Shown here: piece after piece, positions 1 to 64,000 of the stretch
Layout: each line of letters begins with the position of its first letter
How positions within the stretch are numbered: the first letter of the stretch is position 1
NCBI GenBank assembly: GCA_034401795.1
Contig: CM067363.1
Location: 25,409,103 to 25,473,102 of the forward strand
DNA length: 64,000 nucleotides
Reading direction: 5' to 3'
DNA from: Chaetoderma sp. LZ-2023a
Lineage: Eukaryota; Mollusca; Caudofoveata; Chaetodermatida; Chaetodermatidae
Program-made: the position numbers and the translations under genes
Notes under the pieces: generated by a model
What the model saw: only the letters and a program-made list of their open reading frames with translations
Told to the model about the DNA's origin: nothing
The model's database searches: none

Positions 1-868
<868 letters not shown>

Positions 869-1940
869 ATGGCTGTGTTATTGGCCGGTGCAATAATGGA
901 AGACGAAAGAAGGCGTGGCATGCGTCAGCAACGCATTTTAGGGACCAGTTGAATCCTTTGGATGTGTATAATGAAGTGGAACTTTATCAGAGATAGAGAC
1001 TCGGCAGAGAGACCATTCTCTGTCATGCTGACGTACTCGATGAAGAACTGCAACCAAGAACTCTGAGAGATCATGCATTGTTATCTATATAGAAATTCAT
1101 AGCGCTACGTGTTTATGCCACTGGATCATTCCAAAGAATAGTCGGTGACGCTGCTAATGTATCGCAAGCAACTGCGTGCCGTGTAGTTTCGGAAGTTTCA
1201 GCGGCATTGCTGCATTTAATACCTAGAATAATGCAATTTTCAACAGATCAAGATATTCCAATATCTTGTTGACCTTTCTGAAATCGCATGGTTTCCAGCT
1301 GTGATAGCTGTACTAGATGGAACACACATATGGATTACTAGTCCTTCGGATCACGAGGAACGCTACATTGATCGAAAGAACTATCATTCGATTGATATGC
1401 AGGTTGTAATGGATGCCACATGTCGCTTTATCAATGGGGTTGTAAGCTGGCCTGGACATATGCATGGTTCTGTCATTCTAAGGGAAAGTGGTCTCGTTTG
1501 CTTAATAGAAAAGAGGAGGAGCCATGAGTACATTCTTGGTTATTCCGACTATCCAATGAAAACGTGGTTGATGACGCCATACCTGAAGACAAACAACGCT
1601 CAAGAACGGACCTTCAACATATCCCACAACTCCACTAGGCATGCTGTTGAAAGAGGCATAGGGAACTGAAAATGGTGGTTCTATTGGATTCAAGGTGAGC
1701 TGCGTTACTCGCCAGTAAAATCTTGTAATATGATAGGAGCTTGTGCCATACCCCACAATATCGCCAAAGATCGAGGTTTGCCAGATTTTTATGAAGAGGA
1801 CGTCAACGCAGATTTTGAAGAAGAGGACATCAACGGCCAGCCAGAGCCAGCTGTTTTTGATGACGTCGAACAGGAAGTCAGAGCAGCCTGGATCGCAGTC
1901 AGAAATCAGTTAGTCAAAAACCATTTTCATCAAGGTAAGT
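869..1940 (+). pseudogene. Degraded PIF/Harbinger transposase (HARBI1-like)
   Basis: Remains of a DDE transposase of the PIF/Harbinger superfamily, the nuclease that cuts and pastes these DNA transposons. Family landmarks appear in order. NPLDVYNEVELY and the helix region FIALRVYATGSFQR lie at about 955-1140. VLDGTHIWI with the first catalytic D lies at about 1309-1335. The block around WPGHMHGS is near 1448-1470, AQERTFN at about 1600, VERGIG with the catalytic E near 1650, and the C-terminal ACAIPHNIAKDRGLP at about 1738. The reading frame is broken by stops (for example near 950 and 990) and by frameshifts, including one between 1250 and 1300. The second catalytic Asp, normally in a PGxxHDS context, reads Gly (codon 1466-1468). 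The copy is dead. Family assignment is strong; exact ends are not. Confidence 0.88.
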
Positions 1941-1971
1941 GCAAAGGTATCCAGTTAACTCGTCCTAAATA

Positions 1972-2250
1972 CACCCCGTCCTAAGTACAACCCGCCCTAC
2001 TTCTAACTCGTCCTAGGCCAACTCGTCCTAAATAATGTTCATATATGAATATACGTGGTTATATTATATTATTCGGGATAATAGAGCACTGCTATTATGT
2101 GATTACCAAATAACATTGCATTAATCACATAATATATGCTCAATAATCCTGAATAATATAATATAACTACGTATATTCGCATATGACCACTAATTGCACG
2201 AGTTTACCTAGGGCGAGTTAGAAGTAGGGCGGGTTGCACTGAGGACGATC
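1972..2250. mobile_element. Fold-back MITE with about 120 bp arms
   Basis: The two halves are reverse complements. The left arm runs from about 1972 (GTCCTAAGTACAACCCGCC) to 2100. The right arm runs back from 2250 (complement GTCCTCAGTGCAACCCGCC) to 2120. Matching blocks include AACTCGTCCTAGG, the ATATACGTGGTTATATTATA block and TATTATGTGATTA. The outer parts contain short tandem AACTCGTCC subrepeats. It lies about 30 bp beyond the Harbinger reading frame and has no coding capacity. Confidence 0.8.
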
Positions 2251-3564
2251 TTTCTATATACGACAGAATTTCAAGTTATCAGATGTTTAAAAAAAAAAGA
2301 TATTCCAAGAGTTCCGTCTATGTTACTATTCGTACCTATCTATAATGGATAATGGATTACATAGGGCTGAAATAGTAATATAGAGTCTATATAATTTCTA
2401 ATCTATAAACCATCCGCTTCAGCGTCCATAATCTGTCATCATACTTTTATTTTAGTGACTATGAGATGAATTTCAAATCTAAAAGATGAAGAATATTTGC
2501 CCTACTATTTTTTTTTGTTCAAGATTGTAAACGATCGACAGTATTGAATCAAGCGCTAAGAAATCTTATTTAGGTATGTACGAAATTAGGTATAGGCCTA
2601 TACAAATGAAAAGATCCTAGGCTGGATGATCTGCTACGGAAATTATACTTGAATACAATTTTGAATTATTTTCAGATGTTCAAATTTTATAAACAAAATT
2701 TCGAGTGACAAAGCAAGGCAGAAATACATCTAAAATAGTCTGAGTTTAAAGACAGCATGATCTCGTATCTAAAACCAATACTACATGAAAATCTAAGTGG
2801 ACATAACGCGCTTTCTCATTGGTTCAAAGGCAGACAATCCCGTGCCATTGTTGGAAGTACTGTATTCTTTCTGTTGTTATAGCGTCTCCCATTCCAGCAG
2901 TGACGTGGTTTCCTGTAATTATATTGTCTGCTATTTCATGTCTTAGTGAGGGGTGTGGTGGGCGTGGGTGGGGGTGGAGGGGGGGGGGGTGTGGGGAGGG
3001 GGGGGGGGGGGTGGGTGGGTGGGTGGGGGGGGTTGTGTTAGCGCCGACACTGTTATTTTTATTTTGAACTCTCGAAATAATCATCCTGAATCAATTGATT
3101 CATTAATCAGAGACAGCAACTATACTATCACTCAGTGACAGTTTGCGGTGGTTTATTTTCGGAATCACTGTCTTAATTGATCACGGGCATTTGTTGGTGC
3201 GATTGGTTGTCTTAATGGACCCCATAGACGGATCAACAAAGTCAAGCATTCATTAATCATTTAGGAACTATCTTTCATAAAGGCTATTGCGCGAAATCGG
3301 TTGGAGGCTGACATAACGTCTGTGACGGACGTGACGAAAACATAATATCTACATACAATACAGCTACAATAGTAAACATAATATAAGTAATGACTGACTT
3401 AGGGGAAGCTGCAGCGACACGAATCTTGAGACGGGCGAACGTGACGGAAACAAAATAACTACAAATACAGTACAGCTCAGATATAACTACATTGTTTCCA
3501 AAACAAACGTCAAAACTATGTAGATAAGTTCGTCACGAACACTTAGTCGATTATAGGAATTGTA
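2251..3564. other. Non-coding stretch with G-run and small tandem duplication
   Basis: No gene seen. Positions 2949-3032 form an almost pure G/GT tract with many GGG and GGGG runs, a strong potential G-quadruplex on the plus strand. A short imperfect duplication (GACGTGACGAAAACA... and GAACGTGACGGAAACA...) lies at about 3325-3370 and 3436-3480. Confidence 0.5.
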
Positions 3565-3720
3565 TTTTATTTAATAAATATACTGTTGAATATTTTGAAC
3601 AAAATTTGACAGACCATAGTCATCAACATCATCATGCAGTCAAGTTAGTTTCAATATATTCAATGGTTTCTCTGTATAGTTTTTCGTAAATTGAGTTTCA
3701 TACAGTGCAGGGATCGATTA
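3565..3720 (-). mobile_element. Family P MITE fragment (diverged)
   Basis: Contains CTGTTGAATATTTTGAAC and, 50 bp later, the complementary AGTTTCAATATATTCAA, followed by a diverged TGTATAGTTTTC...GGGATCGATT tail. It is the minus orientation of the family found mainly after 16 kb. The central GC stem is lost and the outer ends are missing. Confidence 0.65.
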
Positions 3721-3783
3721 AAATAACTACAACCTCCGTACGCTATGGTGGCTGATGAGGGCCATCGCTATCTCATCTTGTAA

Positions 3784-4180
3784 TTAGTTGCGCGAAGAAG
3801 CGACGGAGCGAAGGTACGATGCGAAGAAGAAAGCCAAGATGCGAAGAAGCGAAGATAAGATGCGAAGCACGATGCGACGAACGAAGATAAGATGTGAAAA
3901 GTCGAAAATAAGATGCAAAAACCCGAAGATAAGATGTGAAAAGGCAAAGACACGATGCGAAAAGGCGACGGAGCGAAGAGGCGAAAATGCGAAGGAGCGA
4001 AGATAAGATGCAAAAAGGCGATGGAGTGAAGAAGCGAAAACGCGAAGGAGCGAAGATAAGATGTGGAAAGGCGATGGAGAAAAGGAACGAAATGCGAAGG
4101 AGCGAAGATACGATGCGAAAACTCGAAGAAGCGAGGGAGCAAAGGAGCGAAGAAGCGAAGAAGCGAAAGAGCGAAGTTTG
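3784..4180. repeat. GCGAAG/GATAAGATG minisatellite
   Basis: About 400 bp of degenerate tandem units built from GCGAAG, GGAGCGAAGATAAGATG and GCGAAAAGGC phrases, roughly 20-36 bp per unit. All six frames stay partly open because of the repeat, giving false Arg/Lys/Glu-rich or Ser/Phe-rich reading frames. Many units carry GATAAG, a GATA-factor-like motif. Confidence 0.9.
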
Positions 4181-4229
4181 CGCACTAAAGTGTCCTGCGT
4201 GTCGTGCATGTCGGTGGCGCCATACATGT

Positions 4230-5741
4230 TGAAGATTTTGTTTCTCCGGGTCCTTTATTATTTAATCTCTTCACGCTCGGCAAGACGTATGATGTACGGT
4301 TGCTGCGACAACCCGTCTTACCAAGGATGAGCGAGAAGGATACTAGCTCGCCTCGTATGTAGATGGACTTAACGATATTTAGTTTTGTATCCGGGCCTGA
4401 TCTGACTGGACCAACAAGATTCGGTAGTTCGGCACGGTGTTTCTCCGTGCTATCCAGAGCTGATTATTAAATAAACGCACCAAACTATTGCCTTGAATAT
4501 GCACAAGGTGATGAGTTTTATTGACTACTTTAACTTTACAATACTACTATAAATGATGTGACTTTTACTGCCACTAAACAAGCTATGAATACTTTAAATA
4601 AACGATTCTAATTAATGCTACCATATCTAATTATGCTCTAAACGGATTACTCTCAGCCTATCTGATCTGATATCATAACTAGTTGGCTAACAGTTCTTGC
4701 CTACTCCAATATATTCAGCAAGAACTTACTACGATAACGAATCCGGAATCACGATGATACAGACTCTCGATAAAAGGCAAAATGCCCTTTTTATACTACT
4801 CTATGTTTCTTAACCTATCTTCTTTTGGTTTCCCTCCCTCAGAGTTTGATAGGATGCCCATTGATTGTGATGTCATCCTGACCAATCAACCTCCGGGAAA
4901 CCTCCTCTAGGAATAGACCATTACACACGGTCAGACCGGTTCACTCTGGTTCTGATTTGATGCCTCCTGTCAGCTAACTAACAACATTATGGTATCGGTT
5001 GTTGTAGCAGGTGTTCTTTTGATTGACACATTGTTTATAAACAAATTTCGTCTGTGTCACTCACTCCTACAGGACGCTACAAATCCCATGCCTTGTCCCT
5101 TGCCTATCGTGGATAAACCTGTAGGAAACGAACGTTAATAATCACATGAGCTGTATGATCTCATTGCCAGGTGGTGTTGTTGTACTTGCTTACGGGAGTC
5201 GAAAGGTCACCCGTCAATAACTCATGTCATTCTGTCACCTACTATTTTCCTATAAACTACATCTATTTCTATTGATTCCTACCGACTCTTATCGGTTGAA
5301 TTTTTACTAAACTATTGGCCAAAATGACTGCTGAACATTATAAAAGTGTATGCCGATCCCATAGCAACCACTTTCATCTTCAACCATTGACAGAAGCCAT
5401 CAACTCAGAACGCAGGGTCCTATTCAACTCTATTCCTTTCCTAACTTTTCATACTAATATTACAGTTATAGTTTCGCATCAGTTTCGAACCTATTTCTGC
5501 GAAACTGTATATCATCAGCACTGGTTGAGGTCACCCAGTGCAGCGACCGGTTTCTGCGAAACCGTGTATCATCAGCTCTAGTTGATGTCACCCAGTGCAT
5601 CATCCTACTGCGTACATACATGATGCTATTCAGTTCTTAGCTCACCTGGTATTTTCAAAGATGAATTTCACTGAGGTCTTATTCGTAAATATAAGACATC
5701 CCGCGGGGTCATGACTCCCACAAGACAATCCGATATCTACA
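4230..5741. mobile_element. Solo LTR-like element, copy A (about 1.5 kb)
   Basis: Homologous to 14486-16282. It starts TGAAGATTTT and ends ATATCTACA, that is TG...CA, and is flanked by an identical 4-bp duplication ATGT (4226-4229 and 5742-5745). Shared landmarks with copy B include TGCTGYGACAAC near 4301, the GTCAGCTAACTAACAA block near 4970, and TTAGCTCACCTGGTATTTTC plus CCCGCGGGGTCATG near 5640-5712. No coding sequence is present. A TAAATAAAC phrase near 4470 could be a polyadenylation signal. TG...CA ends with a short TSD point to a solo LTR, but primer-binding and internal regions are absent, so the class is inferred. Confidence 0.72.
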
Positions 5742-5745
5742 ATGT

Positions 5746-6525
5746 GACAGGTGAGAAACTATCTATATGCAAACGTAATGTAAACTCAAGTCTGCTGTTC
5801 TGGTGGTGACATTTCTCTCCATGTCTTATCTGTAATCATATGTCTTAGAAATATAACTTATACTTGGAGCACATATCTACTCACCTGCACCGTGACTTTA
5901 CTACCTAGCCACAATACCGTGAGCAGGCGAGTGGTCAAAGATCAATGTTAACCCTATGTCATCACTTAATTGTAGAAACGTATAAATCGTGATATAAAAC
6001 TAAATCTGCTGGGAATTGGATCACCAGTCCTAAAGCACCAGCGTCGTGTGGCCCTGTTGTGATTATTGTTCAATATGAAGAGTGAATAATCTCTTAGATT
6101 AGTGGCAAAGATTAATTGTTTGAACCATTGATCAAAGTAAACTGACCATTAGTCAAGAAAGCTCAGTACATATGGCTCACTCCTTGAGGTGTATTTAGTC
6201 CCTAAATATTGAAAAAGTTGCATTCCCTTGGGAGGTTTTTAAAGGAAACTATGGAAAATATATACCAGAAAACTGTTAATAATAGAAAATTGTATCATAG
6301 CTCATGGCGAGATCAATATCATATTTTTTCTAACAGTTTCAGTGAAAAGTACTTTGTATTTTTCTATTTGGGAAATTTATATCGTATCATCATCATCGAA
6401 TCGTCAAAGTTGTCGTCGTCATCATCGTTAATAACTTGTAGTGATTTCCACTTTGTAAAAGATCAGTTTGAGATGAAGAACACTTATTTATTTAATATTT
6501 CTTTCCGAACAAATGTTGAACGTAC
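5746..6525. other. No feature recognised
   Basis: AT-rich sequence with no recognisable gene. A reading frame from 6209 runs into the ACGC microsatellite and resembles no known family. Confidence 0.45.
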
Positions 6526-6656
6526 GCATGTGTGCATACACACACCACATGTATGCATTCGCACGCACACACACATGCACGCACGCACGCACGCACGCAT
6601 GCACGCACGCACGCACGCACGCACGCACGAACGGAAACACGCATACTTGCACGCAC
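6526..6656. repeat. (ACGC)n microsatellite
   Basis: ACGCATGTG phrases pass into ACGC tetranucleotide repeats. It lies about 90 bp beyond the stop codon of the Myb/SANT gene. It produces false His/Thr- or Cys/Val-rich frames. Confidence 0.93.
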
Positions 6657-6745
6657 AGGGGACTTTTACAAATCTTTCCCCTGACATGATTAACAAGAAC
6701 ATCCAACGTGATATCTGATTGAATAACATGGCATTGTAAATACTT

Positions 6746-8829
6746 TCAATCTATATTACAGTTCCATGCACACTGATGTGTCGGTGTATCGTCGCCTCCA
6801 GTATTAGCACACGAATTGTCTCCGCAACTGTCTCTTAGCACTATTTCCTTCTTCTTCCTTTTCTTCAAGATAAAGCTTTGCAATGCCAGTTTTTCCTTTT
6901 CCGTGGTTATTTTTCCAATCTGCATCAAGCATCTTTTTTTCTCGAGTTGTAATAATTCACGATGCAGTTCGTTATTGGTTTTTTCACTCGCGCTAAACTT
7001 TGTTTTAGATGTTGAACCTGTACTTTCATCGAGTGGCGGACATGCACTTGCCGGTGTTATCATGGAATACGACTGTGCGCCGGACTGGGATGAACTACCA
7101 CTTGGATAGTTGAAACAGACAGCCGATGCGTCGGACAAATGGCTGAAATAATTAGATCATAAAATATTGGAAATTTAGTCATATTATTTAGTAAGGTATA
7201 ACTATAGGGAACTCTAAGCAAGACTCCAACCGAGACGCAATCTGTAAATTAAGCATTCGCAGCTTCATAAATCTGTAGTTCTTGAAGACGAATTTATTTG
7301 TCCATCAGTTTGTTGGGAATGTTGGCAGATAGTAGGCGTCTATTATAGGCAGGTTCAATTTTTGTGTTAAAATTTGGCGCTATTTGTGACAACTGTAACA
7401 ACCCCTGTCCAAATAGTCTGTTTTCATTTTTGATATACTTAAATGAGCCAACTCAAAAAATTGAAACGACTGAACCCTATCACGGAAGTTACTATATAGT
7501 CCCAAGGATACCGAAGCTTCACAGTAGCTATTTCCTAGCCCAGCATCTGCAACTTACCAACTCTTTTACGCCACCATGCAAAGAATAATATTGTCGTAAT
7601 CATTGTTAATCACTGTGATGTCACAGGTTATGTAGCCACTCGCTGTATGGATAATTGGAAGTACATACGCACTGCCTTTAACTGGAAGATGATTGCAATC
7701 TCTGCTAATTATTTCATTTATTATAAATAACCAACCTTATTCATATATTTATTCAATAACTTTTTCATATCTTTGTTTTTTATTAGTATTATAATATTTA
7801 TACCTATCTTGAACTTTCATCAGATACCAAACTGTCTATCCCTCCCTGGATACTGTGGACTGTTGGGTCGTCCTCACCAAGCACGGTGTACATCTTTTGA
7901 AAGCTATCTGATGGTTGTTGCGGCGAAGGTCCCCCACCTGTGAAGTTACTATATCAGCTGTGAATAGTATGATGCCTTTGAATAAACTTTAATAGCGACC
8001 AAAGGCCTTTGCTCTTTCAATTATTACATCCCTCTAGTGTAATATTAGTCTTAATGCAAGAGTTTTTCAAATGTTTTATTCTTGTTTGACATTTCATAGA
8101 TAAATGCCTTTATTGTTAAAGTTCACAGTTTGCAGATTCTTTAATGTTAAAACTGCAACAATACTACGTGGACTTAAAATCCAGTTAATGATGCATTAGT
8201 ATAATCTTCAAATTGTTTAGCTGGTCCACTTCCCTGTGCTTTGCCAACCTACACGTCCTCTCACGAAAGGGTTAAATAAAGGACACAAGTGAAGCCAACT
8301 ATCCATCCAGCCGCCTGCGTTACCTTCTGTATCACCCGAAAACATTTGGCGGATTCCAATCAAATTTGTCATACCGTTTACTGATATGGAAAAGAATGTA
8401 TGCATGGATGCGTGCGTGCGTGAGTGAGTGCGTGCATGGGAGCGGTAAGGTAGAGATGGGGACGTCATCAAGGCCTAAATAAAGGTTGACAGTGCGATGA
8501 TTGTAGCCGCATCATTGATTGCGTTTTGCTTATGGAGTACGGCATGATAAAATTTACTATTGTTCAACACATAGGTACATACCTGTTTTCATTGCCTCCT
8601 GACGATAGTGCCGATAATCATCATTCATTACACTTGGAAGAATTTGCGACTTTTTCTGGTGTGTGGTGGGTGTCCTGACAACAAACGGACTCTGACTGTT
8701 CACGTTCTTTGTACTACGCAGCCATGCTTCCTGCTTCCTTTTGCTTGTGATATTCAGCCCACATTTGGCGGAAAGTATTGCCTTTTCCTTATCGTATTCC
8801 TCAGTACACCTTTCCCACATTGACGTCAT
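6746..8829 (-). CDS. Myb/SANT-like DNA-binding protein, three exons (Harbinger-associated type)
   Basis: Three minus-strand exons fit the Myb/SANT-like (Myb_DNA-bind_5) proteins that partner PIF/Harbinger transposases and bind transposon ends. Exon 1 (8829-8583) starts MTSMWERCTEEYDKEKAILS; a stop lies upstream in frame. It shows the W...EEY.KEKAIL, AW and NVN pattern, then YRHYRQEAMKT. The donor is ACAG|GTATGT. Exon 2 (7937-7804) follows acceptor TTCACAG and restores the family hallmark TGGGP, then VLGEDDP and GGIDS. Exon 3 (7142-6746) follows acceptor TTATTTCAG. It gives a Ser-rich linker and a charged coiled coil, LHRELLQLEKKRCLMQIGKI and onward, ending in KKRKKK and stop. Odd points: the first helix is short, one conserved W of the domain reads S, and exon 2 reaches in-frame TAG exactly at its donor (ATAG|GTATAA). 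Exon 3 also needs a different phase, so the 3' part is either spliced differently or decayed. An ACGC-like tract (8398-8446) lies in intron 1. Confidence 0.75.
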
Positions 8830-9260
8830 TATACCGGGATTCCCCTAAATCAACGCTAGATCAAAACTGCTGGCTGGTACCGCCGCCAACAAGCCGCTGA
8901 CCCGCGTTGAGTTACTTTTGCGCTAAAATACACCGCAATCTAAACCATTCCTATGATAAACTAAAATCATTATATTATTTAAATCATATATCATTGGAAA
9001 GCGCATTCAATTGCCGACACGTTAATGCATTATTTTGTATATTTTTGTAACGTTTTCCCTGAATTATTTGCGTATGTAAAATACACCTTTCGACTAAGAG
9101 TCATTAAATCAAGTGGACAATAGGGGATATTTTTAATTGCAATCAACTGTATTAAATTTTATAAAACTATAACAACTAATAAGGAAATGTATAAAAAATT
9201 GGTTTAGCTTTCCAATGATGTATGACTTCAAAAATATTATGAACATAGTTTTTCATATGC
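8830..9260. other. Upstream region of the Myb/SANT gene with inverted repeat
   Basis: Contains TGACGTCA-type sequence overlapping the first codons (about 8820-8828). An imperfect inverted repeat of about 45 bp has arms near 8958-9006 (ATCATTGGAAAGC) and 9208-9255 (GCTTTCCAATGAT). Promoter activity is possible by position only; no clear TATA box was found. Confidence 0.4.
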
Positions 9261-11369
9261 ACTGCCTACAGTGCATATATCTGATTCCCATAGTAAAGTA
9301 ATGCTGTTACCAGTCGGAAGTGGCATGCGCGATGCATTCCGGGAAGGTGTTTTCCCAAAATACGTTGATGTGGGAAAGCTCTATTAGACGAATTTTTTCG
9401 GCATCCGAAGTTTTAGATTTAGTTGTAAATTAACACTCTTTCTAATATCAAATTTAACGCCTAAAAACACGTTATCCTTTCTCTTATCACATACACTTAT
9501 TTCGCCTTGGTCGTCCGCCGAGGCCGAGACAATGTCAATGAAATGAGCATGAGATGAAGATAAAACACTAGCAATGACCCGAGCTCGGTTTTAATGGTTT
9601 TAATCGGGGTGCTTGGATTTATGCGGCCCACATTCGTATGTGGGACATTTATACCGTTTATGAATCTCAACATAAGCGGGGTACTTACTAAGGTAGACCA
9701 CCTAGAGTTTACGTCGTCTTAAATTAAGAAGTTTTATGAAATTGGTCCCGATTCCTGGGATTTAAAGTTTATCCTGTGTTATATATATATATACTGAAAT
9801 GCCCACGATTCACTGATAGGCGGATAGTTAATAAAATTAGTTCGCAGTGAAATCCTACTTTGGCGTATAGTTTCTATCTTAATAAAGTATCGCTGAAGAT
9901 ACTGAGTGAAGTGTGCCGCGTCTCCATTATGATTGAATCTACTGAGACACCAACGCGATTTCTGTGATGACACAACCAAACTGGAGGAGGACTTAATACA
10001 AGTATATAATAAAAGTCTGACCGCGGATGGGCCGGAGTTAGTCAAAAAGAGAGACAGTTTCTGAAATACTGTTAAATGGTATTTTGGCCCTGTTGGTGGC
10101 CCTTTGTGTTTCTATTAAAGGCATACCACTAGACTTGTGGCACCAGAAGCGAGCTTTATAACCAATAGCCACTTTGAGCACCGTTACTGTCTCGGCATGT
10201 TACAGAGTTCTAACATAAATACCTGAGCTGCTACCTATGTTAGATGTTAAGCCGAACCTGTGTCGGTTTCAGCACAAGAAAGGTTCCTAGTGTGGAGTGT
10301 TGGTATATAAGATATTTAGTGTTAATGTGCTATTGTTGGTGTGCCCTTGTACAACGGCGAATGCAATGTACAATATAATATAATGATAATAAAAACAGTA
10401 TAATTATACAAGTCCAAAGGAATGGCACAGGCCGTGAAAAAGCTACAGAAGATCTGCCCTTAAAACAGGCCTAATAGTCGTCAGAGTAGTATTAACGGAA
10501 GACGAATGCGCCTATCATATCAATTAGGGCGCAGAACCGTTGAAGAGAGTTGAAATGTTCGTTTCCTACAGGGAGTTTGTGGAGGTGAAGCTGGTGGAGT
10601 ATGTGGTGCGACGTATGTGGTGCGACAAGAGAAGGATAGATGAAGAATAGGCGAAGAATTATGAAGGGTTCTGAAGTTTCGCACAAGATGAACGGTGTGG
10701 CAAGCTCAGGTGCTGCACAGTATGCAATGTTCTGAACAGTGAAAATGGCTTGACAGTATTAATGAAGTTAAACCCGAGAGAAATCGGTTCGATAATATGC
10801 TTAGTTCGAGTGGAACAATGATTTCGGCATATCCGGAAGTGAGTTAGCACAGTTTTTCGGCATAAGCATAGTGCATGTTGATAGACTACTTTCAGTCATG
10901 GTAAGGATAAGATAAGCGAGGTATCAATCGTAGCCATCGTGAGGCTCAAGAGTTTATACTAGATGGTACTTTTCGAGTAACCGAAGAGAGTTAATATTTT
11001 TGTTACAATGCGCCGACCACAGAGTATGTTGCGCTTTCAGCTCAGCTTATGTTTTGGCTCAGGCCAATTACTTTTAGATTGGTTTTGGCCCAAAAATTAG
11101 TTTTTATGCTGATCGAGGGTATTCGATCAGCGTAAGGATTTACTGGAAATTACACCGGTGTGGATTGTGTTAGATGCTCAGCGTAGTGCATGGAGCTCTG
11201 AACATACGCCCGTATTGAACGATCACTCAATCTCAACTGTCGTTTTTGAAGTTATTCGTTTGGTTGGCGTCTATCGAACCCCCGATTCCCGGTCCCATAC
11301 TGGTCGTATAAGGGAGGTGAAGGGGAGCACGCTGGTACGGGTCAATCTGGGCCGGGCCTACATGATCCG
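9261..11369. other. No gene recognised; short hairpins only
   Basis: About 2.1 kb without a recognisable family. Small perfect hairpins occur at 9627-9644 (CCCACATTCGTATGTGGG) and about 11109-11132 (GCTGATCGA / TCGATCAGC). The phrase GGTTGGCGTCTATCGA near 11258 recurs near 30470, suggesting a shared dispersed repeat. The open frame at 11158-11409 matches nothing known to me. Confidence 0.45.
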
Positions 11370-11640
11370 TGCTACACCACTAATGCCAACAACTAACGCT
11401 GACAACTAACTTCAACACCTTACACCGACAACTAACACCAACAACTAACACCGACACCTAATACCGACAACTAACACGACAACGCCAACAACTGACGCCA
11501 ACAACTAACGCAATTAGTACAGACTACTAACTCTGACAACAAACGCCGACAACTAACACCAACAAATAACACGACAACTAACACCGACAGCTATCGCTGA
11601 CAACTACCGCCGACAGACAACTAACACCGTTTCATTCCAG
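11370..11640. repeat. ACAACTAACACC minisatellite
   Basis: Degenerate tandem units of about 12 bp built on ACAACTAACRCC / GACAACTAAC. The segment that follows (CCAGATAGTCAATCATG...TTTTGTTGA) also follows a shorter block of the same kind near 62725-62850, so repeat and flank form one dispersed unit. Confidence 0.85.
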
Positions 11641-12129
11641 ATAGTCAATCATGCTTTTGTTGATACAGTTGGTTTATGATGCTATTGTCGTCAACGAGAT
11701 ACGTTCGATCCGAATTTCGGAGAAATTGACCATTGCGTGTATGGTATTGCATAAAAATTGGAACAATTAGGACACAGGCATTGATTCCAATTCTAATATA
11801 GTATCTATGTAAGCAGATGCTTTTGTAGACAATGACAACTTACAACAATACTATTTTCAAAACATAGCATTATTTTTAAAGGATACAAATGAAACTTAAT
11901 ATTCACAGATGAAAATTCATTTGGTATATAGTTATAGCTATGAACACATAAATAACATGAAACAAATTCTATCAGAAATCCTGCTCCGTGTGCGTCGCAT
12001 AATGCTCCACTCTGTTTTAATATCCCAACCATCATAAGTAGGTTTAATTATTTTATAGCCTACGCCTTGACTTGCTTATAGTACAAATTATACTATTTCG
12101 TCGTAGTAAGGTTGTACATGGTGAAAACA
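11641..12129. other. No feature recognised
   Basis: AT-rich spacer before the duplicated A segment. Only the first 50 bp are shared with the 62.8 kb region. Confidence 0.4.
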
Positions 12130-13724
12130 TGCGTGTGTAGTCTTGTTTACTTAACCCACAATGCTAAGGTCTACCTGTTGCAAATTTCATTGTGTTAAAC
12201 TTATTTGCCGATTTCATTATAATAATACAATTTTATTGGGAATAATGCGTTAAGTTATACAAGAATCTTTGCTAGTTAATATATTTAAATACCATATTAT
12301 ATTAGCATATTTGTCCGATATTAATCAATCTTCACAAATAGTATGTATGCACAAAAGGGTTTGAATGCCAATTAGTATTTATATGCAAAAACGTATTGAT
12401 ATCCACATCTACTAGTGATTTTATTTATGTGTTTATGATTTCGCTGATTGGGGGTTGAGCTAGATCATGCGCTTTTCTCAGGTATTCAGGTATATTGCAT
12501 TCCAATGGCCTCGTGCATTTAGGGTATATAAAGTCAGCCGTGGCATCTTGGTCATCCGTCCAACGTGTACCAGTGCAACATTTTCAATTCTAGCTGTGCC
12601 ATTCGCTAGACTCGGCCGCACCGTGAGACAAACTAACATTCTCTGCACCGCCTTTTCACGATCGCTTACTACATGGGGAAGCTTTTGAACTTTCACCCGT
12701 TCCAGCAAGTTCCGCACACCTGGCTTATTGTGATCTCTCACTGTCGAGGATTAAACCACCGCAGGACGTTGTGCATTGGGAATATACTACCAAGGCTGGT
12801 TGAAAGCCGACAACACTCGCAATAGCAAGACCTAGACCCCGTGTTTGCGTGACTGTTTCTGCCGTGACTGTGACTGTTACTACGACGTTTAGGAATTGAA
12901 CTGTGCACGATGAAGATGAATGCCAATCAGTATTTATATGCATATAAGTATTGATATCCAAATCTAGTAGTGACATTATTTATGTGTTAATGATATAGCT
13001 CATTGGGGGGGTTGTGCCAGATCATGAGCTTTTCTCAGGAATTCAGTCTTATTCAGGCATCGTGCATTTATGGTATTTAAAGTGCCCTGTGATAGGCACA
13101 CTTGTCACCCGTTCAACGCGTATCAGTCCTAGCTTGGACCTGCGTGATTGATAATGACCTAGAGGTCAATCGACATCTTGAATCGACCGTCGTCATGTTG
13201 GTTCACCAGTCGTCATCTTGGATCACCAGTCGCCATCTTGGATCACCAGTCGCTATCTTGGATCACCAGCCGTTATCTTGGATCACCAGTCGCCATCTTG
13301 GATCACCAGTCGCCATCTTGGGCCATTCTACGCCATCTTAGTTCAATGGTCACCATTTTGGATCGCCAACTATCATCTCGAATTGGTAGCAGCCATATTG
13401 GATCACCAATGTGGTGAAAACTAGACATTATCATGTAAACGGACTTCACAAGTTCTTGACCAGATAATGTAGCTTACTGGTCCAATGCTGGGACGATACC
13501 ATGCTGGTACATTCAGTAACGGCCTGGTAGCGACCCCGCATCGGCCCAGTAAGCTGCGTGGTCAGGGTATATCCATTTAATGAATTACTATTAGTGTAAT
13601 GTATTTTCTCGGCAAATCATTTCACTTATGTAAAGTGAGTATATTGCTTAAATTATCTGATTCGAACATTAAATACATTTTTCATGAATTTCTTATTCAT
13701 TGAATTTCATTGAAGATTGTGACA
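12130..13724. repeat. Duplicated segment A (direct copy at 26990-28480)
   Basis: Landmarks shared in order with 26990-28480: TTGTTTACTT, CCGATTTCATWATAATA, TTAGTATTTATATGCAA, AGATCATG, the GTGCAKTTAGRGTAT block, the TTGGATCACCAGTC tandem units, GCAGCCATATTGGATCA, GATACCATGCTG, and GTAATGTATTTTCT. This copy contains an internal tandem duplication: 12340-12590 resembles 12910-13140, while the other copy has it once. The block carries TATATAAA (near 12525) or TATTTAAA (near 13075), possibly a TATA element. An 87-codon minus frame at 12478-12741 lies between the tandem copies; it matches no family I recognise. Confidence 0.8.
13160..13412. repeat. 20-bp minisatellite of CGCCATCTTGGATCACCAGT
   Basis: About a dozen head-to-tail units of 20 bp, the central ones nearly identical and the outer ones decayed. 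Each central unit contains CGCCATCTTG, which fits the YY1 binding consensus. The six-frame reading is repetitive (SWITSRHLG...) and not a gene. A shorter decayed version lies at 28040-28205. Confidence 0.93.
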
Positions 13725-14485
13725 GGACCAATTTATTGAAATCTGCTTCTAACTATCCTGTCATATCTTCCCGGCTAATAGGTTAGGATAGTGTTGTTTT
13801 ATCATATTAAAAATATCTATCCCCACCTTTCCGCGTAACAGTGTGACGTCCTGTCTAATGGAAATGGTGTAATAGGGTCATATTTCCGAGAATTTATGCT
13901 ATTCCCAGCATGTAATAACTGACAGAGAGCACGCAAAGCCTAACCCTGGATTAGCTTTACTACCGTTTATGATTGTTCCTTAGCATGTGTGATGGAAGCC
14001 ATACACCCATTAACAGAACAATCAACTTTATGGTCGAAAATTGTTCTAGTAGGACAATTACATTGCAATGAGGATATGGCTGTTAGCAATGATAATTAGG
14101 TGGTACATTGCAAAGTTGTCGTATAACACGTGTTTTGTTTCTAGATTGTCAACGATGGACTGTGTATATCTATGGCACGCAATATTTCTACCACCTCCCT
14201 GGATGTATGGTTATCTTTAGCTCCAAAACCCAGGTGACTGACGGACAGCAGCTGTGTTTCATGATCTATGTGTACGTGATGGTTACCAGGTAGTTTTCTT
14301 ACACGCTGAGTCTGGACATTAAATGATGCTATATTTAGTGATTCTGGTGTGATAACCAATATTGCTACCTTTTCCAATAGCACGTACAACTTGTACGAGA
14401 TAGTGGGAGGATTATTAGCAATGGAGCTTTGGTAAGAATTGTACCCATGTATCCAAAAATAGAAGAACACACGTTTTTGTCACAT

Positions 14486-16282
14486 TGAAGATTTTCGGAT
14501 GTGGGCTTGGCCTTCGCAATTACTAGAATCTACTAAAAATGATGACTGAAGTTCACTCCTTCTTACTAGCCGGTGGCTTTTGATGTTGCTGTGACAACGT
14601 CGGTCGACTGGTAAGCGGGAGCGAAGGACAACTCGCTCGCATCGTTTGACTGATGGTAATAGACGATATTTATTCTGAGTTGCTCTGGACCTATCTGACT
14701 GGGTCTAGATTGCAGGTAAGGACTGGGTGTTTCTCCCAGCTCAGCTTTAGGTTCCATTCAACGACAAACTTGTGACTTACATATACGTAAGTTGATCGAT
14801 TTATTTACATTAAGTACAAGATAAGCTTTTAATAATAATTCGAGCAAGCTCGTTCCATACACATATACTTTGTACAATTCTTTGTAGACGAAATAACATG
14901 GTCTAATTTATCTAATCTGACATATCAAAATCCTACCCTAACAAGTAAGCCATCGTTAGGCTATATCTGCCGCGGCCTAACCAAGCAGCAATGTTTGCGA
15001 TTTCTCGGCGAATCAGAGATTAACTTTATCTGAGAGATGTTCCATTATTTATACTCTCAGATTATGACTTTTCAGTACTCTGGCCATTTACCAGAAATGC
15101 ACAACTCCTCTCAAAACTTATTCTTATGATTCTTTTGGGAACTTGATAAGCACACTTTGATTGGCCAAACAATAAAGTCACCAATCAACTACCGCTCATC
15201 TCTTCCTAGAAGTTCTGACCTGATAACTAATTGGTCCTTCCAACCAATCAGGGATTCCTCCCTCACTTGGTATCTAATACAACTTATTCATTATAATTCT
15301 TTACTGCAGCGTCTGATTGATCTCGATTGGTTATGACGTCATTCTGACCAATCATACTCTGCCCAACCCTTCATAGAAGATGTGTACGTCACATATTCAA
15401 AGCAGTGGGAACCGGTTCTGGTTTGATGTGATCTGTCAGCTAACTAACAATATTATGGTATGCCGTGTTGCTGCGTACCACACAATGAGTGGCATATAGT
15501 TTATCAATAATTTCGATTCTGTTATGAATTCCTATAGGATGTTCTAATGTCCATGTCCTGTCCACTCTATACTAATGCAGAAGTCTCGAGACTCCTAGGG
15601 TGCTAGGCACATGTGCTGGATGATTCATTGCCAGATGGTGTTGTTCTAGTCCACGATCAAATATCAGTCTGCTTACGTCATCAACTGTGCCAGTTAGTCA
15701 CGTTCACTTTATTCTCATGATTCATGATCCCAACACTTGCCACTAAACATTAATTAATTCCAAAACTACAACTATCAACAACTGCTAAATATAATAAAAG
15801 TGGTTGTCTGTTAAGCAGCAACAACCTTTAACTAAATCATTCTCAAATACACATCAACTCAGAACCATAGAATCATTTCCAATTAAATCTTCTTATTCCA
15901 ACATCATCATATTAATCTCATCTTCTGGTTACGTAACGACATAAACAGCATCCTATTCAATTAACATTAGTACACTTTATTAGATATAAAGAGATGACCT
16001 GGCTGGTTCGACTTTCCACCGTCCCAGTGATTGACATATATTTATAAATAACAGATGGTCGACTCAGCCACGTACATGGATGACACTTAGTCATCCTAAC
16101 TTTCCAACTTCGAATTGTATGTACATAAATATCAACGATGCAATATTACCGCATCCATTTTAGCTCACCTGGACTTTTAGCTCACCTGGTATTTTCAAAT
16201 CTTAATTTAACTTTGGGTGATATGTGAATTATAAGACACCCCGCGGGGTCATGGCTTCCCACGTGTCAATCCCATATTTACA
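14486..16282. mobile_element. Solo LTR-like element, copy B (about 1.8 kb)
   Basis: Homologous to 4230-5741, starting TGAAGATTTT and ending ATATTTACA. The inverted arm has no such insertion: its complement reads GTCACATGATTAAAAG at 42175-42190. Here the same phrase is split as GTCACAT | element | ACACGATTAAAAG, giving a 4-bp target duplication ACAT/ACAC with one change. The empty site fixes both ends and shows insertion after the arm duplication, or loss of a clean copy from the other arm. No coding region is visible. Class as solo LTR is inferred from TG...CA ends. Confidence 0.78.
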
Positions 16283-16707
16283 ACACGATTAAAAGTCATT
16301 CTCGACACTATTATTATGTAGTTGATCCGAAACGATAGACTATGATTCGATTTCTGTATGTTTCTGTATACTGTATTCAATTTATTAAAAATATACATGT
16401 ATATATTTTTTCACTATGTGAAAATCGGAAAATTCTGAATAATATTTGGGGACATGTCGATTATTTTGAAATTATTTTCAATGAAATGAATTTCAAAATA
16501 TTTACCAATACTATTCGGATTACTAATGCTCGCGTGTGTCCAGACTACGCCACTGAATTCGCCACTACAACTTCCCACATTGGATATACTCGATATATCG
16601 ATATATCTTGATATATTTTGTAATCTATGCATCATACTATTATATATCGTGCAGCTCCACTATGGTACAGACCCGATCCGCGAATACATGGATTTACGTA
16701 TGTAACC

Positions 16708-16944
16708 TAATGGAGGAATAAAATGTGTCACCCAATTATATGATGCCATGAGGCATTACGTCACTTGATGGCCGTCGTCACAATCATAATGACTTAGAAT
16801 GCTTCGTCATGAAGTGGGTGAACTCCGTCAAGTGTACGAATTGAATGTCTTGTATGATTTACAATTGTTATAAACATGCTGTATAATATTTTGAAACTAA
16901 CTACATGTAGACTGGGAGCTGGCATATTCAATAGCTTAAAAATA
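16708..16944 (-). mobile_element. Family P MITE, split by a younger MITE
   Basis: The CRE-half (TTACGTCACTTGATGG, GTACGAATTGAATGTCTTG) is followed by GCTGTATAATATTTTGAAACTAAC and then a broken palindrome. The colinear copy in the other arm (41545-41815) has an intact palindrome, so this one decayed after duplication. Confidence 0.68.
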
Positions 16945-17198
16945 AAATTGTCATAGTTGTATACTTTTAGAGGCTTAAATTGTGAGCCTAGATGTAATGA
17001 AACGAAATATATCTTAAAATACTATGATAATTTCTAGTTGTGAATTTGAATTAGTACTTGCGACTCTAATTCAATTTCACAAATAAAAAATGATATTAAT
17101 TTCTTAGGAATGAAATCATCATATTCTAAGATTTATTTTGTTTCATTACATATAGGCGCGTACGTTAAGCCTCTAAAAATAAACAATTGTAACAACCT
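16945..17198. mobile_element. MITE with about 60-70 bp terminal inverted repeats
   Basis: The left arm (TTTTAGAGGCTTAA...GATGTAATGAAACRAAATA, from about 16965) and right arm (complement of ...TGTTTCATTACATATAGG...TTAAGCCTCTAAAA, to about 17180) are reverse complements. The match extends outward in weaker form to about 16949 and 17197. The centre is a second small palindrome (TGAATTTGAATTAG / CTAATTCAATTTCA). It is absent from the other duplication arm, so it is younger than the duplication. No coding capacity. Confidence 0.8.
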
Positions 17199-17859
17199 TA
17201 TGTTCACGCATTCTGGTGTGAATAAGCATCTTTAAAACTTGTATTCTCAGAATTCTGGGTGAAGCGTGGCTGGAAATGGACCGCTCCATTGCTACACCGA
17301 CTTACCGATGAATACAGATCTGTTTAACCACCAGTATGTTGTAGCATATAGCTTCTTAACTTTCGACGTCTGGTCATTGGTCAAAGTATTAAATCGTTCA
17401 ATGACTTTATACCAGCATATGGTATCAGATATAATTAATTTTGAAATCCAGATCCGATCATGTCATATTATTTAAATTAGTGGATATTTAATACAAGGTG
17501 GCTCAATACCAGCACTGCCAAATATTGCTTGCCGGAGAAATTGTTTCAACAGACCGTGACCAAAGTCATCATCCATGCTTAATAATCTTTGCCCGGGAAT
17601 GATATGCCATGAATTATGTAAAACATATTGAGTAAACTTGATATGTAACGATCGCTTTGAAACAGACACTCAACTGATCGCGGTAATAGCAATCTGTATT
17701 GTTCATAAAGCAATACCATCAACTGAATAGGTCAGTATTTGCAAATTTCCAGATTTGCCGTATTTTCAGGATTACGATAAAGCTGTGGAAAGGTAGTCTA
17801 CGGCCATACCATTATGCGGGTTATAGTTTGAGATAAATCTGTGTAGAGGGGCTCGGAAT

Positions 17860-18300
17860 ATCCATAGAGAGACGGAGATAGATTGGAAGATAAGGTATGA
17901 GAGAGCGAGAAAGCGTGGAGAGCGATAGCGAGCGATAGATAGTGAGCGTGTGCGAGAGAGTGCGAGAGAGTGCGAGAGAGCACACGAGAGGAGAGTTACA
18001 AGGAGCGGTAACCAGAGAGTTAAGCGAGAGGGTAGGGGCAAGGGAAGAGACGGGGAAAGAGGCAACGGAAGGGGAGATGGCAGTGGAAAGGGTATGGTAG
18101 ATGCCAGCGGAGAGGAGAACGGCGGGGGTGGCGGGTGGGTGGGGAGGGGGTGAGAGGGGACACACGTGGGGCGAGAATATTGGAGTGGGGAGATGAGAAG
18201 TACGAGGTGAGAGAAAGGGAGATTTAGAGGGAAGGGGAGAGAAAAGGAAATTACATTAGGGGCTTATATGGGGGCGTGTTGGGTGGTGGGGTGGAGGGGA
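17860..18300. repeat. AG-rich low-complexity tract D
   Basis: GAGAGAGCGAGAG and GGGGAGAG purine-rich sequence. Equivalent tracts lie at 29010-29640 (same orientation) and 40640-40990 (reversed, CT-rich). All are joined to the same downstream block (CATTCAATCTGGAAT, then ATTTCCAATC and CCTGCATAC), so they are copies of one locus. Confidence 0.88.
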
Positions 18301-18783
18301 GAACGCGAAACGACCTTATCCGCATGATACATTCAATCTGGAATGATCAAGGTCAATGCATATTTCCAATCACCGTAAGAGGAATATTATTATTATTATT
18401 CCTGCATACCAAAAAGAATTTCCATTCCACATTTGTACAATTATATTCCTAATTGACTAGAAATGCATCACTGAATTATATGTGTCGTGATGTAACGTGG
18501 CCATTAGTGTTTGCTAGCACGGAACATTCTTTTATTATGCCAGAGTCTCCATTATGAAATCACTAATGTACACTTCCTTCGCGCGAGCATTAGGCCAGAT
18601 TCCTTTTTCCGTTTACTTGTATCCAATTTTGATAATGTTGCAATGCAGATAGGGTTAGTTACTGCGATACAAAGTATGCTAATTCATATCTATATGAGGA
18701 CGACAGCAGTATCTATCGTACACCGCTACACTCGTATGCTGTTTCTGCTAGATCGGATGATGAATCTACTTATCCCCAATGGA

Positions 18784-19192
18784 CCTTTATGGTTTTAGCT
18801 ATGCCTCGCCTATCTCTAGCTAAGCTCCACCCACACCCCACTCATGTTGGGATCGATCGATCTCTGAACACCCTGACTATCAATTTCCCAAAAAACTACA
18901 CAGGTACGCTGTTGAATATTTTGAAACTAATTTGACTGGGTGCTGTTGCTGCCTAAGGCAGCAACAGCGCCCAGTCAAATTAGATTCAAAATATTCAACA
19001 GCATGTTTATGAAATAGCAAAGAATTACAAAGACATACAATTCACACAACGTGTCGGACAATTTGAGATTTTGATGACGGTCTATATGAAATCTTTTTTG
19101 ACGAAATGATTGTGACGTCATCATACATGCGCTGGGCTGATTATGACGTCATACGAGGTCAGATGATGGATGATGGATGTATACTCTGGAAA
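18784..19192 (+). mobile_element. Family P MITE, near full length
   Basis: From GGACCTTTATGGTTTTAGC through the GATCGATCG block to the palindrome CTGTTGAAT...ATTCAACAG at 18909-19001. Each arm of the palindrome is about 44 bp with a loop near CTAAGG. The right half has CGTGTCGGAC and two TGACGTCA sites (19113-19120, 19144-19151), ending GATGGATG...CTGGAAAGGT. It is a good reference copy for the family. Confidence 0.85.
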
Positions 19193-19225
19193 GGTGAATT
19201 CGTACCCGAAGAAATTAATACGATG

Positions 19226-19443
19226 GACGACTCCAGTTTTAGCTATGCCCCACCCAAAAAGTTTCAAAATATTCAACAGCATGTTTATTAAATAGTAAAG
19301 CCGGGGAATTCGTAGAACAACACATAGTCCGTCATCAATTAAGCGCTCGTGACGAACTTAGCTGCGTCATTCATGACGTCATCTCACATGTCAAGTAGTT
19401 GATTATGCCGTCATATGATTGATTGATAAACTGGAATCCTCAA
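19226..19443 (+). mobile_element. Family P MITE with internal deletion
   Basis: It begins TCCAGTTTTAGCTATGCCCC and jumps directly to the right arm of the palindrome (GTTTCAAAATATTCAACAG). It then has ATGTTTATTAAATAGTAAAG and a CRE-rich tail (TGACGTCA at 19374), ending GATAAACTGGAA. The left palindrome arm is deleted, so it cannot fold like intact copies. Confidence 0.8.
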
Positions 19444-19924
19444 TTTATTTGGGGCATTTAACAGGAACGTATGGTATTTGATTTATAACGGGCGAGCAGG
19501 ATGTTGTGACAATAACTGATTCCGCCGATAGTCCATTTGTCTATCTAGATGGTAACTGATCAGAGAACTGGTAATGTGGCTAGATTACCTGACAACCGAG
19601 CAAAGAGTTTAATTATCAAAGATCAGACTTGTCACCATTAATGGTGAGGCCGACGGTTAAAGGTGATGTTTAATCAACATTAGTGAATGTATCATTGGGG
19701 ACTGAATTGGACATAATCGTGCTTTATTGATGGAGATTTCTCTCGTCTCTACAATTCTACTTTAGCAATGCTCTTTAACAGACGAGGATAGGTTCTAGGC
19801 TCGAATAATGCTTAAGCATGGCCAACTATTCGCTTACCACATTGCAACTGTACACTATTTAAGGATGATTGCATTAGCATTTGAATAGGGTAAGAGGCAA
19901 ATATTTGTGTAGCATTAATTAATT
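19444..19924. other. Duplicated segment F, non-coding
   Basis: Homologous in reverse to 39060-39500 and, in direct orientation, to 31120-31390. Three copies share TATGGTAT, GCGAGCAGGA, GTTGTGACAAT, TAATTATCAAAGAT and GTGATGTTTAATC phrases. No reading frame is conserved, so this is shared non-coding DNA. Confidence 0.7.
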
Positions 19925-20262
19925 AATGAATCCAATCTATCACGTGTAGACTGGTGCCATACTCATTTACGTCATGAATGACGACATTACGCCCTCCATA
20001 AGCTCTTAATAGTCCGCCATGTTGAACGAGCTATATGACTTTTCTATTTAATACAAATTCTGTTGAATAGTTTGAAACTAATTTGACTCAGCGTAAGGCA
20101 GCAACATCACCTAGTCAAATTAGTTCAAAATATTCAAAATCTTACCAGTATAATTTTCCTGAAAAAAATTGAGATTCAGGGATTTCAGAATTCGATTGAT
20201 CCCAACACTGGCGATGTGTGGGCAGATCATAGCTAGAGTTTGGCGGGCATAGCTAAACTGTA
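19925..20262 (-). mobile_element. Family P MITE, loop-deleted
   Basis: The CRE-half comes first (TTTACGTCATGAATGACG), then TCTGTTGAATAGTTTGAAACTAATTTGACT, a shortened centre, AGTCAAATTAG and TTCAAAATATTCAA. It ends in the GATCCCAACACTGGCG block and GGGCATAGCTAAACTG. It is colinear with 38645-39000 in the other arm. Confidence 0.78.
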
Positions 20263-20589
20263 TTCATTCATTGAGATATACATTGTCCATGCCGTTTCCG
20301 TATTTGTGCAAACACAGAGGGTGAGTAGACCATTGATAGGCCGTTAAGGTCTTTCTTACTTATTTGACAAGTGATTGACGTCAAGCGTTGTCCTTTCAGA
20401 GAGCTTATTGAAAGCGTAGCGTGAAAGTAATCATGTTAAAAATAATGTCCACCGTATGCTTGATTTGTCACAAGTGCGTTTTGTATGCACGACCTTTTGT
20501 GTACCATATGCACGTTATCACCTTTTCTATGTAGGCACTTACCATTAGAGAGTGTTATTATCGAGTACACATGAGGTAGGAATGGATGA

Positions 20590-20660
20590 TCCCATCCTTA
20601 GCTATGCCTTGCCCATGACGTACTTGATTGTAACGTCATATGATTGATCGATAGACTGTA
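20590..20660 (+). mobile_element. Family P remnant: termini only
   Basis: TTAGCTATGCCTTGCCC is joined directly to ATTGTAACGTCATATGATTG and the right end. The equivalent site in the other arm (about 37950-38325) carries a much longer copy, so about 300 bp was lost here after duplication. Confidence 0.65.
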
Positions 20661-20917
20661 TGCATCTGTTTAAGGCATTATCCCAATGCTATACGCAGAG
20701 CTAAAAAACCTAGACAATCTCACCATGGTCACAATCGATAGATTCTCACAGTACGTTTGTTACTGTCTAAAAGCATATTTTTGCCTCCTGTCAAAAACAC
20801 TTCAAAGTCCTCAAAATGCTACTTATAATAATAAGCCATTTAATGGTGGCGATTTTCTAAGAAACTTTTCTAAGAACTATTTTTTTGCTTAGGGACTGGC
20901 TATTTATAGGCCAGGAG

Positions 20918-21689
20918 GCGTATGCATAAGACATCTTAAGTGTGAAAAATCCCTTAATTTCTAATAATTTCCTTAACATTTACCTACGAGTATATCCTTA
21001 CTTTAAGTGTTATGCATAAAGATTCATAAGATAAGAATTTTCTTATAAAGTTCCTTAATTTTAAGGTACCTATTCCATTTTCATAAGTTAACATTTTGCC
21101 CTAAAATCAGTAACCTTCAGTCGTGAAGTGAGTTTGCAGAACTTGTCGACGCAATATTGTAAGAGAAACTGGCTCTTATCCTAGCCGAGATGCTTGAGGT
21201 AGAGGAACTAGAACACGTTGTACGGAGGCCTAGAATATTTCGCGCCCGTGAAAATCCGATGGATATTTACAAGGATCAAGAAATTTACCGCAGATTTCGT
21301 TTTGACAGAGGTGGCATTCTTTTCATCACGGATCTTCTGGCACCTTCAGAAACCATGCGATTCCACCTCTCCTCTACTCCAAGTTTTTTTATGCTCGTCG
21401 GTTCTACTCATGTGGTAGCCTCCAGCAATGAAATCAGCATTACAATGTATTTTTAGAGACTTGGAAGTTGTAACAATGGTTTTCATTGGTCAATACCTTT
21501 TGCCATACAGTAGCCTAAGGATAAGAACTTTCCTAGTAGTTAGGAAAATCCTTAGCTAAGGAAACTCTTAAGAGTGTTTATGCAAAGTACTTAAAAGTCA
21601 TCCGTAGCAAAGTATATTAACCGTTTAAGTAAAAGAATTCACTTAAGTTGAGGAAGTTTTATCCACACGTGCCCCCCCCCCCCCCCCGG
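20918..21689 (+). mobile_element. Truncated Harbinger element with transposase fragment
   Basis: Inserted between two identical AGGAG pentamers (20913-20917 and 21690-21694). The other arm reads straight through as AGGAGAAG near 37570, an empty site. Ends are imperfect inverted repeats (left GTATGCATAAGAC; right complement GTGTGGATAAAAC), the right one followed by a run of about 17 C. Inside, 21190-21456 encodes a typical Harbinger N-terminal region: RARENPMDIYKDQEIYRRFR, then GILFITDLLAPSE. After a frameshift near 21350 comes NHAIPPLL and RRFYSCGSLQQ. The catalytic DDE domain is absent. It is a different Harbinger lineage from the 0.9-1.9 kb relic. Confidence 0.82.
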
Positions 21690-21857
21690 AGGAGATGATT
21701 TTTTTCTAACTTTAAGACGAGAATTTACAAAAGACCTGTTTCGTTTGTTCTGTAAATACATGTTTCGCCAGACCACTGGAAAGGCCGTCTTGGCTGGCTT
21801 GTGAGTTAACGCTTTCATGACGAGGCCGGCCACAACCCGCCTCTGTAGTGGTCTTGG

Positions 21858-21992
21858 GGAATGTCCATATGCAGGCCAAGGGAACATTATTTTTGAAAGT
21901 TTATCACTCGAATGACTGGCGCAATAACCGAGCCAGTCATTCCAATGGTAATTTTTTCAAAAATAGTTTTCTCCTGCCCTGCATTCAATAAG
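21858..21992. repeat. Family Q palindrome
   Basis: A palindrome of about 135 bp: AATGTCCATATGCAGGCCAAG...GAATGACTGGC, a short loop, GAGCCAGTCATTCC...TTTTTCAAAAATAG...CTGCATTC. The colinear partner is 37276-37412. Confidence 0.82.
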
Positions 21993-22257
21993 TAAATGTT
22001 TTAATTTATTTAACAAATTTAGTCAATAAAGGGTTAAATGGTCAATGGTCAAGAAACTAGAATCCTTGCCTAGTCAAAGTCCGCTTGCAGGCAAAGCGAA
22101 TGCGAGAAAATCTACCTCTACAATGATTAGTTCTGTTAAACAGGATGCATTTATCACATCACTTCGACAAGAATTGGACGTCGTAGATAACCTGATTGAT
22201 TTTCCAGTCAAATGGGTCGTAGTGTCTCGACATTCAAATAACCGATAGTGTAATAAC

Positions 22258-22478
22258 TGCCATGGTAGCAACAGCGCCCAGTCAAATTAGGTTCAAAATA
22301 TTCGACAGAATGTTTATTAAATAGTAAAGACATATAATTCATACAACCTGATGGCCTAGTAAGCGTTTAATTTGGACTAAATCGAGCCATTCATGAGATA
22401 ATGATTATTACGTCACCCTACACGTCACGTAGTTGATTATGACGTAATATGATGGATGAATAAAATGGAAAGGTCACT
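22258..22478 (+). mobile_element. Family P MITE, left half missing
   Basis: Starts inside the palindrome (GGTAGCAACAGCGCCCAG), then AAAATATTCGACAGAATG, TTTATTAAATAGTAAAGACA, CRE-like sites and GGATGAATAAAATGGAAAGGTC. Confidence 0.78.
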
Positions 22479-22499
22479 TCCCTTAATGGCAACTGTTTT

Positions 22500-22790
22500 T
22501 TTTACGTTTATACAACACAACCCGTGTGGCCTTGATGCTGTATAACTGTAATAGCTGGGCATCCCTAATGACAGCTCTAGATAAACTAGATGCCTGCCAC
22601 CATAAACACCTCCGCGCAATCACTGGAAACCGATGGCCAGACAGCATCATTTCCAACGATGAACAATGCAAGATGTGGAATAAATCGCCACTGTCCGTAA
22701 GAAACCAGGTTCAGTAAACTCAGATCAAGAATGGACCTGGGGATGTTTCCCCTACTACATCCGAAATTACAGTAAGCATACATACATTAT
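22500..22790 (+). pseudogene. LINE reverse transcriptase C-terminal fragment
   Basis: Encodes LMLYNCNSWASLMTALDKLD, ACHHKHLRAITGNRWPDSII and SPLSVRNQVQ. This is the stretch downstream of the RT domain in the same LINE family as 50.1-52.7 kb. It is 5'-truncated with no catalytic region. A matching fragment lies inverted at 35980-36160 in the other arm, so this insertion predates the duplication. Confidence 0.8.
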
Positions 22791-22802
22791 AGTAGTAACA
22801 GC

Positions 22803-22806
22803 AGTG

Positions 22807-22855
<49 letters not shown>

Positions 22856-22908
22856 AAGTAGTAGTAGTAGTAGTAGCAGCAGTAGTAGTAGTAGTAGTAG
22901 TAGTAGTT

Positions 22909-22944
<36 letters not shown>

Positions 22945-23006
22945 TGGGTAGCAGCAGCAACAGGAGCAGCAGCCGCAGAAGCAGCAGTATCTGTAGCAGC
23001 AGTAGA
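22803..23006. repeat. (GTA)n microsatellite with CAG-rich tail
   Basis: GTG/GTA trinucleotides to about 22944, then GCAGCAGCAACAGGAGCAGC-type sequence. Its partner in the other arm (35836-35970) is the reverse complement (TAC)n at the colinear position. Poly-Leu, poly-Val and poly-Tyr frames here are artefacts. Confidence 0.95.
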
Positions 23007-23231
23007 TTACAGAAATCATACATAAATTATTGTTGACAATCGACACCACCGCGCTAAATGAATAAGATATCCAGGACCTATTGAGTGCAGTTAATACATT
23101 GGAAGATAAGCCTATAATTTAGCTAAACCTTGTATATAATGGCAGGAAGTAATATGTCAGAGAACATGAAAGTTGTCCTACGCCCTTTATCCATCATATC
23201 TGCCTACAATGGGTTCTGCATTGTTTTTAAC

Positions 23232-23372
23232 AAATGCCCATTGCAGAGCAGGAGCAGACTGCTTTTGAAAATTTACCACTGAAATAACTGGCTCGATAAC
23301 AGAACCAGTCATTCCAGTGGTAAACTGTCCAAAAGAGTCTTCTCTTGGTCTGCAAATGGACATTTTCTATGA
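23232..23372. repeat. Family Q palindrome
   Basis: AAATGCCCATTGCAG...AATTTACCACTGAAATAACTGGC, loop, ACCAGTCATTCCAGTGGTAAA...CTGCAAATGGACATT. The colinear inverted partner is 35415-35545. Confidence 0.82.
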
Positions 23373-23865
23373 GAAAATCGAAATTTTCATGGGTGTTAAT
23401 GGATTAAGACGTGTTTGGAAAGGGCCGCAGGACATGTATGGAATACACTGCGCGGAGTCTCATACTGCATGTAGAATATACGGAAAGAGGGAACCCGACC
23501 TATATCGGACAGCGTGGTTCTCTTAAAATGGTAGCTAAACAGCGGTGGTCAGTTGATACAGAGCTTTGTCTTTGATATCTCCCTTTTGCGTCCACATGAC
23601 GGTGGCTCAATAAGACTGGTGGTCTTATAGAAACACGTTATTTTGCAACAGCAGGGGCGTAATACACAGGCCGGGCGTAGCCGGCGTTTCAGATTACTAT
23701 ACAGTCTGGTTCTGACAGCTGATCTTGTCATTGAAGAATCGAGTTTCCACACATTTTCACGTAAATACAATATTCTTTTGTGAGTTAATTAGAGAATTGA
23801 CATATATTTTCGCCTTTTCTACCAGTAACTATATATCGTATCATAGCATCATTTACCAGTTAAAA
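23373..23865. other. Duplicated non-coding segment
   Basis: Matches 34960-35260 and neighbouring sequence in reverse, and partly 47560-47750 in direct orientation to the 35 kb copy. No frame is conserved between copies. Confidence 0.55.
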
Positions 23866-23995
23866 ATTCGAATACAAATTTGAGTTATTGTGCTTCATAC
23901 TTTGAAGGTAATTTGCGTGGAAGCTGTGGCTGTCGAAGGCAGCGACAGCTTCAAGCAAATTAACTTCCAAATAATCAATGTGTGATATGCATGGT
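23866..23995. repeat. Diverged P-type palindrome (subfamily P2)
   Basis: TACTTTGAAGGTAATTTGCG and GGAAGCTGTGGCTG are mirrored by CAGCGACAGCTTCAAGC and AAATTAACTTCCAAATAATC. It has the architecture of the family P core, but the sequence differs in both arms together. Related copies lie at 34840-34912 and about 47440-47510. Confidence 0.7.
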
Positions 23996-24255
23996 TTCTT
24001 TGCGTAGTTACTATCTGACATTCATGGCATACAGGCGCGTCTTCATTATTGAACGCCGATACAAGCATACTAACATGTAATAAGGAATGCCTTCTGGGGA
24101 AACACGCTTCAGATGTACCGCAACATGGCTTAATGCACGGCACTCTATTGACCCCATGCAACAGGACACATTTTGACGATGGCTGCCATTACTAGATATA
24201 GTTCCGTTACAAGCTGATAATGTATATATGTCAAGACAACACGAGATGCTTTCAG

Positions 24256-24612
24256 AATGGACCTTTCCAATTTATCCATCCACCATCAGACGTCATATGA
24301 CGTCATAGTTAACTAAGTGACGAGTAGCAGGACTCGATTTAGTCTGTCTTTAACGCTTAATAGTCAGACACGTGGTACGAATTGTATGTCTTTACTATTT
24401 AATACATATTCTGCTGAATATTCTGGAACTAATTTGACTGATCAACAGCCACCCAGTCAAATTAGTTTCAAAATGTTTAACCGCTTACCCGTATACTTTT
24501 CTGAAAGGTGACAGTCTGAGAGTTAAAGGATCGATCGATCCCAACACTAGCGAGGTGTGGGTGAATCTTAGCTAGAGATGGAAGGGGGCATAGTTAAAAC
24601 TGGAAAGGCCCA
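24256..24612 (-). mobile_element. Family P MITE, shortened stem
   Basis: GGACCTTTCCAATTTATCCATCC, overlapping TGACGTCA-type sites, CTGCTGAATATTCTGGAACTAATTTGACT, a short centre, AGTCAAATTAGTTTCAAAATG, the GATCGATCGATCCCAACAC block and AAAACTGGAAAGGCCCATT. The terminal inverted repeats are well preserved. Confidence 0.82.
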
Positions 24613-25124
24613 TTAAGTATTGTAATATAACAATGAATGTCCTTCCATTCCATTAACTGATCATCATGCCAACACAAAAATTGCATAACGTTATGCACGG
24701 AATGCTTGCACAGGATCTGTAATGGTTAAATTAGTTTTATGAGACCCATGTGTTTGAATGCTAACCAGTGTCAACACTCTTTACACTAGGTGATTGGTGG
24801 CGAGACAGGTGTCAGACCGTGCGAATCTAACATCTCGCTGGACTATTAAGCAATCATCAGAATTCCATTAGCATTTCAGACAAACAATTTCACTGCGTCA
24901 TCCATTCAATACTCAGACAGATTCTCAGAGCTAAAAGTCGGACACAATCGCCAAGTAGAATGCTTTCATATTTGTGTAAATAATTGAAAATAGCATTATT
25001 TTTTTAAACGATCAGCCAACAGAAAATGTACGAATTTTTCATCACAAGAATGGTAATATGGTGTTTACTCAACGTTATAACTCTGGGAGAAATTAGGCCA
25101 ATAATTCAACACCGACACCCAATG
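24613..25124. other. Duplicated non-coding segment
   Basis: Reverse-complement matches to 33680-34320, for example the ACAGGTGTCAGA / TCTGACACCTGT and AACATCTCG / CGAGATGTT pairs. No gene recognised. Confidence 0.55.
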
Positions 25125-25515
25125 TTCCAGTTTTAGCTATGCCCCACCCATCCATGGCTAAGATCCAGCCACGCTTGCCTGGTGTTGGGATTAATCGATC
25201 ACCGAACGCCTGACTATCAATTTCCAGAAGACTATCCAGGTAAGCTATTGAATATTTTAAAACTAATTTGACTGCTGCTGTTTCGCCCTATAGCAGCAAC
25301 AGCGCCCAGTCAAATTAGTTTCAAAATATACAACAAAATGTTTATTAAATAATAAAGACCTACAATTTGTACAACAACGTTTAGTCCGTCTTCACGTATG
25401 CGTTCGTGGCGCACCTATCTACGTTATTCATGACGTCATTGATTATGACATCACCCTACACGTCGCGTAGTTGATTATGACGGCATATGGTCGATGGATA
25501 AACTGGAAAGGTCCG
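25125..25515 (+). mobile_element. Family P MITE
   Basis: CCAGTTTTAGCTATGCCCC to AACTGGAAAGGTCC, with palindrome at about 25243-25336 (one stem arm slightly altered in the GCTGCTGTTTCGCC part). The colinear partner is 33357-33670. Confidence 0.83.
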
Positions 25516-26198
25516 CTTATCTGACCATGTAGACATCATCACACGACTATCGTCTTTATCAGAAATCAGAGTCACAGTATTGTCATTGAGAAATTTGAAA
25601 TAACTATTTTTCTTGTTTGTTATCTGAACTGGGACGAGTTTACCAAAATCACTATGTATTCTCACAAATATTTCTATATAAATATGTTGTTTAAGTGTCA
25701 ACGCGTGTGCGCCAATTAGATAAGACGAGTGGACGTGCTATACTTTCAAGATCACTATCAGTAAGTTCTCACATGTCCCATGTGGGCAGATGAACATGCA
25801 GACATCAGGTGGAAGTGAGTCGTGTGAGTATGAACGTATTGCATGAACATTTCCCAACAAATATGTAACTTGGCTACAATTACAGCTCTAGGTTCCTTGA
25901 TAATAAGAGATGTGTAGAAATATGGCGAACATAATACTCCAATTTCAAATCGGAAATTCAAATAGAAATAATATTGCATCCGCCCATAGTGCTAACACAT
26001 TTAGGCCTAGCACTATTGCACTATTGCTGGCTGGGTCAGAGCAATTTAATATTTAATTTACTTTAAAATTCCTAACCAAAATACAATATCGGAGAAGGAT
26101 AAAAAAGAAAAATAATGCAAAATTTCAAATTCAGAAGTTTTAAGATTAGGCAGTATGAATCCTTTCATCGGGTTAATTGTCAAGGTTTTTTCAGTGAG
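25516..26198. other. Duplicated non-coding segment
   Basis: Matches the reverse complement of 32870-33350, including ACGAGTTTACC / GGTAAACTCGT and ATAATATTG phrases. No gene recognised; the 81-codon minus frame here is not preserved in the partner. Confidence 0.55.
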
Positions 26199-26320
26199 TG
26201 TCTATTTGCAGACCAAATGAAGACTAGTTTCGAAATTTTACCACCGGAATGGCTGGCTCGTTCAGTGGTACAGTTTAAAAAATAATCTTCTCGTGGCCAG
26301 CAAGTGAACTTTTCTCATGA
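26199..26320. repeat. Family Q palindrome, decayed
   Basis: CTATTTGCAGACCAAATGAAG, TTTTACCACCGGAATGGCTGGCTCG, then a shortened right arm with CAGTGGTACAG and CTTCTCGTGGCCAGCAA. Partner near 32665-32760. Confidence 0.7.
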
Positions 26321-26739
26321 CCATTGCAAAGCTATTTTGAGTGGCTTGACCATTAACAATTTAACAGAGTTACAGTGAACAAAAGCAGTGTTACAGACAA
26401 TTCTGAGGATTTCCGAGCGATAAGGTTTTGGCTGCGAAAAATTGCTAGATAGAGAGATTGTTGAGAATAATGCCTTAAAATTGCAGCATTATTAGGTTTC
26501 TAGATGTGGAAAAATTAAGTTAAGAGGACCTTATCTTAATGTAATGGAAATCTCGACATTAACTTATCATGACTAACAGGGGACATTGCGCTATTGGTTA
26601 GCTCGATAGCTCTCACCCTAACGCCTACATCGTTCATGTAGTACAGAAACTCAGGATTGATCAACTGTATGCTATATTCCGTCTAACGTTCCCTATGTAA
26701 TTCGGCGTGTATATAATGCCGGTACAAATGGTTTGATAT

Positions 26740-26876
26740 TCCAAATGGACCAAGTTGTATTAGGTATACTGCACTAAATTATACAAAAACCATTGCTAGA
26801 TAAGATATGTAAATATCGTATTATAGTATTATATGGTTGCGATATTATGCATAATAAACATCTTGGTCCATTTGGA
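26740..26876. repeat. 109-bp exact duplicate inside 15-bp perfect inverted repeats
   Basis: Positions 26753-26861 are identical to 27085-27193. This first copy is bounded by TCCAAATGGACCAAG (26740-26754) and its exact reverse complement CTTGGTCCATTTGGA (26862-26876); the second copy is not. The second copy sits in the context shared with segment A (about 12205-12330), so it is probably the source. Confidence 0.85.
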
Positions 26877-26989
26877 TTTAATTTGGCTGCCCTCATAACT
26901 ATATTCTTCGCTCTCTTATAGCCCAGAAGCACGAAGTAAGAAAAGGGGGCGGGGTAGGAGGGCAGGTTTGTCCGTGTGGGGTGTTGCAT

Positions 26990-28480
26990 GTGGTGGCTTT
27001 GTTTACTTCACTCTCGATGGTACAGCCTATCTTTTATAGATTTCATTGCTTTTAACGTGTTTACCGATTTCATGATGATAATACAGTTGTATTAGGTATA
27101 CTGCACTAAATTATACAAAAACCATTGCTAGATAAGATATGTAAATATCGTATTATAGTATTATATGGTTGCGATATTATGCATAATAAACATGTGTCTG
27201 CAAATTAGAATTTGAATGATATTAGTATTTATATGCAATTAAGTATTGCTATTCATTTCTACTAGTGATTTTATTTATATGTTAATAACTTGGCTCATCT
27301 AGTGTTATGCCAGATCATGAAATTTAACACGTTTCCTGCTTTGTCGGGAATTTATGTATGTTGCCGACTGATGCCCTTGTGCAGTTAGAGTATTTATTGT
27401 CCCGCGTGATAGGCCTCGTGGTCATCCGTCCCACGTGTAACATTCCTAACTTGGACCAGTGTGATTGGTACTTGGCATATATGTATGCTCTGTGATTGCC
27501 CTATAAGCTTTGACCAGCCATTTTCTGCCTTGCCAGCGATCGCTGTGGATACTTGGTTGAAGTTGGCCAAGAGTGTAATGCCATTGGTGATGGACTTACC
27601 TTTTGCCTTGCTGATCGCCTCTCGGCTATGCTAGCATTCATATTTTGCTATTCTTGTATGATCAGGACATGCATTTTTTTTTCTGATGTAGTAACTCCAT
27701 GTATATTTATTAATCAATAATTCTGTTTTATAACATTGCTGTGGGAATTCCCATGTGTTTTGCAACTGTTTTGTCAGGATCAATATATGCTGTTATGCTT
27801 ACATTTATATATTGATTCATACATATTCTATGTACATTGAGTATTACCATTTTTTCATAGCATTAACATCTTAGGACCAAATGTGATTTTCTAGATTTTA
27901 GATTTAAAATGTCTAGGACAAAATCTCATTATTTGCCTAAATATTCAATAATGCTGATAATCTGTCATATTTAAATATTCCGCTTCTGTGCTTGTCTTCA
28001 TCAGGCTATTTTCTTTTAATTTTCTGTCGAATTTTCGGACGTCAATCACCTTCTTGAATCGATCGTTACCATGTTGCTTCGATTGTCACCATCTTGGATC
28101 ACCAGTCACACTCTTGGATCGGCAGACACCCTCTTAGATCAATAGTCGCTCTTTTGGATCACCAGCTGTAATCTTGAATTTGTAGCAGCCATATTGGATC
28201 AACAATGTGGTGAAAGCTAGACATTATCCTGTACACGGAGTTCACAGGTTGTTACCCAGATAATGCAGATTACTGGACCACTACTGAGGCGATACCATGC
28301 TGATACTTTCAAGGCAATGGATGCGTTCAGTATCGGCCCGGTATTGACCCGACATCGGTTCAGATTAGTATTGGATTAATGTATTTTCTTATCATGTAAA
28401 GGTTGTATATTACTTAATTTACCTGCTTCCAACATTAAATTTACTTTTTTTATTTATTTTTTTTATAGATTTATCAATCA
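26990..28480. repeat. Duplicated segment A' (direct copy of 12130-13724)
   Basis: Carries the same landmarks as the A segment in the same order and orientation, with one copy of the TATA-like block (near 27385) and a decayed CCATCTTGGATCACCAGTC minisatellite (28040-28205). A stretch at about 27470-28030 has no counterpart in segment A. The segment runs into the gap at the point equivalent to about 13725. Confidence 0.8.
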
Positions 28481-28500
28481 TTGAACATCGTCGTGTCGTG

Positions 28501-29000
28501 NNNNNNNNNNNNNNNNNNNNNNNNNNNNNNNNNNNNNNNNNNNNNNNNNNNNNNNNNNNNNNNNNNNNNNNNNNNNNNNNNNNNNNNNNNNNNNNNNNNN
28601 NNNNNNNNNNNNNNNNNNNNNNNNNNNNNNNNNNNNNNNNNNNNNNNNNNNNNNNNNNNNNNNNNNNNNNNNNNNNNNNNNNNNNNNNNNNNNNNNNNNN
28701 NNNNNNNNNNNNNNNNNNNNNNNNNNNNNNNNNNNNNNNNNNNNNNNNNNNNNNNNNNNNNNNNNNNNNNNNNNNNNNNNNNNNNNNNNNNNNNNNNNNN
28801 NNNNNNNNNNNNNNNNNNNNNNNNNNNNNNNNNNNNNNNNNNNNNNNNNNNNNNNNNNNNNNNNNNNNNNNNNNNNNNNNNNNNNNNNNNNNNNNNNNNN
28901 NNNNNNNNNNNNNNNNNNNNNNNNNNNNNNNNNNNNNNNNNNNNNNNNNNNNNNNNNNNNNNNNNNNNNNNNNNNNNNNNNNNNNNNNNNNNNNNNNNNN
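28501..29000. other. Assembly gap of exactly 500 N
   Basis: Five hundred N characters, a round number typical of a fixed-size placeholder. The sequence before it matches up to about 13725 and the sequence after it matches from about 17900. The missing DNA is therefore expected to resemble some or all of segments B and C (13.7-17.9 kb), unless they were deleted. Confidence 0.97.
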
Positions 29001-29009
29001 CGCATGACA

Positions 29010-29153
29010 CGTGTGTTAGAGGGGAGAGAGAGAGGGGTGGAGGGAGGGAGGGAGGGAGGGATGGATGGAGGTAGAGGGGGAGAGATAGATGGAAGGGGGG
29101 AGATGGGGAGAGGGAGAGGAGAGGGAAAGGGAGAGAGAGAGAGAAAGGGGGGC

Positions 29154-29190
<37 letters not shown>

Positions 29191-29650
29191 CAGGGGGGGG
29201 AGATAGAGAGATTGGTACAGGGAAAGGTAGGGGGGAGGGTAAGGGAGAGGTAAAGTGCGATGGAAGAGACGATGGAGGGGGTGGGGTGGAAATGGGAGTT
29301 GGAAGGGGTGTGAGGATGGGGAGATGTGGAGACAGCAGAGGCGATAACGTAGCGGGTAGAAGAGGTAAGAGAGGGATGGGTCATAGGGATTGGAGATAGG
29401 CCGGGCGGGGTGGGGATGGGGGAAGGGGTTGTGGTGGGGGGGGGAGAGGAGATGAGAGAAAGGGCGATAGCGAGCGAAGGCAATAGAAAAAGGAAATCTA
29501 GTAGGGCATTTGTGGTGTGTGTGTGTGTGTGTGAGTGTGTGTGCGCGCGTGTGCGTGTGCGCGCGTGTGCGTGTGCGCGCGCACGTGATGGTGTGTTTGT
29601 GTGCGTTGGTGGGCTGGGGTGGGGTTGTGGGGGGGGGGCCGGGGGGGGGG
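29010..29650. repeat. AG-rich, GT and G-run low-complexity tract (D')
   Basis: GAGAGAG purine tract to about 29480, (GT)n/(GTGCGC)n at 29512-29600, then G-runs at 29620-29650. Followed by the same CATACAATCTCGAAT...TTTCCAATC...CCTGCATAC block as 18330-18410. The long Ser/Pro/His reading frames here are artefacts. Confidence 0.92.
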
Positions 29651-29807
29651 GCGAAAAGTCATTATCCTCATGATGCATACAATCTCGAATGAAGAAGCTG
29701 AAAACATATTTCCAATCGCAGTAAGAAGGCTATTGTTATTCCTGCATACTGAGAAGAATTTGCATTCAATCAGCTTTAAATTTTTTTTTATAATTATGTT
29801 CCTAATG

Positions 29808-30200
29808 AACCTTTCCACTTTATCCATCCATCATAGGACGTCATAATCAACTACGTGACATGTAGGATGACGTCATAATCATTACGTCATAAATGATGCT
29901 ATTTGGCCCGTCTTTAACTCTTAATAGTCCGACACGTTGTACGAGGTGTATGTCTCTACTATTTAATGAGTGTGCAGTTGAATATTTTGAAACTAATTTG
30001 ACTGGACGCTCTTATTGCCATCGGCTGCAACAGTGGCCAGTTAAGTTAGTTTCAAAATATCCAACAGCTTATCTAAATAGTTCCTGGAACTTGATAATCT
30101 TGGCGTTCAGGGATTGATCTATCCCAACACGAGCGAGGTGTTGGGGAATCTTAGCTAGAGATGGGCGGGGTATGGCCATACGACTAGAGAGGTTCATTGA
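29808..30200 (-). mobile_element. Family P MITE
   Basis: AATGAACCTTTCCACTTTATCCATCC, TGACGTCATAATC sites, CAGTTGAATATTTTGAAACTAATTTGACTGG, a mutated centre, TTAGTTTCAAAATATCCAACAG, the GATCTATCCCAACACGAGCG block and the right end AGGTTCATTG. Confidence 0.82.
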
Positions 30201-30229
30201 CTGAGCACTAATACCTCAGTAGACTATAT

Positions 30230-30460
30230 ATGTTTTGACGCAACATCGTCATGGGTGTTTGGTATCACGCTACATTATTTTATCCATTATAAAATCATTA
30301 ATGTACATTTCCTTCGTGTGAGCATAAGGTCAGATTCGTGTTTTCGTTTACTTTTATCCAATTTTGATGATTGTGCAAGGCGGATAGGGTTGGTTATTGC
30401 AAGACAGAATATGCTATGGCGACAACATTGCAATTCATATCTACAGCTACTAGAAATGCT
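30230..30460. repeat. Duplicated segment E'
   Basis: Direct match to 18510-18690 and reverse match to 39930-40110. Shared phrases: TAAAATCATTAATGTACA, GGTCAGATTC, TATCCAATTTTGATGA, and GATAGGGTTGGTTATTGCA. Non-coding. Confidence 0.75.
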
Positions 30461-30747
30461 GACGCGTTGGTTGGCGTCTATCGAGTCCCTGAATCCAGGT
30501 CCCATTCACGCCATTATTATTTTATTTCGACTGGTACCCATTTATACTCCTGGATGTGGAGATAGGCGACGAGGAGTGAAGGAGATTGCCTGTGTTTCCA
30601 GCCAAATTTAGTTGGCCGAACGGAGAGGCGATCCAAGGGTCGCCGGTTTCACAACTCTGCTCGTTACTGCCTGGGTGTTAGACAGGGTTGTTCCCTATCG
30701 CCATGACTTATCAACAAACCGTAGACAAAAACCTGACTACAAAAGAG

Positions 30748-31118
30748 GAATCTAGTTTTAGCTATGCTCCGCCCATCTCTAGCTAACCTTCAACCACAAT
30801 TTGACCCACCCCTGAACTCCCCGACTATCAATTTCCAGAAAATTATACAGGAAAACTTTTGAATACTTTGAAACTAATTGGACTGGGTGCTGTTGCTGCC
30901 TGTGGCAGCAGCGCCCAGTCAAATTGGTTTCAAAATATTCAATTAACGTGTTTATTAAATAGTAAAGACATGCAATTCGTACAAAAACGAGTAGTCCGTC
31001 ATCAATTACGCATTTGTGACGAACGTAGCTAAGCCACTCATAACGTAATTCATCACGACGTCATTCAACACGTCACGCAGTCGATTATGACGTCATATGA
31101 TTGACTGAGAAACTGGAA
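30748..31118 (+). mobile_element. Family P MITE
   Basis: CTAGTTTTAGCTATGCTCCGCC to GAGAAACTGGAATTC with palindrome at about 30857-30945 (loop TGTGG) and CRE sites near 31057 and 31087. Confidence 0.83.
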
Positions 31119-31394
31119 TTCGCAATTCATTTGGTACCTTGAACAGAAACATATGGTATCCGATTTATGACAGGTGAGCAGGAAGTTGTAACAATCATTG
31201 ATTCTGCCAATATGGCTAGATTAAGTTCTGACTACCGAGCAGAGAGTATAATTATCAAAGATTAGACTTGTCATCATTAATGGTGAAGCTCACGGTTAAA
31301 TATGATGTTTAATCAGCAGTAGTGAATGTATTTTTGGAGACTCAATTGACATAATCGTGGTTTGTAGATGGATAACTCTCACATATCTATAATT
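31119..31394. repeat. Duplicated segment F' (third copy)
   Basis: Direct match to 19440-19770, ending abruptly near 31395 where an unrelated dispersed repeat begins. It is the end of the second direct copy of the large unit. Confidence 0.72.
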
Positions 31395-32225
31395 CTAGTA
31401 GTCTGGTGGCATACAGGTTGAAATGTTCACTTTTGGAAGAAATCACCAAATTTGGCACAGATGCACTTTAGCAATTACTAATTAAATCCTAATATAGGAC
31501 ACACATTTTGGGATTCATTTACGCCCGCCGAATTAGCATAACTCCAAAATGGCCGTCAACGGTATATGCTAAAACCAAATATGTCCATATGTATGTATGA
31601 TTACTGTATTCTGCGGCTGTAGTAGTAGACACATCCTACAGCTGCAATCAGTCCTTCTTCGCTTTTGCCCACTGTGTCTTGTCCTCAGCCAAAGTCCTTA
31701 GCTTCCTCCCTAATCCGGCTTTCTTGAGTCCATATCCCACCTAATAATATACCGATTACAACAGATTGGTATGCATTCTGATAGTTTCGGAGATGACAGA
31801 TCGATTGGAGAGGTTTACGTCATCATTCAACGTCATGATCGCCAGATAAAGGTCGACGATTTTCGGCGGAAACTAGTGATACATTGCCAATAAATCGGAT
31901 TTTCAAGTATTTTATATTGCCTTAAATGTATTGCATGCTAGATCAGACCAGGTTATGCTAATATAAATGCAGCCTTTGGCTCCATAATGTCAATGTCAAG
32001 TCCGGAAGTTCAATATATTAATAATTACGTGATTCACAATCCGTATATTGTTGATACAGTTGGAAACGATCACCTCTGATTCATGCATCCCAAGTCTCTT
32101 AACATCAGTATTCAATGGCACACATTTTGAGATTAACAGCAGGTGTGCTCAAGACTATGCAACCCAAAATGATTGAAACAGTACAAGGAACTATCCTTTT
32201 TATCATAGGAAGCATACTATTGAAT
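31395..32225. repeat. Dispersed repeat shared with 59.4-60.2 kb, with LINE tail inside
   Basis: GGTTGAAATGTTCACTTTTGGAAGAAA and CCTAATATAGGACACACATTTTGGGATT are the reverse complement of 60090-60180. At 31605-31745 the block is interrupted by the 3' end of the LINE family seen at 43446 (GATTACTGTATTCTGCGGCTG, then CAGCCAAAGTCCTTAGCTTCC), minus strand. The rest of the segment to 32225 is AT-rich with no gene. Confidence 0.65.
31605..31745 (-). mobile_element. LINE 3' end fragment
   Basis: About 140 bp matching the 3' terminal part of the minus-strand LINE at 43446-43600, including the GGCTGTAGTAGTAGAMAYATCC phrase and the stretch encoding the LRKL...ED C-terminal end. Strongly 5'-truncated. 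Confidence 0.75.
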
Positions 32226-32592
32226 TAACCTTTCCCGTGTATTCATCCATCATATGGCTTCATAATCAACTACTCGACGTGTAGTATGACGTCACCATCA
32301 ATGATGTCATGAATAACTTAGATACGTGCGCCACGAACGCAATTGGCGACGGACTAAGTTGTACGAATTATATGTATTTACTATTTAATACAGATGTTGT
32401 AGAACATTTTAAAACTAAGTTGCCAGGCAGCAACAGCGCCCAGTCAAACTAATTTCAAAATATTCAGCAGCTTACCTGTAAAGTTTCTGGGAATTGATGG
32501 TTAGGGATCGATCGATCACAAGACGAGGGAGGTGTGGGTGCAGATTATCTAGAGATGGGCAGTGCTTAAGTAAAACTGGAAAGATCCATTGT
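32226..32592 (-). mobile_element. Family P MITE, left stem reduced
   Basis: AACCTTTCCCGTGTATTCATCC, TGACGTCACC, GTTGTAGAACATTTTAAAACTAAG, a short centre, GGCAGCAACAGCGCCCAGTC, GATCGATCGATC and AAAACTGGAAAGATCCATTG. Confidence 0.8.
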
Positions 32593-32664
32593 CCGTGTGT
32601 AAATTCAATCATAACTCTAGCTAGGCAATGATATCAGGCATGGATCAATATGCATGGCTTTGCA

Positions 32665-32760
32665 ATGGCCATGAGAAAGGCCCATTTGCTGGGCAAAAGT
32701 AGATTATTTTTGAAAATGTACACTAGGATGGCTGGCTCATGAAAGGATTAATACTGTAAT
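32665..32760. repeat. Family Q palindrome, half lost
   Basis: AAAGGCCCATTTGCTGGGCAAAAG, TTTTTGAAAATGTACACTAGGATGGCTGGCTC; the second arm is missing. Confidence 0.65.
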
Positions 32761-33356
32761 AGCTTAAAACTTCTGAGCTTGAAATTGGGCATTATTTTTC
32801 TTGTGTTTTTTGTTGGCAAGTTTCGTAATACAAAACATTAAAAACCACCAATAGTGTAAGGCCCGATTATTTTTTGCAATATGACAGGACGCAATATTAT
32901 TTCTATTTGAATGAACACAATTCCGATTAGAAATCGGTATATTATGGTCACCATATTTCTACACATCTCCTATTATCAAGGAGACTAGAGCTACACATGT
33001 GGCCAAGTTCCATACTTGCGGAGAGAAAGCTCACACAATACATTAATACGCATATGCTGCCACCCGACTCACAGCCACCTGATGCTCCTGTGACCACATG
33101 GAGTATGTAATAACTTTAGGATTTGTGATCTTGCAAGGATAACACTCTTATTATCTAATTGACACATACCAGTTGATATTTAAATAGACTATTTATATAG
33201 AAATAGTTTGGAGAATACAGTGATTTGGGTAAACTCGTCCCAGTTCAGAGAACAAAGAACAAAAATAGTTATTTCATGCTTCTCAATGGCAATACCGTGG
33301 CTCTGATATATGATAAAAAGGAGAGTCGTGCGATGATGTCTACATGGTCAGAAAAA

Positions 33357-33670
33357 TAAACCTTTCCAATTTATCCATCTATCGTATGACGTCATGATCA
33401 ACTACATGACGTGTATGATGATGCCATAATCTTTACTGTTTAACAAACATTCTGTTGAATATATTTGAAACCAACTTGAATGTGCGCTGTTGCTGCCATA
33501 GGCAGCAACAGCACCCGGTCAAATTACTTTCAAAATGCTGAGTGTCTTACCTGCATAGTCTTCTGGAAATTGAGCGATTGAAAGTTCGGGAATCAATTGA
33601 TCCCAACACGAGCGAAGCGTGGGTAGATCTTAGCTAGGGATGGTCGGGGAATAACTAAAACTGGAAAGAT
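33357..33670 (-). mobile_element. Family P MITE
   Basis: AACCTTTCCAATTTATCC, ATGACGTCATGATC, a deletion of the GTACGAATT stretch, TCTGTTGAATATATTTGAAACC, CGCTGTTGCTGCCATAGGCAGCAACAGC centre, then the GATCCCAACACGAGCG block and AAAACTGGAAAG. Partner of 25125-25515. Confidence 0.83.
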
Positions 33671-34335
33671 TACGTGTCGGCTTTGACTTATTGGCCTAAT
33701 TATTCCTAGCGTCATAACTTTGGGCAAACATTCCTGCGATGAGGACTACGTACATTTTCTGTTGATTGGACGGGTATTTTAAAATACTGTTTTCACTTAT
33801 TTGCAAGGATATGCCAGCATTCATCTTGCACGATTGTATCTGTCGTTCAGCTCTGTGAATCTGCATGACTATTGACTGAATGACTGACACACTGAAATTG
33901 TCTTCCGGCAATGACAAGATATTAATGGAATTCTAATGATTATATTATATCCCAACGAGATGTTAGATTCATGTAGCCTTCGTTCTTTCTGACACCTGTA
34001 TCGACTTCAATCAAATAGTGTTAAGCTTGTTGATGCTAGTTAACATTCAAGCACATTGCTGCCATACAACTAATTTAACCGCTACAGGTCCTTGCAAGCT
34101 TTCCGTGTCCATATCACGCGGAGCATCAAAATAAAAAATATCACAGCTGGCGATTTCGTTGTTAAATTATCAGGCAATATTCGTAAATTCTGCCGGAGGC
34201 ATAACACGAAATTAGCGGTTACCTTCATTTGTATGCCCACCATTGCAGACAGATATAATGTTATGTAATTTTTGTATTGGTATGATGATCAGTTAATGGA
34301 ATGAGAGGCCTTTCATTGTTATATTGCAATACTTA

Positions 34336-34536
34336 ATGAACCTTTCCAGTTTTAGCAATGCTCCAGCCACACCACGCTCGTGTTGGGATCGATCGATCCC
34401 TGAACACTCTGACTATCAATTTCCAGACAACTATGCAAGTAAGCTGTTAAACATTTCGAAACTAATTTTACTGGCTGCTGTTGCTGCCTATGGCAGCAAC
34501 AGCAACCAGTCAAATTAGTTTCAAAATATTCGCCAT
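34336..34536 (+). mobile_element. Family P MITE, CRE half missing
   Basis: GAACCTTTCCAGTTTTAGCAATGC, GATCGATCGATCCCTGAAC, then a nearly perfect palindrome at 34443-34532 (TGCTGTTGCTGCC TATG GGCAGCAACAGCA). The sequence after the palindrome is unrelated flank, so the right half is absent. Confidence 0.82.
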
Positions 34537-34839
34537 ATTGTTATATTGCAAGGCCTAACTCAGAAAGACTCTCATGTCGGCCTGACATAAATGGTCGGCT
34601 TATAACGGAACTATATTTAGTAATGGCAGCCATCGTCAAGAGGTTTCGTGTTGCATGGGACCAATAGAGTACCGTGCGTTAAGACATGTTTCGGTACATC
34701 AGAACTTTGTATTCCCAGAAGGCATTCCTTACCACATGTTAGTGTACATGTATCCGCGTTGAATAATGAAGACACGCATGTATGCCAAGAAATCTAGATA
34801 GTAACTACGCAAATACACCATACATATTACAGATTGAAT

Positions 34840-34912
34840 ATTTGGAGGTTAATTTGCTTGACGATATTGCGGCTATCGGCAGCAATAGTTTCCAATTACC
34901 TTCAAAGTACGA
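34840..34912. repeat. Diverged P-type palindrome (subfamily P2)
   Basis: GATTGAATATTTGGAGGTTAATTTGC, a short centre with GGCTATCGGCAGCAATAG, and TTCAAAGTACGAAG. Inverted partner of 23866-23995. Confidence 0.66.
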
Positions 34913-35176
34913 AGCACACTAATTCAAATTTGTGTTCGAATTATTTAACTGGTAAATGATGCTGTGATATGATACATAGTTAGTGGTAGAAAAAGCGAAA
35001 AGTCATGTCAATTCTCTAATTAACTCACAAAATAATGTTGTATTTACGCGCAAATTTGTGGAAACTCGATTCTTCTATGACAAGATCAGCTGTCAGTACC
35101 AGACTTTTTAGTAATCCGAAACACCGCCCACGTCTGACCGGTGTATTAACGCCCTCGATGGTGCAAAATAGCCTGT

Positions 35177-35207
35177 TTCATTAGGACCACTAGTCCTAAT
35201 GAAACAC
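35177..35207. repeat. Perfect 13-bp-stem hairpin
   Basis: GTTTCATTAGGAC, a 5-nt loop, and GTCCTAATGAAAC. The partner site in the other arm (near 23600-23635) has only a diverged version. Confidence 0.8.
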
Positions 35208-35414
35208 CATCATTGGGACCTAAAAGCATTGTGGTAACCGACCACCTCTCTTAAGCTACCATTTTAATGGAAACATGCTATAGGTCGGGTTCCCTCTCTC
35301 CGCGTGTTTTACGTGAAGCATAAGATTCCACGCGGTCCTTTCCTTATATGTCCTACGGCCGTCTTCATACACATCTTAACCATTTAACTCCTGAGAAAAT
35401 TTCAATGTTCTCAT

Positions 35415-35545
35415 AGAAAATGCCCACTTGCAGACGAAGAGAATACTGTTATGGAAAATTTACCACTAGATTGACTGGCTCGGTGATCGAGCCAGTCATT
35501 CCAGTGGTACATTTTCAAAAATAGTAGTCTCTTGCTCTTGACATT
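35415..35545. repeat. Family Q palindrome
   Basis: AAATGCCCACTTGCAGACGAAG, AAAATTTACCACTAGATTGACTGGCTCG, GTGAT, CGAGCCAGTCATTCCAGTGG and TTTTCAAAAATAGTAGTCTC. Partner of 23232-23372. Confidence 0.83.
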
Positions 35546-35835
35546 TCTCAATACCACTATAAAATCTCTTTATGGCTGATGTGAGGGATGACCGGTTAAG
35601 CCAAGAATCATATGATGTAGGACACCATCCATTCTCTCCGACATGTTACTTCCTGCCATTATAGACATAATTTGGCTAAATTATAGGATTATCTTGCAAT
35701 GTATTAACGAACACACAATAGGTACTAGATATCGTGTCCACCTAGATTCAAAGAACGGCTATCTAAGCTCTACCAAATGTGCACACGCGGTGGTGCCGAT
35801 TGTAAACAATATTATATGAATAATTACAGTACACT

Positions 35836-35970
<135 letters not shown>

Positions 35971-35979
35971 TTCTTGATC

Positions 35980-36160
35980 TGCTTGTACTGAACCTGGATT
36001 CTTAGGGACAGTGACGATCTATTACACAACTTGCATTGTGCATCGTTTGAAATTATGCTGTCTTACTATCGGTGTCCAGTAATGGTGCGAATGTGTTTGC
36101 TGTGGCAGGCATCTAGTTTATCTAGAGCTGCTTTTGGAGCTGTTCAGCTGTTATATTTAA
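35980..36160 (-). pseudogene. LINE RT C-terminal fragment (partner of 22500-22790)
   Basis: The complement carries the same order of phrases as the 22.5 kb fragment (CTGAACCAGGTT-type end, GCAAGTTGT, GTTTATCTAGAGCTG on this strand). It is more decayed, with no usable frame. Confidence 0.72.
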
Positions 36161-36167
36161 GAGAATT

Positions 36168-36432
36168 AACCTTTCCAGGTTATTCATCGATCAAATGACG
36201 TCATAGTCATCTATGTGACGTGCATGGTGACGTCATAATCATTATGTCATGAATGACGGAGGCAGCAACAGCAACTATTCAAATTACCTTCAACATATTC
36301 AATAGGTTACTCGAACAGTTTTCTGGAAATTGATAGTCAGGAAGTTCAGAGATCGGTCGATCTCAACACAAGCGAGATGTGGGTGGAGCTTAAACCGAGA
36401 TGGGCGGGGCATAGCTAAAACTGAAAAGTTCT
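36168..36432 (-). mobile_element. Family P MITE, one stem arm lost
   Basis: AACCTTTCCAGGTTATTCATCG, two TGACGTCA sites (near 36196 and 36228), the left palindrome arm deleted, GGCAGCAACAGCAAC, CAACATATTCAATAGG, GATCGGTCGATC and ATAGCTAAAACTGAAAAG. Confidence 0.78.
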
Positions 36433-36574
36433 ATTATCCCCGTGCATCGAATTTGCCAGGAATAACGCGAGAATCGATAATCACAATGGAGGGATTGGAT
36501 CTGCCGTCAATATCAAATAAGCACTGTAGTAACTGCCGTCACAATCAAATGAATTCTCTGTCATAAAATCCGAA

Positions 36575-36882
36575 AGGTCTTCCAGGTGTATGAATTGTAT
36601 GCCTTAGATATGCTAATGAAGTTACAATTGAAAACACATTCTGTTAAATATTTTGAAATTAATTTGACCGGAGTCTGGTGCTGCCATAGGCAGAAACATC
36701 CCCCCCCCCCCCAGTTAAATTATCTTTACCATATCAGCCAGCGTACCTGCATACTTACCTTGCCATTGGGGTCTGGTAGTTCAGTGTTCAGAGTATTTAA
36801 ATCGATTTCAACAAACGCGCAACGTTGGCGTAGGACCGCTAGAAATGGGTGGGGGGGGGCATAGCTAGAAACGATTGTGGAT
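36575..36882 (-). mobile_element. Family P MITE, decayed, with C-run
   Basis: TGTATGAATTGTATGCCTTAG, TTCTGTTAAATATTTTGAAATTAATTTGACC, GCTGCCATAGGCAG, a run of about 14 C, and GGGGCATAGCTAGAAACG. The CRE half and the outer left end are reduced. Confidence 0.72.
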
Positions 36883-36989
36883 AGACTCAATGGCCGTTAT
36901 TTAATATGTGTGGTCAGTTGATCATATGTGGTGTAGAAATGGCATAATATGTTTCAAGAAATGAGGTGGTCTCTTGAAAAGGTTGACAT

Positions 36990-37130
36990 AAATTCTGATT
37001 TATTTGACACTGAGTTATTACAGTATCGTTTACCTGCATGCTGAGACACTACTACCCACCTGTCTGGAAAATCAATCAGGTTATCTACAACGCCCATTTT
37101 TTGTCACCGTGATGTGATAAACGCATCCAG
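36990..37130. repeat. Dispersed non-coding block also at 62340-62500
   Basis: GATTTATTTG, TGCTGAGACA and TGTCTGGAAAATCAATCAGGTTAT are shared, in the same orientation, with 62340-62460. This shows that pieces of the duplicated unit exist beyond the two arms. Confidence 0.65.
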
Positions 37131-37275
37131 CCTAACTGAACAAAGCATTGCGGTGGCAACGTTTCTCGCATTCTCTTCGCCTGCAAATGGTCACTGACTA
37201 GGCGAGGATTCGATTTTCCTGACCATTAACCTTTAGTGACTAAATTTGTTCAAGAAATTAAAAAATTTACTTATT

Positions 37276-37412
37276 GAATGCCCATTTTAAGGCGAAGAGA
37301 GGACTAGTTTGAAAACATTACCATTGGAATGACTGGCTCGGTTATCGAACCAGGCATTCCAGTGATGAATTCTCGAAAATAGTCTTCTCTTGGCCTACAA
37401 ATGGACATTCTC
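37276..37412. repeat. Family Q palindrome
   Basis: GAATGCCCATTTTAAGGCGAAG, ACATTACCATTGGAATGACTGG, GTTAT, AACCAGGCATTCCAGTGATG and CTTCTCTTGGCCTACAAATG. Partner of 21858-21992. Confidence 0.82.
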
Positions 37413-37949
37413 CAATACCACCGTGACTACAGAGTCCGATTTTGGCCGGCGTCAAATCAGCCAAGACGGCCTTTGCAGTGCTCTGGCTAAACATGTATAT
37501 ACAGGACAACCGAAACAGGTCTTTTGTAAATTCCAGTCGTAAATTTCGAAACAAAATTGGACTTCTCCTGCCCTATAAATATACAGTCCCCAAGCAAAGA
37601 AATTAAATTTTCCTTGAAAATTGTTACCGTTAAATGGTGTATACGTAGTATTTTAGCACTATGCAGCGTTGTTGACAAAAGACAATAATATGGTTTTAGG
37701 CAGTAGCGCATGCGTTGTGAGAATATATCCATTGTGACCAGGGTGGGGTTGTTTAGATTTTTAACCTTTGCGTAGCTTGGGGTATTACAGCTTTGCCAAA
37801 TGTAGTTTGGATACTATTGTGACGGAGAGATTTCTGGATGTAGGCCTATACTAAACAATGTGTGCTAAATATCCATAAGGTGCAATTGGACAACTTCAGA
37901 TTTTAGGGCTGAGCATAGCATTGGGATAATGCCGTAAATAGATGAATAC
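37413..37949. other. Duplicated non-coding segment; empty site of the Harbinger fragment
   Basis: Matches 20690-20917 and 21690-21857 in reverse with no Harbinger sequence between; the junction lies near 37568. Short frames here are not preserved in the partner. Confidence 0.6.
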
Positions 37950-38325
37950 AGTCCATTGATCATTCATATGGCATCATAATCAATCGCGTCGCCCGCAGGC
38001 TATCATCATAAGCAATTACGTCGTGAATGGCGCGATTAAGTTCGTCATTTAACGTGTAATAGTTAGTTAAGTTGCACGGATTGTATGCTTTTACTATTTA
38101 ATACACACTAGCATTATGTTGAATACTTTGCAACTAATTTGACTGGGCGCTTAGTCAAATGAGTTTCAAAATATCCAACATCATACCTGGACAGTTTTCT
38201 GGCAATGCGAGATTAAGTGAGTGCCGCGATCGATCGATCCCAACACGGGAAAACGTGGAGTTGATGGAACTTGTCCTGCTTAGCTAGAGATGGGGGTGGC
38301 ATAACCACGGATGGGATCATCCATT
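37950..38325 (-). mobile_element. Family P MITE, palindrome shortened
   Basis: CCATTGATCATTCATATGGC, TTACGTCGTGAATGG, TATGTTGAATACTTTGCAACTAATTTGACTGGGCGC joined directly to TTAGTCAAATGAGTTTC, then CGATCGATCGATCCCAACAC. Confidence 0.75.
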
Positions 38326-38644
38326 TCTACCTCATGCGTACTCGATAATAACACTCTGTAATGTTAAGTGCCTACATAGAAAAGGGTGATAACGTGCATA
38401 TGGTACACAAGAGGTCGTGCATACAAACCTCACGTGCGACAAATCAAGCACACGATGAACATTATATATAACTTGATTACAATCACACTACGCTTTCAAT
38501 AAGCTCTCTGAAAGCACAATGCGGACGTCAATCACTTGCCAAATAAGTAAGAAAAACGGTAACAGCCTATCAATAGTCTACTTACCATGTGTTTCACATA
38601 TACGGAAACGACATGGACAGTGTATATAGCAATGAATGAATACA
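38326..38644. other. Duplicated non-coding segment G
   Basis: Reverse match to 20280-20590: CTCGATAATAACACTCT, AGTGCCTACATAGAAAAG, CGTGCATATGGTACAC, TGACAAATCAAGCA-type phrases and CAATAAGCTCTCTGAAAG. No gene. Confidence 0.6.
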
Positions 38645-39000
38645 GATTAGCTATACCTCGCCAAACTCTAGCTAAGATCCACCCACACATCGCCAGTGTT
38701 GGGATTGATCGAATACTGAATTCCCTGAATCTCAACTTTCGTAAAACTGTACAGTAGGCTGTTGACTATTTTGAAACTAATTTGTCTGGGTGATGTTGCT
38801 TCATTACGCCGAGTCAAATTAGTTTCAAGAAATTCAACACACTTTTTACTAAAAAGAAAATACATACAATTCGTACAACATGACGGACTATTAAGAGTTT
38901 ATGACGAACGTCATTCATGACATAAGCGATTATGACGTCAGGCTACATGTGATGTAGCTGATTACAATGCCATATAATTGGTTGATTGATTGGGTTCATC
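38645..39000 (+). mobile_element. Family P MITE
   Basis: TTAGCTATACCTCGCC, GTTGGGATTGATCGA, GCTGTTGACTATTTTGAAACTAATTTGTCTGGG, shortened centre, AGTCAAATTAGTTTCAAG, TATGACGTCAGGC and a weak right end. Partner of 19925-20262. Confidence 0.77.
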
Positions 39001-39504
39001 AATTAGTTAATACTCGACAAATATTTGCATTTTAGCCTATACAAACGTTGATGGTATCATCCATACATATGGTACAGTTGCAATGGGGTAAGCGGATAGG
39101 TGCCCATGCTTAGACATTATTCGAACCGAGAACCTATCCTAGTCCGCCAGAGAGCATCGATGAACTAGTATTGTAGAGATGAGAGAGTTATCTATTAATA
39201 AAGCACGCTTATGCCCATTCAGTCACCAATAATACATTCACTAATGTTGATGAACCATCACCTTTAACAGCCAGCTTTAGCATTAATGATAATAAGTCAG
39301 ATCTTTGATAGTTATACTCTCTGCTCGGTGGTTAGTTAATCTAGCCACATTACCAGTTCGCTGATCAGTTACCATCTAGATAGACAAATGGCCTAACGGC
39401 AGAATCAGTGATTGTCACAACTTCCTGCTCGCCTGTCATAAATCAATACCATATGTTACCGTTCAATGTACGGAACAAATTGAGGATTCCAGTTTCTCAG
39501 TTAA

Positions 39505-39858
39505 GTGTATGATGCCATAATCAACTACGTGACGTGTGGGATGACGTCATAGGTAACTACTTCATTGCTGACGTAGGTAAGTTCGCCACGAACGGTTAAT
39601 TGATGACGGACGAAGCGTTGTTGTACGAATTGTAATTCTTTGCTATTTAATAAACATGCTATCGTATATTTTAAAACTAATTTGTCTAGGCGTTACTGCT
39701 GCCATAGGCAGCAACAGCACCCGGTCAAATTAGTTTCAAAATATTTAACAGCTTGTCTGCGTAGTTTTCTGAAAATTGATAGGCAGGGAGTCAGGGGCTG
39801 GGGGCAATCGAAAGCTGGTTGGAGCTTAGCTAGAAATGGGCGGGGCATAGCAAGTCAA
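39505..39858 (-). mobile_element. Family P MITE
   Basis: GATGCCATAATCAACTACGTGACG, GATGACGTCATAGG, TTATTTAATAAACATGC-type phrase, palindrome at about 39656-39755 (GCTGCCATAGGCAGCAACAGC centre) and GGGCGGGGCATAGC. Confidence 0.82.
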
Positions 39859-40394
39859 TGCATCATCCGATCTAACAGAAACAGCTTGTGCATCATTGTC
39901 CGGTAGATTATGCAATCTTGTCACCATAGGATATTTTGTATTGCAATAACCAACCCTATCTACCTTAAATCAGCATCATCGAAATTGGATACAAGTAAAC
40001 AGAAAAAACGAAACTGGCCTAATGCGCACGCGAAGGGCATGCACATTAATGATTTTAAAATGGAGAGTCTGGCATAATAAAGTAATGTTGCGTGCTAGCA
40101 ACAACACTAACGTCAATGTTACGTCACAACATATTTATAGCCTACTGAAGCATTAGTTCTCAGGGAATTAGGAATCTATTTGTGGAAAGTTATTAAACTG
40201 ATTGAATGCAACTTCTTCTCAGTATGCAGGAATAATAATAATAACAATAACTCCCTTACTGTGATTGGAAATATGTTTTCAGCTGGATCATTCGAGATTG
40301 AATGCATCATGCGGATAATGCCTTTCGAGTTCTCTCAACCTCCATGCTTACCACCACCCGCACACACACCACCAACACGGCCCCCATAACCCAC
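39859..40394. other. Duplicated segment E/D flank, non-coding
   Basis: Reverse match to 18320-18690: CAATAACCAACCCTATC, TCGAAATTGGATACAAGTAAAC, GGAGAGTCTGGCATAATAA, TATGCAGGAATAATAATAATA. Confidence 0.62.
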
Positions 40395-40990
<596 letters not shown>

Positions 40991-40999
40991 CTCTCTATC

Positions 41000-41544
41000 G
41001 ATATCCCGAAAACTATATCGCTATCCCGAAAACTTCTAAATCGATTTGGCTCAACTTATGAAATTCCAAATAAAAACGACCCATTCTCGTCTACATGGCA
41101 GCTGCTGGTCTGGGTTTATAAACAATACAGATTGTTATTACCGATATCAGTTGAGCTTTAGTTTCAAAACGTTACATATCAATTTTGCTCAATATGTTTT
41201 ACCATGGCATATAATCACCAGGAAAAGTTTATTATGCATTGGGTGATGAATCCGGTCAGAAACTGTTGAAACAGTTTCTCTGACAAGCGATATTTGGCAG
41301 TGCTGATGTTGTGTCACCTTGTAGTAGATATCCAATAATTCAAATAATATGACATGTTCGGAATCTGGATTTCACAATTAATTATTTCTGATATCCTGAA
41401 ATAAAGTCATGGAACAATTTAGCACTTTGGCGCTGATCATACAGTTAAGATGTTAGATGCTATAACATACTGGTGGTTAAACAGATCTGTGCTCATTGGT
41501 AAGCCGCTTGGAATTATGAGCATTCCAATTTTAAGGTAACTATA
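41000..41544. other. Duplicated segment C, non-coding
   Basis: Reverse match to 17260-17770, including GTTGAAACAGTTTC / GAAATTGTTTCAAC and TTAAACAGATCTGT / ACAGATCTGTTTAA pairs. No gene. Confidence 0.6.
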
Positions 41545-41815
41545 CATTTAATCTATTGCAAATTTTAAAACTAGTTTGACTGGGTGCTGTTGCTGTACAT
41601 TGCAGCAACAACTCCCAGTCGAATTAGTTTCAAAATATTCAACAGAAAGTTAATAAAATTATTAATCCTTCAAAGACATACACTTCCTACACTTGACGGA
41701 GCTTTCCAGCTTTATGACGAAGCAATCTACGTCATTATGATTGTGACGACAGTTATCAAGTGACGTAATTTCACATGAAGTTAAATAATTGGGTGACAGA
41801 TTGGATCCATCGATT
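41545..41815 (+). mobile_element. Family P MITE, left half reduced
   Basis: CTATTGCAAATTTTAAAACTAG, GGGTGCTGTTGCTGTACATTGCAGCAACA, AGTTTCAAAATATTCAACAG, then TACACTTGACGGAGC and TGACGTAATTTC. Partner of the interrupted copy at 16708-16944. Confidence 0.78.
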
Positions 41816-42865
41816 AGATCACATACGTAAATTCATATATTGGCGGATCGTGTCCATACCATAGTAGAGCTGCACGATATATAATATTGTGACGCATAGA
41901 ATACAACATATATCAAGATATATTGATATATCGAATTTTCTTATGTTGGCAGTTGTCTTGGCGAATGGAGTGGCGTAGTTGGGATACACGTGAGAATAAG
42001 TAATTCCAAAATATTCTACCGTTCTCCATACATTCATAATTTTCCGATTTTCAGTTAATAAAAAAGATTTAATTATGTTGAACATTGAATACAGATATAT
42101 TGAAACCAAAAGAAATCAAGTCTTAGTGTATTTATTGGGATCAACTACATAATAATAGTGTAGAGACTAGCTTTTAATCATGTGACAGAAAAGCATGTCC
42201 TTCACTTGTTTGGGCACATGGGCACACTTCTTACCAAAGCTCCATCGCAAATAATCATCCCACTATCTCTTCCAAATGTTGCCTGATGTACGGAAACGTA
42301 GAATAAACGTTTATCACACCAGACTCTCTAAATATACCATGATTTAATTTCCAGACGTGTAAACGACTACATGTTAAATATCACGTGACACACAAATCAT
42401 GAAACACAGCTGCTGTCCGTCAGTCCCCTGCGTTTTGTAGTTAAAGATAACCATACATCAAGGGAGGTGGTCGAAGTATTGCGTGCCATAAATAAACACC
42501 ATCTATCGTTGACAATCTGAAAACAAAACGCGTGTTATACGGCAACTTTGCAAAGCACCACATAATTGTCATGACTAACAGTCTCATTGCAATTTAGTTG
42601 TCCTAGTAGAAAAATCTTAGACCATAAAGTTGATTGTTCTGTTAATGAATGTATGCATTCCATCAGAAATGTTAATGAAAAGTCATAAATGGAATGACTT
42701 GTAGGTTGTAAAGCTAATCCATGGCTAGTCTTTGTGTGTTCGCTGTCAGCGATGCTGAGAATAGCATATATTCTCGGAAATATGACATTATTACACCATT
42801 TCCTTTAGACAGGACGTCACACTGGCACGTAGAAAGGTAGAGATAGAATATCTTTAACAAGACAC
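41816..42865. other. Duplicated segments C and B, non-coding
   Basis: Reverse match to 16290-16705 and 13860-14485, with the empty site of the LTR-like element at 42180-42183 (ATGT). No gene is visible in either copy. Confidence 0.6.
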
Positions 42866-43225
42866 ATTTTTCCTCTTGCGTTCACCTTTCTCATGACTGT
42901 AATCTTATACTATTTTCCTTATTTGGTGCATGGAATCTTCAGTGACCATCAAACTCTCTCGGTCTACTTTGATCTTCTCTTCAAAAGAGACGTAAATAGG
43001 CCAGACACTTCTCCTAGCCTGTTCATACCGCTGGTAGTGCTGCAAGAGATGTTGTGCTGTTTCGACTTCCTGCTGACACCAAGACAGTGCAGAATCTGTA
43101 ATCTTGAGGCAGCGAAGATGTGCATCGAGACGAATGTGGCCAGTCCTCAAAATCAAAGCTACACGTTTGATTCTCACGACAGAGTCTGTGCATTGCATAA
43201 TTAAGCTACCTGTTGGTATGACAGG
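42866..43225 (-). pseudogene. C-terminal fragment of a Jockey/CR1-type LINE polyprotein
   Basis: The minus strand encodes LRTGHIRLDAHLRCLKITDS, CQQEVETAQHLLQHYQRYEQ and ARRSVWP. This is the zinc-finger-like C-terminal tail after the RT domain in many Jockey/CR1-type LINEs (usual pattern RTGH..L..HL, C.C, E...HLL..C). The first Cys of the usual C.C pair reads W and the later Cys reads Y. It is absent from the other arm (near 13805), so it inserted after the duplication. It belongs to a different LINE family from 43.4-45.5 kb. Confidence 0.72.
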
Positions 43226-43445
43226 ACATAGGATAACGCAACCCTATCTTAGCATATTAATTGGAAGGATATGGCAGAATAGTTAGAAGCAGATGCCAAT
43301 AAATTGGTTCTATCAGGCTATCACAATCTTCAATGAAAATCAAAGAATAAGAAATTTATGAAAGATAAAGTAAATTTAATGTTCGAAGCAGCTAATTTAA
43401 ACAATATACACACTTTACATACGTGAAATGATTTGACAAGAAAAT

Positions 43446-45482
43446 ACATTAATCCAATGATGATGATTACTGTATTCCGCGGCTGTAGTAGTAGAAATAT
43501 CCTACAGCTCCAATCAGTAATTTTTCGCTTTTGCCTACTGTGGCCTGGACTCAGCCGAAATCCTTAGCTTCCTCAGGTCCATTCTTGATTTGAGTGTAAC
43601 GAGTCCTGTTTTCTTGAGGTCACCCCGTATCACGCTTAGTAGATTTAGGCAGCGATGCCCTCTGCTGGCTTTGTATTTGCTGGCTCCCTGCTGGACGAAT
43701 TCCAAGTCTCTCTGTGATGGCGTATCATCTGACATCCTTAACAAATGGTAAAAAGATTGATCATCTTTACTGGGCGACCTTTACAGACAACGGCGATGTA
43801 TTGCCCATCTTGTATAGTTCATTATGGAAATTATGTTGTCTGGCCACCGGTGTCCAGTGACCGTTGGTGTTTGCGATGTCAAGCATCAACTTTGTCTAGA
43901 GCTGCCGTTTGGCGCTGCCCAGCTGTTACATGTATACAGCATCAAGGCCACGCAGGTTGCATTGCATAGGCTTAGACTTTTTGTAAAGGCATCGTTGATC
44001 TACGAATCCATAGCTTCCAAGATTACTGGAAAGGTATGCGCCCTATGACGCAGTGTGCTTCTTTAGTTTCCCGCTTTGTAGATAGGTATATACGTGGGTG
44101 AACTCTGTCTTGGATTCATTTGTAAAGGCGTTCTCAATTTTTATTTTGCCTGCTACTATTGGAAGAAGTTCGTCAAGTGGTTTCTTTTTCTCGTCTATGA
44201 AGCCCACATCGTCGCCATATTCCATCTGGAATGGACACTGGGGGTTTTGGTCTTGTGGAATCTTCCTGAATGGATTTCAAGGCAGCAGCAAGGTAACCGG
44301 TAAAAATCACAGGGGGTAGACTATCCACATGTGGGGAGCCGAGTGATGTTTCAAACTCAACAGACTTCACTGACTCGATTCGTACTCTCAGCTTGGTGGC
44401 TGCAAGTAGTTGGCTCACTAGTCGTAGCTCAACTTCATTTCCACTGGCCTGACATAGAACGTCTAGAATATGTGACCGATTAATTGTGTCGAATGCTCGT
44501 GGTATGTCAAGTCCCACTTTGTGGAAATCCCAGTGTTTGGACATGACGACTGACACAAGCACACGTTGAGCCCATGCAATGTTTGAGCAGCTGCGTACAC
44601 GTTTGAAGCCATTTTGACATGATGACGATTCAGTCTCGGATGCGTCATAGACTAACATTGGATACAATTTTCCGTATGCTGTAGAGGAGCACAATGGGCC
44701 GCAGATTAGTTGGGGGACCAGATGGCCTCCTGGGCTTGGGTAGCGCGATAAGAGTGCCCTGGTATACAGCATCGATGGGCAAGTGGTGCATACAATCTGA
44801 ATCGATTAGATAATGTCACTTGCATATTTGAACAGTTCATTGCTTGTGCTATCAGGTCCAGATGCAAGTCCATTTTCCAGGGCCTTAAGCGGCTTCTCAA
44901 CCTCTGCTGTTTTAATTGGTGTTAGTAATGGCATGGCGTCTCTGGAGAACGGGTGAAATGTCTCATCATCGTGGTCAGTGAACTGTTCCTTGATGCATTC
45001 TCGAATTGCCTCGGATTTACGTTTGTCAGTCCCGATAAAGTGTCCTTCAGAGTTGTGTACAGTGAGCGGTGGTGTGTACTCAGTAACTCTCAGAGCTCGG
45101 GCTACCAGAAATATTGTGTGACAGTCATCCTTGGAACTGATTGCATTTGCCAGGGCGTCTGTTTGTTGAATAGAAAGATCTTGTAATCGTTCCGTGATGT
45201 GGCACAGAATGCTGTTGCGTTCCTGGTGCGGTCTTCAATGTGGCTACATTGATAGATGCACAGCCTTAACACTTTCTGCTCAGTTGATAGTTTTACTACT
45301 ACAGGGTCGTTAGTATACTTGGTTCTGTTGGTTTTGAGAGCTCCTACGGAGCTGGTAGCTGATGATTCCATATATTTCAGTATTTTGGTTAAGGCTTCGT
45401 TTGGATCGGAGCTGACGATAAGAACACGGAGTCTATAGATAATTCTAGTGTATGACACTGGGCTATAAATACGTTCAAGTAT
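43446..45482 (-). pseudogene. Decayed LINE, RT region and C-terminus, 5'-truncated
   Basis: Non-LTR retrotransposon of the same family as 50.1-52.7 kb. In coding order on the minus strand: NEALTKILKYMESSATSSVG (about 45390), then the RT domain after several breaks. AFDTINRSHILDVLCQA and LGSPHVDSLPPVIFTGYLAA lie between 44520 and 44300. MEYGDDVGF, the catalytic YxDD box as YGDD, is near 44220. The tail encodes LRMSDDTPSQRDLEFVQQGA and the LRKL end near 43560. Frames are broken by stops and shifts. The EN domain is missing, so it is 5'-truncated. The 3' end (CAATGATGATGATTACTG on this strand) lies on the outer edge of the right duplication arm. Confidence 0.85.
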
Positions 45483-45487
45483 TGGAC

Positions 45488-45840
45488 GTATCCAGTTTTA
45501 GCTATGCCCCGCCAATATGTAGCTAAGCTCCACTCACACCGCGCTCGTGTTGCGATCAATCGATCTCTGAACTCCCTGACTATAAATTTCCAGAAAAATA
45601 TAAAGGTAAGCTGTTGAACATTTTGAGACTAATTTGACTGGACGCTGTTGCTGCGAAATTAGTTTCAAATTATTCACCAGTATGTTTATTAACTGGTAAC
45701 GACATACAATGCATACAACCCGACGGACTAGTAAGCATCTAATACAGACTAAATTGAGTCATTCATGACCTGATGAGTATGACATCATCATACACGTACG
45801 TCACTTAGTATATTATGGCGTCATATCGATTCATGAATTC
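45488..45840 (+). mobile_element. Family P MITE
   Basis: TCCAGTTTTAGCTATGCCCCGCC, ATCAATCGATCTCTGAAC, CTGTTGAACATTTTGAGACTAATTTGACTGG, CGCTGTTGCTGCG joined to AAATTAGTTTCAAATTATTC, and a CRE-poor right half ending TATGGCGTCATA. It abuts the 5' truncation point of the LINE within a few bases. Confidence 0.78.
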
Positions 45841-47435
45841 TATGTCAACATACTATTACGGTGATTCTCTTAGTCTTTAACTATGTCTGCTTTATATTAC
45901 ACTATTAAACACTCGCTGATTACTCCGCAGATAGTGTAGCACCTACATAGATCCATCACATGTTGTGGAATAGCAATTCATAAAGCACCACGCAGATGAT
46001 AAAGTGGTAGCACACCACATAACATATACTCTCATTGCAAACAAATGCCTTAATCAAACATCATAGATGCACCGATTATATGGTCACATACTTCTTATCA
46101 TCTTAAATCATGAATAATGTTCCGCGGTAGCGTAATGTGTGTTCCTTGATCACACATGATCATGTGCCACCAACGACAAATACTTCTGCGAGTAACTTCA
46201 CATCGCACTATCAAAAGCTATCATCAGCGATCACTTTCTATTCTGGTAAATAGTGGATTAATAACAGTATTGTATTCCCATCATAATCGATTATAATGTC
46301 TGTGTATGTGAATTCAAAGCATTTACCCTGTCATTATTTACACACCGAATTACATTGGCAACGTTAGACTGAATATCGCAAAGGGTAAATCAATCACGAG
46401 TAACTGTACTGTGTGAACGATGCATGCCGTGGGTGAGATCTATCTATCTAAACTATAGCACAATGTACCATGTGAACCATGAATACATAGTCTCCAGATT
46501 TACTTTATATTAAGACAGCCACCAATAAGCGCTTCACTCGTACTACTAACATACACAATGCCATCATATAATGCAACCTTCTGTTTCAGCTACACGTGTT
46601 TGGTGCTCCAAAAGATTCAGTGTATTTTCGGCCTAGAACTGTACAGTTTCTGGATGTTAAAGTGAAAGATAAATAATTCATTAAGTTGTTGATTATTGTG
46701 AAACAACTGTGACAGGAACATGTTGCTGCCATAGGCAATATCTCCCAATCAAATTTACGTCAACATATTCAAGGTATTTATTCTTGCATTGTATATGATT
46801 TTTACATTTCGGGATCAACACGTTTTAACTAGCGATCTTATTTTATTGACCCCCACCCGGCCTCATCCTCTCTTTTCGTGCATTGACGAAGTTGAGCCAC
46901 TTCTACGCAGTACTGTTGGCCACATACACAACATACATCAGTAAAGTCAATAGATCAAGATGTTTAATATGCATATCAGGTGTCAACTTCGGTTGTATTC
47001 CTTTCAGTTCATTTTCATTCGACACCTCAAGTACATCCGGGTTTGTAAATTACAATGCCACCTTTGTGCTACCTACTGGGTTTTTTCTCACAGTTAATAT
47101 TTTGAGAAGAATACATTATATGCGAATGCCCGATGTACATAGTTGATTTAACAACTAAGCATCGCAAAATTGTTGCGTCTTCACTGAATTTCATATTTGG
47201 CTGCAAATTTGGTAACGACATTAACACGCTTAATTAAATTATGTGAGATAATGTATATCTAGCTGGAGCGTCGAAGTAATACGATTTTGATAAATAAGTG
47301 TCGGGTAAATGATGAGATAGAAAGGATTCTGTGTAGAAATATCATTACCAACAGACCGAACCCACTAGTTAACTAACCATTGATCATTTGAACCCGAAAG
47401 GCCAAATGCGAAAAACCATTTGTAATGCCAGAATA
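45841..47435. other. Non-coding, with one P-like core remnant
   Basis: No gene recognised. Near 46710-46785, ATGTTGCTGCCATAGGCAA, CCCAATCAAATTTACGTC and AACATATTCAAGG form a decayed P-type core. The frame at 46883-47146 matches no family known to me. Confidence 0.45.
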
Positions 47436-47750
47436 AGTATGTTGAATATTTTGAGTTAAATCTTATTGGGGTTTGTCGATGTCTTTGGCTTTAGAAAATT
47501 CAACATAGTTCAGCTATAGTAAGCATGCACACATCAAAGCTAAGGTGTAATACTCAGTGCATCGGATTATTTAATTGGTAAATGGTGCTATAATGCAATA
47601 TTCTGTTACAGCTAGAAAGAGAGATTTTCTAATTACATCACTGAACAATACTGTATATTTGCGTCGAATGTCGAGGAAACGCCAATCCTCTTTGACAATG
47701 CCATCTGTCAGAACCAAACTTATTAGCTAGTAATCCAAAACACAGTCTAC
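47436..47750. repeat. Extra partial copy of the 34.84-35.14 kb segment
   Basis: GTTGAATATTTTGAGTTAAATC (decayed palindrome) is followed by TTTTCTAATTA, CTGTATATTTGCG, TGTCGAGGAAACGCCAATCCTC, GACAATGCCATCTGTCAGAACC and TAATCCAAAACAC. These match 34990-35125 in the same orientation. It is a piece of the duplicated unit outside the arms. Confidence 0.68.
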
Positions 47751-49385
47751 TTTCATTAATGAATTAGGGTTAGTATGGCGATTTACCTGTCTTTATGTTC
47801 CACATACATTTGGTCGCTATTTGGACTGTATAGTTGAGATTGCGTAATCATTGGCTGGACCTTCGAGATAATAAGATACAGAGACATGATTGACGGATAC
47901 ATAATGAGCAAGAGATGTTTCTGAGTAAATATAACGTTACAGAAAATATACACTTTGTAAATATGGAATGGATGGATTAGCTACCCAGCTAACACACTAA
48001 TGTTTGCATATTGCCTTTTGACTGGGACTGCGTCTTCTTCATGTCATCACTTAGTTTAGGCGTGGCCATTATCTAGCAATGCCTTGTAAATATTCATCAG
48101 AGGGTCAGAGAGACACACAGATACGAAAGAATGATGAGCTGACAGGCGAACAAATAGTATCCTAGTTATACTTAGAATCAATACCTTATAATTAGGAACA
48201 TTATGCGAGCCTGATGAATTAAAATCACAGCGCATTTACGTAAAGCTGTGGTGTGTATTTACATCAAACTGTGAATGCTAAGATATAGGACAAGAAATGA
48301 TTCTAATGAACACAAAATAAGAGGGCTGATCTGTGCTGAGAGCAATGCAAAACCCACATATGCAGTAACGGAAACTTGTTGCTGCACCCATTAGCAACTA
48401 CTTACCCGAAGAATTATATTATTGTCGAATTGAAATGGATAGAAATTGCGAGGATTAAGAGACACACTTGTGTGTCTGAAATTCTATAATATTTAACATG
48501 GTCATGAGAACTTGCCATACGACGTCATAAGAATCAAAGTCACGAGATCATTGTTTGGTAACCATGCAATAATAAAAAGAGGCCACTTTCCTTCCTATTG
48601 TGAGGCATATCTAAATGCTTGGGAAGACATTGGTAATTTGTGGCATCAAGGTGTTAAACACTTCAAACTTCCCAAACCAATTAAATGCTATATTTGATTT
48701 TGAAAGTAGCACACAATGAGTGGAAACGACACTAGAAGTTTCTGATGAAATATTTCATGTAGGCCATAAGACAGCTGGAAGTCAGTGTTCAGGAAAACTA
48801 TTCCCAAGCAGGTACACAACTATAGTATGGATGAAGGGATTCCCAAAATGGTAAATGACGAAATGACTGGCCAGTCATGTGCCAGGCCAATCCCTTGGGC
48901 ATAGTTGGAAGAGCGCACAAGAACATGTTCTACTGGTATAAATATGAGCGACCATGGCGGGATACGTTAATCTATTACTTGTCGGTAAACGTGAATTCTC
49001 GCGATAGCTTGTTGCACTCTCGGACAGGCTATATGACTTAGTTCCAAGTTTGAATCTTTATCTTCAAGTTATTTAAATTACTCGCTACGTATATTCAGTA
49101 AAGTATTTGTAAAAAAGTAAAAGTCAGTTATCCAGAGTTATCGGAACAAAGAAATCATTAAGTAATACTAGACGTGTTTCGGGTTTTATTTCGATTGGCA
49201 ATTCTGAAGCCGAAGAGAGGAAGGCAACCTTCATCCCGCACCTGGGTAGATCCGATTAGCCCAGCAATCTACAAATCTGAATGACATTGACCATGCCCTT
49301 TGGGGTTACGATTAAGAAAGTCAAATAGACGTAGTTCTGTATCACTCCTTTGAAATAGAAAGGGTAACATGCGACACAGTATCTA
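47751..49385. other. No gene recognised
   Basis: AT-rich. An open frame at 48512-48697 (61 codons) resembles no family. A small palindrome-like GAAATGACTGGCCAGTCATG at 48861-48880 recalls the centre of family Q but lacks its arms. Confidence 0.4.
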
Positions 49386-49495
49386 CATTGCAAAAATAAA
49401 TATGTTGATTATTTTGATGTAAATTTAATTAGGATATGACGTTGCCTATGACAGCAAAATGTCCCTGGCACATTTGCTTCAAAATATGCAATATA
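49386..49495. repeat. Diverged P-type palindrome
   Basis: ATGTTGATTATTTTGATGTAAATTTAAT, GTTGCCTATGACAGCAA, ACATTTGCTTCAAAATATGC. The core layout is conserved, the sequence strongly diverged. Confidence 0.55.
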
Positions 49496-50099
49496 TTAAC
49501 AATACACCTAGCATTAACGTTGACATTCTAGAAATAAAGTGTTCAGGGGTAGTATATTCATTTTGGAGCATCAATCATGCAGTGCTGAACGAAAAGATAA
49601 CATTATATATGTTATTAGCCCGATTGAAGCTGTTATTGGAGACTGATTTAAAATAAAGCAAAGTTCGGCATTAACTATCCATTGTTCAAAGGGGATTTGG
49701 TGGCATATTTAAGATCAATACGACTCGCGGTGTTAGATGCATCTTGCGCGTCGTCCACGGAATCATGATGATATTAATCTTTGAGATATTCCATTTAAGG
49801 TAATTTGTCACATAAATAGCAGTTTCAGATACTCGTAGCGATAATGGACCTTACCAGTTTAGCCATCAATCATACAACGTGTAGTGCGGATCACTCAGAC
49901 GCTGGGCCGAAGTGCAGGCCGGACTGAATTAAATGCCCCCACCCTCACGGCCCTATGGGCCTGGATACATAGCCATGTTCGATATGAACAAGAAAATGAA
50001 AAAGTGCGTAAAAGTGCACATTGCACGTTCGAGCCTAATTATGGTACATAGACAGCGTGGAAAGAAAAAAACCGATGGAGCAGCCGTCTAAACACACAG

Positions 50100-52660
50100 A
50101 GCAGCAACCAGAAGACAGGCCATAAGCTAGTGATCATGGAGCAAACACAGGCCACATACCGAGGTTTAGGCTTCGTAATCGGACCATGGGTCTTGCACCA
50201 TGTCATTAGTTTTGGATACGTCAGTGATTGCGTTGCATGGACCTGGCTATACCTACACGAAACATACCACCACTAAATGTTGCATTGTCAACGCCTATGG
50301 CACAACTACGAAAAAAGCCAAAGAGAATCCAGCAATATTAGATTCCTTCTATGCAGAACTGAGCTCAGCCATTACAATCCCAGCTAGATGACAACTGTTC
50401 GCGTGTGGAGATTTCAACTCCAAGTTGTGTAATCTCGGAATTGCGGACAAAAGTTCAGGACTTGGCTTATGCCTGAGATCATATGGAGAGAGCATAAACA
50501 ACAGCAATGGCGATGCACTAGTGGTATACCTTAGTTCCAATGGCCTATTTACCAGAAATACTGCTTTCAAACACCCATGCCGTCACCGGACAATTTGGAC
50601 TGAACACATTGCTGATCGCAAAGCCCTAACAGCTTCTAAGGCAACAACAGCTGTCTTCAACCAAATAGACTTCATACTAGAAGTAATACCCCTGCTTCGG
50701 AATGATCATGGAGCCACAGACCTCAATTCTGACCATAAGCCAGTCATTACACGCCTTCAGATGAACGATCCCTACCTACTATATACACGCCATAGCAGGC
50801 AAGAGGGCAGAGTCACCTACAACCTACCCAAGCTCGTCAGCGACACCGACAGAATGGCATACAAAAAGGTCCTCAGGGAGCAAATAGCTAACATCGACAT
50901 CAGCTCCAATCCAAACGAAGCTCTAACCAAAATACTGAAATCTATAGAATCATCAGCTCCCAGCACCATAGGTGTTCTTAAAAACAATCACAACTAGGTA
51001 TACTGATTACACTCTAGTATGAAAACTGTCAGCAGAGCAGAAAGCGTGATGGCTGCACATCTATAAAAGTGGCCAAAGTGAAGACTGCACCAAACTACGC
51101 CGGGGACGCAATAACATTCTGCACCACATTAGTGAATGCTTACATGATCTTGCTATTCAACAAGCAGACTGCCTAGGAGATGAAATCACTGCCACGGATG
51201 ACTGTCATAAAACGTTTCGGGCAGCCCAGAGCCTGAGAGTTACTAACTACACACCATTGCTCACTGCACACAACTCAGAAGGACACTTTATCGGGACTAA
51301 CCAGGGAAAAGCAGAGGCGATTCGAGAATGGTTCAAGGAACAGTTCACTGACCATGATGATACGCCCTTTCACCCGTTCTCAGGAAACCCCAATCCATTA
51401 CTAACACCAATTAAAACCAGCAGAAGGTGAGAAGCCACTTAAAATCCTGAAATGGAAGTGCATCTGGACCTGACGGTATGAGCCATGAGCTATTCAAATA
51501 TGCAAGTGACATTATCTCAAAACCAATCACGCTCCTAATCAATTCAGCTGCTATGCAACACCTTCCCATCGACACTGTAGGCCAAAGCACCATTATCGCA
51601 CTAACCAAGCCCAAGAAGCTACCTGCCCCCACCCCACCACCTCCACCCCACCCCACAACCAATCTGTGGCCCATTGTGCTTCTCAACGGCATACGGAAAA
51701 TCCTATCCAATGTTACTCTATGCTGCATCTGAGACAAGATCGATGACTTCAACGGATCATGTTAACGGGGATTCAAACGTCGACGCAGCTGCGCATCCAT
51801 TATATGGGCTCAATGCATGCTTGTGTTGGTAGTTATGTCAAAACACTGGGATTTCCAGAAAATGGGCATTGACATGTCACAAGCCTTCGACACAATCAAC
51901 GCTCAAAGATCCTAGCTGTACTATGCCAGGCCAGATGAAATGAAGATGAGCTACGACTAGCGAGACTACTGCTTGCAGACACCAAGCTGAGAGGACGAGT
52001 CAAGTCACTGACGTCTGTAGAGTGTGAGACAACAATCGGCTCCCCACATGGAGATGGTCTATCTCCAGTGATACCTTGCTGCCGCATTGACATCTGTGCG
52101 GGAAAGGTCCACAAGACCGAATCCACCAGTGTCAATACTTGGTAGGATGCTAGAGATGGAATATGCCGACGATGTGGACTGTGAGTAGAAGAAACCCGTC
52201 GACGAACTTCTCCGAATAGCTGCAGGAAAACTAAATATTCATGATCTCTTTATGAATGAATCCAAAACTGAGTTCACCTACATATCCCTATCTACAAACC
52301 ATGAAACTAAAGTAAATGACGATCCACTTCGTGGAGGCGAACCATGGAGGAAAAGTAAAATTTTGGGTTCACTGCTTTGCAGTACTGCTGACATTGCTGC
52401 CCGCCGTGTCATGGGGAGCAAAGCTTTCCGGTACTTCGTGAAGCTATGGATCCGTAGATCAAAGATGCCCTTGATAAAATGGCTACGTTTATACAATGCG
52501 ACCTGTATATCCTTGATGCTGTATAACTGTAGCAGCTGGGCAGCTCCAAAGGCAGCTATAGACAAAGGCAACGACTGCCACCACAAACACCTACACACCA
52601 TCACTAGACACCGATGGCCAGACAATAGACACCAATCAAACCAATAACGTCACAATTCCT
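50100..52660 (+). pseudogene. Decayed LINE with APE-type endonuclease and reverse transcriptase
   Basis: Non-LTR retrotransposon; it would nick target DNA and reverse-transcribe its own RNA. In order: the endonuclease region has CGDFNSKL (about 50403), NGDALVVYLSSNGLFTRNTA (about 50508), NQIDFIL (about 50667) and SDHKPVITRLQM (about 50733). The linker has NEALTKILKSIESSAPS. The RT domain has SGPDGMSHELFK (about 51460), WPIVLLNGIRKI (about 51670), GIDMSQAFDTIN (motif A, about 51870) and MEYADDVD with the YADD box at 52162-52173. It continues to LMLYNCSSWAAPKAAID and HHKHLHTITRHRWPD. Stops (first near 50389) and frameshifts break it into at least six pieces. The C-terminal end after about 52650 is missing, compared with the 43.4 kb copy. 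The family is RTE/CR1-like; the clade is not certain. Confidence 0.88.
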
Positions 52661-53449
52661 CTGTCGGGATGGTGAGGTAGTTCAATGCGGATGTCATTCA
52701 ATTGAAGCTTAACAGCACTACGCCGATTAACTTTTTGTCTAAACCAGTGTAACCACTCAACAGTTGAATCTGTGATCGGCGACCTGCTCCATCGCACGCA
52801 CCGAAGACCCTTCTTCAGGGGGCAAATAATACACTAGAAGAAGCTTCACCCAGCCGTCCCTTCGGCCATCCCACGGCGCTCCAGAGACTACTGGTGGCGC
52901 AAGAGTGAATACTAGACTTCGTTAAATGGCACTGTACAAAACGCCGTAACACCTCTAAATTGAACTGTGGCCATCCTGCACATACGTATCTCACCAATTC
53001 TTGTCCGGGCCACGCCAAAGGAGTGGTCAATATATGCGCATGCAATCTATGCCCTTTCTGCAAGTGCTTAAGACTTCCTATATTGAAACCTTAAGCCGTT
53101 TCACTGTTGAACATTGCTTCCGACGTCGCACCTGAGCTAGCGACGCCGTTCGTCTTGTGCTAACACTATTCTATGCACTTTTCTGCTACGTCATCGATAC
53201 TTCACGCGTGTGTATTATCCCGTATCTTCTGTCGGCCACAACGCATCCAGGCTCTTTCTGATACTTTGAATAGTCAACCCCCTCTGATGCTCATAATTAC
53301 TATTTTACTATGCTTGTATACTCACTGTGCCGCTTTGTATATCTAGGCACGCATTTTATCTTCTGTACGCCTATAACTAAAGACGCAACTTATTTTCTTA
53401 AACTCCCCAATGACTAAAAGGCGATATGCGATGACTATTACGCGTTTTT
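52661..53449. other. No gene recognised
   Basis: Mixed-composition sequence. A Trp/Arg-rich frame around 52810-52960 could be an old coding remnant, but no family can be named. Confidence 0.35.
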
Positions 53450-54109
53450 TAAAGTTCTCGTGCCCTATTAAATATAGACCCTTTTGCACGAGATATGAGA
53501 TGCCTGCTGATTTCTCGTCAATTTACCCGGCATGCTATGCTACCCAGCGTGTCATTTCCTGACTGCATAATCGTTGTAACTATTGGACTCGTTAGTCTAT
53601 TGTCTATATAGGCCAGCTTTTCTTAAACAAAACCAACCTGCCTGCAAGTGCAAATACTCATTTGTCATCGAGCTCTGGAAAGGTAAGCATGCACATGGGA
53701 TGTATTCACGCAGTACATTTGACAGCCCGCCCCTCAATACTGTTCAGAGCAAGTGTGTCAATGTCCAGAAGAAAATTAGAGAAAGATGTTATATATATTT
53801 TGACATTAATTTGCGTGAACGTTATTGCTATCAATGATGGCAACAACATTCAGTAAAATTATTATCAAAATAATTATTAGGTAATGCGATTATTACTTGG
53901 TACAGATTTGACACTAATTTGAATGAAAATTGTTACTACAACAGCTTTCAGTCTCTATATTCTAAAATAATCATAATTTTTACGTGACTCGCTACGGATT
54001 TGAATAATAATGCAGGTTTCTTAATACTCCAATGTCTTGAAGTCATGTTTGTGGAGATTCAGAATGAAAATGGTTATTGGATTATAAACATGTATTTTCT
54101 TAACAATGT

Positions 54110-54179
<70 letters not shown>

Positions 54180-55062
54180 GTTCAGCATATACATGTCTTG
54201 GAATACTGTGATTTATTATGTCCACACTGCAGGCTGGGTCGCTTTTATTGTTCTGTCTATTAATTGGGCTATTGTCCTCTGTCCACTAGACTCCTAGAAT
54301 CGTCGCGCTTGATTTCATATGATTCAGCTGGTCATAATTAGGAACGTTCTAATTTATGCTGGTTAAAATCAATAATATATAATTCCGCACAGAATTTCCT
54401 ATACCTGGCCTGATAGCACCATGACATATGGACAACGATTTGATAAAGTTGTTGTTGCCTTACTCAGCAACAAATTACAGTCAAATTGCTCTTCAAATCC
54501 ATTGAAAGTAATGACTGAAATTTATGATGATTATTTTAAAATACATAGACTGAACACTGTTGCAACACTTTTAAATAAAACTGTTATCGAATATATAGCA
54601 GGTAGTAATTGCATTACATACTAATTATTTTGCCATCAATTTGACTGAATGTTAGTGCTGTCATTGACAGCAACAACTTTCACGCAAATTACTGTCAATG
54701 TATGTAAAAGCTTTCTCCTATTTTCTCCTGGGTATTGACACACTTTGTCTTAACAATATTCAAATACAGACTGTCAAATGTACTGCTGTGAATACTCCCT
54801 ACGTGCGTGCTTACGCTTCCAGAGTTGGCGGACCAATGACTATTTGCACGTGCGAGCAGGTTGGTTTTGTTTGAGAAATCCTGACTTGTCTAGACAATAG
54901 AATAAACGAATATGGCGTCCAATAGTTACAAGGAGTAAGGAGTCAGGGCATTGCATGCTGGGTAACATTGCCTGCCAGGTAGCATTGCATGCTGGGTAAA
55001 CTGAACAAGCATCTCATAGCTCGTGCAAATGTGGCTATATTTAATGGAACAGGAGAGCTTTA
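53450..55062. mobile_element. Large fold-back element, arms about 240 bp or more
   Basis: The left arm (53450-53690) and right arm (55062-54830, reversed) share ATTAAATATAG, TTTGCACGAG, TATGAGATGC, TTTACCC, GCATGCWATGCTACC, GTAACTATTGGAC, CTATTGTCTA, AAACAAAACCAACCTGC and TGCAAATA. Farther inward, GTGTCAATGTCCAGAAGAAAA (53756) mirrors TTTTCTCCTGGGTATTGACAC (54721). Degenerate P-type cores lie on both sides (53795-53885 and 54615-54710). The centre contains a (TA)n run. No transposase was seen. It is either a fold-back transposon or a local inverted duplication. Confidence 0.78.
54111..54175. repeat. (TA)n microsatellite
   Basis: A pure TA run in the loop region of the fold-back element. Confidence 0.96.
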
Positions 55063-56784
55063 ATTACTGTAATGTTTTGTATACGCTGATTACAGGTAGG
55101 CATAACCAGGTCAGCTAGACCTATATCATGTATATTGTCTTACTGTGCTGTAATGGCGAGTGCCGATTTTGACAAGTTGCTTCTTTATTGTATTGTTAGT
55201 TCAAAAAGAAATATATACTCTCTTAAATAGCTATTACAGCTATTCAAATAACGCATCACCTAAACTTGTTATCAATAGCAACATATTTCCACTAGGGCCG
55301 TTTCTCGTACCGAAACATAGGCACGAGACACGACGCGATAACCCTAACTAAATACTAGCTCACGTATTTCATTTAGACTATTTGTAACAAGCTGAGGCAG
55401 TTGCTGAAACGGCTGTTTACTGTCAAGCCCGCTTACCGCACCAAAGCCTAGTGGTATACCACACACGAGTCTATACAGGCCACGAGTTTATAAATACCAT
55501 TTGGTTATATTACATCAACTGTTTCGCTTTGTGACTGACTCCGGCCTTCCTCGGCCAAAATAGCATTACTTCTATTAGCTCATGCCTTCAGTTAGTTTTG
55601 GAGCCGACCCTTTAAATCACATAGGTCGACGGCTTCAGGCTTCTTTTATGCCAAAGTAGGAATTCACATTGCGAAATATAAATATTAATAGTAGTTGACC
55701 TAGCATCTTTGACCCTTTCAAATAACCATAACGCGGTTACACTTTAGCTCCTGACGGCCTAGTCTAAACAGCTTGTTCTCGGCACTTCAACTACGGCAAC
55801 AGACGTTCATAGCGAACTAACTCTGCGGTGATTGGAAGGGGCAATTGAGTCTTTCACGCCTTCAACAGGAATGTCACCATAGTTCGCTATCCGCTTCTTC
55901 GGCCCCGTCTTAACTAGATGCGGTGCTTATTCAATGCTTTTGTGCTGTCCTATTTTTGCGTGGCAGCTCGCGCATCTTTATTTTTAGATTGTAACCATAG
56001 ATTTAGGATATATATTGGCTAGATCGCTCATTCGCATACGCTCACTATGGGGGCTGGCGGACTGACTGACTGCCATCTGACGCAGACGATTAGCTGTGTA
56101 TATAGCCTTCAAAAGTAAGGAAACCTTTTATTGGTAATTGGAATAGAAATTCTGCTTAAATAGCATGCAAAATACGGAACTACAAAACTACGGTAAAAAA
56201 AAAGAAATTAGGGAAATACGGTAATACGGAGAGTCGTTAGGAATTACAGAAATGTGTTAAAACCTAACTCATACATTGCTGAAATTCCACATATTTCTGT
56301 ACATATACATATATGATAACTTCTATTCATTTTGTGAACTGCTGCCGTAAGCTGTTCCTGCACACGTGTAGACAACTTTCAGGATTATTGCTAACATAAT
56401 CTACAAAAATCTTTCTTGTACTGGCCGTGAAACAACTAGGCCTGTGAAACCAGCAGGATAATGGTTAAAGCGAGTTTTTCAATGTCTCAGTTTCCTCGAA
56501 ACCCGACACCGTTTGGTATAGAAGACAACACAAATAAATTAACACGTTTTCAAAACAAGGTAGAATTTATCATTTTCTTTGTCGATATAGTAAATTATAT
56601 ACATGTATGAACTGTACTGCAAAACCGCCGAATCGATGATATAGAACATCTAAAAAATAAAATAACACAGAATTTCTGTTTTTGTTTTATGGGTATATTA
56701 ACTTATTTATGAGCTGTAAAACGTAGCCTAAGCGTTCGAATCACTGGTAATAAGTGAGCACATATTTTAGCAAGAGTGGTCAAA
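55063..56784. other. No gene recognised
   Basis: About 1.7 kb with somewhat higher GC at 55450-56000. No family, repeat or RNA gene was identified. Confidence 0.4.
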
Positions 56785-57067
56785 TAGTGTAGGTAAGCTG
56801 ATAAATATTTTGAAACTAAGTTGAGTGGATGCTGTTGCTGCTTACGGCAGCAACAGCAACCAGTCAAATTAGTTTCTAAATATTAAACAGCATGTTTAAT
56901 AAGTAGCAAAAACATACAATTCTTACAGCATGTTGGACTATTAAGAGTTAAAGATTGGCCAAATACAAGCATTTATGACGTAATGGTTATGATGTCAGCA
57001 TGCATGTCACTTAGTTGGTTATGACGTCATTTGACGTTATATAATCGCTTGATAAACTTGGAAAGGT
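56785..57067 (+). mobile_element. Family P MITE, left half missing
   Basis: GTAAGCTGATAAATATTTTGAAACTAAG, GATGCTGTTGCTGCTTACGGCAGCAACAGC, CAGTCAAATTAGTTTC, AACAGCATGTTTAATAAG, TATGACGTCATTTGACG and AACTTGGAAAGGTCCATTG. Confidence 0.8.
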
Positions 57068-57313
57068 CCATTGAAGATGGACTACGCGTTGTTGTAAGAA
57101 TTGCATATCTACGATTTAATATTCTGTTGAATAATCTGGTGCAGCAGCAGCACCCAGTTAAATTAGTTTCAAAATAGTCAACGGGTTACCTGCTTAGATT
57201 TCAGGAAATTAATAGTTATGGCATCCATGGATCGATCGATCCCAGCACTGCGAAGTGTGGGTGGAGCGTATTTAGAGGTGGGCGGGGCAGAGCTAAAACT
57301 GGAAAGGTCCATT
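57068..57313 (-). mobile_element. Family P MITE, fused tail-to-tail with its neighbour
   Basis: It begins within GGTCCATTGAAGATGGACTACG without its own CRE half. It continues TTCTGTTGAATAATCTGG, a truncated centre, CCCAGTTAAATTAGTTTC, GATCGATCGATCCCAGCACTG and AAAACTGGAAAGGTCCATTG. It shares a boundary with the previous plus-orientation copy. Confidence 0.78.
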
Positions 57314-57344
57314 GCCTATAGGCGCTGCCATTTTGCGCAAGGGA

Positions 57345-57485
57345 TTGTGAGCAATGTCAAGTTGCATGCCAGGAGGGAACAGTTTTTGATAATTTACCAC
57401 TGGAATGACCCTTGAGACAGTCATTCCAGATTCCAGTGGCAAATCTGCAAAAAACATCCTTCTCTTGGCCTGCAAATGGACATTC
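57345..57485. repeat. Family Q palindrome, right next to family P
   Basis: GTTGCATGCCAGGAGGGAACAG, ATTTACCACTGGAATGACCC, GACAGTCATTCC and the mirrored CTTCTCTTGGCCTGCAAATG. The centre is rearranged. Confidence 0.78.
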
Positions 57486-57979
57486 AATGTCTAAATATTT
57501 AAACAATCTTTACCAAATTTAGACAGTAAAGGTTTAATATACTATGACGAGAATACCAGGTACTGTGTCTGTTTCATTTTCCCCCTATGTATTATAGCAT
57601 AACACACTAGGCTGAACATTCGAGATAGTGTATAAATTTCCATTGTTATGTCTTGTAGAGCGTCGGAGCAATGATTTCAATATCATGGACACATTTTACT
57701 AGTCACGATATGTGTGGTAAATTTTCAAAGTAAAACATGTATAATAATATTGTAGAGCATGAAAAAGTAGACAAAATTCACTAAAAATAATGTATGTATG
57801 ACTTTCATTAGTAATTTATTGTCCTTAATCCTTCACTGGGAAAAGAGCTAGGCATGCAATTATTTAGCACTATGGATAGATAACTGATGTTCTGAATTTC
57901 CAGCCAAAACGGCTGTCAATAACATTGTAGCAGGTGGTTTAGATACATAAATCAACAGAAAGGGTATGCATGTGCTAAG

Positions 57980-58720
57980 TTAGTAATGCCTGCAATGTGT
58001 TCAGTCCAAAAATTCCACCCATATGGTTAGATATGTATTTGAAAATGCTAATGAAGTATTGAGTTATAAAATGTTTTCCATGAAGTAATCTAATTCGTTG
58101 TACACAATTTCATACTGAAAATTAGCTGAAATTTTAGCCAATTCACATTCTTCACTGCCCTATTGTCTGTAGGTTATGTTCGGCCCAGATTTTCATCCAC
58201 ATAGATTTGAGTTTGATTATGCTAGCTATATAAAAAGATTTCCAGATGAAGTAATTTCATAGTATGCAAATCCATACTGAAAACTTGTGAAAATTGTATC
58301 TGATTCATGCTTTTCAGTGCCCTAATGTCTGTAAAATATTCGGCCTCAGTATTTCAGACACATACTATTGTCAATTCAAAAGAAATTCTACAGCGAAGTA
58401 ATTTGTCAGATCCACGGTTTTCAGTATGCTACTGTCTGCACTAGATTCTGTCCCAGAATTCCACTGATGTGTTTAGATCGGTATATAAATGCACTTTTAA
58501 TATGTCGAGTTAAAAAATAGTCTATCATAAAGTAATCTCGCAATATGTAATTTAGTTGCATCCAACAGTTATCAGATGTCAATAATTTACTATTTTTAGT
58601 GCCAATATCTGCATAATCTGTTTTCACTCTGCTTTCAAACATATTTACATATAGAACTCTTTATAGTGTTGTACGGAATATTGCACGATTCTACCACCAA
58701 GTAATTTCATAGTATGTAGT
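57980..58720. repeat. Degenerate tandem array, units about 110-170 bp
   Basis: A recurring phrase (TGCC/TGC, then YATNTCTGYA) appears near 57990, 58157, 58317, 58428 and 58600. It is followed by TTCGGCC or TCTGTCCCAG and ATTTCAGACACAT-like text, then GAAGTAATTTCATAGTATG. The units differ in length. Not coding. Confidence 0.7.
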
Positions 58721-58789
58721 TATATAATCGACATATGCCACGATTGTAAGATAGCTGGTTCACATTCATCACATTCACCACATTCCGAT

Positions 58790-59345
58790 AGCTGTTGATA
58801 TGCCCTGGCATATTGCATGTAATAGCTTCGACCCCAAAATGACAGTCATATGTTTACAAATGGAGAGACCTCTCGCATTATCTTCAGAGGATATCAAGGT
58901 AATTGAGTGTTTCGTCATCTCGCCATACACTGTGACCTGTCCTCTGACAGAAGTCAACCACGCACGCCAGCATATATGCGCCCAATCCTCTCGTATGTTT
59001 GAGTACCTGCCGCCAACAAAAACAGCCTTGATAGAGCATGTCAAGAGAGTGACTTATCAAGCTGGATATGTGTGGGGGGGGGGCAATCTCTCGTGGCCAA
59101 ACAAGTTTAGCCGTGTCCAGGCTCGTGGGGTGGGTTAAGTCTGAATCTGGTTAGGTGCCTTTCTGGTCCCCTCTCTATCGAGCAGCAACAGCATTGGATG
59201 AACTGGTAACTTGCGGTTGCATTACAAGCTGCACAGGAAGGCGATTCTGCTATAAGAAAGGGCTCATGTGTACAGGCAGATACAAACGTGGAGGAAGCTG
59301 TTATGGTCGTCCTGGCCCTCCTCCGACACCAACATGTAATTGAAC
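58790..59345 (+). pseudogene. CXC (tesmin/TSO1-like) domain protein, C-terminal end, transposon type
   Basis: The 3' part of the large CXC-domain proteins common in repetitive loci of cnidarians, molluscs and other invertebrates. Frame 1 (58800-59100) reads LSSEDIKVIECFVISPYTVT, VNHARQHICAQSSRM and then the characteristic EYLPPTKTALIEHVKRVTYQ and AGYVWG. A run of 9 G (about 59072-59081) breaks the frame. The continuation one frame on reads GWVKSESG, stop (59152-59154), VPFWSPLYRAATALDELVTC, GCITSCTGRRFCYKKGLMCT and ends CN near 59341. The Cys pattern C.C...C....C...C fits the CXC motif; one or two Cys read Arg or Tyr. One frameshift and one stop mark it as a pseudogene. The upstream bulk of the protein is not found. 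Confidence 0.74.
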
Positions 59346-59359
59346 GACACATAAATGGT

Positions 59360-60190
59360 GATGACCTTGGATTCCCAGACTTGATCTTGATATTATTTAG
59401 ACAGTGATTTGCAATCATTTTAGCATAGCATTATCAGCCACAGCATACAATAAATTTAACACAATATAAAATGTAAAAAGTCAGTTTTATTGGCGATTTA
59501 TAGCGATTTAGAGCCAAAAACACTTGCCCTTGACCTTTATATGGTGACCTTGCTTTTGGATGATGAGGAAAACATCTTCAGGCGACCAGACATCACCAAA
59601 ACTATAAGACTGCATACCAAACACATTGGAATCACATTATTATTAGTTAACTAGGCTTGACATTCATGATTCTGACGATGTTGGTTTTTAGCAATATACG
59701 GATCATGCGACACACAAAGTGTCAACACCTTGATCTTCCAGACTTGTTCTTGAGATCATGGAGACAAAGTGATACATTTATAATTTTAGTATAGCCTGAT
59801 CTGACCTGGAATGCAATAGATTTAACACAATCTAAAATGGTCAAAGGTCCGTTTTATTGGGCGATTTTTAGCTATTTTTGACATAAAACCTTTGACATTG
59901 GCATTTTCTGGTGACCTTGACAGTAGATGAATACAAAAACCTCTCCAATCGATCGGGCATCCCGAGGATCATCAAAATACATACCAAACTCATTGGAAAC
60001 TGGATTGGTAGTTGGGATATGGCCATATTCGGTTTACCTTATATCGGCGGCGGCCATATTGGATTTATGATAATTAGGGGGCACTACCCAATCCCAAAAT
60101 GTGTGTCCTATATCAGGATTTGATTAGTACCTGTCAAAAGTCATCCATGTTTCTTCCAAAAGTGAACATTCCAACCTCTAAGACAGCGGA
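59360..60190. repeat. Two diverged tandem copies of a roughly 350-bp repeat
   Basis: GATGACCTTGGATTCCCAGACTTG, AATTTAACACAATATAAAATG, CAGTTTTATTGGCGATTT and ACCTTTATATGGTGACCTTG at 59358-59550 recur at 59730-59920. The last part (60060-60180) matches 31395-31540 in reverse. Dispersed repeat, no gene. Confidence 0.72.
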
Positions 60191-60990
60191 CTATTGCGGC
60201 AAATAGTGAAATTCAAAACATGTTGGATTCTCACGATTTGTTGCATGCGATTCCGTGTCATTTCGTGCAATGTAAATAGGAAATCGGGCATTGTGCCATG
60301 TTGTACAATCCTTCAATGCGTTCTTACCAGTTAAATAAAATTAAATATGCAGCATACATAGCGTGGAGAATGGCTGACGGAGAAACTGTCGCATAATCTA
60401 AACAGCATGGCTGTTCTACGATGGTCTAGCCAGTTGTCGTGAACGATTCGTTCTGGCACGATCAATCGGCTTTAAAATCGTGTACATTAAATCAGTCTTA
60501 ACATGTGGGGTAGTCAACAAGTAGTCAATCGCGGGATATAAGCTGAAAAAACGCCGGAGTAACTCTCTAGTGTGAACACGGCATTTGTGAAAGACTAAGG
60601 AAAAAACTGTAATAGTACACTGACATTGGACACATCTGATACGGAATTGTGAGTCTGCTCGATATCTCAATAAAGCCCGTAAACAGGCTCACCTTTGCTC
60701 TGACAAAATCGCGCACCCACAGACACAGTCACGAACACCAGAATGCACACATGCATATGTGGAAATAATTAGGCAGATATATGTAAATTGCTTAACATCG
60801 CTTTGCCATTTATTTAAAAACAAAAACATTTGGTGTACTGATGATGCTAATGGGGATGATTATGACGATAGTGATGATGCCATCTGCGATGATGACGATA
60901 TCCCTATTGCGGCCGCCACTACCGCCGCAAATGACAGTAAACCCTTGACGACACCAATACCGATGATGACAACAATAACGATGACGAAGT
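60191..60990. other. No gene recognised
   Basis: Contains TCTCTAGTGTGAACACGGCA near 60568, which resembles one end of the MITE at 61394-61533. The Asp-rich frame starting at 60759 runs into the GAC microsatellite and is not credible. Confidence 0.4.
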
Positions 60991-60997
60991 TGATGAT

Positions 60998-61029
<32 letters not shown>

Positions 61030-61165
61030 ACGAGGAGGATGACGACGACGACGACGACGAGGACAACTACGACGACGGCGACGTTAGTGACAACGACAGC
61101 GACGACTATGGCGATAGGAGCGTTCAAGACGACGAAGACGATAATAACGGGCGTGATGAGGGAAT
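60991..61165. repeat. (GAC)n imperfect microsatellite
   Basis: GACGAC repeats with GAG, GAT and GAA interruptions. They give poly-Asp, poly-Arg and poly-Ser/Val readings in different frames. Confidence 0.93.
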
Positions 61166-61393
61166 AACATATATATCATATCGTTTTCGCAGATTACTGA
61201 GCTGAGTAGAAGGTACAATAATGCAAGGTGAGTGTAGTACATCAACAGGCACTGAAGCCGAACACATTTTAACTGACGCGGAATAACAACCATCGCGGGA
61301 GTACATATCTAAGAAACCAACGTCCATCATCTCAGTCATATCAGATAACGCGCAGTTGTCAATTTCTTGTGAGCAAATCACCGAAAAAAGAGA

Positions 61394-61533
61394 CTAGGGA
61401 GGTGTTCACACTAGAGTGATAATCTGATGTCATAATTTGTGTACGCGTGAACACTAACAAAAGTAACACTAACATTTGTGATTGATTGAACTTCCTTCGG
61501 ATTAGCTAATCTAATGTGAACACGGCCTAAGTA
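61394..61533. mobile_element. Small MITE with GTTCACAYTAGA ends
   Basis: The left end GGAGGTGTTCACACTAGAG and the right end complement GGCCGTGTTCACATTAGAT are inverted repeats around about 100 bp. No coding capacity. One end-like sequence recurs near 60568. Confidence 0.65.
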
Positions 61534-61640
61534 ATAGAGATTGTTTTAAGTAATATGACGCTGAGCTGGAAACATATTCCTGGGATTGTCACCGGCGTCA
61601 ATTGGGTCGTATATGTCAACAACTCCATGATACAGTGTGT

Positions 61641-61641
61641 C

Positions 61642-61676
<35 letters not shown>

Positions 61677-61737
61677 CGAGAGCGAGAGCGAGAGCGGGAG
61701 GGAGGGAGGGAGGGGGGGGGGTTGGGAGGTAGGGAGG

Positions 61738-61789
<52 letters not shown>
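61641..61789. repeat. (GA)n microsatellite with GGGA centre
   Basis: GA repeats, a GGGAGGGAGG centre, then GA repeats again. Resulting Arg/Glu or Ser/Leu frames are artefacts. Confidence 0.96.
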
Positions 61790-61792
<3 letters not shown>

Positions 61793-61924
61793 TCCGAATC
61801 ACCTGACAGTAATTTGTTGTTGATTCCCCCCATTTCAGCGCTCGCATACCACATGTTGGATAGCGCAGCCTTGATGATGAAATATGATCGTGTGTCCCCA
61901 CAGTGGAGGAATCCAGTGTATAGG

Positions 61925-62262
61925 TCAGTCATATGATGCTATAATTAACTACGTCACTTCTAGGTTGACGTCAAAATTCAGTGTCAAAGTGCACAATTAT
62001 AATTCACAGAAATATTCCGTTTTAACCTGGAACAGTCCGTCAATGTTTATGTCTTTACTATTTATTAAAAACAGTCTGTTGTATATTTTGAAACTGATTT
62101 AACTGGTCGCTGATGCTGTCAAAGGCAACAACAGGGCCGAGTCAAATTATAGTTTCAAAATACTCAACAGCTTGTCTGCATAGTTTTCTGAAAATTGATA
62201 TTCAGAGAGTGCAGGGATCGACTAGCTTAGCTAGAGATGGGCGTGGCATAGTTAAAACGGGA
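61925..62262 (-). mobile_element. Family P MITE
   Basis: GTCATATGATGCTATAATTAACTACGTCAC, TCTGTTGTATATTTTGAAACTGATTTAACTGG, ATGCTGTCAAAGGCAACAACAG, AGTTTCAAAATACTCAACAGC, then GGGATCGACTAGC with a short deletion and ATGGGCGTGGCATAG. Confidence 0.78.
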
Positions 62263-62339
62263 TTTCTCTACTAATTCCGTTCTGACGTTTATTTAAGTGC
62301 ACTACATTCCAGCAGGAAGTGCGTGTGTTCACTCATGCG

Positions 62340-62500
62340 GATGTCTGACTGTATCAGGATTTATTTGCCAGTCGATTATTACAAGGTGGTCTTCATGCAT
62401 ACCGAGACATTATTGTGGTATGTCTGGAAATTCAATCATGTTATAAAACCATTTATTTTGCCCGAACTGGAAAGTCAGGTGTGATAAATGTATTTGTCTT
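62340..62500. repeat. Partial copy of the 36990-37130 block
   Basis: GGATTTATTTGCCAG, TGCATACCGAGACA, TGTCTGGAAATTCAATCATGTTAT and GTGTGATAAATG are shared with the right duplication arm in the same orientation. Confidence 0.66.
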
Positions 62501-62719
62501 TCTGAAGGTCATGACTTTGTAGGCTTGTGTTCGGCAATGCAATGTTACTGTAAATTGTCTGAGTGTCTAGGACAATGGATGAACAGATATTTTCTCCAAC
62601 CGTCGAGTTCGAAGCCCGTGTTCTGGATACATCATACTGAATACGATTACGAATCTTCATTAAGCAACATCTTTATACACGTTCGTGTGAGTAACACTGA
62701 GAAATAACACGGATAAATC

Positions 62720-62860
62720 ACTCCGTCAACAAACACTGGCAACGATAGACGACAAAACACAGACAACTACCACAAATAACTAACGTCAAGAAGTATGAAA
62801 GACCGTTTACCTCCAGATAGTCAATCATATTTTTGCTGACACTGTTTGTATTAATAATAC
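62720..62860. repeat. Copy of the 11.5-11.7 kb dispersed unit
   Basis: CAACAAACACTGGCAACG and ACAACTACCACAAATAACTAACG units, then CCAGATAGTCAATCATATTTTTG, as at 11635-11665. Confidence 0.68.
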
Positions 62861-62934
62861 ACTATAATAGAGCAAAAGCTCTATGGGCTATCACCAGTCA
62901 GATATAGAATAAAGGCATAATCAAATAATCACAT

Positions 62935-63090
62935 GTAGGATGACGTCATAATCAATTACGTCATGAATGGCTCGATTTAGTCCGTCTTAAGAGCTTAATA
63001 GGCAGCAACAGCACCCAGTCAAATTAGTCTCAAAATACTCAAAACATTCAAAAGCTAATCTGTATAGTTTTCTGGAAATTGGATTCCTCT
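62935..63090 (-). mobile_element. Family P MITE, internally deleted
   Basis: GGATGACGTCATAATCAATTACGTC, GGCTCGATTTAGTCCGTC, jump to GGCAGCAACAGCACCCAGTC, AATTAGTCTCAAAATACTC and TATAGTTTTCTGGAAATTGG. Confidence 0.75.
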
Positions 63091-63249
63091 ATTAAAACAG
63101 AAACACATTGGGTGACGTCATATATACTGGAATTAATGTAAAGGAGTTCCCAATATCTGTGTTATGTTATGCTAATTTGAACATGCAACTAACGCGTAAA
63201 ACTTAGTCCCATATTACACCCAGTGTACTTGGTGTTACCGCTTAGCAAA

Positions 63250-63672
63250 TGGGTCAATGGACCTTTCCAGTTTTAGCCATACCTCGCCCATTTCTAACAA
63301 GGCTCCACCACCACTTTGCCGTGTTGGGATTGATCGATCCCCGAAATTCCTGACTATTAAATTCCTGAAAACTATACAGTTAAGCTGTTGAATTTTTTGT
63401 AACTAATGTGACTGAGAGCTGTTGCTGCCTATGCCAGCAACAGCTCTCGGTCAAATTACTTTCAAAATATTCAACAGACCATTTATTAAATAGTAAATAC
63501 ATGCAATACCTACAATAACGCATGGTACGTCTTCACCTATCCGCTCGCGACGTAATTATCTAAGTCATTCATGACGTTATAATGACGTTATTGATTGTGA
63601 TGCAATTCTATAGGTCGCGTAGTTGATTATGACGTCATATGATAGATGGATACAGAGGAAAGGTCAATTGTT
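63250..63672 (+). mobile_element. Family P MITE, near full length
   Basis: TCAATGGACCTTTCCAGTTTTAGCC to GGAAAGGTCAATTG. The palindrome at 63384-63478 has an altered centre matched in both arms (GAGAGCTGTTGCTGCC / CCAGCAACAGCTCTC). CRE site at about 63637 (TATGACGTCATATG). Confidence 0.84.
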
Positions 63673-63861
63673 AACGTTTCCTTAGCACATGCGATGTATG
63701 AGCTGAACAGAGAATATGTTGATGAATTAAAGGATATGCACGTTGAGTCATGAACTTAGGAGCACTAAAGACACACTCATAATGACGTAGCTCCGTTTTG
63801 AAAATCGAAGAATTCGACACTAATGTGCACTGGTTACATTTTGATGAATTTAGAGTTTAAT

Positions 63862-64000
63862 TATTATACTGAGTATTTTGAAACTAATTTTACTGGGAGC
63901 TGTTACTGCCGTAGCCACAAAAAAACGTTCCTCACCCCACCACAGAAACATTAGTTTCAATACATTCAACAGCTTACAACTATAGCTACGTAAAAGGTGG
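63862..64000 (-). mobile_element. Family P MITE, cut by the window end
   Basis: TGAGTATTTTGAAACTAATTTTACTGGGAGCTG, a CA-rich insert in the loop, ACATTAGTTTCAATACATTCAACAGC and CTATAGCTACG; truncated at the last base of the window. Confidence 0.7.

Follow-up and report, generated by a model that had tools for sequence, protein, structure and literature searches.

Two long stretches of DNA lie in mirror image of each other on a single chromosome of the caudofoveate mollusc Chaetoderma sp. LZ-2023a, together with a shorter third copy between them. We read this locus, with a probability of roughly 0.8, as an old and decayed inverted segmental duplication of apparently non-coding DNA that has no function as a unit. 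The window that we analysed is a stretch of 64,000 nucleotides (C5:25409103-25473102), and positions to the left of its first base are given as negative coordinates. The genome searches covered the whole assembly, of 2.44 Gb in 2753 contigs.

Layout and extent of the arms

The first-pass annotation had placed a large inverted duplication at 13560-43460. A gapped comparison of 12000-28500 with 31500-44500 recovers it at nearly these coordinates, as a chain of 18 reverse-colinear blocks that joins 13597-26335 to 43451-32654 through 8073 aligned columns, at 77% identity by local alignment. We refer to the inner part of the left arm (13597-26335, + strand), which is delimited by these blocks and by single-segment genome searches, as arm A, and to its inverted copy, the inner part of the right arm (32654-43451, - strand), which rests on the same chain and on alignments, as arm B. 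One further piece, 18299-18681 against 40334-39927, matches as well and lies outside both the 18-block chain and the 17 block pairs aligned globally (below). The chain between arms A and B scores 5920 in the inverted and 665 in the direct orientation, while arm B shuffled 20 times in blocks of 10 bases scores 0-37. Four pieces of a 50 kb control stretch from another part of the genome reach at most 915 with arm A, a background that we put down to dispersed repeats in common.

The inner coordinates of the earlier description thus stand, but its outer ends at 13.56 and 43.46 kb do not, as the arms run further out on both sides. With 30 kb of flank added on each side, blocks from -13831 to -1780 (C5:25395271-25407322) pair in reverse order with blocks from 62920 to 45525, and the outer right arm (45525-62920, - strand) is accordingly a series of inverted colinear blocks, separated by large unmatched stretches. 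Matches of at least 200 bp across the axis number 133. Once 115 locally repeated ones are left out, 18 remain, 17 of them inverted and one direct; 16 of the inverted ones fall between -13.8 and 62.9 kb. We place the arm ends near -13.8 kb, outside the window on its left, and near 62.9 kb, because the edge block at -14533/63669 is a dispersed repeat (63253-63669 has a local depth of 25). We likewise rejected an extension to -29.7/97.6 kb: the left member of the one inverted pair that fits the order there proved to be a dispersed element, present in 39 other places at 77-84% identity, a case from which it follows that low local depth by itself is no proof of low copy number. The stretch of the left arm from -1780 to 13597 faces merely about 2 kb on the right (43451-45525), so sequence has been gained or lost on one side. 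The right end of the duplication is not fully visible, since 64001-71500, just beyond the window, reads N throughout (7.5 kb).

Several other duplications were encountered in and around the window and in the genome. A direct tandem pair lies to the left of the inverted duplication (-41169 to -29815 against -27462 to -21149, about 6-11 kb, with blocks 75-91% identical). Within the window, 44061-45415 and 50900-52312 form an inverted pair, about 75% identical and with no Pfam match, whose frames carry what we take, by eye, to be a reverse-transcriptase-like motif; these are probably two copies of one LINE. A short inverted duplication of about 540 bases (53449-53977 and 54524-55063, 76% identical) surrounds a TA repeat. 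Searched with the haemocyanin beta-sandwich domain (PF14830), a molluscan family, the genome yielded 44 matches and 14 control genomes none, in keeping with its molluscan identity. Two sets of these, on the large scaffolds C8 (96985628-97015408) and C17 (62634297-62663657), have near-identical scores and spacing and represent either a region duplicated recently between chromosomes or an uncollapsed haplotype, and a further, less similar set is found on C1610. At C8:96367731-96397686, three haemocyanin matches on the + strand are mirrored by three on the - strand with similar spacing, perhaps another inverted duplication. In the 50 kb control stretch, the self-matches seem by eye to consist solely of dispersed repeats and tandem arrays. 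Given the tandem pair at -41169 to -21149 and the mirrored set on C8 near 96.37-96.40 Mb, local duplication, inverted duplication included, may not be rare in this genome.

The third copy and the gap between the arms

The 6.3 kb spacer described earlier between the arms is present, yet it contains a partial third copy, copy C, and a gap of 500 N (28501-29000) that splits this copy in two. The first part of copy C (26999-28462, + strand, on the left contig) has stretches that match 12143-13694 directly, and the second (29100-31399, + strand, on the right contig) has stretches that match 17899-19759 directly and 40876-39164 in inverted orientation. Comparison with arms A and B suggests that the 500 N stand for about 2.4 kb of copy C. 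Searched through the genome, the 631-base segment 19370-20000 has three long matches in all among the 40 of 2535 candidates scored: arm A (bases 1-631 of the query), arm B in inverted orientation (4-573) and copy C (2-390). The otherwise old spacer also holds a 109-base direct repeat with 100% identity between its units (26753-26861 and 27085-27193), which points either to recent duplication on the spot or to a slip in the assembly.

Did the three copies arise in one event? They could be the fossil of an inverted triplication, produced by one complex replication error, with a palindromic junction that was later eroded. Over the 687 sites at which all three could be compared they are nearly equidistant overall (A-B 82.0%, A-C 80.1% and B-C 83.1% identity), and 59, 46 and 67 sites favour the A-B, A-C and B-C pairings, respectively. 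This near-even split speaks for a single event, but it comes from 687 sites, and the two stretches compared differ from each other. The pairings are favoured, in the same order, by 29, 19 and 42 of 344 sites in the first stretch and by 30, 27 and 25 of 343 in the second; this hints that B and C are nearer to each other in one part, and such a grouping in one of two stretches (42 against 29 and 19) counts against a single event. Furthermore, a simple inverted triplication has the order + - +, its middle copy inverted between two direct copies, whereas the order here is + + -, and the junctions are too decayed for reading. Human inverted copy number variants do offer a parallel, as inverted triplications with palindromic junctions that are rearranged later have been proposed for them (PMC10766186). 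We judge a common triplication origin less likely than not.

As the gap lies inside the spacer, arms A and B are on separate contigs, and their place on a single molecule depends on a correct join at the 500 N. A scaffolding artefact, in which two contigs were misjoined head to head at this gap, would imitate a mirror-image layout, and the near-identical haemocyanin sets on C8 and C17, which could be uncollapsed haplotypes, lend this reading some colour. Three observations make it improbable. Parts of copy C flank the gap, and the copy runs on over it with order and orientation preserved; this supports the join, as two wrongly joined contigs would be unlikely to match in this way. The right contig alone carries an inverted pair between copy C and arm B (29515-31399 against 40490-39164), and the left contig alone carries a direct pair. 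Lastly, a divergence of 20%, as documented below, is too high for two haplotypes.

Divergence, content and copy number of the arms

Global alignment of the 17 block pairs of the inner and outer arms gives 79.8% identity over 12460 columns, a figure that includes the dispersed edge block -14533/63669, without which it becomes 80.1% over 12059 columns. Across the 17 pairs, identity varies between 70 and 85% in single blocks and between 54 and 95% in windows of 100 columns. The inner arms (10 block pairs, 7655 columns) are 79.9% identical and the outer arms (7 block pairs, 4805 columns) 79.6%, or 80.5% minus one dispersed-repeat block; with values this close, a single age would suit both parts. 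An earlier count had put the divergence at about 8%, but only the best windows are so close, the arms being about 80% and not 92% identical. The accompanying judgement that the structure is neither recent nor a simple haplotype artefact agrees with the roughly 20% divergence between the arms. Insertions specific to one arm were likewise correctly noticed: arm A contains a dispersed element of 1.8 kb (14479-16290), for which arm B has an empty site at 42180/42183.

The first-pass annotation had also considered the arms as substrates of gene conversion. As an ongoing process this is not supported: no homogenised stretch is seen between the arms; GC content is not raised in the arms (38.8% and 39.9%, against 42.4% and 40.6% in the flanks and 39.4% in the control); and the 1.8 kb insertion of arm A has not been transferred to arm B. 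The longest identical run between the arms is 36 bases, where about 35 are expected. Runs of at least 20, 25 and 30 bases number 38, 18 and 5, against 27.6, 8.9 and 2.9 expected under a uniform rate (Poisson p = 0.03, 0.005 and 0.17, respectively). The excess, twofold for runs of at least 25 bases, could come from uneven rates or from short, old conversion tracts.

In the parts tested, we found no coding signal, no RNA family and no bias towards RNA pairing. Differences between the arms fall on codon positions 1, 2 and 3 in the numbers 189, 177 and 183, summed over the 20 longest of 132 jointly open stretches, so that a third-position signal is absent overall; one stretch of 45 codons, at 25650 on the - strand, leans to the third position (3, 5 and 10). 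At the protein level, the matches listed between the arms occur in all six frames, with stops in common. Ten of the 140 listed open reading frames of at least 75 amino acids, three of them in the inner arms, were compared with Pfam, and one family exceeded the cut-off. This is a DDE_Tnp_4 transposase domain at 1232-1666 (E = 1.9e-20), outside the inner arms and presumably Harbinger-like. The window scanned against Rfam gave no match at the gathering score. These indirect tests are consistent with neutrality of the locus.

Could the arms nevertheless act as RNA? A transcript running through both would form a very long imperfect double-stranded RNA, which might be edited or diced and would then be a source of small RNAs or a substrate for RNA editing in this mollusc. 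Two arm pieces do have strong predicted duplexes, with an energy of -867.5 kcal/mol for one (three shuffled partners: -242 to -263 kcal/mol) and of -1152.3 kcal/mol for the other (three shuffled partners: -310 to -336 kcal/mol); 84.6% of the aligned columns would be pairable, and the longest uninterrupted stem is predicted at 41. Comparable energies would, however, be expected of any inverted repeat at such identity. A G-U pair is preserved by 602 differences and broken by 635 (359 and 399 in the inner arms), which gives no sign of selection for RNA pairing, and the Rfam result likewise speaks against a hairpin RNA locus. We consider such a role very unlikely. Extrusion of the DNA itself as a hairpin, also envisaged at first, would be unlikely given the 80% identity and the 6.3 kb spacer.

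The arms are of low copy number wherever they could be probed singly. Among the candidates scored, six arm segments have long partners only at this locus. For 13800-14500, both candidates were scored, and the two genome matches are the segment itself and arm B. The sole near-full-length partner of 23040-24250 is in arm B (among 40 of 4619 candidates scored), the sole long partner of -3900 to -1780 is at the mirror place, barring a dispersed repeat at its end (40 of 10680), and the sole full-length partner of -6413 to -5933 is again at the mirror place (40 of 41). Two mirror-place pieces cover 684 of the 801 bases of -13850 to -13050 (40 of 113), and the sixth segment, 19370-20000, is the one that also retrieves copy C. 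Weaker matches accompany most of these: partial ones for -6413 to -5933, including a local one at 46566-46796, shorter ones for -13850 to -13050, including 207 local bases at -1200 to -994, and short ones elsewhere for -3900 to -1780, 19370-20000 and 23040-24250. A search with the whole of 12000-26400 scored 39 of 70770 candidates and was filled by the 1.8 kb element, its own place not being listed, and it is therefore uninformative on the rest of arm A; all 30 of the 30 loci that it returned match inside 14479-16290, at 81-89% identity. A second dispersed element, about 210 bases long and partly self-complementary (23183-23391), is found at numerous genomic sites and is shared by both arms, and is thus probably older than the duplication. 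Dispersed repeats abound in the region. Even so, it is most improbable that the arms are a single very large transposable element present twice in opposite orientation, because the six segments (13800-14500 with all candidates scored, the others with part of them) lack the many long genome copies of such an element, while the true elements of the region returned dozens.

Origin and relation to known systems

On our reading, a segment, which today takes up about 40 kb on the left and about 30 kb on the right, gave rise to an adjacent mirror-image copy, the shorter and direct copy C arising at the centre around the same time. The likely route would be template switching during replication or repair of a broken fork. 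The copies would then have diverged, largely independently, through substitutions, gains and losses of sequence and transposon insertions, down to the present identity of about 80%, in a structure that presumably has no role as a whole.

Among known kinds, the nearest are inverted low-copy repeats and, as regards origin, inverted copy number variants from replication errors, so far as the latter are outlined in PMC10766186. The locus resembles inverted segmental duplications in having two low-copy arms on one chromosome that are tens of kilobases long, lie close together and share colinear homology in inverted order. Recent segmental duplications exceed 90% identity according to the summary in PMC4053137, while the arms here reach 79.8% over the 12460 columns of the 17 block pairs; we therefore file the locus as an old, decayed inverted segmental duplication and not in the recent class. 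It shares large inverted arms flanking a short spacer with the palindromes of mammalian sex chromosomes. Those palindromes have more than 99% arm identity maintained by gene conversion, as summarised in PMC8981503, whereas the present arms are about 80% identical, have no homogenised tract and yielded no arm gene in limited tests. ODIRA and DUP-TRP/INV-DUP structures, as sketched in PMC10766186 and PMC4352052, likewise have three copies at one locus, at least one of them inverted; the present locus differs from them in its + + - order, its old age and its unreadable junctions. A literature search over titles and the openings of abstracts retrieved nothing concerning this locus.

The arms retain no homogenised stretch, and the locus is otherwise an ordinary scar of genome rearrangement. 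Its third copy is usable as a check on a scaffold join. It also illustrates that a mirror-image duplication spread over about 77 kb stays recognisable at an identity far below the customary 90% cut-off.
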